A stretch of 64,000 nucleotides of DNA, from the NCBI GenBank assembly GCA_029532415.1, contig JAQOTA010000047.1:744001-808000 (forward strand). Direction: 5' to 3'. Numbering within the stretch: position 1 is the first letter of the stretch; the number at the start of each line of letters is the position of its first letter. Under the pieces are notes generated by a model, which was not told where the DNA came from, searched no databases, and saw nothing but the letters and a program-made list of their open reading frames with translations. The stretch is from Marasmius tenuissimus (lineage: Eukaryota; Basidiomycota; Agaricomycetes; Agaricales; Marasmiaceae). Both the position numbers and the translations under genes were made by a program. Below are positions 1 through 64,000 of this stretch, one piece after another.

Positions 1-538
1 GGTCCCCGAGAGAATTGTTCACTTCCTCAAAAGTCACCGAAACGGAAGCTAAGTAGCAAAAATAGATCCCCCGGTTAAATTTTGCAGGGGCGGAGATCTT
101 GGGGGTTCGGGACATGATGCAACTTGCAAGAAGTTTCGGAAGGCGCCATGATGCTCAACTCAGAAACCAGAGCCGAATAGTCAATTCCGCAACTTAGCGC
201 ATGTTGAGCTTTATTCAGGAGCGAAGTACTATTGCTTGTAGCAACCCGTATCGAAAGAGAATTCCCATGGCAAGCGGCCCATAAAGTCCGTTACGAGCCC
301 CAAACTCCGGAGCGCTGAACAGGCCTTGATGCTGGGCGGCCAGTGAGTATAATGCAATGAAGTTCAAGACCATCATTTGACTTGAAGGCTCTTCTAATCC
401 TGAGCGTCCCGTTCCTCAAAAGGAAGGAGAATGTTGTTAAAAAGTACTATGAATACAAAGAGGATCGAGGAAGGGAGTAGGTAACGAGACGACGAAGCCA
501 GGAGAGCGACCTGTCATCGCTGTCGACTCTCGAGACTC
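1..538. other. Upstream flank of an off-window 7TM-like array copy plus 3' flank of copy A
   Basis: The first ~340 bases match the sequence just upstream of copy A (from about 2089), for example the shared ggtccccg...acttcctcaaaagtcac stretch. A further array copy (copy 0) should therefore lie left of the window in the same orientation. I see no coding exon here. The sequence from about 340 to 538 is 3' flank of copy A. Confidence 0.55.
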
Positions 539-2015
539 TCAACGATACCGTGTATCCCGTTCTGAAAGACGAGTCTCGACACTATCTGCGGAACACAGGG
601 GGGGCGGATTCGCTTGTGCAATCACAGTCGTGATTGTAGCGACCTTGGCTTCCTCATTACTTTGACCATACAAACATCCATCCATCCCGGTTCCAGCTCG
701 ATAGACGATCCGGGGTTGCCTCGCGAACCGCAGAACGCTCTGAGTCCCCCGACTGATATCAATGGAGGTGAATGTCCGATTGCTTGTGCTCCGGCTTAAT
801 CTTGCAACGCGGAGGATGATTAAGGAGAAAGTCAGCCCCTAATGGAGGCAAAAATGCAATGAACAACGGCTCAGCGGACTGTATATCATGGTACGACTTA
901 CAACAATCGGAGCTGCCTGTTGGTACACTCATGGATTAGATTGCTTGGGTGGCAGAATCAAGAAAAGACGGACCGTGACGAGGGCGATGAGGTGGACACT
1001 ATCTGCCCTCACGACGTTACAGACGACTACGACGATAATGCAGACCAAGTAGAGAGCAGCTACGGAGGAAGCAATGAAATGTTGATCCGGCACATACAAA
1101 AAAGCTTGAAAGATTCGATGTCGCGACTTACCCGACTCTATAATTACTGACATCCATCTCAACCTCAGCGAAGATAAGAGCTTGGTTTCATATCCCGAAC
1201 TGTAAAGTTTGAAAGTGATGAGAGCTATGTCGTGGGCGGATAAGTTGCAACCCTACACCAAGACTGAAGAAGGAGCCAGAGGACGTACCGGTGCACGAGG
1301 CGTTCAGGGCAAGAGTAATAGTGTAAAAAGTGGTGAGAAGTACCGTAGCCCGAGGCGTCCTGGAAGTAAGATCGCTGGCATTGGCAACCAACAACCCCCC
1401 ACTTACTGGAACCAAAATTCAACTGGTGAGCCCAATCAATGTCGCGACTCTGAAGGGATGCTTACTGATGCCGGCGATAGATAGCAAGCAAGGGGTGGCA
1501 GAGACTACTAAACTTCGAGACCAAACGGCAAAGACGCGATAAACCTGGCCAGAGTCGTCAGTCCAACGATTTCCCCCCGAATAGAACTATATTCACAAGG
1601 AAAGTATCGGCAATCATGGTGAGGGAGACATAGGTCCCGTAGCGCAGCTTTAGCAGTTCGGTGGTGATTGCAATCGTGTCATGGTTCCCGCCGATGAATA
1701 ATCCCACCGTGATTCGTATATCTACCGCCAGCGTCTGCAATTGTCATCAGTTCAGCCAGCGCAATGACACCCCTGAAACCTACCAGAGTTATTAGGACGA
1801 ACAGAAGAAGCGTAGTGCTCGTGAGACAGACGAAGACAGAGCCTAGTGCCACTTTTTTGCGCAAAATACGCAAGGTCTGTACAAAAACAGTCAGATATAC
1901 ACCTGTGGCTGAGGAATGAGTACGGACTATTGACTCCGCATTTACCCTCACCGTAGACGATACACTCCAGGAACGTCCCAATGAGACCAGCCTTTGCGAG
2001 GGCGTTCAAGGACAT
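539..2015 (-). CDS. 7TM-like multi-pass membrane protein, array copy A
   Basis: This is a spliced minus-strand gene of an unnamed agaricomycete multi-pass membrane family; no function is known to me. Exons read in order: TM1 (LAKAGLIGTFLECIVYG), then VYLTVFVQTLRILRKK and the TM2 run after it, a TM3 exon ending near MIADTFLVNIVLF, the hallmark VYRVFAVWSRSL exon, a TM5 exon with TTFYTITLALNASCTG, a TM6 exon, and a last TM followed by GLTFSLIILRVARL. The cytosolic tail carries FTSIDISRG and ends SERDTRYR. The start is the Met just before TM1, conserved in all copies. Introns are short GT-AG. Copies B and C follow in the same direction with a period of about 2.05 kb. Divergence in the TM5-TM6 exons means a frame lesion cannot be excluded. 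Confidence 0.6.
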
Positions 2016-2663
2016 ATCGACGTGGATGGGGGTGGACGATATATTGGAGTTCGGGTCAGACTTGGCCAATGGTTTTGTTTCTACATGGTCCCCGCGGGAA
2101 ATGTTTACTTCCTCAAAAGTCACTCAATAAGTAGCAAAAACAGATTGTCCGGCCAATAAATCGCACGGACGTTCTCATAAACTCTGCAGGGGCGGAGAGC
2201 GTCGGGGTTCGGAATATGTTACGTTTCGGAAGACGCCACTGGTGCAGGTTCAATGTTCCACGCTCAACACAGAGTTGAATGGCCGATCCTATTCCCGTCC
2301 CCGTGGCGCCCATTCTTGATGGACCAAGTACGCTCGTTTCTGGCAAGCCTTCTGAAAAGAGAATACCCAGTAAGCGGCCCATGTAAGTCCATTATGGGCT
2401 CTACCTCGGTAGCGCTGAACGCGCCCTCCGGAAGCCAGCCACTTCATCGCAATGAACCCGACCATTGACTGGCGAGTTTCTTTCATTAGCTAGACGGCGC
2501 AATTTTTAGAAGGAAAGAGGGTGTTGTTATAGCCCGCTATGGATACAAAGAGGATCGAGGAAGGTGATAGATAAACTGTCGAGACTCTTGACGTTCCCGT
2601 GTGTCTCGTTTTGAAAGTTGTTACTCGACATCATCCACGACAACAACAGGGCGCCGAACTCAG
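2016..2663. other. Intergenic spacer between copies A and B
   Basis: This is the promoter-side flank of copy A and the 3' flank of copy B. It shares blocks with the spacers at 1-340, 4150-4500 and 6130-6370 (for example gcaggggcggagagcgtcgg here). It is part of the tandem unit. No independent gene is visible. Confidence 0.5.
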
Positions 2664-4056
2664 CTATACGGTCGCGGCCGTGATCTTAGCGACCGTGACC
2701 TTCTCACCACCTTGACTAACCGAATAGGGGTCCATCCTGGTTTCAGTTCCATCGAAAGTCCGGAGCTGCCCCGCAAACTGCAGAACGATACTCTGACTGG
2801 TAGCGATGGAGGTAAATGTCTTGCCTGAGTAAGTCTGGCTCGAGTCCGCGACGCGGACGATAATCAAGGAGAAGGTTAATCCCTAACGAAGACGAAAATG
2901 TGTTAAATGGGGTTGTCAGTAAGCTGTATGCAAGGCGATGACTTACGATAATTGAAGGTGTCTGTTGGTACATTCCCGCGTCAGAAATTGTGAAGCATAC
3001 TCAAGATAGATCACAGGACAGACCGTCGACAAAAGCACGACGTGGACATTATCAACTTTCAGGACGTTACAAACCACGATGGCGATGAGACAGGCCGAGT
3101 AGAGGGCAGCTACACGAGCAGGAAAGTGTTAGATTGCCATGGGATGTACCAGAGAGGAAACTCGACGACTTGAGGTACCTGATTCTATGACAATCACTGA
3201 GGTCCACTTTAACTTCAGTGGAATTGAGAACCCGGTTCGACGTTCCGAAATGTAGAGCTTGGAAGCAATGAGCGCTAGGATAGAGGGTAGATGAGTGGCC
3301 ATCCCCATGCTCGAGAAGAACCTGAAGCGAGTACGTACCAGTGGACAGGACATTCAAGGCCAGAGTGATGCAATAAAAAGTGGTGTAAAGATCCCTGGGT
3401 TCGTTGAACCCACCTTCGCCGCCGACGTTGCTAATCAAGAGCCCACCATTCACTGGAGTCAAGTTTAAATGGTAGATCCTTGATGAGTCAGAAGGGATGC
3501 TTACCGATGCTAGCAGCGGACAGTGAGCAAGGAATGGCAGAAACAATCAGGTTTCGAGACCACACCGCGAATACGCGGTAAGCCTAGCCATAGGACCAGT
3601 TAGACAAATTTCCCCTTCATATACAATATCATTCACCATGAAGATGTCGGCGATGATGGTGAGGACGACATAAGCTCCGTAGGTGAGCTTCGCCAATTCG
3701 GGAGTGATCAGACCGTGCTGAATATTGCCAGTGAGAGCTTGCACTGTGATTCTTGTATCTGTGACCAGTCTCTGTACTCATCATCAGCTGGATTGGAGAG
3801 AGAAGCACCATCAAACTCACTAGGGTTATCAGAGCAAACAAGAGAAGTGTAGTGCTCGCCAGATAGGCGAACACAAAACTTTGCACCATTCTCCTGTGGA
3901 GAATACGCAATGTCTGGAGGAAGAAGGTAAAGTAGAAGCCTATGCCTCGCACAATCAGTCCAAACCATCCCTCTTGCAATGTCTCTTTATCCCACCGTAT
4001 ACGATGCTCTCCAGAAGCATCGCGATGAGACCAGCCTTTGCAGATGGGTCGGACAT
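2664..4056 (-). CDS. 7TM-like multi-pass membrane protein, array copy B
   Basis: This is a paralogue of copies A and C. Visible exons: MSDPSAKAGLIAMLLESIVYG (TM1), YFTFFLQTLRILHRR followed by SFVFAYLASTTLLLFALITLV (TM2), an exon ending LTIIADIFMVNDIV (TM3), AYRVFAVWSRNLIVSAIPCS (TM4), FNEPRDLYTTFYCITLALN (TM5), a KLKWTSVIVIESG exon (TM6), and the last TM leading to LTFSLIIVRVADSSQ. The tail ends TVAKITAATV. All exon-intron positions match copy C. The gene is probably functional, but its role (receptor, transporter or other) cannot be told from sequence. The Met before TM1 was chosen as start because an upstream in-frame extension has no ATG. Confidence 0.7.
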
Positions 4057-4605
4057 GTTGAAGTCGTGGAGGGGGGTATTGGGTGACCGTCTAGAGACTC
4101 GGCCAGCGGTTTTTGTTTCTTCATGATCACCGACAGAAATGTTCACTCCCAAAAGTCACACAAGCCAAAGCTTGGAGGGGTGAAATGGATCGTGCGCACT
4201 GCGGTTGATTCATGCAGGGACAGAGACCGTCGGGGCTCGGAGTAATGGATATTTTGGAAGATGCCGCGGAAACATCAATGTCCCGCGCTAACAGTCCCCG
4301 TCACAGTACGCATATAGACTTCATGAAGCAGGTAATCTCGTCGCACGCCGTCTTGGAAGAGGATGCCCACATTAAGGGGCCCATGTGAATCCGCTATGAA
4401 CCCCTGACTCCGGATTGCTGAACGGTCCACAATGCCAGTCATTTCAGTGCAATGAAGTTGACTATTGACTCGCAAGTTTCTTTTTGTAGCTAGACGTCCC
4501 TATCCTCGAAAGGAAAGAGTGCGTTGTTACAGTCCACTATCAATACAAAGAGGATTAGGGGAAGGTGATGGATAAAGGGACGACAGAGCCAGGCGGGCCT
4601 ACCTG
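4057..4605. other. Intergenic spacer between copies B and C
   Basis: This is tandem-unit spacer homologous to 2016-2663. No gene is seen. Confidence 0.5.
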
Positions 4606-6052
4606 TCATGACTGTTGGGATCGATGATCTCGTGTATCCCGTTCTGAAAGTTGACTTTCAACATCATCCGCGGAAACGCAGGACGCCGAATTCAGCTGTA
4701 CGGTTCTAGCCGTAGTCGCAGCGACCGTGTCCTTCTCACTACTTTGCTCATTCGAATAAGCGCCCATCCCGGGTGCAGCTCCATCGACAGTCTGGGGCTG
4801 CCTTGCAAACTGCAGAACGCTCCCGCGGCTGATATCGATGGAGGTGAATGTCTTGCTCGCGCTCCGGCTCAACCCTGCGATCCGGACAATGATTAAGGAG
4901 AAGGTCAATCCCTGATCCAGGCAAAAATGCAATGAACAACGGATCAGCGGATGGTATACAATGTCATGACTTACGACAATAGGAGGCGTCTGTCGGTACA
5001 TTCTTGGGTCAGATAGTTGTGGGGTAGACTCAAGGCAAGACGGACCATCAACAAAACTATTAGATGTGCATCATCGGCTCTGATCACGTTACAGACGACG
5101 ACGACTACTACACAGGCCGAGTAGAGGGCGGCTACAGGCAAGGTGTCATTTGGCACGAAGGAGACTTTATGATCTGACGTACCTGACTCCACGACAATCA
5201 CCGACGTCCACTTCAGCTTGAGTGAGGTTGAGAGCTTGGTTTGGCGTTCCGAGATGTAAAGCTTGGAGGCAATGAGGACTGAGTTCGAAGGCAGGTGAGT
5301 GACAGTCTCCGCGCCCAGAAAACCTGAGTACGTACCAGTGCAAAGGACGTTTAGAATAAGAGTGATACAGTAATAGGCGGTGAAAAGGCTCCTCGGCTCG
5401 TTGAAGCCATATTTGCCGGTATTGGCTATCAACAACCCACCGCTTACTGGAGCCAAGTTGGATTGTGGATTGGTTGAGAGTCAAAAGGGAGGCTTACTGA
5501 TACCAGCAACCAACAGCAAGCAAGGAACGGCAGAGGCGAGTAGACTTCGAGACCACACCGCGAAGACGCGGTAAATCTAGTCATTGGGGTCAGTTGGGCG
5601 AGTTTTCCTCCTTCAAGCACGATGTAATTCACGATGAAGATGTCGGCAATGGTGGTCAGGGAGACATGAATCCCACAGCTGAGCTTTTCCAGCTCGGGAG
5701 AAGCTGGGATCAGACCAAGCGTTGCAGTGAGCGTTTGTACCGTGATCGTGATGTCTACGATAAGTCTCTGCACCCGACATTAGCTTAGTTTGAACTTGAA
5801 GCGTCTGAAAACTTACCAGAGTTATCAAACCGAACAGGACAAGAGATGTACCCGCCAGGTAGGCAAACACAAAGCCTGGCACCGCTTTTCTGCGGAAAAT
5901 GTGCAACGTCCGGAGAAAAACGGTAAAATATGTGCCTATGGGTGAAGAATAAGTCCAAAATCTTCCTCTCGCGATAGCATTCCCATCTCACCGTATATGA
6001 TGCACTCCAGAGATATTGCGATGAGGCCAGACTTCGCGGATGGGCCGGGCAT
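4606..6052 (-). CDS. 7TM-like multi-pass membrane protein, array copy C
   Basis: This is the clearest array member. In order: MPGPSAKSGLIAISLECIIYG (TM1), an intron of about 57 nt, TYFTVFLRTLHIFRRK and FVFAYLAGTSLVLFGLITLV (TM2), an exon with HVSLTTIADIFIVNYIV (TM3), IYRVFAVWSRSLL...LLLVAGIS (TM4), FNEPRSLFTAYYCITLILN (TM5) joined by splicing to CTGLIASKLYISERQ, KLKWTSVIVVESG joined to ALYSACVVVVVVCNVI (TM6), and GLTFSLIIVRIAGLSRS followed by a Ser/Thr-rich tail with FTSIDISRGSVLQF. All introns have GT-AG ends. The layout matches a large agaricomycete family of seven-pass proteins with a VYR/YxVW motif after TM3. An in-frame extension to 6121 lacks an ATG, so the start is the conserved Met. 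Confidence 0.72.
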
Positions 6053-6937
6053 GTCCAACTCGTCCAAGGGGTAGTTCTGGTTTGGTCGGGATTGGTGACT
6101 CGTCTGGTTTTGTTCCTTCACGACGATCTACGATCTGTGAGGTACAAGTTCACCCCAAAAAGTTATAAAGCCGAAGCTAACAGAGAATACATTGTTCTGT
6201 TGAATTTGCAGGGGCGAGAACTGTGAGGAACATGATGGATTATGGAAGAAGAACTGAAAGGTGCGCAGTGCCCAGGCGCCCAAGTCCCACGTTGGAACTT
6301 GTCGCCGCTAGTGACCAGCGAGTCTCGTTCATAATGCATGGCGAGCCACCTCACGAATTAGAATAGTAAGAAAAGCCGTTGTGCGTCCCTGATTACTGAG
6401 CACTGAGTAATTCCCGATGCCAGATGACAATTGACTGGCAAATTACAGTGTCGGGCCATTCCTCTGCAGCTGTCAGCACCGCGGTATATGTGGCATTGAA
6501 CATGTTCACAATTGATAATAACCGTACGACCGGTCCTCAAGGCTCAAGCATTGAACATTCCTATGTACTGAGCTACGTATTGAATAATTGAAAGGCTGCA
6601 CTCCAAGACAACGACGGGCATCGGAAACTTGAACTAAATGAAGTTAAACGGATATATGCGGCGACCCCCGACTCACACCTACTGGATAGCCAAAGCCTAA
6701 AATCTTCATACCAATAGATATACGACTACTATTGGCACTCGAGTCCGAGCTCACGATGGCTCGTTGAATGACCCACAGCCTGTGAGTACCATCCGCCCTT
6801 GTATATTACCTGTGCGGTAATGGTGGCTCAATCGAGATCCACCGAGCGACAGCGAGAAGCTTTCACGCATCATCCTAGTATTGACTATGTAAAGCTTTGA
6901 CTATGTACAGGCGCGAGGAAACCTACGTTGTGACTTT
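6053..6937. other. Spacer between the 7TM array and MTR4
   Basis: Up to about 6370 it resembles the upstream flank of the other array copies (gcaggggcgagaactgtgag). From there to the MTR4 stop I recognise nothing. It should contain the promoter of copy C and the 3' end of MTR4. Confidence 0.4.
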
Positions 6938-9900
6938 CTAAAGATACAAAGACGAACAAAAAATGACCGAATTGGGCCGCTCAAGCATCTCCGACGCCTT
7001 CTCAAACTTTTGCTGCAATTCACTGTTCCCGATCACTTTGGCCCCCATCGCCATCTGACGAAGGAGCTCCCCCAGGCGACGGAACACCCGGATAAGACTC
7101 CCCTCGAATATACTTTGGCCAGCGAGCTAAATGCGGTGACCACATTGAGATTGATTTGGCCATAACAAGCGTGGAGTCAAATACCTTGCATATCCTAGAG
7201 AAAGATGCTCCTTTACACCACTGCATAACCACTTCCATGAGTTCAGCCTTGAAAGATGAGACGTATTGTTCCTCGTCGACCGATAGCTTCGCCTCCTGCG
7301 AGACTTTAGCTATACGCCGAGCCATCTCTTGCAGAACCCGGAGCGGGGAAGCGAGCTCTTCCTTCAACTTTGTCGGACGCTTTTTCTAGAAGAGACTAAG
7401 TACCATCGAACGCAACGGGAGCAAATCGAAGTAGATACTATACCTTGTCATCCCACACGAAACAGCTCAAAAGCGCTGCACACTGCTCCGGCTCCAACGT
7501 ATTGAAGACCCCATTGAATATCAGCTCCGTTAGCAAAAGCTCGTCTCCGGTACTGATCTCACAAGCCACTCTACCTTTGAGATCCACGATATCGTCGGCA
7601 GTGGTAAAGCCTAATCGTCTGAGTACTCGCTTCCGGCACTTGAGCTCCTCCAACTGCAAGAGGTCTTGGGTCGCTTGTATCTGCTTCTTCAGACTTCGTA
7701 TCCGTTCTTGGATTTCCACCTTTTTCGAGAGCCAACCGAGTAGTTCTCCGAGTCGAGGATTCCTGTGAAGAGGACTTTGAACCATCTGATTTTCCATCGC
7801 CTCGATTTTCTAGTGTCGAGGGTAAAGATTTGTATATCAGCACGCTTTCGAAGCTACGATAGAGAGAAAAAGGGAGCAAAACATACCTGGACGAGGGCTA
7901 TGAACTTGTCGTCCTTGATGCCCATATTCTTGATAGGATCCAGTAACATCACATTCGGATATCGTCGTTGAATTTCCAAAACACTCTTCCAGATCGCCTC
8001 CCTCGCTTGCTCGTGTTGGAGATCCTGCGGAAGATTTACCCGAAACTGGCTGATGCTTTCTATGGCTGAGAGAAGCACGGGTACGACGAGAGGCAATCCT
8101 TTTTTACTCGGTGAACATGGTTGAATGCTCCGTGGGGTGGGCGTGACGTTTACGCGATCTTCGGTTGAGAGAGTTCGACTGGGGATAACGCTCAGGAGAA
8201 CATCGATGATATACTGCTCGTGAGGCGGAAGGTCGCCACCTGGCGGAAACGGTGAACGCTGGGAGGAGCCGTGTCAGCGCTGAATAAATTTTCCATTAGG
8301 ATATGCATGTACCTTGGAGGATTCCCGTTTCTCATAACTAATGACCACTCCCCAACCAAAATCGAGTTTCCCGTGCTTGACCTTGATGAGGCGACCGGGC
8401 TTTAGGTGAGGGAGAGCGTAAGATGGGTGGGTTATGACCAATCTAAAGTCAACGGCCATGCGTTCGAGCTGCTGACGGTATCCGTGGTACTCAATCACCC
8501 GATCCTCGTCGGGTATGCTTATCGAGTTTTTGAGGTTTTCCTCCGCCGTAAGCTCTGTCGGTGGATGTCAGTTACTGCTAAGCCAGACAAATCGTCGAGT
8601 ATAGACGAACCTTCCTCCAGTTTTGGCAACCCCGCATTGTTCTGGAACTGATGGAAACATCTCTCCAGCATGTATTCCGGACTGATACCCTCCACCTTCA
8701 TCAAGTTCATGATCATACTATAACCAAGATGGAAAGCAGAATCCAGCCGATCAGCCTCTCCCTTGATCATGCCCTTCGCAGCTGTGGGTTCCAACTTCTC
8801 GTCGCACATCATGATCACGAGTCCTCTGTCATCAAGACCTCGACGTCCGGCACGCCCGGACATCTGGATGTACTCTCCAGAAGAGAGGTTTCTCTGTTCC
8901 TGTCCATCGAATTTGCGAGTATCCGTAAAGACGACGGTCTTTGCAGGCATGTTGAGACCTATTGAGAAGGTCTCCGTCGCGAAGAGTACTTTGATGAGGC
9001 CCTCCTGGAAGAGAATCTCGATCACTTCTTTGAGAGTCGGTAAGAGTCCGCTGTGATGGACCCCGATACCACGCTTCAAAAGTGGCAGCAGGCTAAGAAT
9101 CTGGGGTAACTGACGGTCTTCGGGTGCAAGGATTTCGATGGCGTTGTTGAAGATATTCGTTACGAGGACTTGTTCATCCCTGGAGTTATACTCGAATCTA
9201 GACATCGCCTTTGCGTTCGCCTTGCATTCGCGTCTACTGAAAGAGAACACGATAACCGGGTTAAAGTTCTTCACCATGATCATCTTCACTATCCTCGAGA
9301 TGTCGGAGGGGCCTACATATGATGAGCATGGTGTTGCGTGTACCCGAGGCCTTGAGTACTCACCTTCCTTCTCTCCGCCCTTTTTCGTCTTTCCCTTCTC
9401 AAGCTTTGCTTTGCCACCTTGAGAATCGGCCGGATCCTCGCCGATTCGTTCTTGCACTTCTCCCATCGCTTTGCTAAAGCCGTCCTCCCGAAATTCACCC
9501 TTTTCATTGACCACAAGGTAAATTCCCTCCCCTCCCTTCGGGAAGAGGTAATGTTGAAGTGGCGTTGGTCGGAAGTTGGTGTAGACGACGTGACAAGGCT
9601 GCTCATGCGACTTACAGATCCACTCGGCGAATTGCATGGCATTGGGGATCGTAGCTGAGAGGAAGACGTATCGGACGGTATGAGGAAGGAGAATGATAGT
9701 TTCTTCCCAGACTACCCCGCGTTCCTTGTCTCGCATGTAGTGAATTTCGTCGAAAACAACCCAGGCAACTTCACGCATGATTTCCGAACCTCGGTAGAGC
9801 ATGGAACGAAGGACCTAATGGTTCACATTCAATCATCGTTACGCATGAGAGCTGGAGGAGAACGCACCTCGGTCGTCATGACCAAACACGTTGCTGAAGG

Positions 9901-10637
9901 GTTGATTGTGACATCTCCAGTCATCAGTCCCACATCGCCAAATTCTGCCAGCATTTCTCGATACTTTTGGTTACTGAGAGCCTATGTGCAGTTATTAGTA
10001 CAGCATCGACCAAGACTTGAAACCTGAAACGCTACCTTGATTGGACTTGTATATATGACTCGCTGTCTCCTTGCCAGACACTGGGCGATTGCGTACTCTG
10101 CGACAACAGTCTTTCCAGCGCTGGTATGCGCAGACACCAGAACGCTCTCGTTGCGCTGTATGGCGGACACTGAAACCTTTTGGAACGGATCGAGCTCAAA
10201 CTTGTACTCTCGATCTGGTTTCGCAGGAGGCACATGTTGCGATATGGGGATGTAATTGTACCCAGGAGGGATTGCGACTTGATGGCGAACCTGCACGAAG
10301 AGTATGCGTGAGCAAAGAAAGAGTGTAAACAACATATTTTGAACTAAACCTGATGCCTAAGCTCCAATCTTGAACCAGCCTCAACACCTCCCTGTAAACC
10401 AGCATTCGCTTCCACCTCCCGCCTTGCTTCTATTTGGAGATCGTCTGTAATCACTGGATTCGCAGGTGAAGCAGCCTTTTTCTTTTGTTTCATTGATGTT
10501 GAAGGGCGACCGTTGTTCAGTTTAGGCCGGGAGAGTTCAGGTTTCCTTTTCTTGACGTTCGAAGCGTCAATGTCGTCGATTTCTATGTCGTCGTTGTCCG
10601 GCGGAGCATTATCGAGAAAGGAGAAAAGGTCGTCCAT
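6938..10637 (-). CDS. MTR4: ATP-dependent RNA helicase Mtr4/Dob1 (SKI2-like, nuclear exosome cofactor)
   Basis: This gene encodes the DExH helicase that unwinds and threads RNA into the nuclear exosome (TRAMP-type complexes; rRNA processing and ncRNA decay). Exon 1 begins [14 protein letters not shown], an acidic tail followed by a KKRK basic stretch. After an intron comes the core: [11 protein letters not shown] (Q-motif region), Walker [32 protein letters not shown] (DEIH box II), FLSATIPN (motif III), [42 protein letters not shown] and [10 protein letters not shown] (motif VI). The rRNA-processing arch and DSHCT domain follow, ending FCSSLYL, close to the ASLYL end known for Mtr4. One intron (about 9311-9361) is a multiple of three and leaves the frame open. 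Introns are short GT-AG. A truncated copy of exon 1 lies at 13414-13562. Confidence 0.95.
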
Positions 10638-11277
10638 GGTGCAAAAGACCGAGAATGAGACCTGAGGACTGAGAGAAAGTACAGATTCTGAGAAGGGTCT
10701 GAGCAAGGATTGATGACAGGACAAGAGTCTTCAAAGAGGGACGCGATCATATGGTCTCCCCGCATGCCCGATATACAGTGACTCAGACTGAGTTAATCGG
10801 TGGCGGACATCTCGCTTCAACGTTTTCAAGATCACATACAGCATGTAAACTCACTAGTGGGGCCTTCAAGCCCTCAAGCTCGCAAGCCGCTCATGAAAGC
10901 AGTTTCTTCAGATCATTAGAACTTGGAAGACTACAACTACTATTTAGTGGTACGTCCATGTCAGATTTTGATCCGTTATCCCTGCAACCAGTTCCAATCA
11001 TCGGAGTGAGCCAGAGCGAGTCCGAGGCTGAGTTAATCGATTACGTTTGGTCTTTGGACACGATGCTAGACTATGAGGGGTATCACCATCTATTCCAATC
11101 CATTCCATCATGCTCGAAACATCCTGGTGGGGCCGCATCAGCGGGAATCGGCCTGGTTCCTTGGTCGTAAGTACCGATGCAGCGTCAAGAGAGTTCATCC
11201 AGACTCTGAGGCCTCCATTCGTGACGACGAACATTGATCCGTCTCTATGTCAGAAAGGTCCTCCAATGGTATAATTT
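10638..11277. other. MTR4 promoter and duplicated intergenic block X1
   Basis: The first ~130 bases upstream of MTR4 recur beside the MTR4 fragment at 13563-13690 (acgcgatcayatggtctcc shared). Bases about 10830-11270 recur at 16640-17110 (ttggaagactacaaact/acaactac and neighbours). No gene is supported. Confidence 0.6.
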
Positions 11278-12716
11278 TCACTTCGTACCACTGCTAACGG
11301 TGAAGTCGGCAGATCTCAACGAATTCGTCCGCGTCTCTTCTAGCTCTGTGAGCACTGAAGACTGTTCTGAGGAACGATGATGTGGAAAACGACGATGGCC
11401 GCTCGTCCTCGCAGTGGACAGTTCGAACGTACGCGTCTCAGAGTCGTAGCTGGTGTCCTCGCTGGAGTCGAGTCGGGTGGATGGCTGTGTCCGTGTCAGC
11501 ACTGTGACTGGGTCCTCTCCGGTGTTGTAACACGACCGGGCATTGGTCGTATCAGGATATGATGTAGTATCGTAGGGCGACTTCCGGCAAGGGAGAAGAC
11601 GGTATACAGCCGTGACCACGACGAGGAGGTTACAGACTATGAGGGATATTGAGGCCTGGGAGGTTTTCAGTGCTCAGGTCACGCCCTGCTGGCGGCCCAG
11701 AGTTCTGGTAAAGTAAGACCAAGGCATACCTGCAAATGTATCGAAAGCACCACGCCGGCGGACTTTGTGAGGATGAATACAACATGTAATATGGATACTG
11801 CGAGGGCCAGAACGGTGCTTGCAAACAGCGTTAAGATGAGGCGCCGTTCGGAAGTAGGGAGGGCAGTTGACCGGAGGAAATAGACGGGTATCGCGACGAG
11901 GAGAACAGATGACACGACATCTCCTGAAAGAGGTAGGTAAATCAATCATTGTTGCATTTAGCGATGTAGTGGTACCCACCAGTAATCTGTAATGCAGCTA
12001 GATAGATTCCCGTGGCTCTTGGGCAAAGATCAATCGCAGACCGAGCTGTGGGGTCATTTTGCAGCTCAAAGGCCCTTGTGCAAAGGCGGGCTTTGAGAAA
12101 TGGGAGAGAGGCACCTGCGAGAAAGCAGAATATCGCCAGGCAGACAGTGGACCTGCGAAGGCGACCTGGTGGGAGGATGCGAGCAATTGAGAGAGAGAGA
12201 GATATTCGAGAACACCTAGAGTTCGAATTTAGCCCCTCGTGAAAGGCTGTGGAGAGGCAAAAGAGCCTTACCAAACTATGGCCGTGTATAAACCCATTGT
12301 GATCAGGGACCAAGTCTTGTAGTGCGTCTTGTACTCATTTGAGTGAAGAGATCGTTGATCTTTTACTGTCGCCAAGACCTCGGATGAGAGAGAAGATATA
12401 TAAAACCTGACAAAGGTACTCACAGAACTTAGTTCCATCCCAATACACCCCTAGGAACACAGCTACGAGCAACATGCTCAGTGCAGCCCACGCATCGTCC
12501 CATGAAAGTCGTCGGATACGAAATCGCCGTATCAAGCGAGCTATTGTGAGGAGAACGGCCAAGGAGGTGAGGGAAGTCGCAAGCGCTTTCCACCCAAGAT
12601 TAGTTCCACAAGCGACTCAAAAGGATCGGAAAGAAGATACCTTGAAAGGACGGACGGTTGTACACGATAAATGTCAGTTGCTGCACGCCTTTCTCGCCCT
12701 GTTTTGGACTTGGCAT
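11278..12716 (-). pseudogene. Fungal rhodopsin-like 7TM protein R1 (probably damaged)
   Basis: This is the first copy of a duplicated gene of the fungal rhodopsin-like 7TM type. The family mark RLxWDDAWAAL is present (IRRLSWDDAWAALSML). From ATG at 12716 (MPSPKQGEKG) the segments are: TM1; the WDDAW exon; an exon read as MGLYTAIVW spliced to CSRISLSLSIARILPPGRL; LAIFCFLAGASLPFLK; an exon with ISIHLQ-type end (GVVLSIHLQ); a 74-nt intron (11656-11729); and the last exon SLIVCNLLVVVTAVYRLL with a Ser/Thr-rich tail ending VSSGTK. The TM1 region (12600-12620) carries a net +1 indel against paralogue R2 that brings a TAA into frame, so R1 is probably a pseudogene although later exons stay open. Orientation matches MTR4. 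Confidence 0.6.
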
Positions 12717-13413
12717 GGAGGCGTGCTGGGGGAGCCCCGACCCTCGACTGTTGAGGTCGGCTAGCGTTGCCTTACCAGATTAAGTATGCATGAAATCAAT
12801 ATTACGGATGCGTTGTCAAAGCATTAAAAACGACCGGATGTGAAAGTTCTACACGTCTTGTGAGAATCCACTAATGAATCGTCCTAAAGTAACACCCTGA
12901 ACATACCGTACAATTCTGATATAGCTTCTAGATGTCAGATCTTATTGGGGGCGAGGTTCGTCGTTGTGGAAGGAAAAGCGCAGTACGAGTCACAAGACTC
13001 CTTGCCTATTCCTTCCTTGTTCCTCCCTCCCTCTTCAGTGCACTTGCGCAGAAGTCCTTCCAGGTGCGCGTGGCTATCATAGAAAAATCATGTGGCGGTC
13101 GCTAGGCAGCAAAACCCGATTTCGAATGGCACAGAATGCGCTAATTCCACAACGTTTTCGCATCCGGTGTTGGGACTGTACTATTATTGAACACCACCTC
13201 CTGAGCAACAGACGGCAGTCGGGTATCCAGATGCTTTGGTAGATATGGAGTCTGGAGACCAGACAGGCGGGTACGAGCAGAAGCCGAACTGAAGTAGACT
13301 TTCCCTTGCTCGTTTTTGTTGGCTGATGGGCCTGCCGAGTTCTGTTCCGCCTTCGTTTCAGGGTCGCGGAGATGTGTTTCAATACACGAGATAGATTCGA
13401 CATACATACTTGT
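12717..13413. other. Duplicated intergenic block Y1
   Basis: This block is homologous to 42675-43440 (block Y2): shared aagtaacaccctgaacakaccrt, cgcagaagtcctt and gatacacgarata stretches in the same order. No convincing gene; the frames on either strand do not agree between the copies. Confidence 0.55.
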
Positions 13414-13562
13414 GATGTTGAAGTTGAAGGGTGACCGTTGTTCAGTTTAGGCCGGGGGAGCTCAGGCTTCCTTTTCTTGAGGCTCGAAACGTCGATATCA
13501 TCGATTTCTATGTTGTCGTTGTCCGGCGGAGCATTTTCGAGAAAGGAGAAAAGGTCGTCCAT
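13414..13562 (-). pseudogene. Truncated duplicate of MTR4 exon 1
   Basis: The frame starts [17 protein letters not shown] and runs about 49 codons to HPSTST, colinear with MTR4 codons 1-49 (10637 downward) with a few substitutions, for example DASNVKKRK to DVSSLKKRK. After that it joins block Y1 and all homology to MTR4 stops; no helicase domain follows. About 120 bases of promoter are duplicated too. This is the breakpoint scar of a tandem duplication, not a working gene. Confidence 0.9.
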
Positions 13563-13889
13563 GGCTCACAAGAACGATAACTGAAGATCAAGAAGTAGTA
13601 AAAATTCCGAGATGAATCTGAGCAAGGACTATCGACGGATCATGGATGAGATGACGGGACAAAGATAGACGCGATCACATGGTCTCCTTGCACTCACTTC
13701 ACCTACGTCAGTGATCCTTAAGGGCACACGAGCGCGCCAATCCCTGACTCTCCAGTAGTAACTCTACTTTGAGACAGTAGACTTGGGATTCGTTCGATCA
13801 CATCGGCAAAACCTCTATGACGGGTCCCGAGAATTTAAGGAGTGAACACCCACAACCAGGGTTGACGGTAGTTTACAGTAGTGTACCGT

Positions 13890-14100
13890 GTTGTGGACCA
13901 TGTTGTACACCCCGCATAAAAATGGAAGAGGATGTACCCTGGATAAAAACTGTGAGTGAGGTTGTACAAACACAGTAAGGTTATAGTGAGGTGTACACTC
14001 ACCAGAAAGATGGAAGGTAAGATGTACGTACCACCAGTCAAGATTCTCAATTATGTGCACTTTTGGTCATCAGTCAAGGGAGTTGTACACTGAGAATCAT
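13890..14100. repeat. TGTACA-rich subterminal region, left end of A
   Basis: TGTAC/TGTACA occurs repeatedly (gtgtaccgtg, ttgtacaccc, tgtaccctgg, ttgtacaaac, tgtacactca, tgtacgtacc, tgtacactga, tgtacgtagt). Such clusters just inside the ends are typical of subterminal transposase-binding sites. Confidence 0.6.
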
Positions 14101-15599
14101 GATTTGTACGTAGTGACATAGAGGTGAGTGTTTCTAGTTTCATACCGAGGCATTGATATCGTGAACCTCAGGGGGCCACTGTTCAATAACTGGAAGTCAT
14201 CGAGACTCGAGACCATCGGAGCGGGATAAATCCACGGGTCGGGTAAGATTCAAGCATGAGCGCCTGACTCGAGCGCTTGCGCTGAAATCGTGTCGGAGTC
14301 TCAATTATAACCCTCGTTCGGTCACATGTGTTGACTTCCTCCCTCTCTTGTGTCTCTACCACCTCCATCACCACGCAACTCTCTTTATCCATGACTTCAG
14401 ACCTCAAACAAAGAGCAAGGAGACCCGTTTGGATTATACTTAGTAGGATGGTTGGAACTTGGATGATTTGGTGGCCCTAAAGTACGCAGAAAATTCTTCT
14501 TATCCTCGCGACATAAGTTACTGACGGTCTGCAGTGTGCTTAGCGGTTTCACCCGAAGGTCTCTTATGATGGCTTCAGTGACGCTGGACATACGTTGTCA
14601 TTGTCGTCATCAACACTTGACCTCTGACCTTCACAATATCAACGGCCGCACGGACCACCTACCCAGTACTTATCTGATTCGCCGCAAATTGTTGACTGCC
14701 CCTTCTTTCTTCCCTTCCACTACCACCCCGCTTTATCCTCTCAGTGTTTTTCCAGCCCGTCTCTCCATCGTGACACTATCTCAGGACTCTACCTGCTCAA
14801 CATGCTGGCAGCTGTACTCGACCAATTGACTTCCGACGCATTACTTCAACTACTCTTGTCGCTCAAACGTCTCCGATTCTTCTCCAGCACCCACTTCACT
14901 TGGGTTTTGTTGTTTGATATGCAAGTACGTGTTACTTGACCTCCGGCTTTTATCTTTGGATCCTGAATGAGTTCTTCTTGGTGCTAGCAAACACAAGACA
15001 TAATCAGGAATGTGAGCACCTCCAATTCCCTTGTTGAGATTATTGCTGACTGTTGTGCCTCGTCTCTCCAGCTTTGGCTATGCCATGCAAGTCATCTTTG
15101 TTACCCTGATGTCGCCTGTATCACTGCATTCTGATTACCCCTACTGACCAGTGACCATCGAGGTGCATATATGCACCCTAAAACGTATGTATACTATCTC
15201 TCCTTAGTCAGGTTGCCACACGAGCTTATAGGTTACCTTCACAGGGATGCACAGTGTACTGTTTGGCCAGGAGGGTAAGTCGGCTTCAGTGACCTTTTTC
15301 GAAGCCACTTCGACCCTTTGGCCCTGGTAATATATTACTTTCCTAAGTACTTGTTTGTTTGTCGTGGTTACTTCTGTGTAACTGGTAGTAGTTTTGAGTG
15401 GTAATACAATGACACATTTCACTCTCCTGTTGTCTGCCCGGCACTGGTTCTGACTGAGAACTCTGGAAAGAATGTGAATGGGTGTAGACGGGTGAACGAC
15501 CCCCGCTACATCCCGTAGCCATTTGCACATCTTTGCCTCCAACTTGCGCTGTGAGTTGTGCATCTTCTCCAAGATGGAGCCAAAGATGTACAACGTCTC

Positions 15600-15680
15600 C
15601 CAAGATGGGTAGGTTGCACATTTTTTCATGCAACATGTAGCTAATGTACATCTTTAGCTACACTATGGAGGTCATTGTAC
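15600..15680. repeat. Subterminal region, right end of A
   Basis: This is the inverted counterpart of 17600-17700, containing tgtacatct and ttgtacgc; it aligns with element B's left subterminal region. Confidence 0.5.
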
Positions 15681-15803
15681 GCAAAAAGGCGATGGTTCCC
15701 TACCTAGGAGACCATTCTCAAAAAATTCCAACATGCGAGGGGTGATCCCGAGTTACAAGGGGGCGGTACCCACTGGGGACCCGCATTAGAGGTTTCGCCG
15801 ATG

Positions 15804-16620
15804 CATTCTAGGTGAAAGACGAACAGATCTCAAAATATGACTTCATACTGCAGAAACTGACAAGAGATTTATTCAGTAACCCGACATGCCACTCTGACTC
15901 GTGGAGAAATATAGTCATCGTTCAGTTCAAAAGACTCTGAGGGCGCTGGTCAAACATTGATCAGCGCATCAGCAACCCGTTTCTCGACCAGCAGAGCCGG
16001 GACCACCCTCAAACTGCCTATGCTTTTGTAAATTATGCTGAAAGATATTAGGAGTGCAAACTGAGCCCCGGCTGTCTTCAAATCGAAGAGAATAACGAGG
16101 CGATCGGAACGAGCTGGACGGAAACTGACTGGGTTGACCACAGTTGCCTTGCCTTAGCCCGAGGACCTTTGTATAGCGCAACAGCGAGAGCAACTCCCCA
16201 ACGGTACGTTACCGGTTCAGCAGAAGAAACAATGAAACAATTCAGAAGAGCGCTGCTCGTCACCCGGCCTTGACGAGCCGGCTCCTCGCAGCGCCCAGGG
16301 ATGGAGTTCTGTAGTAGAAAACCAGAGAAAACCTCATCAAGGGAATAGGCTAGGTTCAAGAACTCCTGGGGCCTGAGAGCTGTCCATCCAGATTCCACGT
16401 AGGAGAGCATGTGCTTGCTGGAGATATACCAGTTGTCCGATGCCGCTCATGATAGCGTGGAAAGGTTGGTATCCAAGCTTTAGCCGTGTTCTCGAGGGAA
16501 AAAGGAGGAAAGGATTTTTTCCCTGGGCGACGAAACAGTAGTCCAACGAGCATGTGCCAAGCTATCAGGTGACTGCTCTCACGTGATGCAGTGATCGGGC
16601 GACGACAAAGCCCTCCTCTC
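15804..16620. other. Tract Z, unrecognised, absent from duplicate copy 1
   Basis: This tract sits between element A and block X2. No equivalent is present between MTR4 and R1. Minus-strand frames of 60-110 codons occur (one ends KRVADALINV near 15950), but none is recognised and none splices convincingly. It may be an additional insertion or sequence lost from copy 1. Confidence 0.35.
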
Positions 16621-17117
16621 AAGAGAGTCGGGGACTCTGCACACTTTCAAGGTCATATATAGTATGTATATTCACCGATGGGACTTTTGTAGGAAACCCT
16701 CAAGCTTGTACACCGCTCATAACAGCAGTTTCTTACTATCAGAACCACCAAGTTGGAAGACTACAAACTAGTCAGTAGTACGTCTGTGCTAGATTTTGGT
16801 CGGTTAATCCTGCAGCCAGTTCTTATCAAGCCGCGGGCTGGAGCGAGTCCTCGGAGGTTAAATGAATCGAAAGTTACGCTTGGTCCTAAAGCACGATGCT
16901 AGACTATGGGGCGTATTCTATCCTTGCCAAGTCATCATGCTCGAAACATCCTGGTGGGCCCGTATCAGTGTGAATCGGTCCGGTTACTTGGTTATAAGTA
17001 TTGATGTAGTGTCAAGGAGGTTCACCTATACTCTCCTTCCATCCGCGACCACGAAAACCAGTCCATCTCTATGCTAGAAAGATTCTGCAATGATCTGGTG
17101 CTCACTTCGTACCGCTA
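16621..17117. other. Duplicated intergenic block X2
   Basis: This block is homologous to 10800-11277 and lies downstream (minus sense) of R2's last exon. No gene is seen. Confidence 0.6.
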
Positions 17118-17483
17118 CTAAGTAGTGGTAGAGTTGACACATCTCAACGAATTCGTCTGCGTCTCTTCTAGCTCTGTGAACACTGAAGACTGCTCTAGGG
17201 AACGATGATATGGATAACGATGATGACCACTCGTCTTCGCGATGGTCAGCTCGAACGTGCGTGTCTCAGAGTCATAGCTAGTGTCCCGGCTGGAGACGAG
17301 TTGGGTGGATGGTTGTGTCCAAGTCAGCACCGTGACTGGGTCCTCTCCACTGTTGTAATATGACCGGGTACCAGTCACTTCAGGACATGATGTAGTATCA
17401 TGGGGCAACTTTCGGCATGGGAGAAGACGGTATGCAGCTGTGACCATGACGAGGAGGTCACAGACTATGAGGGATATTGAGGC
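17118..17483 (-). pseudogene. Rhodopsin-like gene R2, last exon (stranded)
   Basis: This matches R1's last exon throughout: VTAAYRLLPCRK, then SGEDPVTVLTW, TSYDSETRTFEL and ELEETQTNSLRC. The exon opens after the same acceptor (ctcccag) at 17483. Its upstream partner exon ends at 41451, so the intron that is 74 nt in R1 is now about 24 kb and is filled by element B. R2 also carries a MITE and a frameshift (see 41451-42674). Confidence 0.8.
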
Positions 17484-17507
17484 CTGGGAGGTGTTCAGTG
17501 TTCAGAC

Positions 17508-17700
17508 CCATTGGTGAAACCTCTAATGCGGGTCCCCGGTAGGGACCAGCCCTCACAACCCGGAATACCCTTCCCACATTGACGAGGATGTGAATAGTCG
17601 GGACCCATCGCCTATTCACGTACAATGGCCTGCATAGTGTAGTTTAAAATGTACATTAGCTACAGGTTGTACGAGAACATGGACATTTTACCCACCTTGA
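17508..17700 (+). repeat. Left terminal region of element B
   Basis: The outer ~30 bases are inverted relative to the right end of B. The whole ~190 bases match, on the opposite strand, the right end of element A (15610-15803), including gggacccatcgcc and cgtacaatg blocks. Confidence 0.75.
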
Positions 17701-17910
17701 AAAATGTTGTACATCTTTGTCTCCATCTTGGAGAAGATGTACAACTTGTGCCACAAGTTGGATACAACGATGTACAACAGGCTACAAGATGTAGCTGGAG
17801 TTGTACATCCTATACGTTATGCAAAAGGCGCACAACTTGGGGAGGGTGTACAGGCTGTTGCATGGTGGATGGGTCAGTACACATTGAATCACCATGCAGG
17901 GGATGTACAA
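17640..17910. repeat. TGTACA subterminal cluster, left end of B
   Basis: At least eight TGTAC(A) hexamers or near-hexamers in about 270 bases (aatgtacatt, ttgtacgaga, ttgtacatct, atgtacaact, atgtacaaca, ttgtacatcc, ggtgtacagg, atgtacaacc). Confidence 0.7.
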
Positions 17911-18590
17911 CCGTGAACACGAGTGGGGGGCCGGTACAGCCAGCGATGAGTAGGTAGGTAGGTGAGAGGCTTTGCACACAAAGGATAGAGGGGGCAACGA
18001 CACTTGTATTCATTCTAATATAGGTACAGGGAATGCAGCGAGTACAAGGTGATAACGAATGAATACAATGTTACAGGAGCAAAGCAGGAGCAGGGGGTAC
18101 GATAGCAACAACAGGGGAGACGACGAGCAAGCACAGTTCTGGAGGATCGGAAGTTAGAGCGAAAGTAAATCGACAGCGACGAGGAGTGCTTACCATTGAG
18201 AGGTTACAAGTATACATCAGCCTGTTGAACATGTGTGAGTATTAGGCTCGTGAGGCGATAACGAAGACTCACATTGACAAAAGGAATAGTTTGCGAACCT
18301 GCAGATACACTGTCAGTAAGAATACAAGTGATAGAAAAAGAGACGCTCACATTTCTAGGCATCGGTGCGGCGGAGGACAAGCCTGACCTTCGGTAACTTT
18401 AACGACGGCTGCCCTTGTACGTCGGTGTCATCGTCATCCTTGTCCTTCCTCTTCCTCTTCTTTGTCTTTTCCTTGACCCTGGTGTCATTGTCAGCCTTTT
18501 CCTTACCCTTGCCCTTCGACTTTGGCTTTGGCTTTGGCTTTTCCTCGGCCTCATTGTCGTCTTCAGCATCAGAATCATTGATAACTACAG

Positions 18591-19108
18591 TGTTGAACAT
18601 GATATAAATCATGTGATACACTGTTGACGTGTTGTTTACGCGTCACACTATTTATAGAGCTACGCCTCTAGAACACTTGCGTCCTCATGCAAGTACTACA
18701 TCTCTGTCTACGTATCTTACGACGTACATCTAGTTTCATCATATATGACACTATAGACAGCTGCTATCCAATAGCATAAGTAGAGCCTCCAATACATGAG
18801 GCAAACACGACTATGCTCACCAAGCATACTACCATTCATGGTAGAAGTACTTACACAGTACTAATGTCTTTTACGCCTTTAGGGCCGAATACCTACTTCT
18901 AGTAGTAGTTTCAGTTAGTGTAATACTCATTACATGTACCAGAAACTTATGTATAAAAGACTGGACAAAAGGCCTTAAGCCTTAGGACAATCTACTCGAT
19001 TATTACCTCTTCTCAAGCATCTCAAGACTACAAGAACACTCTGTGTATTACCCATGTGAGGTTTACTTCGTTATACCCACTGTGCACTTTAACTATGCTG
19101 GCTCATCA
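18591..19108 (+). repeat. 5' LTR of copia element
   Basis: 518 bp with TG...CA ends, preceded by TSD TACAG. It carries a TATAAAA box at 18952-18958. The first ~40 bases contain a short inverted repeat (catgatataaatcatg). Confidence 0.95.
18952..18958 (+). promoter_or_regulatory. LTR TATA box
   Basis: TATAAAA in the LTR, the likely core promoter of the genomic RNA. The same box recurs in the 3' LTR. Confidence 0.6.
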
Positions 19109-19123
19109 GGTTATGGGCCCCGC
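19109..19123 (+). other. Primer-binding site, half-tRNA-iMet type
   Basis: Directly after the LTR is GGTTATGGGCCC, complementary to the anticodon stem-loop of eukaryotic initiator tRNA-Met (GGGCCCATAACC) rather than to its 3' end. This is the half-tRNA priming known from Drosophila copia and yeast Ty5. Confidence 0.75.
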
Positions 19124-20108
19124 AAGCGGTGGTCAGGTCGATGTTATGATCGGAGTAGCCTAGCTCCCGTGTGTCGCCACCATCCTAGCGGACGACCTGT
19201 AACCTACATGGGTTATGGAAGTCTCTAGCAATGTCGGGCTTGTCATCGTCTGGTGTCAAGGTCAAGGGTTGTTAGTTCCCTTTACACCTATCCACTATGT
19301 CCCTGTACTGTTGCATGTTGCACGAACGCATGTACATACTGTCTTGGCTTCATCTTCTTCGGCATAGACCTATCTGCGTATGCGGCTCTGTCTCCCTGCT
19401 GATAACCCGGATTGGGCTTTGATCCTATATTATCACTGCCTAATGCCGATGAAAACCAATGGTTGGCGATGATCCTCACTATGAGGCATCGTTTAGGGTC
19501 TATGGGGTTGTGCTTATAAACCAACTCGCCATGATTCCTGACGGTCGAAAGACCGGGCATGACATACATGCTGGGAGATTTGATCTCCTTACAACTAGGT
19601 TTTGATACTATACAATTTTACGGTATCACATGGCCATTTTAGGGACTCCCCTTCCAATGACCCCTCTCTTCCACGTTATTGTTAAAACTCTAACTCACCT
19701 ATGATTGCTTTCTGGTCACCGACATGCCTAAGGCAGAGGGTGCATGAACTCAATTCATATGGATGACTAGGTTTAATAATAACTTTCTATGGGTCATTCG
19801 GACAGTATGAGCTGATCACTCATACTTTTGCTAGTCTGGGGTTGAGACCAGATAGCACGATGGGACACCAGACACCGATACACACTGGGAACGTTGTAAG
19901 ACCCTAGCAATTGGGCAGGGCTTTGTAACCAGATTAACTCCCCTGCACTACCTGCACGTGGTAACCCCATGATCTGTTTGACGCATACAGCCTGTTAAAA
20001 GTCCTAGCATTTCTCGGTGTGCATCGAACCCTATTTATTTATGGGTGCTTCTTAGAAGCCTTCGTCGATTGACACTCTCTTGGCTCCACCCTTCTATATT
20101 TGAAGAGT
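19124..20108 (+). other. Copia 5' leader
   Basis: About 1 kb between primer-binding site and gag. I see no meaningful coding frame. It presumably holds packaging and regulatory RNA structure. Confidence 0.5.
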
Positions 20109-22052
20109 ATGCTCACAGGACTTTTGGCAGACCTCAATATGTCTCAATCAGGATCAAGGTCTGCTTCTCATTCCCCAAGTGGTAATCCCCCAACGACGTT
20201 TGTTCGCAATATGCCGGGATACACTTTAGGAACGGAAGTAGAAAATTCTGTAGAAGTTTTTAACTACAATACGGAACCATTGTACTCTCAGGTTGCGGAC
20301 AGCAACTTTCCTGCTGGGTCAGGAGGAATCAGTATCATTCCAGTTTTGCTAGATGATGGTTCGAATTTCGAAGATTGGTACCGATTACTTGAGGGTTACC
20401 TCTTTACCCAAGGCATACCTCAAGCCTTGGATGAAGAAATGCCTGAAACATCCTCTCCTGCTACTTCAGGGGAAGCTACCGCTCTAACTGAGTGGACTTC
20501 TAGGCGTAACAAAGTAATTGGTATTATCAAAATGCGAACTCGTCGTGCTCACGACGCGCATGTTGATAAAACTTCGGTAGTTTCAACCTTATCTAAACTC
20601 AAATCTACGTTTGGAGTTCAATCTTCTTCAAAGATGATGAATCTGTATACGGACTTGCATAACGTCCAACTTCCTGAACACCTTAATCCAGTCCCAGGAA
20701 TCAGTTACATGCTGACTGTTCGGGACCAACTTAAGGATCATGGAGTAGATATTGCGGACGACTTGCTGTGCCTTATGATCACAGCCAAGCTTAATGAAAA
20801 GCGCTGGCAGCTTTTCAAGCAGCAAGTATCCCGTATGAAGAAGGAAGAACTTAAACCTACCGATTTGATTGCTGCAATTATGAATGAATGGAATAGAAGG
20901 AATGGAATTCATTCTGGTCCTGCTGCCTACACCGCCCATAATGCCAAAATTTCTGGTGTTAATAGATTTAACTCTCCTCCTAAATGGTCTGATCAGTCTC
21001 GTTCTGGTACTTCTGCAAATCAAAAGAAGAACAATAATAAAAACAACAACCAGAACCAGAACAATCAGAACCAAGGTGGATCTTCTCCCAAGAAAGGGAA
21101 GAAGAAAGGAGGAAAGGGCAAAGGAAAGAAGAAGGATACTCATAAAGGGGGACAACAATCGCACACTGCGGTATTTGAACCTTCTGAGAAACCTTCTGAA
21201 TACCAGAACCGAATTAATGCAGTAAACGAGCAAATCAGCTCAGTTTTTGAACGCGAAATGGCTGGGCCAGTAAACGTTCATATGTCCTACCACTACCCCA
21301 CTGGTAGCACATCTGCACCAAACCCATTCCAAAACACATATGATCTTCAACAAGCACGCCTAGAAGAGAGAATCGCTGCTGATAGAGAAGGTCGTCCTGA
21401 ACGACACATCTCTGTACAAGAATGGAACAATAGACGAACTGTTCAACTAGATGAACAGGTTCGACAAGTAGAAGAAGCTATCGCTTCGGCTACTACTTCC
21501 AATTCAAACATAGACAGCGATGGAGACGAGATACCATCTTTGGTGTACATCTCTGATACTCCGACGGAACCTGATAGTGACTCTTCATCTGATAATTCAT
21601 CAAATGATAGTCATACATGTTCTGCATATTCTTATGGCGCGCATAGTAATGAAGAAATTATCTTCACAATGCCACGACGAGAGGTGACACCTAATCATAC
21701 TTCGCCTGCGGACGAAGTTGACCAAGGTGAGAATCTCAAAGTAGCATCACCCACACAAGAAGACATACGTGTAACAGTTTCATCACCTCCTGACGATTAT
21801 GGACCATGGGCAGATTCTATGTTTCCTAGGGACCATGCCGATCTTGTTCATTTGTTCAGACCAGAAAACTATTCTCAAGATGGAGATGACATCACGCAGC
21901 CACCTCTCATCAATAGAAAAGTTGAATGGCGATTCTTACAAGAATACAAAGAACAACATGACAACTTGATGCGACGAGTTAACCTTAGGAATAATAGACC
22001 ACATATAATAAACGGGATTAAACTCCCAATTCCTGTCGTCGATGACTTCTGA
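20109..22052 (+). CDS. Copia Gag polyprotein
   Basis: About 647 residues from ATG 20109. The capsid-like part (about residues 75-270) has the copia Gag pattern: IIPVLLDDGSNFEDWYRLLE, then YTDLHNVQL, LKDHGVDIADDLLCLMI and an IAAIMNEWNRRNG end. A very basic Asn/Gln/Lys/Gly tract follows at about residues 305-348. No CCHC zinc knuckle is visible, so this tract may take over RNA binding. The C-terminal third is acidic and low in complexity. The frame ends in TGA (22050-22052); pol continues in the same frame 15 bases later with no other stop between. Confidence 0.9.
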   Translation: MLTGLLADLNMSQSGSRSASHSPSGNPPTTFVRNMPGYTLGTEVENSVEVFNYNTEPLYSQVADSNFPAGSGGISIIPVLLDDGSNFEDWYRLLEGYLFTQGIPQALDEEMPETSSPATSGEATALTEWTSRRNKVIGIIKMRTRRAHDAHVDKTSVVSTLSKLKSTFGVQSSSKMMNLYTDLHNVQLPEHLNPVPGISYMLTVRDQLKDHGVDIADDLLCLMITAKLNEKRWQLFKQQVSRMKKEELKPTDLIAAIMNEWNRRNGIHSGPAAYTAHNAKISGVNRFNSPPKWSDQSRSGTSANQKKNNNKNNNQNQNNQNQGGSSPKKGKKKGGKGKGKKKDTHKGGQQSHTAVFEPSEKPSEYQNRINAVNEQISSVFEREMAGPVNVHMSYHYPTGSTSAPNPFQNTYDLQQARLEERIAADREGRPERHISVQEWNNRRTVQLDEQVRQVEEAIASATTSNSNIDSDGDEIPSLVYISDTPTEPDSDSSSDNSSNDSHTCSAYSYGAHSNEEIIFTMPRREVTPNHTSPADEVDQGENLKVASPTQEDIRVTVSSPPDDYGPWADSMFPRDHADLVHLFRPENYSQDGDDITQPPLINRKVEWRFLQEYKEQHDNLMRRVNLRNNRPHIINGIKLPIPVVDDF

Positions 22053-22067
22053 GATTTCAGAGATCAG

Positions 22068-25000
22068 ATGACTAACGACATAGCACTAAAGGAATCCATG
22101 ATCAGAATGCGTTACAAATTAATACGCAACACACCAGACCATAATCTTTGGATCTGGGTTCTGATCAGGACCAGAGAATATGTCGTTATGTATGCTATCA
22201 GAAGAGATGCAGTGCATAATATGACACCTCGTCAAGCTCTTCATGAATTACGCATACAACAAAGGATATTACATGTGGAAACAGTAGAAGATACCAAGTT
22301 CACACTTCATTACGAATACCAAACCTGGAACCTTCAACACCTATCGACGGTTATAGCTGAAATCAATAACAAAAATTGGATCAGCACTGTTGAAGATTTT
22401 GTTCAACGAGTGAAAAATCCTCGTTCAACTTCGGTGGATGAAGCCTTCCGAGTCAATAAGAAGAACTTCACACTTCCTATACAAGTGATGAATCCTATCT
22501 TCTGGCATTCGTTAGTCAAGCTTGGTCTTGAAGGAAAATGGTTATTCGGAACGACAGACATAAGAGCGAGTCAATTTAGAACATCTCAATGGAGACAACC
22601 AGGGTTTAATAGGCGCTGGGTTCGCTTTATCCCTCACCTTAGTCTTCCAGATGTTCATAACTGGCACACGCACTTGTACAAATGGATGAACAACATTAGA
22701 ATGTCTGTTCCCATGACTCAGGCTGATATTCCTCAAAGAGAACTCGAGGGTGGTCGCTTCAATGAACGACCAAGAACATACCCCGGAGATTTCATGGAAT
22801 TAGCCGAGTCACTTAATCGTTCCAAATCTCCAATCTCTACTACCCATGAATACATAAATCGTCCCGCAACTACACCACCGAGAGTACAACAATGGCAGGA
22901 CCAAGTCGTTCACACACCTCCAAGCTCTCCTGAATCTTTTTATGGCATACAATCCTTAGAAGAGGATTACATTGATGTTCCTTCTCGCCCAACCACTGCT
23001 CCACCAGATCAACCGGAAAGACTTAGTCCGGTAGATGAACAACCTGAGGTTGACCCCTGGGTTACATCTCCAAGTGATCCCCGAAACTCTCAATTCGAGA
23101 ATTACGGACCTGCAGTAATTGGACTAAGGACCAATGGAATGCCCTTGCACGTTGCTAATGGCACGAGTATTGGCAATATCACTATGGTTGTTAATGATAA
23201 TCAGCCATATCAAGCCACGAGATTTGTTCAATGGCAGAACTATAAACACCAATTGGAAGCTTGGATAGAAGTTGAAGACGCAGCAAATCAACGTTATCAA
23301 GAAGAACTCAGAACAAGACGAGAACTTCTTGTTCGCCAAACATTCCAAAATCAGAATCAAGAACCGCTTCAATGGCATGAACGGTACTTTGATGATGGTG
23401 ACTATGGAGATGGCCTTGAAGGAGTTGATAACGATTGGGCTGAAAGCAACGATCGTGGAGACTGGCAAGTTTTTCAAAGTTCTAATAGTCAAACTTTCAC
23501 TAAATCCTCGATGCAGAACTATCATATCCTAAGGAACTCAGTACCAAGGAAATGTAGTATTTCTTCTGTATATGCAATGACGAAATATAAGTCGTTTTCT
23601 GCTGCATTTTCGAGTGATTGTGAAGTGAGAAATACGCAAAATGCCTGGCTACTTGATAGTGGGGCATCAGCGCATATGACTCCGTATAAAACGGATTTCT
23701 CAGACTATCAGACCTTGGAAATGCCAATAGGTCTTACTACATCAGCGGGTGATAAAGCAAATGTGCAAATAGTAGGCTATGGTACTGTCCTCATACGACA
23801 CACCAATAGCGCAGGAGTGACGCAAGTCACAAAGTTATACCCAGTGATGTATAATCCAGACAGCCCACATCGTTTAATCTCTAGTGGGAAGTTCCGGAGT
23901 ATAGGTTACTATACTTTGCTGGATTCTCCAGAGACTTCGATCCGGAGCAAGAAAGATGATTCTCTTTTAATGAGCTTTTACCCAAGCCATAAAGATGATC
24001 CTTTACGATGGATGAACGCGAAGGTTCTTGTGGGAGAAACTTCCTTCACATCTGTTGTATCTTTCAATATTTCTGAATTATGGCACAGACGTATGGGACA
24101 CTGTGATCCCAGAGTCTTAGGAAAATTAATGGATAATGTTAAAGGGCTTCCAACGAAGTTGGTTACTTCGAAGGGAGAAACGAAACCATGCCGAGGCTGT
24201 GCCAAAGGCAAAATGGTTGCCAAATCGTACCCTTTATCCTCAAAACGAGCTAAGGAGCCTCTTGAGCTCGTGCACGGAGATTTGATAGAATATCCAACTC
24301 GCTCTTACTATCAAAACGAATATGCTTTAACCTTATTCGATGATGCAACATCATACGGATGGGTATATCCAATTCGTAAAAAGAGCGATACAGATCTGAA
24401 ATTGCGCAATTGGCTAGCTCTTGTAGAGCGCCAGACTAATAAAAAGGTCAAAAGTGTGCATTTCGATCGAGGAGGAGAATTCTTTTCAAATGAACAATGG
24501 GATTGGTATAACTCTCTAGGAATATTTCCACAAAGAGGTTTTCCCAACGTGCATGAACAGAATGGACGAGCAGAAAGATTTAATCGTACACTACGAGAAA
24601 AATCTGAAGCTATGTGCTTTCAGGCTTGTGCGCCTGAAAATTGGTGGGAATTTGCAATTCTCACAGCTGTCCATATCTACAATAGAACTCCTATTCATTC
24701 GAGGAAATACAGAACTCCAGTTGAGTTGTTTGAGAATAAGAAGCCTGATGTTTCATACTTCAGGACGTTCGGATGTGGCGCATATGCATACATACCGAAA
24801 CGTAAAAATAAGCTTGCTCCACACTCTGAAGCAATGATTTTCATTGGTTACGAGAGCGGATCAAAAGCTTATCGATTCTTTCGAACAACCAACAATTCTG
24901 TATACATTACTCCACAAGCAGTTTTTGATGAGAACTGGTTTCCTAAATGTCAGAAAGAAGTGCCCGGATCCATAGAGTTTGATAAAACCGATAAACCTGT

Positions 25001-27176
25001 CCGGTCTATACCCTTTCCAACGTACCCATATGATGGCCACGAAGATCATCACAATGATGATGATTTCTTCAATCCTCCACCTTCACCAGGATCAGATGAT
25101 GACGATCATCAGCCTGGGGAAGATCCTCCCTTGGATCCTATCCCAGATGATAAAAGCGATGATGTGCACAACGGCAATCATCCAAGTACTGATGGATTCG
25201 GATCACCGAAAGGCTCCGATCACAATCCTAATCAGTATGGACCGGATCCACGGTCTGCTGGTTCTTCTGGAAATACAAATCCATTTGGATTTCGCCAAGC
25301 TGACTATGATGAGTGGGAGAACTTACGAGCTCCTCCACCAGCAGCTGCCAGAAGAAACCCTCCAAGAAATAGAGTAACTCCCAACCGTCCGTTTAATGTT
25401 TACGGAAATCGGCATCCTGTTGAGATCGAACGCGATATCAATTCTCAAGCACGCTGGCAGAGTCAAATTAATCCAACAAATGAACCTGAAACAATACCAA
25501 ATAAGGTTCCTAATCCAGCCGCTCCTATGGACACAGATGACGATATGAGCGATCTTGCTCAGCAAGGGGGAGAAAATTACTTGGTTTACTTGCTGAATAA
25601 CGGTCATCAACTATATGGTCTTCAAGCCAGTAGTTATGATAACGTTCGTGAATGGACATACAAACAAGTCCAGAAGCGTCCTAAAGATGAACGACCATCT
25701 TGGGAAGCAGCATGCAGACTGGAATTACAATCACTCAAAGATAGAAACGTCTTTGATGTGGTCACACTACCCAAAGGCCGAAAAGCGGTGAAATCCCGCT
25801 GGGTATTTGACATCAAGTCTGATGGCCGTAAAAAGGCAAGACTTGTTGCGAAAGGATTTTCGCAGAAACAAGGGATAGACTATAACGAGTTGTTCTCTCC
25901 TGTAGTACGATTCGAAACCGTACGACTTCTATTGGCACTAGCAGCGCTTGAAGATTGGGAGATCTCTGCGCTAGACGTTAAAACAGCTTTTCTTTATGGT
26001 GCCTTAGATGAGGAGATTTACATGGAACAACCTGAAGGCTTCGTTACGGACTCCAGCAAGGTTTGGAGGTTACGCAAAGCATTGTACGGATTAAAACAGG
26101 CTTCTCGTGCCTGGTGGCGTCAGTGTACTGAATCCATGAAATGTCTGGGATTCAAACGATGCTTATCCAATGCTGGCGTATATGTCTTCAACAAGAATGG
26201 CAATATGGTCATTGCTGTCGTCTATGTCGACGATGCTTTATTCATGGGTCCTGATCGCAACCTTGTCAACAGACTAAAAAGCGAATTCATGAAAATCTGG
26301 GAATGCCGAGATCTAGGCGAGCCAACAGAATTTCTGCGAATGCGAATTACTCGAGATCGGAAGAATCGCAGACTGATCCTTGATCAGCGAGACTATCTTG
26401 AAAAGATAATTCGTAAATTCGGAGTTCTGAACGCCAAAACGGCATATACGCCTTTGCCAGAAGGCTATAACCCAACCCAAAACCAGGGGGAGGTTAATCC
26501 CGAGATTAGGCATAGATTCCAATCGGTTATCGGATCATTACTTTACTTGGCTCTCGGAACGAGACCAGACATATCCTTTGCTGTAATCAAGATGTCACAG
26601 TATGGAGCTAATCCTAATCAGGAACACCTCCAGAAGGCACTTTACATCGTGAAATACCTTGTTCACACTGCAAAGTACGAACTCATTTACGATGGTAGAT
26701 CCAACCAAGGACTACTTGCCTTTGCTGACTCTGATTGGGCAACTGATAAAGATGATCGTCGATCACAGACTGGATATATCGTAAAGCTTGCCAATGCACC
26801 AGTTTGCTGGGTCTCTCAGAAACAGAAAATGGTTGCATTATCATCCACGGAAGCAGAGTATATGGCTCTATCTGACTGTACACGTCAGGCTTGCTGGATG
26901 AAGTCGTTATTGAACGAATTGAACTTCCCGATTCGATCAGTTCCATGTGTTAGCGATAACCAAGGCGCTATCTTTCTCAGCAGCAATGAAGCTACTGATA
27001 AAAGAACGAAGCACATCGACAATCGATACCACTTCATCAGGGAAGCAGTGGAACATGGAAAGACTCAAATCTATTTCGTTGAAACTGCTAAACAACCTGC
27101 TGATCTTCTTACGAAGAATCTTGGCAGAACAAAGTTCGAATTGTTCAGGCAATCTTTAGGATTAACATTTCACTAG
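22068..27176 (+). CDS. Copia Pol polyprotein (PR-IN-RT-RH)
   Basis: 1702 residues from ATG 22068. Residues 1-520 have no recognised domain and make this Pol unusually long. Then: aspartic protease with LLDSGASAHM (~528); integrase zinc finger ELWHRRMGH...CRGCAKGK (~670-705); catalytic Asp in VHGDLIEY (~736), Asp in HFDRGGEF (~797) and Glu in NGRAERFNR (~832); a Pro/Asp-rich linker (~970-1130); reverse transcriptase with SRWVFDIK, ALDVKTAFLYG and YVDDALF (~1386); RNase H with FADSDWATD (~1553), SSTEAEYMAL (~1592) and KHIDNRYHF. No frameshift or stop. The PR-IN-RT-RH order is diagnostic of copia. It lies in frame with gag behind one TGA. Confidence 0.95.
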   Translation: MTNDIALKESMIRMRYKLIRNTPDHNLWIWVLIRTREYVVMYAIRRDAVHNMTPRQALHELRIQQRILHVETVEDTKFTLHYEYQTWNLQHLSTVIAEINNKNWISTVEDFVQRVKNPRSTSVDEAFRVNKKNFTLPIQVMNPIFWHSLVKLGLEGKWLFGTTDIRASQFRTSQWRQPGFNRRWVRFIPHLSLPDVHNWHTHLYKWMNNIRMSVPMTQADIPQRELEGGRFNERPRTYPGDFMELAESLNRSKSPISTTHEYINRPATTPPRVQQWQDQVVHTPPSSPESFYGIQSLEEDYIDVPSRPTTAPPDQPERLSPVDEQPEVDPWVTSPSDPRNSQFENYGPAVIGLRTNGMPLHVANGTSIGNITMVVNDNQPYQATRFVQWQNYKHQLEAWIEVEDAANQRYQEELRTRRELLVRQTFQNQNQEPLQWHERYFDDGDYGDGLEGVDNDWAESNDRGDWQVFQSSNSQTFTKSSMQNYHILRNSVPRKCSISSVYAMTKYKSFSAAFSSDCEVRNTQNAWLLDSGASAHMTPYKTDFSDYQTLEMPIGLTTSAGDKANVQIVGYGTVLIRHTNSAGVTQVTKLYPVMYNPDSPHRLISSGKFRSIGYYTLLDSPETSIRSKKDDSLLMSFYPSHKDDPLRWMNAKVLVGETSFTSVVSFNISELWHRRMGHCDPRVLGKLMDNVKGLPTKLVTSKGETKPCRGCAKGKMVAKSYPLSSKRAKEPLELVHGDLIEYPTRSYYQNEYALTLFDDATSYGWVYPIRKKSDTDLKLRNWLALVERQTNKKVKSVHFDRGGEFFSNEQWDWYNSLGIFPQRGFPNVHEQNGRAERFNRTLREKSEAMCFQACAPENWWEFAILTAVHIYNRTPIHSRKYRTPVELFENKKPDVSYFRTFGCGAYAYIPKRKNKLAPHSEAMIFIGYESGSKAYRFFRTTNNSVYITPQAVFDENWFPKCQKEVPGSIEFDKTDKPVRSIPFPTYPYDGHEDHHNDDDFFNPPPSPGSDDDDHQPGEDPPLDPIPDDKSDDVHNGNHPSTDGFGSPKGSDHNPNQYGPDPRSAGSSGNTNPFGFRQADYDEWENLRAPPPAAARRNPPRNRVTPNRPFNVYGNRHPVEIERDINSQARWQSQINPTNEPETIPNKVPNPAAPMDTDDDMSDLAQQGGENYLVYLLNNGHQLYGLQASSYDNVREWTYKQVQKRPKDERPSWEAACRLELQSLKDRNVFDVVTLPKGRKAVKSRWVFDIKSDGRKKARLVAKGFSQKQGIDYNELFSPVVRFETVRLLLALAALEDWEISALDVKTAFLYGALDEEIYMEQPEGFVTDSSKVWRLRKALYGLKQASRAWWRQCTESMKCLGFKRCLSNAGVYVFNKNGNMVIAVVYVDDALFMGPDRNLVNRLKSEFMKIWECRDLGEPTEFLRMRITRDRKNRRLILDQRDYLEKIIRKFGVLNAKTAYTPLPEGYNPTQNQGEVNPEIRHRFQSVIGSLLYLALGTRPDISFAVIKMSQYGANPNQEHLQKALYIVKYLVHTAKYELIYDGRSNQGLLAFADSDWATDKDDRRSQTGYIVKLANAPVCWVSQKQKMVALSSTEAEYMALSDCTRQACWMKSLLNELNFPIRSVPCVSDNQGAIFLSSNEATDKRTKHIDNRYHFIREAVEHGKTQIYFVETAKQPADLLTKNLGRTKFELFRQSLGLTFH

Positions 27177-27202
27177 TTCCATGATTGCATGATGAACTTA
27201 GT

Positions 27203-27211
27203 GAGGGGGAG
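27203..27211 (+). other. Polypurine tract
   Basis: GAGGGGGAG immediately before the 3' LTR, the plus-strand primer site. Confidence 0.85.
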
Positions 27212-27729
27212 TGTTGAACATGATATAAATCATGTGATACACTGTTGACGTGTTGTTTACGCGTCACACTATTTATAGAGCTACGCCTCTAGAACACTTG
27301 CGTCCTCATGCAAGTACTACATCTCTGTCTACGTATCTTACGACGTACATCTAGTTTCATCATATATGACACTATAGACAGCTGCTATCCAATAGCATAA
27401 GTAGAGCCTCCAATACATGAGGCAAACACGACTATGCTCACCAAGCATACTACCATTCATGGTAGAAGTACTTACACAGTACTAATGTCTTTTACGCCTT
27501 TAGGGCCGAATACCTACTTCTAGTAGTAGTTTCAGTTAGTGTAATACTCATTACATGTACCAGAAACTTATGTATAAAAGACTGGACAAAAGGCCTTAAG
27601 CCTTAGGACAATCTACTCGATTATTACCTCTTCTCAAGCATCTCAAGACTACAAGAACACTCTGTGTATTACCCATGTGAGGTTTACTTCGTTATACCCA
27701 CTGTGCACTTTAACTATGCTGGCTCATCA
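27212..27729 (+). repeat. 3' LTR of copia element
   Basis: 518 bp, read as identical to the 5' LTR. Followed by TSD TACAG (27730-27734). Confidence 0.95.
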
Positions 27730-30395
27730 TACAGTCGCCGCACTCCGTCGGTAAGTTTTTTTGGTTGTTGAAGTTGGCGCCTTTTTGACGATGGGAGGGA
27801 CGGGAACGTCCTCCTCGGTCTCGGGCTCCGTGACAGATTCGGCCTGCATAAGCTGAGAACATATCAGTAACTAGAATAGAACATGGTACGGGAGGTGCTT
27901 ACCACATCTGCATCCGAGGTCTTCTTGGTAGGTTTCTGAGTCTGTGTTGAGCCCCCAACATACTGCGTCTCATCAAAGGCCATGGCCTCATCTTCCGGGC
28001 AAAAGTTGTCGTGGTCTGGGTCCCAATCCATGTACTGCTGGTTGGGGACTTCGACGGGGTCTTCAACTTGTTCACTGTTTATGAGGGATCCAATGATGCA
28101 AGAGGGTTGTCGTGTGTCGACATCATCAGTAGAGGGGGGGAGGATTGTGGTATCGTGGTCGGCAGCCCAGGAGGGGATGTCAGTGTTGTCAGCAGGCCAA
28201 GAGGGGGTCATGGTTTCCTTGGTAGAGGATACAGGAGGAAGGTTATCATTAGTGAAGGAGGAAGGGAGAGCATTGTTGTCGGTGGAGGATGAGGGAAGAT
28301 CGTTGTCGTTGGTAGAGACCCAGTTGATCTTGACAGTGGAGACGAGCGCGATACGGCGTTGCTCAAGGCGAGTCTCGAGGGTCTCGATAGACTCTGGAGT
28401 CGTATCTTGAATATCCGCTCGCAGAGCAGCACCAATGTGTTTGGCAGCATTAGGAGCCTCCACGAATTGGCGCCTGAACTCCCTCTTCTGTAAGGTTTTG
28501 CCGAGTATTGACTTGGGGTCGATGTCCATGTCTTCGAGGTTCTGGGACTTTGATGGCTTGATGCAAGCACCATTCAGTCCCTCACTACCAGGAGAGAATG
28601 TTAAAAAAAGAAAAGAAAGTAATATAGAAAACATAGTGTACGTTCTCCACCAATGTAGGGTACTCTTCTCGAAATGTGGATCATTGAAATAATTTGGGAC
28701 GGCTCGGTGCAACTGAGTGTTGAGCACGCCATTCTGACCTTTTCTCCAGTGGCTGCTGAGGCCGATAGCGTGGACACCCTAGAAAGAATCAGCAACGGCG
28801 AGAGAGCCAATGAGGTGTAGACCTTACCTGGACGATAGCATAGGTGAGGGTCTCTTTCGTTGGCTCCAGCAAGCCGTGCTTGGTGGCCTGACCACGGCTA
28901 GTGGGTAGCTCTTTGCCAGGGATGACCTTCACGCCGTGCATGGCGGCAGCCTCTGGTCCTAGATAGATGAACTTCCAAACCTAAAAAACATGTTGTTACC
29001 CATTGCTCGAGACAAAGAAACAGATTATGGACTTACGAGGACAAGGAACAATGATCTGAAGAGCCCTTCTTTGGGATCTTCAGGGTCGTAGACACCATTC
29101 TTGTAGAGGCAAAGGCCAAGATCATGCGGAGTACGCATGATCTGGCCGTTTTCCAGTTTGCATAGGAAACTACGACCCGATTTAGCGCTGTAAACATTGA
29201 ACAAAAGGAAACTCACGCTTCTGGATCTTCATCAAACTCAGCCAAGAGTTCCGGAGGGATCAAAACGCGAGCAATCTGCTTATGATTGGTACCGCGCGAG
29301 CCCTTTGGTGCGTGTGTGCTGAGGGGAGGGTTGAACGCAGGGATATTGAGGAACAGGCGCAGGTATTCTAAAGACACATCCTTAAGTTGTCGGGTGTCTT
29401 GAGCTCTCGAATCCTTCTTTGACGTGTTCAACTGGATATGTGTGAGTATTGAGGAGTATGTATGCTACAGATGACTTATGATCTCTGCCATGTCCTTGAG
29501 GAGGTCATGCTCGAGCATTTCTTCCAGGTCTTTCAAGAGCTGATTCTTGCCGATGCGTTCCATAAGGGCATTGAAATGCTTGAGGCATTCCTTTCTGTTA
29601 AAAAGAAAGTGAGACGATTGTAGAGAAGAAAGAAAGGCGAATGAACACGCACTGCTTGTCCCCATCCTCAGGTAGGCCTGCCATGTCGACACCTTCAACT
29701 TAAAAGTACTTGTTGATGCCTGTATAAAGGATGCCGATATAACTGACATTGAACGTGATTGTCTTTACACCCCAGCGAACGCAGTCCTTGTAGTCGTCGA
29801 GACGGTTGCCGTGCCTGTATCAAGTATCAGCATGTATCCATACAAAAAGAGCGCATACAGCTTACTTTTTGATTCCATCTCCCTTGCCTTTCTTGTGCAG
29901 CTTTAGGACCCTTCTGATAGATACGATTCTGGAATGATGGGCCTTGACCTTTGGCAGTGCTGGGCTTTGAGCTGGCGTTGACGATGCTGGAGCTTTGCTC
30001 TTGCCCTTCGATGAGGTGCCCTGTGAACAAGCCTTGCAATGAGCAGTCGTCTGAGAGTGAGTACGCTGAAGTTCTCCAGCGGTTTGGGAGCGAGTACGAT
30101 GACCTTTCATGGTGATTGTGGTGGTGATTGTGGTGGTGATCAGGAAAGACATGTTGATGCCCATGAGCGCCAGACGTGTCCTTTTATAGTAACCCAAATT
30201 AGGGTTAGGTTTTACTGGGCCTCCCTCTGTGAATACAGACAAAATGAGATTGATTCGCGTATGTACCAGTACGTTGGGAAGCTAGATAGACTGCAAGAAA
30301 ATAGGAGGCTATGTACCTTGGCGTATTTCCGGCCTGTGTGAGAACTCTTTCTTGGCTTCTGCCCTACACTCTGTCATGTACTTCTTCGCATTCGC

Positions 30396-32640
30396 TCATT
30401 GCCTCGATGATTCCTTCACCCTCGCAACTTGAAGGTGAGGATGAAGGTCCAGCTGCTCATTGGTGAGTCTCTCCTCGTTCTTTCCTTCCCTCGAAATGAC
30501 CCCCCCGACAATCCACTGATTCTGAGGTTCCTGTGCCTTTAGGTACCATGTGCGAACACGATGAACAAGCTTTCCAATATGCTCGTCGTTACCTGCTATG
30601 GCCACCAACAAGGCCATTTCGGTGCTCGGCTTGATGGGATCTGTCGTCATATGGATGAACCCGTGTGTGATAGTGTGTGTGACGGACATGTCCCCCCGCC
30701 CCGACTTGTATTTGACCACTACACCCCGGGATGTCAATTTGGGAGTGACATAAACGGGTCTCCCTCCTGAATTGTGCGGACCACCAACAATCGACACCTC
30801 GATCTTCAGATCAACAAGTTTTGGGTGTAAGATCCAATGGTCGCGTTCTGTTGGGGCTAGCTCGCCCAACGGGTTCCAAGGGTCAGATGAGTGTTGAGAA
30901 AATTGTGGAGAACGGGGAGGTGGTGTAGGAGTGTGCGGTCAAGGGGTACGAGGGTTTACGACAGGGAGCCTATCAAACCTCGAAAGGTAAGAAGCCGGGG
31001 TGAAATTCGGATGAGGGAGATCTGGGCAGAGGTACCAAACCTCATAGGTATGGTCCATCGGGCGCCAGAGGTTCAAACGGTGAAGACTTTTGATTTCGAC
31101 AATGTCCCTGTAGTCGATCCTCTCGATAGGTGCTTCCCGGCCTGCTAGTATGATGTCCAGCTCGATGTCGAGCAGCAAACCAGATTTGACTGAGGTGAGG
31201 TCGGCCTCCGGCGACATGTCAATGACCGTCCAGCAGGGACCAGTTGATGTGTACGCCTCGGACAGTTCCCGTAACACCCTTTCGTTGAGAACCAATGACC
31301 AAGATGGTGGCCCCGACCCAGGGCCCACAACGACCAGTGTACATGGGTCACATTCCAGTCTCTTCTGGACCCAGATTAGGACCCATCACTTCCTCAGTCG
31401 GTTCATCTGTTTGTGGAGTTTGCTCGGTAGAGGGTTCGATAGCAGGTCCTGTAGAGGGTTCTGCAGAGGCGGTAGAGGGTTCGGTAAAGGTTTTGGGAGT
31501 AGTTTCATGAATGTGAGGTGAGCTTGATGAGCCTTCAGCAAGAAGACTAGCGGAAACAACGTCGGCGATGACCCTGGCAGTGTCCCAGTTGGTCATTCGA
31601 AAGTGATCAGACGCTCGTATCTAGCCAATAACGTCTGTGTTACATCTATGCCAGTTCCGGGGTTTCCGAAGGCCTCTATCCACCTTCCGGAGATTCCGAT
31701 ACTCGGAATCTACTTTATGTTTTCTCTTCCTTCACGATCCTTTCCGGAACATGACTTCGGATTCCGACGTCGTGTCCCCGGTACTTACGGATCGGAGATA
31801 CATATACACCGTTCATTTCCGAGTAGTACGTATACTCTACATTCCGACATTCCGCTCTCCATTCTATCATGACTCATCTCATACATTCCATTCTGACACT
31901 TCATTTCCGATTCATCTCCGACTCCGGGACTTCATCCTCCGTCTCGGATTGCGTACTGTACATACATTCACTCCCGCTCTTGTCTCACCTTCGGTACTAT
32001 GATCGCCGGAACCCCTTTGGAGGTCTCGGAGATCGATACATATATAAGCTAGATACTTCACGACTTGTATTCCTTAGAGTTAAAATCAACTTGGTTTCCG
32101 TTTATCTCATTCGTCTCATTCCGTCTCTTTATCTCTATCTCCTATTCATCTTTATCTTCCTTTCCTTCCGGTCAAGGACAACTCAACTCAACGGTGTCGT
32201 TGGCGAAACCTTCGACTATTGTCCAGCCATCCGTTCGGCCTTCTGGTCGTCGAAATCTCTCCAACCCCGACTAGTCCATTCCAGCACGTTGGATTCCGTT
32301 CTCTTCCGCTCGGACCTCTGTCCAAGCTGTCATATCCGCACGATCCTAACAGTCCGATTGGAAGTCTCTCTTTCGTTTTTTTGCCTGCTCTCGTTCTCGC
32401 TCAACTGCCGCTTCATTTTCATCTTCCCATTCGTTGTCATCTCTGCGATACAGTGCCAATCTCGAAGATCCTTCCTTGTCCCGCCGCATTAATCTTGGCT
32501 GAATCAAAAGAGTTAGTGAAATCCAGATTGTAGTATCCCCACACATACCATTTCGGTGTTTTGGTACAGAGAGGTTTGGTATATGGAGAGTTGAAGAGGT
32601 CCGAGCTGAGCGGGTGACACCCGGCCTGTAGAAAAACAAA
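30396..32640 (-). pseudogene. KOW-type transposon-associated protein, split by a solo LTR
   Basis: Minus strand. After a leader intron (acceptor ttctacag) the reading is TKTPKW, then RRDKEGSSRLALYRRDDNEWEDENEA with a charged region (AKKRKRDFQSD), where LTR1 (31638-32351) cuts in. Beyond it: TNWDTARVIADVVSAS, a Pro/Ser/Glu stretch, a KOW-like GSQRKGVTGTVRGVHINWS, ILAGREAPIERIDYRDIVEI, and a C-terminal RPVYVTPKLTSRGVVVKYK...AIAGNDEHIGKLVHRV segment ending VKESSRQ. This C-terminal pattern (AIxGxHxGKxVRRI) is common in agaricomycete transposon-linked proteins with Spt5-like KOW motifs. Frames change between pieces, including an in-frame TGA in the KOW segment, so I treat it as decayed. It points away from the promoter module at 32.5-32.9 kb. 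Confidence 0.55.
31638..32351. repeat. Solo LTR 1 (714 bp)
   Basis: Starts TGTTACATCTATGC, ends CCGCACGATCCTAACA; ends form the short inverted repeat TGTTA/TAACA. Contains tatataagct followed by a ttggcgaaaccttc block shared with LTR2. Flanks gtctg and gtccg are a near-perfect TSD. It is rich in TTCCG repeats. No internal retroelement sequence is attached. Confidence 0.75.
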
Positions 32641-32886
32641 CCGTCAGCATTGATGCTGCGGTTTTCAGTTTAGAGATAATGTAAAATTCATTCATGAGGG
32701 CATTTTGCCCTCTTAGAGGGCCGTAAAGCATTTAAATCTTTTAATTTAATGTTCTAACTACGTTGTATGTATTGTATGTATTGTAGGTACAAGAAAAAAA
32801 AGGAAAACTTACTATGTTGAGGGACTCAACCACGATGGTGGTGGTAATGAGTCAAGCCAGGCATGAGGCTGTGCATCATGCGCGAG
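32500..32886 (-). promoter_or_regulatory. Promoter/leader module, left (minus strand)
   Basis: Read on the minus strand: ccaccaccatcgtgg, short exon, donor gtaagttt, an intron with an agagggcaaaatgccctc hairpin and gctgacggttt, acceptor ttctacag. The same series appears on the plus strand at 36528-36836, where it leads into the Plavaka transposase. It is the leader of the KOW-type gene. Confidence 0.6.
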
Positions 32887-33795
32887 TGTTACATCCATGC
32901 ATCTTACCCTGGTCTATCTCACCTAGTCACGTCACACTTGGCTAGTCACATCACCTCCGGACCCATTCCGAGTATTTCCGGGTATTTCCGGGCTATTATT
33001 CTAGCTCATTCCAACACTATTCCATCCCCGGCACTCAACCCTCACTTCCACGGTTCAGTCTCTCACACCAAGTCCATCCCTGGAACCTCCGCCATTTCCA
33101 CCTCCGCTTCTGGGACTCTTTCCATCTTATTCTGACTTGTTCTGACTTACTTATCTCCGACTTCCGAGATATTCCCACGCTCACTTATTCTATTCATATC
33201 TTCATTCCATCATGCACTTATTCATTTCCGGTTCATTTCCCTTCCGGTACATTTCTCCCCGTATTTGACTTCCATATGATACATCAACCTTTCCCGCACT
33301 TGACTCACTTATGATTCATTCATTTACTATAACCCTATATAAGCTCTATACTTCTATCCTGTATCTTTAGACTCGAAATCAACCAGGACTCACCTGGATA
33401 CTTCTCTATCATGTCTTTTCTTCTATCTCGCAACTTGTCCTCTTAGTCTAGTAGAAGGACAGCTCAGTTCATGGTGCTGTTGGCGAAACCTTCAGCTACT
33501 GTCTGCTCCAGATCCGTTGCTCCCACACTCCTTCATCATATCTCTTTCCTATCCATCTATCCGACAGCATATAAAATCCCATATCTTATCTTATCCCTAT
33601 CCGATCCGCACGATCCTAACAGCGAGCGCGGGTTGTATCCAGAGCCAAACAACGATTCTGGCGCAAGCGCCTTGAGCTGGCGCCTAGCCTAACCCCAGGC
33701 GCTTGCGCCAGAATTCTTGTTTGGCTCTGGATACAACCCGCGCTCGCGCACGATGCACAGCCTCCTCCCTGGCTTGATGCATTACCACCACCATC
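32835..33795. repeat. Large inverted repeat interrupted by solo LTR 2
   Basis: Left arm 32835-32886 plus 33622-33671, right arm 33698-33795 in inverse order; inner arms of about 50 bases differ at only two or three positions. The loop is about 27 bases. LTR2 with its GCGAG duplication lies inside the left arm; removing it restores complementarity through gcgcgagcgcgggttg. It may be a fold-back element or a palindromic bidirectional promoter. Confidence 0.85.
32887..33621. repeat. Solo LTR 2 (735 bp)
   Basis: Starts TGTTACATCCATGC, ends CCGCACGATCCTAACA, with perfect 5-bp TSD GCGAG on both sides (32882-32886, 33622-33626). Contains tatataagct and is a diverged relative of LTR1. LTR-LTR recombination must have removed the internal region. 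Confidence 0.88.
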
Positions 33796-33880
33796 AGCTA
33801 TTCTATGACGCTGACATACAACATTCCCGGTGAGTTTTCTTCACTTTTTGTTCATTTCTACCTACTAACATATTCTACAG
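33748..33880 (+). promoter_or_regulatory. Promoter/leader module, middle (plus strand)
   Basis: ccaccaccat block, short exon to a gtgagttttc donor (about 33831), intron to attctacag (about 33881). It is the mirror partner of the left module and reads toward the actin fragment. Confidence 0.45.
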
Positions 33881-34149
33881 CTATAATTGGGGGTCTCTCA
33901 AGCACCACAGCCGGCGAGGACAGCGAAACTCTTGGAGAACCTCATTTACCCTTGGGAACAACGAGGGTGGATTCGGTGACAAGTCCAAAGAAATTTATGG
34001 ATCCGTGATTGGCTGTTGGCATGATTCGGGATGGGAGATGAGGAGAGATAGGGCGACTTTGTAGAACGGATATTGACACGTTGATGGTGCATATCTTTCC
34101 AGTTTCACCTTCGTTGTACTGATGTACTATCCCAACTAGCAGGCTACGT

Positions 34150-34796
<647 letters not shown>

Positions 34797-34994
34797 AGGA
34801 ATACTCTGCTGAACATCTCAGTCAGACACAGAATGTGATGTTGGACAATCTTCGCGATTACGGGCTGTTATGGCATGGACGTGTACGTTCCACATCCCTT
34901 CATTCACCCTGCATCTCACTGATTTCTCTGGCCCGCAGCCCAATTTATGACAATTCAGAGCCCAACGTGGGCTTTCACAATCCAGCTTGATTTC

Positions 34995-36293
34995 ATGAAA
35001 ATGGATATCGAGATGACGGATCCCTTAACTCGCTATTTGTCTGTGCCCCAGCAACATCCCGACGCTGATCACTCGACTTCTCCTTCACGGTTGCCCACTC
35101 CGGTGTCGGTTCTCCCTGCTCCAAGGCATAGGTCTACGTCATCATCGGCGTGTAAACGGGTAGAACCTAAGCCTGAGCCCACGTCTGAAGCTGAATCTTC
35201 TGTTCACTCTACATGCTCACCTCCTCGCTTACCGACTCCTATATAAGAGGCACCATTGCTATCCACCCAGCAGCTGCCAAAGCCTTCTGCGCCGCCAGTT
35301 CTTCCTGTTCAAAGTCCTACCGTATCAGGTCAAGCATGGCCAAAGCGTAAACGGGTTGACACTACACCCCCAGCCCCAGCCCTGTCGTCATCTTCCTTAA
35401 CAATAACACCCAACCACCCACGGCTCAAGGACGCTTTTGCTATTGTCAAACGGAAAGCGATAGCTTCTGCTGCTATGTCGTAGCCAAAGCGAAAACGACG
35501 AATAGACCCTCCTTTTCTACCGTCTACCGGTCCACCATTGGATAGGTTATTCACACCTCCGGTTGGTGGTGGTGAGGAGAAATGAGGGGAGGAGGTGCCG
35601 GTACCGAAGACCAAAGCACCGCCGAGACCATTCCCATCAGCAGCAGTGGCTAACTCTTCATCCAACACGAGGCAGCCGTCAAAACCAACACCTGTATGGC
35701 AGCTACCGTCATCTTCGTCTAGTTCCGCCAAACCATTGCCAGCGCCGGGCCCTCTACTGGATAGGCTGTTCACTCCGACACCGGTACCAGTACCGAAGAC
35801 AAAGGCATTGTCAAGACTACCTATGTCTGCAGCAGCAGCCAACGCAAGTCCAACATCCGTACGGCAGCCACTATCGTCATCCTCAGGCCCTCTGCTGGAT
35901 AGGCTATTCACTCCGACACCTGAACCCAAACCCAAACCTACACCCATTGATGAAGTTCAGAGACCTAAACAGCCGCTGGTGTCAGTGAGAAGCGGAGTCA
36001 TGACGATGAAAGCTGCCCCAGCGAAGCCATTGTCTGTTCTGTCCTCATCATTGTTGTCCTCTGGTGTACGAAAGGACCCTCTGTCCAATCCTCCGTGTGG
36101 TTTCGTCCCCTATGAATACAACCCGTGGCTGATTCGATGCTGCCGAATGATGAGGAGGATTTGTTGCATGAACCCAAGGTTTCGCCTGAGCAGGAAAAGC
36201 GGTTTAGAATGTTGGCATTCCTTGTGGTTGCTCTCCTTTCGCTCTTCCTGTTGGAGAGAGAGAGTCAATACCATTGAGCATGCAAGAAATTGA
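34995..36293 (+). pseudogene. Pro/Ser-rich repeat ORF broken by three stops
   Basis: One continuous frame from ATG 34995 (MKMDIEMTDPLTRYLSV) to 36293, interrupted by TAA at 35244, TAG at 35481 and TGA near 35583. The protein is rich in Pro, Ser and Thr with a tandem unit holding GPLLDRLFTPTP (near 35750 and 35890, a shorter GPPLDRLFTPP near 35530) and VPKTKA. Basic PKRKR patches (near 35340 and 35485) could be nuclear signals. Each stop is one C-to-T change from a Gln or Arg codon. No family is recognised. It may be an accessory ORF of element B. Confidence 0.55.
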
Positions 36294-36297
36294 CTGT

Positions 36298-36379
36298 GCC
36301 CTCATAGTAAAGTGGTTACGTCGTTAGTTGCAGCTCCTGCTGGTCTGAGCGGCTCTCGGTTCGAATCCGAGAGAGGGCC
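36298..36379 (+). tRNA. tRNA-like sequence (probable pseudo-tRNA or SINE head)
   Basis: Acceptor arm GCCCTC/GAGGGC (6 bp plus one mismatch), D-arm GTA/TAC with AAGTGGT loop, and a perfect T-arm CTCGG-TTCGAAT-CCGAG (B box GGTTCGAATCC). A run of T residues follows at about 36420. The 35-nt middle does not fold into a normal anticodon arm, either as class I with intron or as class II, so I cannot name the isotype. Confidence 0.45.
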
Positions 36380-36527
36380 CTGAGTCCAGCCTTTGCACGT
36401 AAACTTTTGTTTCTGTTTCTTTTTTTTCTTCATCATTTCACGTAGTGTACTATCACTGTTGTATCTAGATTTTAATGTCATTGATTTTCCCTCAACCCCA
36501 TCACCCACTCAGAGTGATTTGACTGGC

Positions 36528-36836
36528 AAGGTTTAGCGCCTGGGTTTGGCCTAGGTGCTTGCGCCAGAATCTTTATTTGGCCTTGCGTACAAACCACGCT
36601 GGTTGGCCCGTGGCAAGTCCGGTGTCTCTTTCAACTGGACCACCACCATCGTGGTCAATTGCCCTTCAACGAGGTAAGTTTCTGCTGTATAATTACTTAG
36701 AACCTATACTAGAATCATAAAACATAATTTTAAACACAATATGAGTCTTTAAGAGGGCGAAAAGCCCAATAAAATCCAATTTCGTTGTCTCTAAATCAAA
36801 AACCTCAGCCTGCATGCTGATGGTTTGTCCGTTTTC
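36528..36836 (+). promoter_or_regulatory. Promoter/leader module of the Plavaka transposase
   Basis: Starts with a partial palindrome (tagcgcctggg...aggtgcttgcgcc) like the core of the 33.7 kb inverted repeat, then ccaccaccatcgtgg, donor gtaagtttc (about 36694), intron and acceptor ttctacag (about 36840). Homologous in inverse order to 32500-32886. Confidence 0.6.
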
Positions 36837-36930
36837 TACAGACTAGGTATCTTTCGAGACGTGTTCTATGCGGCACGTACATTGGCGGATGCGATTATTG
36901 TGGTGGATCTTCCTCTTCGTTGTTCTCGCT

Positions 36931-39900
36931 ATGCCAACATGCCCGACCTGCGGAAAGTTCTACAAGGCCGTTGGAAACCTCACGACGCATCAGAAGAAGG
37001 GTTGCGCCCAGGCCTTATCCGTTAATCAGAGAATAATGGCAAATCGCCGAGAAATGAAGAGAAAAGAGGTGTTGGGGGAAGAATTGGGTCACAATGAGGT
37101 ATGTTTTTTGGTTGTTTGTTTCCGTTTTAGAGTATTAACGACTACTAGGACATCAAATCATTGATTTTGCCCACAACGGAGGAAATACAACAGCGAGAAC
37201 TCGAACCTGTGCCGGAAGTCCCTATACCCAAGGTATCCGTTGGGATTTCTCGTGCTGGCCGCCAACGTTTCCAGCCACGATACCTGCAAGATTATGTTCC
37301 ACATCCTACAGTCAGGCTCCCAAGTGTCCTTCCTAGGGCTCCCACTCCTCCTCCACCAGAACCAGAGCCAGCAGGTCCACCTCCAGACCCACCTACCTCG
37401 AAACCTAGCCCACCACCAGAGCCAACTCGCATCACGACAGAGCTAGATGAATACAGCCTCTATCGTGTCTATTCCAAATACCCAGCCAAGGTTCCAGACG
37501 AGGAAGTAGGCGTAGAGGACGTCTGCGAGGGAGCTGGCTATCAGGAAAAGACAAAGGCCAACCCTCTCTTGATATTTGGATTGTCAGATCCTGACTCTGA
37601 GGGGATTTTTGCGCCCTTTCTCAATGCAACCATTTTCCGACTCATGAGTTGGTTTTACGGGCCGAAGAACACAAAGAGCATTGCGGGTTTGGATTCGCTG
37701 GTCAACGAAGTTATCCTGGCGGATGACTTCAACCGAGACGACCTGGTGGGATTCAGGACACAAGGTGAACTGGAGAGGCTGGATGATTACGCCAAACCAC
37801 GTTCAAACCTTCGTCCCAAGGATGGGTGGGTCGAGGCAGAGGTTTGCATACGTCTGCCGGCAGAAGATGTCGAACAGAAGGAGGAGGATGCCCCCAAATT
37901 CCCTATTCCCAATGTTTTCTACAGGAAGCCACTAGAGATTATCAAGTCAGCCTTTCAGCCTGATGCGGCGAAAAAATTTCACTACGTCCCATTTCAGCAG
38001 TTCTGGCAACTGCTACCACCATCACCCAACGATCCTCCGCCACCTTCACAGCGTATATACAGCGAGATCTACAATTCAGATGCGTTCATTGAAGAATACA
38101 AGAAGATTCAGACCCAGGAATACCATAATCCTCGGCCTCAATCCAATGATCCGAAAGATCCGCCAATTGAGAATGCCATTGCGGCTATGCTCTGGTGGTC
38201 AGATTCGACCCACCTCGCCAGTTTCAGAGATGCTTCTCTGTGGCCACTGTACTTGTTCTTCAGAAACCAGTCCAAGTACGATCAAGCGAAGCCTACAACA
38301 TTTTCCGCACATCATACAGCCTACATACCTGATGTGAGTAGCTTTTTTATAACACTGCTATGATAACTGATAGTTCTCCAGCTCCCAGACAACATTCAAG
38401 AATGGTACCAGGACTTATTTGGAGTCCCTGCCAGTGGGGCTACGCTCACTCATCTGAAGCGGGAAATCATGCACGCAATCTGGGCCCTGATCCTCAATGA
38501 TGATTTCATGCACGCCTACGAGCATGGAATTCTCATTCAGTGTGCAGATGGTGTCGTGCGCCGTATCTTCCCCCGGTTTTTCACCTACTCTGCGGACTAT
38601 CCCGAAAAGTAAGTTGCTATCTACTGCTATATCTCGTTTGCTCACAATGCTCCAGGGTTTTGCTAGCTACTATACGAAACCTCGGTTGATGTCCATGCAC
38701 TCAATGTTGTGTTGAGAAAGACCAGATCCACGAACTCGGGATGCTATGTGACTGGCAACATCGAGAACGCAAGGCTCGCGTTGATACAGAGGACAGGCAA
38801 AGCACGATCGAGTGAGTTTGGACTTGGATCTTTGCGAAAGGCAGAGCTGTTGCATGCTCTGCAGTCAAAGCAGTGCTACAAGCCAAGTCATGGGTCCCGA
38901 CACGGGTATGTACATCTACTTACCAATGGCAAACACCTTACGCTGACAATAATCGCAGAACACATTCTCAGAGCGCTTTCACAAGTTCGGAATGAACTTT
39001 TACAGTATGCTCGTGCCAGATATATTGCACGAGTTTGAGCTTGGAGTTTGGAAGGCTACCTTCATTCACCTCCTTCGCATTCTGTGCAGCATAGGCAGCG
39101 ATTCAATACAAAAGCTCAACTCCAGGTAAGGTATTGCTTATTGCGTTTGAGCATCCTGCTGACTATGCTTTCAAGGTATCGAATGGTCCCTACGTTCGGC
39201 CGGGACACCATACGCAAGTTCTCCGTCAACGTGTCAGCCATGAAACAGCTTGCAGCCAGAGATTTCGAGGACCTACTTCAGGTTCATAGTACCTGGTCTT
39301 TCCCGTTGTTTCTTACTGACTCGTTTGACATGCAGTGCTCCATTCCTGTATTCGACGGCCTTATTCCCGACCACAACAACATCGTTCTCGACCTTCTTTA
39401 TGACATTTGTACTTGGCATGCGTACGCCAAGCTACGTCTGCATTCAGAGACCTCCATCGCAGACATGGATTCCGCAACAACCTCCCTTAGCAAGTCTTTG
39501 AGGAGGTTCAAGACCGCTGTCTGTTCTGCCTACATTACCAAAGAATTACCAAAGGAAACTGCAGCTCAAGGTCGTCAAAAAGCAGCCCTGGCAAAGAAGC
39601 AGGCGGAGACCGGGAACACCAAACGGAAACGAACAGGTGAAGCATCGGGTGCTAAGAAGAAGCAGTTCAATATTAACACCTACAAGCTGCATGCCCTTGG
39701 GCATTACATTTGCTTCCTTCGTTTGGTTGGCACGACAGACAATTATTCGACCCAGATTGTATGTTTCTTTTTCTTGATCATAAGTAAATTACTAACCATC
39801 TGCAGGGTGAACTAGAACATCGGCGTGTCAAGAGGTTCTACGCTCGTACAAACAAAGCCAAGTTTGTCAAGCAGGTGGCCAACCATGAACGGCGAGAGCA

Positions 39901-41045
39901 GATCATTCGCCGCATTGAGGCTCGAGTGGTGAAAGGTAAAGAGCCTCAGAAGCCCTCTGACTCTGAGCCCCCGCTGGTCACCTCTCCCAACACACACCAT
40001 TTCATCTCGGCGGACTGCAGTAACTGGTTCAACGTACGAGAATGGATGAACAAACACAGCGGTGACCCCGCAGTCAACGTAAGTCGTTCCAATTCTTTCT
40101 TAACCACTATCTAACCATCATTCGCAGGGCTTTCTTTTCAAACTCAAGAACCACCTACTCTCCGTTATCCTAAACTGCCAGGATGACCAGTTCTCCAGCA
40201 AAGAATGTGCTAGTGTGAAGATAATTAACGATCGTATCTATTGCCACAAGGTCCTCGACGTTCAGTACACGTCGTATGACCTACACCGGTGCCAGGACTC
40301 CGTCAATTTGGGAAACCATCCCGACGTTATGGTTCTAGCTGGCGAGAGGGAGCCCGACTCTCACCCTTATTGGTATGCATGCACACTCGGGATCTTCCAT
40401 GCTCATGTTTACTACGAAGGTGATGGACGGTTGAGGGACATCACATTCCTATGGGCTCACTGGTTCACGCTTGACACACAGTACAAGTTTGGGCCTGCAA
40501 GAAAACGATTACCAAGGGTCGGATGGGTCGACAGCACTGAACCTGGGGCTATTGGTTTTCTCGATCCGCAACATGTCCTGCATGCAGCTCATCTTGTTCC
40601 TGCTTTTGCTCTCGGAAAGCGCTCGGACCTCATGGCACCTACAATCGCTTGCCGGGACCAGGATGAAGGGAAAGACTGGAATAGACACTACATATGCATG
40701 TAAGTCGCACGATCATTTACTGTATCCTCGTTACTGATTTTCTGCAGCTTTGTCGACCGTGATATGTTTTCTCGGTACGTGCCAGGTATTGCCGTCGGCC
40801 ACACAACGCACCTTCCGAAATGCCACGAGGTACCTCAAGAGCAGCCGGAAGGTCAACCTATGGACGAATCCGAGCTTGTCGATGAGGAGATGGAGGTATC
40901 ATCGGGCGAGGAGAATGAGTCTGAGCTCGATGACTACGGTTATCGAGACTCTGACGAGGAATGTCAGTCTGAGATTGCTTTTGAGGACGAGTCAGTAGAC
41001 GACACAACAGACGTTTTACACGCTGAGGGCTATGCTCACCTGTAA
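36931..41045 (+). pseudogene. Plavaka-family transposase with N-terminal C2H2 finger, two premature stops
   Basis: This encodes the transposase that would mobilise elements A and B. N-terminus MPTCPTCGKFYKAVGNLTTH is a C2H2 finger. A Pro-rich linker and the Plavaka core follow: VYSKYPAKVPDEEV, DADSEG-like DPDSEGIFAPF, NATIFRLMSWFYGP, WWSDSTHLASFRDASLWPLY, KPTTFSAHHTAYIPD, LKREIMHAIWALILNDDFMH, AYEHGILIQCADGVVRRIFP, RFFTYSADYPEK, CPCTQCCVEKDQIHELGM, NTFSERFHKFGMNFYSMLVP and DILHEFELGVWKA, ending in an acidic tail. At least eight GT-AG introns. Two TGA codons lie in conserved coding stretches (38687-38689 before CPCTQC; 38813-38815 before VWTWIFAKG); the second could be avoided by an atypically short intron. 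Intact otherwise. Placement near the right end and orientation outward fit an element-encoded gene. Confidence 0.85.
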
Positions 41046-41290
41046 CTTAGATGTTATGTATTGCACGCTCATGGACATGTACTCATATAAAATGATGTTC
41101 TCCATTGTACAATGATCCCGCCCGATGACCGAGAGTGTACACGCCATTCCCAACTTGATATAGGTAATGTACATTTTATGTTCCATCTTTCCTGTGAGTG
41201 TACAACTCACTACAACCTTACCGCGCTTGTACAACCTTGCTAACGATTTTATTCAGGGTACAACTCGTTACATCTTTTCGTAGGGTGTAC
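41045..41290. repeat. TGTACA subterminal cluster, right end of B
   Basis: Repeated TGTAC(A): atgtactca, ttgtacaatg, gtgtacacgc, atgtacattt, gtgtacaact, ttgtacaacc, ggtacaactc, gtgtacatat. It mirrors the left cluster. Confidence 0.7.
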
Positions 41291-41395
41291 ATATTTGCCA
41301 ACAACATGGCAAGCTACTGACCCATGTCTCCCAACCTGGCCGCCAGTGGCCATTCCTTAAATACTCGGGACCCGTCCGAGGGGTTTTGCCAATGG
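41291..41395 (-). repeat. Right terminal region of element B
   Basis: Minus-strand CCATTGGCAAAACCCCTCGG..GGGTCCCGAGTATTTAAGGA; matches the left end of element A at 13801 (GGGTCCCGAGAATTTAAGGA). Confidence 0.75.
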
Positions 41396-41450
41396 CCCGT
41401 GCTTTATGGACAGCCCAGAGTCGTAGGAACAAGACAAGATCGAGACATAC

Positions 41451-42674
41451 CTGCAAGTGTATCGAAAACACTACACCAGGAGACCCTTGGAGAATGAACA
41501 TCGCGTGTAATATGCACACTGCGAGAGCCAGAGCGGTGCTTGCAAAAAGCGTTAAGATGAGGCACCTTTCGGAAGTGGGGAGGTCAGTGGACCTGAGGAA
41601 ATAGATAGGTATCGCGACGAGGAGAGCGGTTGATACGACGTCGCCTATCAGAGGTCGGTAGTATTAGAGAGGTGTCCTTTTCCTTGTTGCATTCAACAAG
41701 ATAATGGTACCCACCAGTAGCCTGAAATGTGATTAGATAGTGTCCCGCGCCTCTCGGGCAGAAAACGCTCGACAGGCGAGTTGTGGGGTCAGATTGCAGG
41801 TCGTAGGCCCTTATGCAAAGGAAGGCTTTGAGAAAGGGGAGGGAGACACCTGCGAGGAAGCAAAATATCGCTAGGCAGACAGTGAACTGGCAAAGGTGAC
41901 TTGGTGGAAGGATGCGAGCGATTGAGAGAGAGGGATATCCGGGAACACCTAGCATTCGAATTCAGCCCCTCGGGGAAGGTTGCGAAGAGGCAAAAGAGCC
42001 CTACCAAACTATAGCTGTGTATAAGCTCATTGTGATTAGGGACCAAGCCTTGAAATGGTTTTTGTACTCAGAGTCATTTGGGTCGAGAGGTTGTTGATTT
42101 TCTACTCTTGCCTTGAAGGCCTTGTCTGGGGTCCCGTATGAGAGAGAATGAATAAGGAGTCATGAGGAGAGTACTGACAGAACTTATTCCCCTCCCAATA
42201 CACCCCCAAGTACACGGCTATGAGTACCATGCCCAGTGCAGCCCATGCGTCGTCCCATGAAAGTCGCCGGATACGAAATCGCCGTATCAAGCGAGCTATT
42301 GTGAGGAGAATGGCCAGGGAGGTGAGGAACGTCGTAAGGGCTTCTATCAGGATTAGTTCCGAAAGGCGACTAAAAAAGATAGGAAAGAACACACCTTGAA
42401 CGGCAGTATGATTGTAGACAATCAGTTGTTGCACGCCTCTCTCGTCCTGTATTGTGTCGCAAAACTGCCCGATGACCTAATAAGGCCTTTTTTGCATAAC
42501 TTTATCCAGATAAGGCCATGAATGCCAAAATTCGCTTATAAGGCCCCATATATGAGGCATAAAAGGCCCAAATTAGTCGGATAATCCCCCATATATGGAG
42601 AATAAAAGGCCAAATATGGCCACTACCCTTATAAGTATGGCCGGCCGAAGTTTTCCGACAATTGGACTTGGCAT
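41451..42674 (-). pseudogene. Rhodopsin-like gene R2, 5' exons (MITE and frameshift)
   Basis: Paralogue of R1: ATG 42674 (MPSP), TM1 reading LTTFLTSLAILLTIARL, IRRLSWDDAWAALGM, a spliced VWCSRISLSL exon, RILPPSHLCQFTVCLAIFCF, FCPRGAGHYLITFQATG and GVVFSIHLQ at the donor 41451. Three lesions: a 206-bp MITE after about four codons; loss of 2 nt in a (TC)n run in the ISLSLSIA stretch compared with R1 (near 41925), shifting frame; and element B in the last intron. R2 cannot make the full protein. Confidence 0.8.
42455..42660. mobile_element. 206-bp MITE with TSD ATTG
   Basis: Ends TGTCGCAAAACTGCC and (minus strand) TGTCGGAAAACTTCGGCC form terminal inverted repeats. ATTG flanks both sides (42451-42454, 42661-42664). 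The paralogous R1 sequence at 12700-12710 lacks it. The interior is AT-rich with repeated ataaggcc/ataaaaggcc and ccatatatg blocks in partly palindromic arrangement. No coding capacity. Confidence 0.88.
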
Positions 42675-43456
42675 GGAGGCGTGCTAGGGTGGGGATCTCT
42701 GACCCTCGACCTCGACCGTTGAAGTCGGCGAGCGATGGCTTTACCGGGTTTAATAAGTATGGAATCGATATTACGGATGGGTTGTCAAAGCATCATACAG
42801 TTCCAAAACGGGAGCGAAAAATGACCAAGCTGCGAAAATCTACACTTCTTGAGAGAACTCACCAATGAGTCGTCCCAAAGTAACACCCTGAACAGACCAT
42901 GCAGTTTATATATATAGCTTCTGGATCAATTCTAGATGACAGATCTCATTAAGGGTGAGGTAGGTCGCTGTAGAATGGAAAGCGCAGTGTGGTGTGAGTT
43001 ACATGACTTTTCACTTCCCTCCCTCTTTTGCGCACTTGTGTAGAAGTCCTCAGCCTTCCAGGTGCGGGGGTTATCATATAGAAGCCTTGTGGCAATTGCT
43101 AGACGAGAGCTGCTAGGCGAGAAAACCCAGTTTTGGATGGCACAGAATGCGCTGATCCCGCAACGTTTGCGCATCCCGTGCTAGGACTGTATTATTGTCA
43201 AACACCACCTCCTGGGCGGCAGGCGATAGTCGGGTTTCCGGATGCTTTGGTAGCTATGAAGTTTGTGGAGACCAGACAGTCGGGTACGAGCCAAAGCTGA
43301 GCTGAAGCAGACTTTCCCTCGCTCGTTTTCGTTGACTGGTTGGCCTGCCAAATTTTTGGAACTGGACTCTGGAGTAGTTCCACCTTCGTTTCAGGGCCGC
43401 GGAGATATGTTTTGATACACGAAATATATCTGACATACATACTCGTGATATGTAGC
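42675..43456. other. Duplicated intergenic block Y2
   Basis: Homologous to 12717-13413, ending where BCP1 begins (about 43450). This is the ancestral junction of the duplicated tract with BCP1. No gene is seen. Confidence 0.55.
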
Positions 43457-44536
43457 TCAACCCACGGCGTAAGCCTCGCTAATCCGGTTCACTAGATCCT
43501 CAAATCGTGGGCTCGGAACAAGCATGACTCGACCCCGTGTATCGAGCCCGAAAGATTCCTTGTCTCGAGGTTCGGTAGGGGCAGTTGTGAATTTATAGTC
43601 GACGAAGTGACTGGAAAGCTGTCGGGTGGCTTGAGAAACCACAATTCCCAAGAATAGGGGCAGTCACTTACTGCCTTGATGTGAATATCTTCGGGATGGA
43701 AGTCGTATAGCCCATCAGCAGGCCTCTCCTCCTCTGGCGGCTCCTGGGCCTTTTTCGATCGCTTTTTGGTGGAGGATTTGGCCGTTGCGTTGTTGATCAG
43801 GAAAGACTCTTCCTCTTCAGTAAGATGATAGGTTCTTGAAATGAAGATCAGATCGGTGAATTTGAACGGTGCATTCTGGGTGAAGAGATGAGCCCAAGTG
43901 AAAAGCAGAGCAACAAAGATTGAGACGCGTACCTGGGATATGACCATTTTGAGCTCCTCAGTCAGCATGCGATACATCGGTGGTACCGTCTCCACGGGCA
44001 TGTTGATAAGTCGTTCGCAAATGACGAGACCAACGTGATTTTCGGTCTGGGAGAAAAGACCTTGAAGGTAGTTGTGAAGGGCAGTGTTTGGAGATGATTT
44101 CTCGAGAATGTAGGACCCGAGAGCTTTAACTGACGGATGGTCCTATAAAGATTCAGCTAGCGGTCTAGGTAGATATGATTACTTCTCCGAACCTTGTGAA
44201 CGTGCATGTTGACCACCGTCAATAACGCGTACGGGTCGCTCTCCTTCCCATCCGTCTTGATTGTAGTACCGACACTCGGCTGATCCAGTATGAGTTCGGT
44301 GAGCTCGTGTAGATGAAACATATCTGCATCTCGCTGGAATAGTTGTCCTAAGAGACGCTTTATGGCTTGATAGTCGACCTCTGGGTCTGGATCGAAGAAG
44401 TCGAAATCGACGTTTATCATGCTCTACTGAGTAACTGTTGAGTTGAAAGTAGTAATTTTCTATGCAGCAAAAAGCTCACGATATCAGACGATTCATCGTC
44501 AGATGCATCGTTACTGTTTTGTTTGCGCTTCGACAT
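43457..44536 (-). CDS. BCP1: BCP1/BCCIP-family protein
   Basis: BCP1 is a nuclear chaperone and export factor (Rpl23 chaperone and Mss4 export in yeast). Five exons: 44536-44480 (MSKRKQNSNDASDDESSDI), 44423-44193 (SMINVDFDFFDPDPEVDYQA; TTIKTDGKESDPYALLTVVN), 44142-43933 (HPSVKALGSYILEK; FSQTENHVGLVICERLIN), 43875-43672 (NAPFKFTDLIFISRTYHLTE; DGLYDFHPEDIHIKA) and 43618-43457 (SSHFVDYKF to the stop). Exons join in frame. The VDFDFFDP start motif, QTENHVG block and FHPED motif are hallmarks. About 280 residues, normal for the family. It is divergently transcribed from CAND1 with about 180 bp between starts. Acceptor for exon 2 is tag just before AGCATG. Confidence 0.93.
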
Positions 44537-44719
44537 CGGTGGAGGAAAATGAACAAGAAAAAATTCGGCTATCACCGTCCATGGGCGCCAAAACGCCAGT
44601 CATTTTGGATCCGGGGATCCGGTTTGGGTCACGCGTTGCTCGTCTCTCTCTTTCTCTTCCCTTCACGCCATCACGATTCCTTTTATCCTTCGTTTCTTTC
44701 CTAGTTTCCCCTTTTCACG
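44537..44719. promoter_or_regulatory. Divergent BCP1-CAND1 promoter region
   Basis: 183 bases between two start codons must hold both promoters. CT-rich stretches (tctctctctttctcttccc) precede CAND1, as is common for fungal promoters. Confidence 0.5.
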
Positions 44720-47700
44720 ATGACTAAATCATATCTTATGAATGGGCTCATAGAGAAGGTTTGTACGATCTGTTAATTGTCAAGAATTGCCTTGATTTAA
44801 GCACGCGACGATGTAGATGCAATCGCCAGACCAGGACTTTCGGTATGAACGATCGCGTTTATGCATTCTTACTTTGAAATTTACGATATATCCGTAACAG
44901 GTTCATGGGTCTCAATGACTTGATGAACGAAGTCAAGCAGGACCAGTCATGTTTCGTGGGCGATGAAGCTCTAGAGAACAAAGTGCTCAATCAAGTTCTC
45001 GCACTAGTTGAGGACAAGATATCGGAGGTCAAGAACCAGGCTGTCAAATGGTGCGCGCAAACATCTTTCATGTGGTCTCAGTGACTGAGCCTCTATATAG
45101 CCTTGGGCAACTCATTAAGATTCTGCGCCAACCACAGATGGAAATGGTTGTGGACAAGCTGATCGAGTTTTCTGGGGGAAAGGATGACGAACTTCGAGAT
45201 ATATCTGCTCTTGGTACGTATTATGGCGACAATCTGTTTGCAATGTGGGACCTGACTAATGGTAAACAAGCGCTCAAAACCATTACTGCGGAGTTGCCAG
45301 CAGACGGAAAGATTTCTCAATCGGCGTGTGCAAAATTGACTCCCAAACTGCTAGGTCAGGCAGAAAACGTACGTCAAGGAGTCTCCTTGCTTTGACCTTC
45401 AAATGTACTGAGAACTTCAATCGCGCGCGCCACCAGTCAGGTACACCTCCAGAAGCTCTCGTCGAGACTTTATCAATCCTTTCCATTCTCATCAGCCGAT
45501 TTCCCCAACACTTGTCAAGCGAGAACCTCCCGTCACCACCTCTTGTCGTCCTGGCGCCCCTGCTTTCGCATCCTCGCCCAGTTGTTCGGAAACGCGCTAT
45601 CGTCACCCTTTCACAGTTCATTCCGATTTCCCAACCTGGACTCTTCGAAGACCTGTTGAAGACTCATGTTTTGCCGCACTTGGCCACGAACGCCAATCTT
45701 GACAAGCAACGAACGACTGTACAGCTTATCGCTTCTGTCGCTAAGCATTCCCCTGCGCAAATTGCAGGTAACCTGGGAGAAATTGTGCCACCCATCGTCA
45801 AAGCAGTCCAAAGAGAAGACGATGAACTTAGAGAGGGTTGCTTGCAAGCCCTCGAGGCGTTGTTGCTCAGGTGCCCCAGCGAAATTACGCCCTATTTGTC
45901 AAGCATCATCCAAGTTGGAAACCAATTCATCAAATACGATCCGGTACGTTTTGGACTCGCGTTCATTACGTATATTCGCTGATTCTTTGGTATGTTCATC
46001 CATGACAGAACTACGCTGGTGATGACGAGGACGAGGAAATGGCCGACGCTGATGCCGACGACGACGACGATGACGCCGAACTCGACGAGTGCGTGTATCC
46101 TTACTTGTTCAATGAGCTTCATCTCATCCCCAGCTGTCCTTGAAGGTACTCGGACGATGAGGATACTTCGTACAAGATCCGCCGTGGGGCTACGAAACTA
46201 CTTTCGGCCCTCATTGCAACCCGACCCGAACTTTTACCTACGATATACAAAGACGTATCCCCCGTCTTGATCTCTCGGTTTGGGGATCGTGAGGAAACCG
46301 TCAAGTTGGAGGTATGGTCTACATACGCTGTGCTTCTGAGCCAGACAGCAGTGTATGGTGGTCTTTCTCAAGTCACCGAGGATGTCACCCACGGGAAACG
46401 TAAAAGAGATAGTGATGCAATGGATGCGGAAGGAGGACCTTATACTCTCTTGAAAGCACAGGTTCCGAACCTCTCGAAGGCCCTCCTTAACCAGCTGAAG
46501 TCTCCGAAAACTCCCCCAGCTACTCTTCAAGCTGGGTTCTCCCTCCTGATCTCTCTTCTGACGGTCTTGCCTGGCAGTCTCGCCAGTCAAGTAACCTTAA
46601 TCACCTCCACCTCGAAGTCGGTTCTGTCGCAACCCCCCACCACGTCGACATCTACCCTATACCTTTCTTGCTTGTCGTTCCTGACCTTGTTCTTCTCGAC
46701 TCATTCCCCACCTGCATACAGCAGCGCTCTCCCAACCCTCACTCCCCTTCTACTCAAGGCTGTTGGAGAGCGTCACCCTCGTGTTGCATCGGAAGCGTTC
46801 CGCGTCTTTTCCGCGCTTCTACAATCGACAAAGCCTGTCAAGAGCGCAGACTGGGTTGATCCGTTGTATGAACAGACTTTGTCACGTCTGACCAACCACG
46901 ACACAGACGCCGAGGTGCGGGCAACTGCGGAAGATTGCATCGCTGACTTGTGGATTTGTGCAAATGATATCATGAAGGGCAAGGGCAGGAAAGAATGGGA
47001 GGCGATCTGTCGCCAGACTGGAAGAGTTGAGGGCGCGGTCAAGGTGATAACCAGGGTTGCGAGCGAGGTTACAGTCGGAGACGACTGGGTCAATGGATGC
47101 ATGGATTGGTTGGTCGGGCTGCTGAAGAAGGCTGGCAGGGCAGGCAAAGCCGAGACGTTCATTGCTATTGATGTCTTGTTAAGGAGGTGCGTTTTCTATG
47201 TTTTTCTTTTGTGGACATCCTTGTGCTCAGGGCTAGTTCTAGCTACACGTCGGGTGTTCCAGACACGCTCCCTGGCACTCTCATCGCTCACATCAAGCCT
47301 TATCTGACTGTAACGGATATTGCATTGCTCTCACAGTCATTCAACACGCTCAGTGCCCTTCTCGAAATGGCCCCTGCAGTGACATTCCCGGAGATCGAGA
47401 AGACCCTTTTGTCGACAATCTACTCTATCTCGCACTCTCCCTTGGTCTCTGGAAATGCTCTTGATTCCCTGTTGAGCTTCTACGCGGCCCTCATTCGTGC
47501 CGACGAGCAGATCGCTACTCATGTGGTGCCCAGCTTAGTGTTGACTGTGGAGAAGGCCGGAAAGGCCGATGCGAACTCCGCGAATGTGGCCAAATGTATC
47601 GCTCAAGTCGTGAAGACCCACCAAGGTGTCGCGGCAGGAACGATCGCTGAGTACGCTAAGCACATCAAGGTAAGGATCATCATAGCTATTCAATGTTGGC

Positions 47701-49235
47701 TCGATCTTTAATTTCTTCGACGGTTCAGAAGACCTCTAAAGCCAAGTCCTCAATGGTTGTTCTGAGCCTTCTCATTCTCGGTGAACTGGGCCGTTTCATG
47801 TGAGTTCCTTGAGACTTGGTTTTGACGAGATCTGAGCAACTTCCGTAGTGATATGACTCCTCAACAAGAGATCTTCAACAATGCGTTGGAACATTTCTCT
47901 GCTGAGCAGGAAGAGGTCCGCTCTGCCGCATCGTTCGCAGCTGGTAAGAGCGCCTTCTCAGCTTGAGCACCCAGTTCTGAAGCCGTGATAGGTAACATCG
48001 CTATCGGTAACCTCCACCATTTCCTTCCTACTATCGTTAAAACGGTGCAAAGTGATCCAAAGCGTCGTTTGCTGTCTCTCCATGCTCTGAAGGAGGTACT
48101 GATATTCTCGGATTCATTGATACTGGTGATATGCTCATAAAAGCTCAGGTCGTCACACATTGCTCGAACGGCCAACTCGAGAACGTGGCAGATCTCTTAT
48201 GGGTTCCTCTGTTCGAGAACTCTGAAAACTCCGAAGAAAGCACACGAAACGTTGCAGCAGCATGTCTAGGCAAATTGGCGACTACTCAGCCGTCCAAGTA
48301 CCTACCACAACTCCACGTAAGGGCCTTTATCAGTTCTCATCCAGGAACATACTTAGCTCGATCTACCCCTTTATAGGCACGTATCCGCGACAGCGATCCT
48401 GCCGCCCGTGCAACTGTTGTATCTGCTATTCGCTACACCTTCGCGGACACGGCGCAATCGTACGACGAACTTCTTTCGCCACTCTTGGTCGATTTCATGT
48501 CCCTGATGGAAGACTCTGATTTGGTCAGTTCACCTTCTAGTGCGCGTAAACCTTCATTTAGCTGATCTATCATTGCCCAGACCGTTCGCCGGGTGACCCT
48601 GTCGGCACTGAACTCTGCTGCCCGCACCAAGCCGCACCTTATCAGGGATCATTTGAGCGCACTTCTGCCTAAACTATACAAGGAAACCGTTGTCAACTCC
48701 GATCTTATCAGAACAGTACAGATGGGACCTTGGACACATAAGGTAGACGACGGATTGGAGGCCAGGAAGACGGCTTACGAGACCATGTACACTCTGGTCC
48801 GTCTTTCATTTCGAATAGATGGTCCAAGTAAGCAACTGACTGTTTTCTCAGCTCGACACTTGCTTGGGGAAACTCGACTTGCCCGAATTCCTCACTCGCG
48901 TGCTCTCTGGCCTTGCGGACGACTCCGACGAGATCAAGGTCATTTCTCACATGATGATGTTCCGTCTATCGCAAGTCGCGTCCGCTGCAGTGGCGCAACG
49001 TCTAGATGAGGCTACGCCTCACCTCGAAAAGACAATGAAGGGAGCGCAAGTCACTAAGGATACCGTCAAGCAGGACTTGGAACGAGCTGCTGAATTACAG
49101 AGGAGCGCGTTAAGGGCGGTCGCCGCTCTTAGCAAAGTTGGGTCAGGCGTCTCCCTCCGCTTCGATACCTTTGTGGAAGAGTTGAAGAAGAACCCAACTT
49201 GGGGTGTTGAATTCAAGGAGTTGGTCGGACAGTGA
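44720..49235 (+). CDS. CAND1: CAND1/TIP120, cullin exchange factor
   Basis: HEAT-repeat protein that binds unneddylated cullin-RBX1 and exchanges SCF substrate receptors. Start MTKSYLMNGLIEK is followed by small exons (MQSPDQDFR; FMGLNDLMNEVKQ; ISEVKNQAVK). HEAT repeats continue through EDDELREGCLQALEALLLRC. The family's acidic loop is present (DDEDEEMADADADDD), then YSDDEDTSYKIRRGATKLL and VSPVLISRFGDREETVK. The C-terminal TIP120 domain shows WTHKVDDGLEARKTAYETMY, KLDLPEFLTRVLSGLADDSD and VKQDLERAAELQRSALRAV, ending FKELVGQ. Roughly 14-16 exons with short GT-AG introns. Full length in outline (family about 1,200 residues). The frame appears intact throughout. Confidence 0.94.
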
Positions 49236-49916
49236 GCGGATTTCGAGATCAATTGACAATAACTGTGTACTATCACAATTCTCGTGTTCTATATGCTACG
49301 TTTGCCCTATGCAGTGCAAATCTAATTGCTTTTCTATTATTGCCAGAGTCAGTCCCAGACAAGTTACAGATCGTTATCATGGAGCAACACCCGCGATTTC
49401 GTTTTCTCCGCGCCTCGGTTCCTTCGGTAGTATCGGTTTACGTATCTTGTCCACGAGTCACGTCCTCGCATCGTTTCCGTGCTAAGCGAATCATCCTGGG
49501 GATAAGTCGCCGCGAGTGGCCGTGGCCTGGGGTACAACATGAACGTTGGGTCTAAACCCATAACACCTTTTGTCTCAAGTCCTAGGAGATAACATCAAGA
49601 GTTTGGAAGGTATGCTTGTTGGTCGACTCTTTTCATTTCGCTCGACCAAGCACTCCTCGGGGGCAGCGGAGAGGTCTCTTGTCCTCTCTTGTCTTGTCGC
49701 ACGAGATACCCCGAAGTTCGAACCTGAAACACACATGGCTCGGTGTTTGCCGATATGAGCGGTGTTCTTCGGAAGATGTGGGTTTTTTGGGGGAGGGATT
49801 CTGACTCGCACCTGTATATATATACCTCGACGTGCGCGGAATGGACCTGGACTACAACCATCATCACACACTCGATAATCCCTCATCCAACGACTAATTG
49901 TGAGGATTCGTTCACG
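49236..49916. other. Intergenic, CAND1 3' flank
   Basis: Overlapping frames exist on both strands, but none has recognisable content or splice structure. A tatatatata run lies at about 49816. Confidence 0.4.
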
Positions 49917-50576
49917 ATGGAGTCAACCGATACTAATGCACATTTCTCCTCAGATTCTCATTCTGAATATGGGACAACTACACCTCTCAGACCGTACTTC
50001 CGCTGCACCGAAAACACACGCTACTCAGAGCTCCTTGTTCAGCTCATTGAACCGAATGAAGTCGATGCCCTATACACACTCTCAAGAACACCCCGAGCAG
50101 CCCCCCATATCCAGTTCCACTCCCGCCACCAACCTGCACTCCGTATTCAATCTATCCGTTTTCAATGAATTGGAACAACCAAATGATGACTCCTCGCCAG
50201 GGACTTTCAACGGGTATCTTCCGTTGTGCTACACACCCTTGACGCATCATTCGCCGTACTGGACACCGGTGGATAAATTCCAACAGTCGGGATGAAGTTT
50301 GTTCGGGCTCGAAGTGACTTCGAGACTCGCATGGCAGATCAGATGGATATATCTACACCGAAACAAGGAATGCATGGATTTATCAGGCTTCATGGGACAA
50401 GCGAATCATCAGGTTCAACTCTTCAATGGACGTGTTTAGCCTTTCGATCGAGCATTGCCGCTGGCTCGAAGGACGACTTCGAAGGCTCAGCACTGCACCA
50501 TTACTGTCGGGAGGCAATCATTCGATGGGATTGGGTGGAGTGGAATGGGACTGGTGAAAACCGTAATTCTGACTAG
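49917..50576 (+). CDS. Hypothetical ORF cluster, unrecognised
   Basis: ATG 49917 opens an 84-residue frame (MESTDTNAHFSSDSHSEYG). An overlapping frame continues the Ser/Pro/Gln-rich content (SQEHPEQPPISSSTPATN; FNELEQPNDDSSPGTFNGYL) to 50295, and a third (to 50576) contains EAIIRWDWVEWNGTGE. They could be exons of one gene or a decayed gene. I recognise no domain and cannot fix splice sites. Confidence 0.25.
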
Positions 50577-50639
50577 ATTATTGCCAGTACCGGCGTACCT
50601 AACATTGTATTAGTTCTACTCAAACCGATAATTTCCCGT

Positions 50640-51331
50640 CAAACGTACACACGTTTGGAGAAGAATAAATCACGCCCTACCGCCGTGTCCATTCGCGACT
50701 GCGCCGCGGTTTCAATTCAGAGCGCTCAGTTTGCCACATCGAACAAGGTTAGATCATAGGGGCGTCTGAGGGGGTGTTTCAAGACGTTATACTAGGTTCC
50801 TTGCTTTGTTTCCATCACCTGATGCGGTTTTGCAGCCGCTTGGCGACGTCCTGTGAGTTCCATTCCGATTTACAACACACGCTTGTTAAGTACTGACGAG
50901 CTACATAGCGTCGACGTTTACTTAACGTTCAACGGCGTGTCGCAGAACGGTGCCAACTTGACACGAAAGATCAAGATAGCGAAGATCGGATTTGATTCTC
51001 CATACCTGGTGTCGAGAGCGTGATAAATACCTCCTCTATCACACCCAATACGGCAAGGAATAGTTGAGCTCATCATCGGAATCCTTCCTGACGAGCAGAA
51101 TCCGGGACCAGTTTCTACCATTGAAGCTCGATTCGACTTCAAACTCGCAGCACCAGTAGGAAGGGTATGCTACAATGTCCCTACGTCTAGTTCGAACACA
51201 TGTAACATTCAACTGCGACATATGGCGGTATACTACTTAACTTCCCGTACAAGGACCATACGGAAACATTTTGTTCCAAGTACGGAACGTTGATTGAGTA
51301 CGCCTCCTTTCCGTTCACCTATGTGTCGTAA
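50640..51331 (+). CDS. Hypothetical spliced gene, start uncertain
   Basis: Plausible exons: EKNKSRPTAVSIRDCAAVS (to an aag|gttag junction near 50749), PLGDVL, VDVYLTFNGVSQNGANLTRK with IKIAKIGFDSPYL (from 50910), VELIIGILPDEQNPGPVST with EARFDFKLAAPVGR (51060-51165), and KYGTLIEYASFPFTYVS ending in TAA at 51331. Introns between them have GT-AG ends and usual fungal length. The beta-strand-like pattern hints at a compact fold, but I recognise no family. The true start may lie further upstream. Confidence 0.35.
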
Positions 51332-51869
51332 TAACCCGAACCCATCAATCACTCCGGACGAGTGAGTGGCAAATCAGCAGATGCCAGCATCGTACCTCAC
51401 GTCCAGACTACGACGAGCCTCACAAGTTCCAAGCGTGGTCCTCGAAACTAGGTAGCCCAATTCCCGGGACGACAAACCTATGCAAAACATAATGGCCTAG
51501 TTTGGGAAATCTCTAGAGTTACGTGCGATGGGGCTTGTTCTATGCTGGCGGCTGATTGCAATCCAATATTGGTCAAGTAGATATCTTGACGGTTTTCCGG
51601 TCTTGAGTTATTTATGGATTACATTGTGGATATTGAACAGTGGCGGGACCCTACATTCTCCTTACGACTAATCCTTCACTCCTGTCTTCCGTTGCGAGGT
51701 GATATCTCCGTTCAAAATTATCCCTGTCAAACGCCTCCTGGCACCAAAAGCGTATGATCAAAAGGAAGAAATGCGGTCAAAGTAGCGTTGATAAGAAGGG
51801 GATTCGAGGAATAAAAACCGAACAAGTCCTTTCACCAAGACGACGTAATGCGGGAAAATCACCCCAGAG
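51332..51869. other. Intergenic before copy D
   Basis: No gene is recognised. The part near 51720-51840 resembles the 3' flanks of copies E and F (aaaaccgaacaa, agaatg-like blocks), so it belongs to the second array unit. Confidence 0.35.
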
Positions 51870-53406
51870 TCAGCAACCATAATCTCTCATATCCTGTCCC
51901 GCTTGGTTCTCTGTATCGTCTGTTGCGGAACTGGAGGGCGCCGACTTGAGCTGTGTGACGGTCGAAGCCATGGTGACCTTCCTACTTTCGTGACCGTTTG
52001 TCCGAACATGCAATGCGAATCCTTCATCTCCATTGACGGTCCGGTGGTCTATCCCAAACTGTAGAACGCTACCTCGGCTGATATCATCGAGTGAAGTGAA
52101 TGTCTTGTTTGGCGTTCCGCCTGACCCGATGCGGACAATGATCAAGGAGAACGTCAATCCCTAACGAAGATTAAAATGCATTCAGTGGACTGCGTATAAG
52201 GCGAGCTTACGACAACAGAAGGCGTCTGTTGGTACATTCTCGGGTTAGATACGTCAACTTGGATATGGTAGACTTTAGATCGACGAACCGATGTGTAAAC
52301 GATGAGATGGACACTATCGGCCTTCACGACGTTACAGACGACAACCACAATGACACAGGCCAGATAGAGGGCAGCTATGCGATCAGGAGCGGAAGCGTCA
52401 ATCCGGCGTGTATTAGGAAGAAACGATCCGACATACCCGACTCTATAACGATCATTGAGGTCCACCTTAACCTCAGTGAAGATGAGGGTGTTCGACGTTC
52501 CGAGAGGTAAAGCCTAAAAGCAATGAGCCCTGTGCCATGGGTGGATCAGTGGACATCACCACGCCGGAGAAGGGGCCGGAGCACGCACCGGTGCACAACA
52601 CGTTCAGGACAAGTGTGATGCAATAAAAAGTGGTTAGAAGGCCCGAGGCCCGAGGCTCCTTGAAGTTAAGTTTGCTGGACCGGGTGGCCATCAACCCGCC
52701 GTTTACTGGAAATCGATAGATCATTCAGTGAACCTATCGCCAGTTAAGTGGGTTGCTTACTGATGCCAGAGAGCAATAACAAGCAAGGAACGGCAGAGAC
52801 GACTAAACTGCGAGACCACACCGCGAAGACGCGGTAAACCTAGGGTCAGTTAGACGAGGCTTCACTAAATACGATAGTATTCACGATGAAGATGTCGGCA
52901 ATCATGGTGAGAGCGACATAAATTCCGAAGCTTAGTTTTGCCTCTTCAGTAGTGAACGAATTGGCGCCATTCGTGGCGAAGAATTTCACCACGATGTCGA
53001 TATCTACGCCCAGCTTCTGCATTTGCCATCAACTTCAAAGCTACAGATATATATGGCACCACCGGTACTCACCAGAGTTATCAATGCGAAAAGAGCAAGT
53101 GCAGTACTCGCCAGATAAGCGCGCACAACGCTTGGAGCCATTTTCTGGCATAACATTGGCACCGTTCGAAGGAAAACGGCGAGATATATCCCTATGCGTG
53201 AATCATAAGTCCAAATATCCAGCCTGCGGTAGTATCTCCTCACCGTAAACGATACACTCCACGATGGTCCCGATCAGAGCAGCCTTCGCGAGGGTGAGCA
53301 TGTCGAAGTCGTATGCCAGGGGTTTGTCCTGGAGCAGACTGGTTGGGATTGGCAGCTCTGCGAGTTTTGTTTCTTCGCGCGGCAATCTGCTATCCACGAG
53401 AGGCAT
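51870..53406 (-). CDS. 7TM-like multi-pass membrane protein, array copy D
   Basis: Same family as copies A-C but of a second subgroup. Start MPLVDSRLPREETKLAELP (ATG 53406; the conserved Met before TM1 is an alternative). TM1 TLAKAALIGTIVECIVYG; IYLAVFLRTVPMLCQK and RAYLASTALALFALITLV (TM2); IYVALTMIADIFIVNTIVF (TM3); VYRVFAVWSRSLVVSAVPCL (TM4); LLTTFYCITLVLNVLCTG (TM5); LRLRWTSMIVIESG; ALYLACVIVVVVCNVVKADS (TM6); GLTFSLIIVRIGSGGTPNK. The tail holds FTSLDDISRGSVLQF and ends AGQDMRDYGC. All GT-AG introns. It looks intact. Confidence 0.7.
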
Positions 53407-54779
53407 TTTCACTCCGAAAGTCGAAGAATATTCATCCAGTTGAATTTGCAGGGATGAGGACCGTGGGCGGTCAACATGACGGAGGTGTGCTGTGGGTCAG
53501 AGTCTGTGTCCCGAGCAACTTCCGCTGTCAATTCGTTCAATGCACTTACAATAATCTATGTCGATCAGCGGTGTCCCATTCGTTTGGTTCTGCAGTATGT
53601 TTAGCCTCAGGCGACTCCCGAGAATGACGCAGTGCTGGCCAGGTACTGTTCTCCACAATTCCTTGACTTTCAGTAGAAATCTGGACTCCGAAGCAACGAA
53701 ATGGAACCGGGACATACATAGTATCGTGGGGGCAGTCGATACCAACAGAAACAAGCCATCATTGCCTAACATCAATTTCACAGAAGGTAAGAAGCCATAC
53801 ATCCATGACTAGGCTGGTATGCACGGTTCACTTTTACCGTGTCACGCACTTGTGACAACGGACTTAGAGAAATTGCTCTCTCTCGCCTCGCTCACAATTA
53901 TGACCTCCGCTGCCTTCCTCTTCCTCCTACGACCCTTCCTCTTCTTGCACAAATTCCAAAGCACCAACTTTTCAGATGATTCTCATGTGTTTTTGCGCGA
54001 AATAAAACACCAGCTTTGTTCCGCCTTACTGGCGACTGGGAATTTCTTTCTCGAAGCAAACAAAGGGCCTCTACCTCGCAATGCACCGAACTCGACTACA
54101 CCTGAAGACTCAAAGACTCGTCATCTCCCGTATATCAGCTCTTGAATACCTTGTTGGTTGGCTCTATTTTTTATTCTGGGCTTGGCAATGCTGGTAGGGA
54201 CCCTAGGACGAGGCTTTGTGGTGCGCATTTTTCACTGTTTTGTTTCTTATTCGGCACTAATTCTTACCTTTATTTTTCAGTGCGCCGTCAGTACAGGCTA
54301 GTCCTCGAATTCGACCCCTTGCATCCGATTTCAGCACTAGAAGTTGCCCGAAAATGCCGCCGTTATTTGAGCTCAACGTGTCGTTCCAACCCCTCAAGTT
54401 TTTCTCTGACTGCAAAGCCTCAACTCCAGAATGTACCTATGTACACTATCCCTCAGAAAAGCGGCCTTCTGCGATGCAGCACTGTGCTCGATGCTCGCAC
54501 TCTCTTGTGTTACGCGTCACGTGACATACTCATATTCTGCGGTTTTGTTCACCACAATTTCCGCAATAACTTCGGTCAGTCTATATTTCTCATCTTTTCG
54601 TGCTACTAGAGACATGTAATAGACGGTATGGACCAGGAATACAAATTTTTGTTGGAATATTGGGTGTGAGGAACAACGAGGAACAAGTTTTGTGCCCGCG
54701 ACAGAATGTCAATCAACGAAATTTTGGTCACAAATGGTCAACCCGCCAAAAAGTGGACCGTGCCTACCAGTCGGTAGGT
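53407..54779. other. Upstream region of copy D
   Basis: 53500-53800 contains a minus-strand block (QHCVILGSRLRLNILQNQTN) that recurs upstream of F at 59010-59200 (QQCVIFRSCSRLNILQNQMN) and partly upstream of E at 56470-56590. A 155-codon plus-strand frame at 54142-54609 has no recognised content. Otherwise nothing is visible. Confidence 0.4.
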
Positions 54780-55380
54780 GAACCTACCCGACTTCACACT
54801 CCGCACTACCAAATTTGGACGCCATCAGTGGTACTGGCCCTCGTCTATCGTCTGGTGCAGCTCCATCAACATAGAAGAGATTTGCCAGCCTTGAAGGGCG
54901 CTCCGCTGGGGGCATCGTTGAGTCTGTGGGCGCATTAACCTCGCAGTGATGCCCGAAATCTCCGAGAAAACATTTGAGGGCATTGGCCACGGCAATGATC
55001 GAGATTTCTCCATAGCGTCATTCATCCCATTCTTTGACCTCCCCGTTCAATATTCAATCCGTTGTGCGAAATAGTGTATTTCGATCTGATACTCATGATA
55101 GCGTCGTTTCGTAATGCGTAGGTGTCCCATAATTTCCTCCCTGTAACTGTGCGACACGAAATGTCGAGAAAGAGTTTGGAAAGTTTTAGATAGACAGCCA
55201 GATCTTCCCAGAATCGAACCTGAGATTGTTGACATCGTCCATATAGGAGTGCAAGGGCGCTGGACGAACTTGAATAGCGGACTAGGTTATCTGTAAGGGA
55301 CCTATACTCGCGCCAACTGAGTGTGAATACGCACTCAAAATTGCTCGCAGGTACAATAGATCATCCAAAGACAAAGAAAT
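54780..55380 (-). pseudogene. Gene H, copy 1 (unrecognised, decayed)
   Basis: On the minus strand, MDDVNNLRFDSG, SLSRHFVSHSYREE-type and CFLGDFGHHCEVNAPTDST...FYVDGAAPDD segments are colinear with copy 3 at 59290-59880 (LEYMNDAQHFQVRFWQD; FPGDVGHYYEVNKPIASM). Frames shift within the copy. No family is recognised. It lies between 7TM copies D and E and belongs to the repeated unit. Confidence 0.45.
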
Positions 55381-55495
55381 CATTGTGCGTCCTTCAAAGC
55401 TCCCAACAGAGGTCGGTGAAGGTGAGATGGAGAGTCAAGATGCGCGTGAGAACTTGCACAGGCGACAGAGTGGGGGAGGGGGCTCCACCTCAGAT

Positions 55496-56255
55496 TTATT
55501 GGCGATGATCTCTCATATCCCGTCCTGCTTCAAGATTTTCGATATCCTCTGTCAGCGCGGCATTGGAGGTCGCTAACCTCGCCTGTCCGGTTGTGGGCAT
55601 TATCAAAACCACGGTGACCTTCTCACTATCTTGACCGCTTGAACAAGTATGCAACGCAAATCGTTCATCTCCATTGACGGTCCGGTGTTGTGTCCCAAAC
55701 TACAGAATGCTACCTCGACTGAGATCAGCGATTGACGTGAATGTCTTGTTCGGCGTCCCGCCTGACCCGATACGGACGATGATCAAGGAGAACGTCAACC
55801 CCTAACAAAGATCAGTCGTTTTCTCCGAACATGATATGGCTTACGATGAAGACATCGGCAATCGTAGTAAGGGGACGTAAATTGCGGAGCTGAGTTTCAC
55901 AAATCTGACAGTGTACTCAATCACACCATGGGCCATGACTAACTGTTCCACTGCCATGTTTATATCTACACCTAGCTTCTACACTCGTCGTCAGCTTTGC
56001 TACAGAGTGACATCTATCAGACTCACCAGAGTTATCAATACGAACAGAACAAGCGCGGTGCTCCCCAGGTAAGCACGTATAAAGCCTGATCCCATTTTTC
56101 GGCATAGTATGGGGACCGTCTGAAGAAAAATCGTGAAGTATATCCCTATACGCAGGCCATAAGTCTATATTTCTGCCGTGCAGCAGTATTTCCTCACCCT
56201 AAATGATACACTCCACGATAGGTGCGACGAGAGCAACCTTCGCAGGAGTGAGCAT
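55496..56255 (-). pseudogene. 7TM-like copy E, internally deleted
   Basis: ATG 56255 opens MLTPAKVALVAPIVECII, then TAG (56199-56201) replaces the TAC Tyr codon of the sister copies. The TM2 exon (IYFTIFLQTVPILC region) and part of the TM3 exon remain. The VYRVFAVWSR exon and those for TM5 and TM6 are missing. The next recognisable part is the C-terminal GLTFSLIIVRIGSGGTPNK...AGRDMRDHRQ (55496-55800). A deletion of about 700 bases plus a nonsense codon mark it as dead. Confidence 0.85.
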
Positions 56256-57477
56256 GGTGAAGTGGTGTAACGGGGTGAGCCTCGCATTGGTTGAGATTGG
56301 CGACTGGGCAGGTTTTGTAGTAGCTTGTTTCTTCATGGCAATCCACGATTTGCGAGAGGCATGTTCACTCCCCAAAAAGAATCGACTATCCAGTAACTCT
56401 CGCTGGCAATCCGTTCAATGCACTCGCAAGAATATGTGCGAATCTGATAGACAGAAGCGTCCCATCCCTTTGCGCGCCACAGTACAGTGTTCTGCAGTAC
56501 TGTTTAGCCTCGAGTAGCTCCCAATTGAATGACACAATGCTGACCAGATGTCGTTCTTCAAAATTCCCTGACCGAGAATCAGGGTGGGCTCCGAAACAGG
56601 ATAGAACCAGGATATGCTGCCATACCGGTCGTCATAAAACGATTTACTGCTTAACAGCTTTGCATCGATTTCGCAGGAGGTTATATGAACACTGGGGTGG
56701 ATTCCAAACCCGACGTTACCATCCCGTGCAACCTTTCTCCCTGTCCAGGAAGAGATGTCGAAAAGTAGTTCGAAGGGTCTTGGATGGCCAGCTAGATCTT
56801 CTCATAATCAAACCTGAAGTCGACGGCATTGTTCTTCCAAGAGTTCAAGGACAGGGTTGCAGAATGGCAGCTGGAACCTGGCACGGCGATCTGTAAGGAA
56901 CCTAGGTTCGTGAGGAATGGACGTAATACGCACTAATAGTTGGCAGGTACAAGAGATCGTAACGAGATCTAGAGAACTCGTTGCAAATACTCATTGCATG
57001 CCCTACAGACGTCAGGGACATGAGCGCTTGAGCTGATATGAGAGTGAGAGCTAAACTGCGCGTGAGAACATGCACAAACAAACGCGTCGCGTGTGCAGAA
57101 AAAAAAATTAATGGGGGATTCTGGTCCAAATTTTGAGGCTATTTCACATACCATGCCCTTCATAGTTGCCCTGTAGAGCACTTCACATTGATAGCAAAGC
57201 GTATGATTACAAGGAAGAAGTATGGCCAAAATATATTTGATACAAAGAAGATCCAAAAAGATAAAAGCGAACAAATACTCTACAAGGCGACGGAGTGAGG
57301 GAGCCCCACCCCCAAGTCATTATCGACGATTTCTTATATCCCGTCCGGTTTGAATTTCAATATAATCTGTCTGTGGGATTGGAGGGTACCGTCCTCAGAG
57401 TCACTATACAGTTGTGGGCGTCGTCAAAGCCACGGTGACCTTCCCACTATTCTGCCCATTTGACCGTGTATGATCGA
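56256..57477. other. Spacer with gene H copy 2 remnant
   Basis: 56600-56950 (minus strand) matches gene H copies 1 and 3 only in pieces (VDFRFDYEKI; GMVTSGLESTPVF). 57020-57090 holds a gagagtgagagc...acgcgtcgcgt block that also occurs near 55430 and 61060, marking the 3' edge of each array unit. No intact gene. Confidence 0.45.
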
Positions 57478-58903
57478 TTAATCATTCAACGCAGCTCCTC
57501 CATGTCCAATGATGGTCCGGTGCCCTGTGCCGAACTGTAGGACGCTGCCCCGACTGAGATCACCGATTGAAGTGAATGTCTTGTTTGGTGTCCCGCCTGA
57601 CCCGATACGGACGATGATCAAGGAGAAGGTCAATCCCTAACAACGTGTTGAACGATGCATTCAGTGCAATTCGTATAAGGCGATGGCTTACAACAATAGA
57701 AGGTGTCTGTCGATACACTCTGAGTGAGATGGGACTCCGCAATGCCAAATATTGTAGAAAAGACGGACCAATGAGAGAACGATGAGGTGGACACCATCGG
57801 CCTTCACGACGTTGCACGCAACAATCACGATTACACAAGCTAAATAGAGGGCCGCTATGCGGAAAGGGATAATGGTGTCAATTTGTAATGTACGATGGTA
57901 AGACTCGATGATACGACGCACCGGACTCTATCACTATCACAGAGGTCCATCTCAGCCTCAGTGAGGATGAAAGCTTCAGAGTCTCACGTTCCATTATGTA
58001 AAGCTTGGAGGCGATAAGACCTATCTCGTGAGTGAATAGCTGGACGCCCCCAAGCTGGGGAAGGAGCCCCGGGGGCACGCACCGGTGCATAGGACGTTCA
58101 AGGCAAGAGTAATGGAGTAAAAGGCGGTGAGGAAACCCGCACTGCGAGGGTCCTCGAAAGCAAGCTCGCTAGCGGTGCTGGCCGTCAATCCGCCACTTGC
58201 TGGGAGCCAGTTTGAAATTCAATTGGTCAACCTATCGCGAGTTAAAAGATACTTACTGATTCCACCAACCAATAGTAAGCAAGGAACGACAGAGACGAGG
58301 AGACTTCGAGACCACACCGCGAAGACACGGTAAACCTGACCATCGGGTGAGTGAGACGAACCAATCTCTCCAAAAACAAAATGATTCACAATGAAGATGT
58401 CGGCAATCATGACCAGAGAGACGTAAATTGCGGAGCTGAGTTTTACTTCTTCGGCAGTGATTAGATTGACGCCACGGGTTGTGGTAAATTTTTCCACTGT
58501 GATCTTTGTATCTACACCCAGCTTCTGCACACATAGTCAGCACAGCGAAAGAGATAACATCCAAAGAACTCACTAAAGTAATCAAAACTAACAGAGCAAG
58601 CGCGGTGCTGACTAGATAAGCACGTATGAAGCCTGGGGCCATTTTCCGACATAATATAGGCACCGTCCGAAGAAAAACAGTGAAATATATCCCTAGGTTT
58701 AAATCGTAAGTCCAAAGTCTATCCTGCAGCAATGTTTCACAACCGTAGGCGATGGACTCCACAATAAGCCCGATGAGAGCAGCCTTCGCGAAAGGGAGCA
58801 TGGGGAAGTTGCGTAGGGGGGTTAATGTTGGCTTCAAAGTGTTTGGGGTTGGCAGCGTTAACTCGGCGAGTTTTATTTCCTCATAGCAATCTGCGAAAGG
58901 CAT
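57478..58903 (-). CDS. 7TM-like multi-pass membrane protein, array copy F
   Basis: Start MPFADCYEEIKLAELTLP (ATG 58903). PFAKAALIGLIVESIAYG (TM1); IYFTVFLRTVPILCRK and RAYLVSTALALLVLITLVS (TM2); an exon ending SLVMIADIFIVNHFVF (TM3); VYRVFAVWSRSLLVSVVPCL (TM4); FLTAFYSITLALNVLCTG (TM5); LRLRWTSVIVIESG; ALYLACVIVIVACNVVKADG (TM6); GLTFSLIIVRIGSGGTPNK. The tail is shorter than in D: after TSIGDLSRGSVLQFGTGHRT it ends GGAALND with TAA at 57478, then sequence matching the longer tails continues untranslated. Introns are GT-AG. Probably functional. Confidence 0.7.
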
Positions 58904-59289
58904 GATCGCACACACCAGAAAGCCCAAGAATATTCATTCGTTCAATCTTCAGGGGCGACGGCCTGAGTCAGGGTGATGATGGAGGAGGCAAAGGGCTTTG
59001 CCGGTGCTATGCGTCAGAATCTGAGTCTCGAGCAACCTCCGCTGCCAGTTGGTTCAATGAAATCACGCCAATCTATGTCGGCCTTCACTGGTATCCTATT
59101 CATTTGGTTCTGCAGTATGTTTAGCCTTGAGCAGCTCCTGAAAATGACACATTGCTGACCAGATGGTGTTCTTCGAGCCTCACGGTTTGTGCAGCTCCAT
59201 AGCAACAGAGTAGAGCCAGGACATACAGATCGTCATGCGGTTAGTCGACACCGGTGCCTAACATCGATCTTGCAAGAGATTGAAAACAA
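58904..59289. other. Upstream region of copy F
   Basis: Contains the minus-strand SRLNILQNQMN block shared with 53500-53800. No gene is supported. Confidence 0.35.
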
Positions 59290-59880
59290 CGACTCGCTCT
59301 CGGCGACGATACTGATCCTACTCTATCGTCTGGCGCAGTTCCACCGAGATAAGAAGATTTCCAGCTAACTTCGACCACGCGGCCTCAAAAGAGCCTCCAC
59401 TGGAGACACCATTGAGGCGATAGGTTTATTGACCTCGTAGTAATGCCCAACATCTCCGGGAAAATACCACAGATGTACTGGCGACAAAAAGGAGGGCGAT
59501 TCCTCCGTAGCTTTCTTCATTTATTCCTTGACTTGGACATTAATATTCGGCCCTTCATACGATTTTATCTCGATCTGACACTGACAATAATGGTAATGTG
59601 ATTGTCGTCTCGTATTGCACGAGTGTCCATGCGTTTCTCCCTTGTCGCTGTCTGAAACAAGATGATCCAAAGAAGTTTTGGATGCAAGACGGCTGTATCT
59701 TGCCAAAATCGAACCTGGAAATGTTGGGCATCGTTCATATACTCTAAGTGTTCGAGGATGAACTCGAATAGCGGCTGAAATCGACTGTGATCTGTAAGGA
59801 ACTTAGACTTAGATTGAATTAAGGCGAACACGCACTTGAAGCCATTCTCAGCCACGAGATGTCATCGCGAGACCCAAATA
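59290..59880 (-). pseudogene. Gene H, copy 3 (best preserved)
   Basis: A minus-strand reading joins (after an intron ending ttccttacag, about 59797) DHSRFQPLFEFILEHLEYMN, AQHFQVRFWQDTAVLHPKLL and RAIRDDNHITIIVSVRSR. A downstream block VHLWYFPGDVGHYYEVNKPI follows in another frame with a stop in SxLEIFL. Copy 1 has the same series. It lies beyond copy F, like copies 1 and 2 beyond D and E. Family unknown; probably also decayed. Confidence 0.4.
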
Positions 59881-61603
59881 TTCGTTACACGCCCTCCAGA
59901 GCTTCCGGCAGATTCCCGCTACTGCTAAGTAGAGGGTTTTACCGGACCATCAAAAACCGATTCTGTGCAACCCACTTTCAGCGAACGTGACTTTTTGCCC
60001 ACGGTATCACGTTCACTCTCACACAGTCACGCGAGCTCTGGTCCAAGATTTCGTCGCGAGTCCGAGTCGCGTTTCATCGTCGTTCTCCGATCAGTATGCA
60101 TGGTATCCTCGGCCTGAGATTTACTGAGCTCACCTTCCCAAGTATTGCTCTCGAGCCTGGCCCAACAATTTATTCTCGCATTGTGCCCTTTGTTTTCGTG
60201 GATATCCTTTCTCCTCAATTCAAGTTGCTCCGAACTTAATCCAACTCAAAGCAACTCAACTCAATGCAATCCAGTTCAAAATCCAGATCAAATTCATAGT
60301 GACTCGCAACTGATCCAAGGAGTGAATCAATCCACGATCACTCCAGCTTACTCTTTCCAGTCCATTCAACAACCAACTCAGAGCCGAGAGTCAGGATTCA
60401 TCCACATACACGGCGGTACAACCCACGGCGAGGAGCCCTACAATTCGTGATTTTTGCGACTGGCTGTTATTAGTAATAATACCAACTTCAGGTCTGTGGG
60501 TCCCCTGTGTCCACCTCCGTGGACCGTGAATTTTTCAACACAGCCGCAAGTCACCCCTAGTGTTGTTCAGCAGTTCAAGTATGAAAGATATTTTTAGATA
60601 TGTTATTCCTCTGGCATTAGAGGGGGCGAGGGGGGCTCCCCCCCTTCCCACTGAGAGGAGCTGGCCGAAGGCCGAGCGACGACCAGTGGGGAGGTCCGTC
60701 TGGCTATCACCACCATTGTTTATTGTTTAGTATTTACTACTTGGGTAACTTTTTCCTATGTTTGAAAAGCCTGGTGATAGTATACTCACTCTGTTTCCGT
60801 GACTGTCTCTTGATCTGAGGTCATTGTTTCCTAGATAATGGGGAGTTCACGGGGAGGGAATGTTAAAACTTGGCTAAGCACAATTCTGAGGCTGATATCT
60901 CAGGCTGGGCCAAAGGCACCTAGACGAAAATTATGAGCTAACTTGCGAAAAGTTGCTCGGTCACAAGTCGCATCGAATCCCCCCGACTGATGCGCGGAAG
61001 TCTGAAGACAGGCAGTAGCGGGCCCTGCCGCTTGCCGGCCCTGCTTAAATGTCAGTGAAAGTGAGAGTGAGAGTCAAAGCATGCGTGAGAATTTGTACAA
61101 ACAGACGCGTCGCGTCTCTACCAGACTCACAGGCCCTTGCTCCGGCCGCGGGCAAGACAATCAAAGTTTATAGGATCGCTTTCGGCTCCTCTTAGAATTA
61201 GCGACATTGGAAACGACCTTCCCGAATCGCCGGCTCTTATTGAGGGAGTCGCACTTCACCTCGAGATTCGAATTGAACCCCCTTCGTGGAGGTAGATATA
61301 TTACATTGTTGGGTTTCCTCTCGTGTATGTATGGCTAATGACTGAGTACTGAGCGGTTGTCTTGATTATCGATACATGAAAGGGTGTCCGTATTTCCCGG
61401 GGCACTGGTTGAGTTCGATGTCCTCCATGAAATCAAACCAGGGTGTTTTCTCTAAGCCGCCACGGGTACGATACGTTGGGGTCGTAATTCTCATCTACAA
61501 CTTCGAGAGCATGAATATCCTTCGCGGCAGAAGTGAATGGCAAGGACTCACTACATAATCCAATCTGGTCTGTCGATTCAAAACTTTGTCCGGAGTCACT
61601 ATA
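59881..61603. other. Array edge and mixed repeats
   Basis: 60230-60300 is a caactcaa-type simple repeat. 60620-60700 holds a GC-rich cluster (gaggggggctccccccc; ctggccgaaggccgagcgac). 61050-61110 has the gagagtgagagtc...acgcgtcgcgt block that ends each 7TM unit, so another array copy once lay here. A 101-codon plus-strand frame at 60145-60450 is Gln/Ser/Thr-rich with an N-terminal hydrophobic segment but is probably chance. Confidence 0.4.
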
Positions 61604-62106
61604 CTAGCGTTGGTGGTGCACTGGCTGTTGCAGAATAGGCCCGCTATTGTAGATAGAGTAAGGATCCCATTCTCGTGAATGTTTGTAGGTTGAAGTGTGG
61701 TGGATTGGGAGTGGAACTTGCACGACAGTCGTTCCAGCGAGGGCGCCTGTATGCAAAGCGAAAGGATTGTCTGAGCCAAGCTGACGGTCGAGACATCGAC
61801 TGACTGATAAACTCACCGGTATCAACTCCGGCGCTTGGGGTTGTCGTGAGAGAGGTGGTTGAGGACATATTCTTCAGTTCAGCAACTTTATCCGAGCGTT
61901 CTCCAGCCTCCTCTGCTGAAAGTTGTGAAACGCGTCTTCCCGGCCGTGTGCGAAGAAATACGATGAAGTTGATGACCATGAAGACAAGGAAACCTGTGGA
62001 GCGACGGAATCGGCCCGTAAGTACTCGTTAGTGAGCAGAGAACTAGGGACTTACACCCTCCAGCTATCGCAGCGATGATGATGAGTATCTTGACGAGGTC
62101 AATCAT
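61604..62106 (-). CDS. Small spliced protein with N-terminal membrane segment, unknown
   Basis: ATG 62106. Exon 1 MIDLVKILIIIAAIAGG joins, through a GT-AG intron, FLVFMVINFIVFLRTRPGRR, giving one long hydrophobic N-terminus, possibly two adjacent membrane passes. A polar part follows (VSQLSAEEAGERSDKVAEL; NMSSTTSLTTTPSAGVDTG). A second intron (about 61746-61816) precedes ALAGTTVVQVPLPIHHTS, then SREWDPYSIYNSGP and the end HHQR. About 120 residues, both junctions in frame. No family is recognised. Likely a small endomembrane or plasma-membrane protein; the role is unknown. Confidence 0.55.
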
Positions 62107-63470
62107 TTCTGAGATGTTGAGAAATCCAGTGGGGGGCTACATGGATTGGGGCAACGCGTACTCGGCAGGCTTTTATGGGAGAGAGTTTTGAAACCGAGCA
62201 GTCGAACCTTGACGTTTATGGAAACTCCGCGCTCTAAGCTGAACACAGGGAAGCACCGCTTGACTAAGTGCACCAGTGGGAAATTTTGACTCGGCTTTGA
62301 CTCGTAATATCGAGCTAATGGGACCATAGCACAGGCACCTCGGGAATCGAACGTTCCTTCGGGCAATCGTTGAGAACTATAATTGAAACGTCGTTGCTAT
62401 TGGGCGCCGGCATGACCACGGTGGTACTGGTTGAGAGCCACACTAGCCACACTGGCATACATACCTTTGAAATTTGGTGGAGCCTTGGATTCCCAGTCAG
62501 GACTGCTGTTCTATAGTGCAGTGGTTTTAGGCGCGTTCAGATGTCCCAAATAGCATCATAGTGTGATCGATTTAGAGGCTGCTTGACTGCAAATTCGTGT
62601 ATCGCGTCCGATAGGTAACCTACGTGGGTGGCGCTCCGAAACGTGCGCCTCCAGAGTCAAGAATTGAGAGAAAAACTGTAATTAAAGGATACTGTCTCAA
62701 GAGTAGAATTTGAAATTTTTAAATAACAAAGCACGGGTGCGATCGCACCTTTTTTGAAAGCCGCCCACCTCTAGCTAATGTCCCCGGACTTGTAATACCT
62801 ACAAACACCATTAATAGATATGTGTATATGCTTTTCGCAGCCCCCGAACTTGAGTAATCTCTGTACAGTGTAAATAGACGCAGAGTTGATTGATTTGGCA
62901 GCAATGTGAACGGAAGGTCAAAGTCGGCAGTGAATCGAATCCCACCGTTTGAATGCGGCTGCATTTCTGCTCCCCGAGAAACATACTCTCAAAACGATAT
63001 CAGACAACGGTGCTGAAATCTGCAAGAAAATTGTGAGAGCTGTGAGGAGCTTGAACGAGGTTGGATTCGTTGAGGAGAGAAACAAAGGGAAACCTGTTGC
63101 CTGATTCAGATCGGCAAAGTCCAAACAAAACGCACGTGCGCCGCGAGCAGAAGCCCCTTTTTGGCGTGTGGAACTCTCTTTCAACCCAAACTACCGTCCC
63201 CAGCGACAAGCTCACGACCGGATCTTCTCTACCCTATTCATTCTCAACATACGCAAAATTCAACTGTAGTAGGCTCTTGAAGGCCTCCATGAACAACCCA
63301 TCAACAAGTCAAGGATGAGATCATAGAGCGGGTGGGGTCACAGGTTCGTCAATGAGTCCTTGAAACTGCTGAGTCGGTTCTGATTTGGTGTACATCACCT
63401 GCGTATATGACCATGCCTTCAGGTTTTCTCTTTCGACGTACACACAACTACTTGTAGCGACCGAGCTTGT
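62107..63470. other. Intergenic, nothing recognised
   Basis: No frame on either strand shows a known domain or convincing splice pattern. The upstream part presumably holds the promoter of the small gene at 61604-62106. Confidence 0.4.
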
Positions 63471-63489
63471 GACCCTCTGTACCCCCTAG

Positions 63490-63650
63490 TGATGTGCGGG
63501 CTCGGGCTTGAGCCCTGGTGAGCCCAAGCCGAGCCCAGGGCTTGAAAAGCCTAGCCCAGCCCTGGTAGAGGGCTTTGGGAGGCTTAGGGCTTGGGCTCGA
63601 CATTTTGTAAGCCCAAGCCCTAGGCTCAAGCCCTCTCTCATCTTCGCCCG
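63490..63650. repeat. GGCTTGGGC-type repeat, copy 1
   Basis: Imperfect repeats of ggcttgggctc / gagcccaagcc in both orientations (gggcttgagccc, gcccaagccgagccc, ggcttagggcttgggctc), able to fold on itself. It interrupts a possible minus-strand coding piece (LGGLEYAEYILFSPGEDE). Confidence 0.65.
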
Positions 63651-63934
63651 GCGAAAACAAGATGTACTCCGCATATTCCAGTCCTCCGAGCATTGTTAGT
63701 CCCGGTGTCAACACAATACTATATGATGTTAACAGTAAGCGATCCATTTGATTTTCACAGCTGAAATCGAGGTCACTACTCACTGAATTCAAGTTACCAG
63801 TTGCGGAAGACGTGTCGACTGCACTTCTCTGGACCAACATGCCTGATGGGGAATGGCGAGAAGGCACTCTGAGACAAATGCTACACTGGTTGAGATGTTC
63901 TACTTTCCGTACAGTGATAATATAAGAGGTTGGT

Positions 63935-64000
63935 ATAAGCCCAGGCTCAGGCCCAAGCCCTAGGGCTTTGACCTCCAGCTTGGGCTCAAGGCTCGGGCTC
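63935..64000. repeat. GGCTTGGGC-type repeat, copy 2 (runs off the window)
   Basis: aagcccaggctcaggcccaa and agcttgggctcaaggctcgg; same repeat type as 63490-63650, cut by the window end. Confidence 0.6.

Follow-up and report, generated by a model that had tools for sequence, protein, structure and literature searches.

Host gene fragments in an internal slot of a Plavaka-type transposon family of Marasmius tenuissimus

The stretch of DNA analysed here (the window) comprises 64,000 nucleotides of the genome of Marasmius tenuissimus, which is named among the thread-blight fungi of cacao (PMC8581569). It corresponds to C23:744001-808000 of the 71-Mb genome searched, where C followed by a number denotes a contig. 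A Plavaka-type transposon lies in a single intron of R2, a membrane-protein gene of the mushroom host, and the same intron of the paralogue R1 is empty. The features of the element and its flanks, with TIR for terminal inverted repeat and TSD for target-site duplication, are as follows.

11656..11729, minus strand: R1 intron, the paralogous empty site; 74 nt, GT..AG
13801..15803, minus strand: short non-autonomous family member; 2.0 kb, TSD TG
17484..41450, minus strand: R2 intron with the element; GT..AG
17507..17508: left target-site copy CC, differing from the right copy GC
17509..41394, plus strand: whole Plavaka-type element; 23,886 bp including nested insertions, delimited by inverted ends, the empty R1 site and paired ends in 21 other elements
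17509..17521, plus strand: left TIR, CATTGGTGAAACC; commonest form in the family CATCGGCGAAACC
17509..18108: left TGTAC-rich subterminal region; 20 motifs in 600 bp against 2.8 in order-1 simulations
18591..27729, plus strand: nested Copia LTR retrotransposon; flanked by TACAG at either end, 0 differences between its LTRs in 520 bp
27867..28778, minus strand: accessory gene 1, main ORF; 302 codons between stops in copy C, Copia element just 3'
30312..32669, minus strand: KOW-type accessory gene, located by tblastn with the copy C protein; in-frame stops, a frame change, split by the solo LTR-like insert
31638..32351, plus strand: solo LTR-like insert; TG..CA, flanks GTCTG/GTCCG
32834..33795: hairpin-like repeat; 53-bp imperfect inverted ends
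33985..36252, plus strand: cargo slot, a mosaic of gene fragments
37149..41045, plus strand: Plavaka transposase gene; multi-exon, premature stops in the window copy
40945..41394: right TGTAC-rich subterminal region; 14 motifs in 450 bp against 1.8 in order-1 simulations
41382..41394, minus strand: right TIR
41395..41396: right target-site copy GC

R1 and R2 are 77-78% identical on both flanks of the insertion, and the reading frames of R2 are open on either side of the element when read by eye. Once the element and one of the two 2-bp target copies are subtracted, the R2 intron comes to 79 nt, compared with 74 nt for the R1 intron. The sequence thus bears out the earlier note in placing the element inside one R2 intron whose R1 counterpart is empty, and the empty paralogue supports the element limits independently of end prediction, as had been argued. 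The limits given there, 17508..41395, were right as to the inverted ends and wrong as to the exact bases, since the true ends, 17509 and 41394, each lie one base further inside. The TGTAC-rich subterminal regions described before are likewise present: motif counts are far above the simulated ones in the window copy and similar across eight large copies (18-20 in the left region, 9-14 in the right). These arrays are putative transposase binding sites. Elsewhere in the window, positions 235-6071 and 51747-59172 hold repeats about 65-78% identical, with some hydrophobic frames (by eye), perhaps a local gene family.

The genome was searched with a 301-bp query from each end, giving 28 left-type places (excluding 13 reverse-strand matches inside left ends) and 27 right-type places. 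Left-type places at C4:96692, C3:1297186, C5:2574007, C5:2579204, C7:1776664 and C35:837185 were excluded as unpaired, truncated or odd, as were right-type places at C7:1030875, C54:174777 (copy I, a large copy whose left end was not found), C28:2400861 (part of copy J), C33:390997 and C7:1774994. The family then comprises at least 22 copies with both ends inverted and readable flanks, 21 of them with a perfect 2-bp TSD; mispaired flanks, used as a control, matched in 35 of 462 cases. By the earlier note, its reading would have fallen if the two ends never co-occurred elsewhere; 21 other inverted pairs were found in the genome. Eight of the 22 elements are large (12,440-23,886 bp; six other large copies measure 12.4-15.3 kb) and 14 are short (1.9-3.3 kb). 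Termini with CATCGG at the start and GATG at the end were found in 20 of the 22, the others being copy D (CAAC..GATG) and the window copy (CATT..AATG). The latter is also the sole element without a perfect TSD (CC/GC), and its terminal differences from the family form are of the C-to-T type, at CpG.

Several arrangements within the family were seen in passing. The 2.0-kb member at 13801-15803 lies only 1.7 kb from the large copy, which may reflect local hopping. Two non-autonomous copies of 3.3 kb (L031 and L037) are 98.9% identical at different sites with different TSDs, a sign of recent movement. Copy J (C28:2385000-2406032) has a perfect TSD, a 15.6-kb insertion within its right end and an internal deletion. 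At C5:2573501-2579800, two left-type ends point in opposite directions at a distance of about 5.3 kb, and a right-type end lies between them, forming a composite or rearranged element.

Plavaka elements are reportedly the subject of Iyer et al. 2014. The transposase that had been noticed at one end of the window element is a multi-exon Plavaka gene on its right side. Its exon alone scores 26.0 bits against PF18759 (cut-off 26.3) and 57 bits together with its frame neighbours; the exon of copy C scores 36.5 bits and has 595 homologues, with PF18759 in 119 of the 120 listed. The copy C exons read open, with introns placed by eye, and contain CPCTQC and HALGH between CADG and GELEHRRVKRFY; the C(2)C and H(3)H motifs and the D, D and E contexts were assigned by eye. 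The published description of Plavaka, which distinguishes PlavakaA and PlavakaB, gives C(2)C and H(3-4)H motifs between the second D and the last E (PMC12730594), and a target duplication of 2 or 3 bp is a further trait of Plavaka. Motifs of this kind are present in copy C at that place (by eye), and duplications of 2 bp in 21 of the 22 elements, the window copy excepted. The family shares with Plavaka the PF18759 transposase, both motifs, 5'-CA..TG-3' ends and the 2-bp TSD; it differs in its KOW-type partner gene, its gene-fragment slot and its termini, which instead of the CATCA..TGATG stated for PlavakaB are mostly CATCG on the left (20 of 22) and CGATG on the right (18, with TGATG in 3 and AATG in the window copy). 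TIR motifs have also been characterised in Marasmius oreades (PMC8290104). Complete Plavaka elements are already in print, termini and TSDs included (PMC12730594). Judged by these sequence features, the window element is a decayed member of the Plavaka group of cut-and-paste DNA transposons (CACTA-like, with a DDE transposase).

From left to right, the element carries the leftward accessory gene 1, the leftward KOW-type gene, the slot and the rightward transposase. The two accessory proteins have 2 and 17 homologues, respectively, all named Marasmius. Accessory gene 1 had been called DUF6698-like; since the copy C ORF, its window counterpart and the two homologues gave no Pfam match, this identity was dropped. 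The KOW-type gene, which itself gave no Pfam match, resembles one Marasmius protein with KOW motifs, and this similarity supports the name that it had been given; the predicted structure of its protein, with a mean pLDDT of 43.5, was too poor to bear on a KOW fold. Of 15 KOW loci that are diverged, 13 lie within 15 kb of a Plavaka hit on the same strand: at 12 the KOW match lies 1.1-2.9 kb before the hit and at the thirteenth 11.3 kb before it, and 2 are without one. In the family, the spacing is 3.4-6.8 kb in seven of eight copies, including nested inserts in the window copy and in copy A, and copy D is without a listed hit. By this spacing, the Plavaka transposase seems to have a permanent companion in the KOW-type gene. 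Because the distance is shorter at the diverged loci than in the family copies, the slot is probably added DNA.

The nested retroelements reported before were found as a Copia element with identical LTRs and a solo LTR-like insert. Both are missing at those places in all seven copies compared (A, B, C, D, Ee, F and I). The outer parts of the hairpin-like repeat also occur in B, C, D, Ee and I, and its inner 0.74 kb (32887-33621), present in D at another place, is an additional insertion. Nested insertions amount to about 10.6 kb, and the window copy is larger than the other large copies mainly because of the Copia, solo LTR-like and 0.74-kb inserts. A high-copy repeat of about 2.7 kb accounts for part of the 15.3 kb of copy A. 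The native element would have measured about 12.4 kb or somewhat more, with TIRs, TGTAC arrays, two leftward accessory genes, the slot and a rightward transposase. Of the complete giant cargo-bearing Plavaka proposed earlier, the completeness stands, given the paired ends and the empty paralogue. The giant cargo element is not supported: the size comes in large part from nested insertions, the KOW-type gene is an apparent conserved partner of the transposase, and the window transposase has premature stops. Within the Copia element, at 20073-27176, gag and pol share one frame with a single in-frame TGA (22050-22052) between them; pol runs for 1,707 codons without a stop and the LTRs are identical, so that read-through of the TGA is possible.

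The order of events was duplication of R1 and R2, insertion of the element into R2, decay and Copia insertion, with no absolute date. The earlier word "dated" was too strong, since the empty R1 site gives order only and traceless loss from R1 is possible. Over 4,886 aligned columns, private substitutions numbered 4 in Ee, 8 in C, 22 in B, 42 in A, 45 in F, 60 in I, 101 in the window copy and 209 in D, counts that vary with which relatives are in the alignment (here eight copies). Of the 101 in the window copy, 61 are C>T or G>A, 29 of these at CpG. On this view, the window copy inserted into R2 once the duplication had taken place; C-to-T change at CpG would account for part of its decay, and Copia would have enlarged it recently.

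The notable feature of the element is its gene-fragment slot, which had been glimpsed earlier only as an actin fragment; that fragment is present as one piece among many in a mosaic. In the window slot, 2,145 of 2,268 bp have a match at some other place in the genome, or 1,185 if the weak C41 match is set aside, as listed here.

33985..34202, plus strand: two pieces matching C7:855861-856194; 76 and 85% identity
34202..34789, plus strand: actin fragment matching C6:62263-62955; 94 and 90%, sense, 95 bp of coding sequence missing inside
34794..34958, plus strand: Tfb2 fragment matching C17:25848-26012; 85%, sense, retaining a 56-nt intron (34883-34938)
34970..35053, plus strand: piece matching C10:3814239-3814322; 92%
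35054..36013, plus strand: diverged match to C41:553970-554752; 64%, 960 of the 2,145 matched bases
36083..36252, plus strand: SKN1/KRE6-type fragment matching C35:83441-83659; 97-98%, sense, coding sequence missing inside

The same mosaic, minus two stretches, occurs in copies F and I. The slot of copy A holds two pieces each from C12, an AMP-binding gene (C33) and an importin-type gene (C69), followed by the high-copy repeat, on account of which a shortened stretch was searched. That of copy B consists of a C3 array, a C19 NACHT locus (95 and 99%) and again the C3 array (94-98%). Nesting is visible there; as these identities give no age order, the nested piece may or may not be the younger capture. 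The region C3:120000-275000 holds many scattered matches to the copy B pieces, perhaps a paralogue array. Copy Ee carries pieces of a fungal kinase (C20, 96-97%), C19:2667k, C21, C29 and C10:5917k, and copy C the same slot minus part of the kinase. Copy D has the last four Ee pieces together with C41, C7:4416k, C27, C7:1743k and C24, some of only 48-71 bp. The five slot versions (window/F/I, A, B, C/Ee and D) therefore match about 20 separate loci, counting C41 once. The slots of C, F and I were read via matches to the Ee and window slots, and the search covered the Ee slot outside its L017 part and the D slot outside its L015 part. Pfam scanning covered 81 of 165 slot ORFs of at least 60 aa and 20 source-locus proteins, scanned singly, of which 8 ORFs from 7 loci (L055 twice) gave gene names: actin, Tfb2, SKN1/KRE6, AMP-binding, importin-type, fungal kinase and NACHT. 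A 3.9-kb control region next to the slot (27735-31634) yielded 33 matches. Each fell in a family copy or inside the KOW-type gene, and no captured gene pieces were found.

Each of the seven pieces identified by Pfam runs in the sense direction relative to the transposase strand (p about 0.016 in a two-sided binomial test, a small sample); the C10:3814k, C12 and C41 pieces look sense as well, on the evidence of open frames only. In the Tfb2 piece, the retained intron is bounded by GT-AG, and joining the flanking exons of its C17 source gives a continuous frame, which we take to fit Tfb2. Introns are apparently also kept in the kinase piece and in the C10:5917 piece of D (by eye). Ten gaps inside pieces were read and none joins at GT-AG. 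Most are coding (C35, C12, C33, C69, the first C20 gap and part of the second). The retained Tfb2 intron and the missing coding sequence in other pieces indicate that the source was DNA or unspliced RNA. Capture of cDNA as the main route was rejected on the same gaps, the 95-bp actin gap having resembled a spliced intron and proved to be coding. At nine deletion junctions, microhomology was 0-2 nt, with no excess over the random mean of 0.67, and microhomology-driven repair was set aside. A 124-bp stretch of C10:5917 missing in Ee looks like a later deletion, since it is intact in D. Copy C resembles B over its first 3.9 kb, both B and Ee up to the slot, and Ee from the slot to about 9.9 kb, beyond which B and Ee are inseparable; such a pattern would be as expected of gene conversion or recombination.

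We consider it probable that this is a Plavaka copy in which intergenic breaks were repaired with genomic patches and deletional end joining, and whose filled slots were spread by transposition. Breaks would arise between the divergent KOW-type and transposase genes, repair would combine patches copied from other genomic sites with end joining that deletes sequence, and transposition would then spread the filled slots. The sense bias would most likely reflect selection against antisense RNA to essential host genes. An ordinary Plavaka copy whose "cargo" is the debris of unrelated insertions or rearrangements in one dead copy might be suspected, as the window copy is broken, carries nested insertions and ranks second in private substitutions among the eight copies (101 of 4,886 columns). 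This is quite unlikely, however, because the window mosaic is common to F and I and another to C, Ee and partly D, shared mosaics occur in copies that sit at different sites and have perfect TSDs (F, C, Ee and D), the copies with the fewest private substitutions (Ee, 4; C, 8) also hold captured pieces, and the control region is without such pieces.

Pre-mRNAs reverse-transcribed during break repair would give both the sense bias seen in seven of seven identified pieces and forward skips, and same-locus pieces are indeed colinear wherever there are at least two, except in the C3 array of B. Yet GT-AG joins are absent from the ten gaps, which are mostly coding, the 56-nt Tfb2 intron is kept (as are, by eye, those of the kinase and of the C10:5917 piece of D), and DNA copying with later deletion fits, given the 124-bp skip of Ee that is intact in D; such capture from RNA is very improbable. 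We regard as equally improbable that the slot pieces would be expressed chimeric genes under selection, produced by exon shuffling. The sense bias agrees with that idea, as do two long stop-to-stop frames, one of 525 codons across the NACHT piece in copy B and one of 469 codons across the kinase piece in copy Ee, but the missing stretches (49-575 bp) are not multiples of three in seven of nine cases, and the longest plus-strand frame touching the window slot has 235 codons. Repair of intergenic breaks with genomic patches remains our preferred reading. A bolder reading, which we think unlikely, would make the slot a dedicated site at which a recently mobile family has captured DNA again and again, sampling host genes that are expressed, in sense direction and possibly via unspliced RNA or transcription-linked breaks; the family would then work as a gene-fragment library with contents exchanged between copies by conversion.

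Helitrons are rolling-circle elements without TIRs or TSDs. Those of Pleurotus ostreatus resemble the present family in that genes have been captured in a mushroom (PMC4289320). The nearest parallel to the Marasmius slot, as far as its description goes, is Tgm-Express1 of soybean, a 5.7-kb CACTA element in a host intron, carrying both exon and intron segments from five host genes unrelated to one another (PMC1947982). Both are CACTA-like elements in a host intron with host gene pieces; the soybean case is a plant element of captured pieces, whereas here a fixed slot occurs in fungal transposase-encoding copies. Plant Pack-TYPE elements are also TIR elements that hold host coding fragments, as does this family, but are defined as non-autonomous (PMC8903248), whereas here the fragments lie in transposase-bearing copies. 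A hAT element of Dothideomycetes with a captured histone H3 likewise joins a fungal DNA transposon to a housekeeping gene; it amplified one gene (PMC6710886), in contrast with the serial mosaics at one slot seen here. In the literature searched (mostly non-subscription journals, main texts), no report of gene capture by Plavaka was found, a search on CACTA and basidiomycetes was also without match, and the combination of a known transposon family with a gene-collecting slot was not found.

Serial capture of pieces of host genes by TIR transposons has so far been described mainly in plants, and here it occurs in a compact fungal family. The data further suggest that the KOW-type gene travels with a Plavaka lineage. 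Five slot versions and their likely source genes lie in the same genome, which allows direct inspection of source strand, intron status and the scars of repair, and the Marasmius slots make the acquisition of gene pieces by DNA transposons testable in a small genome.
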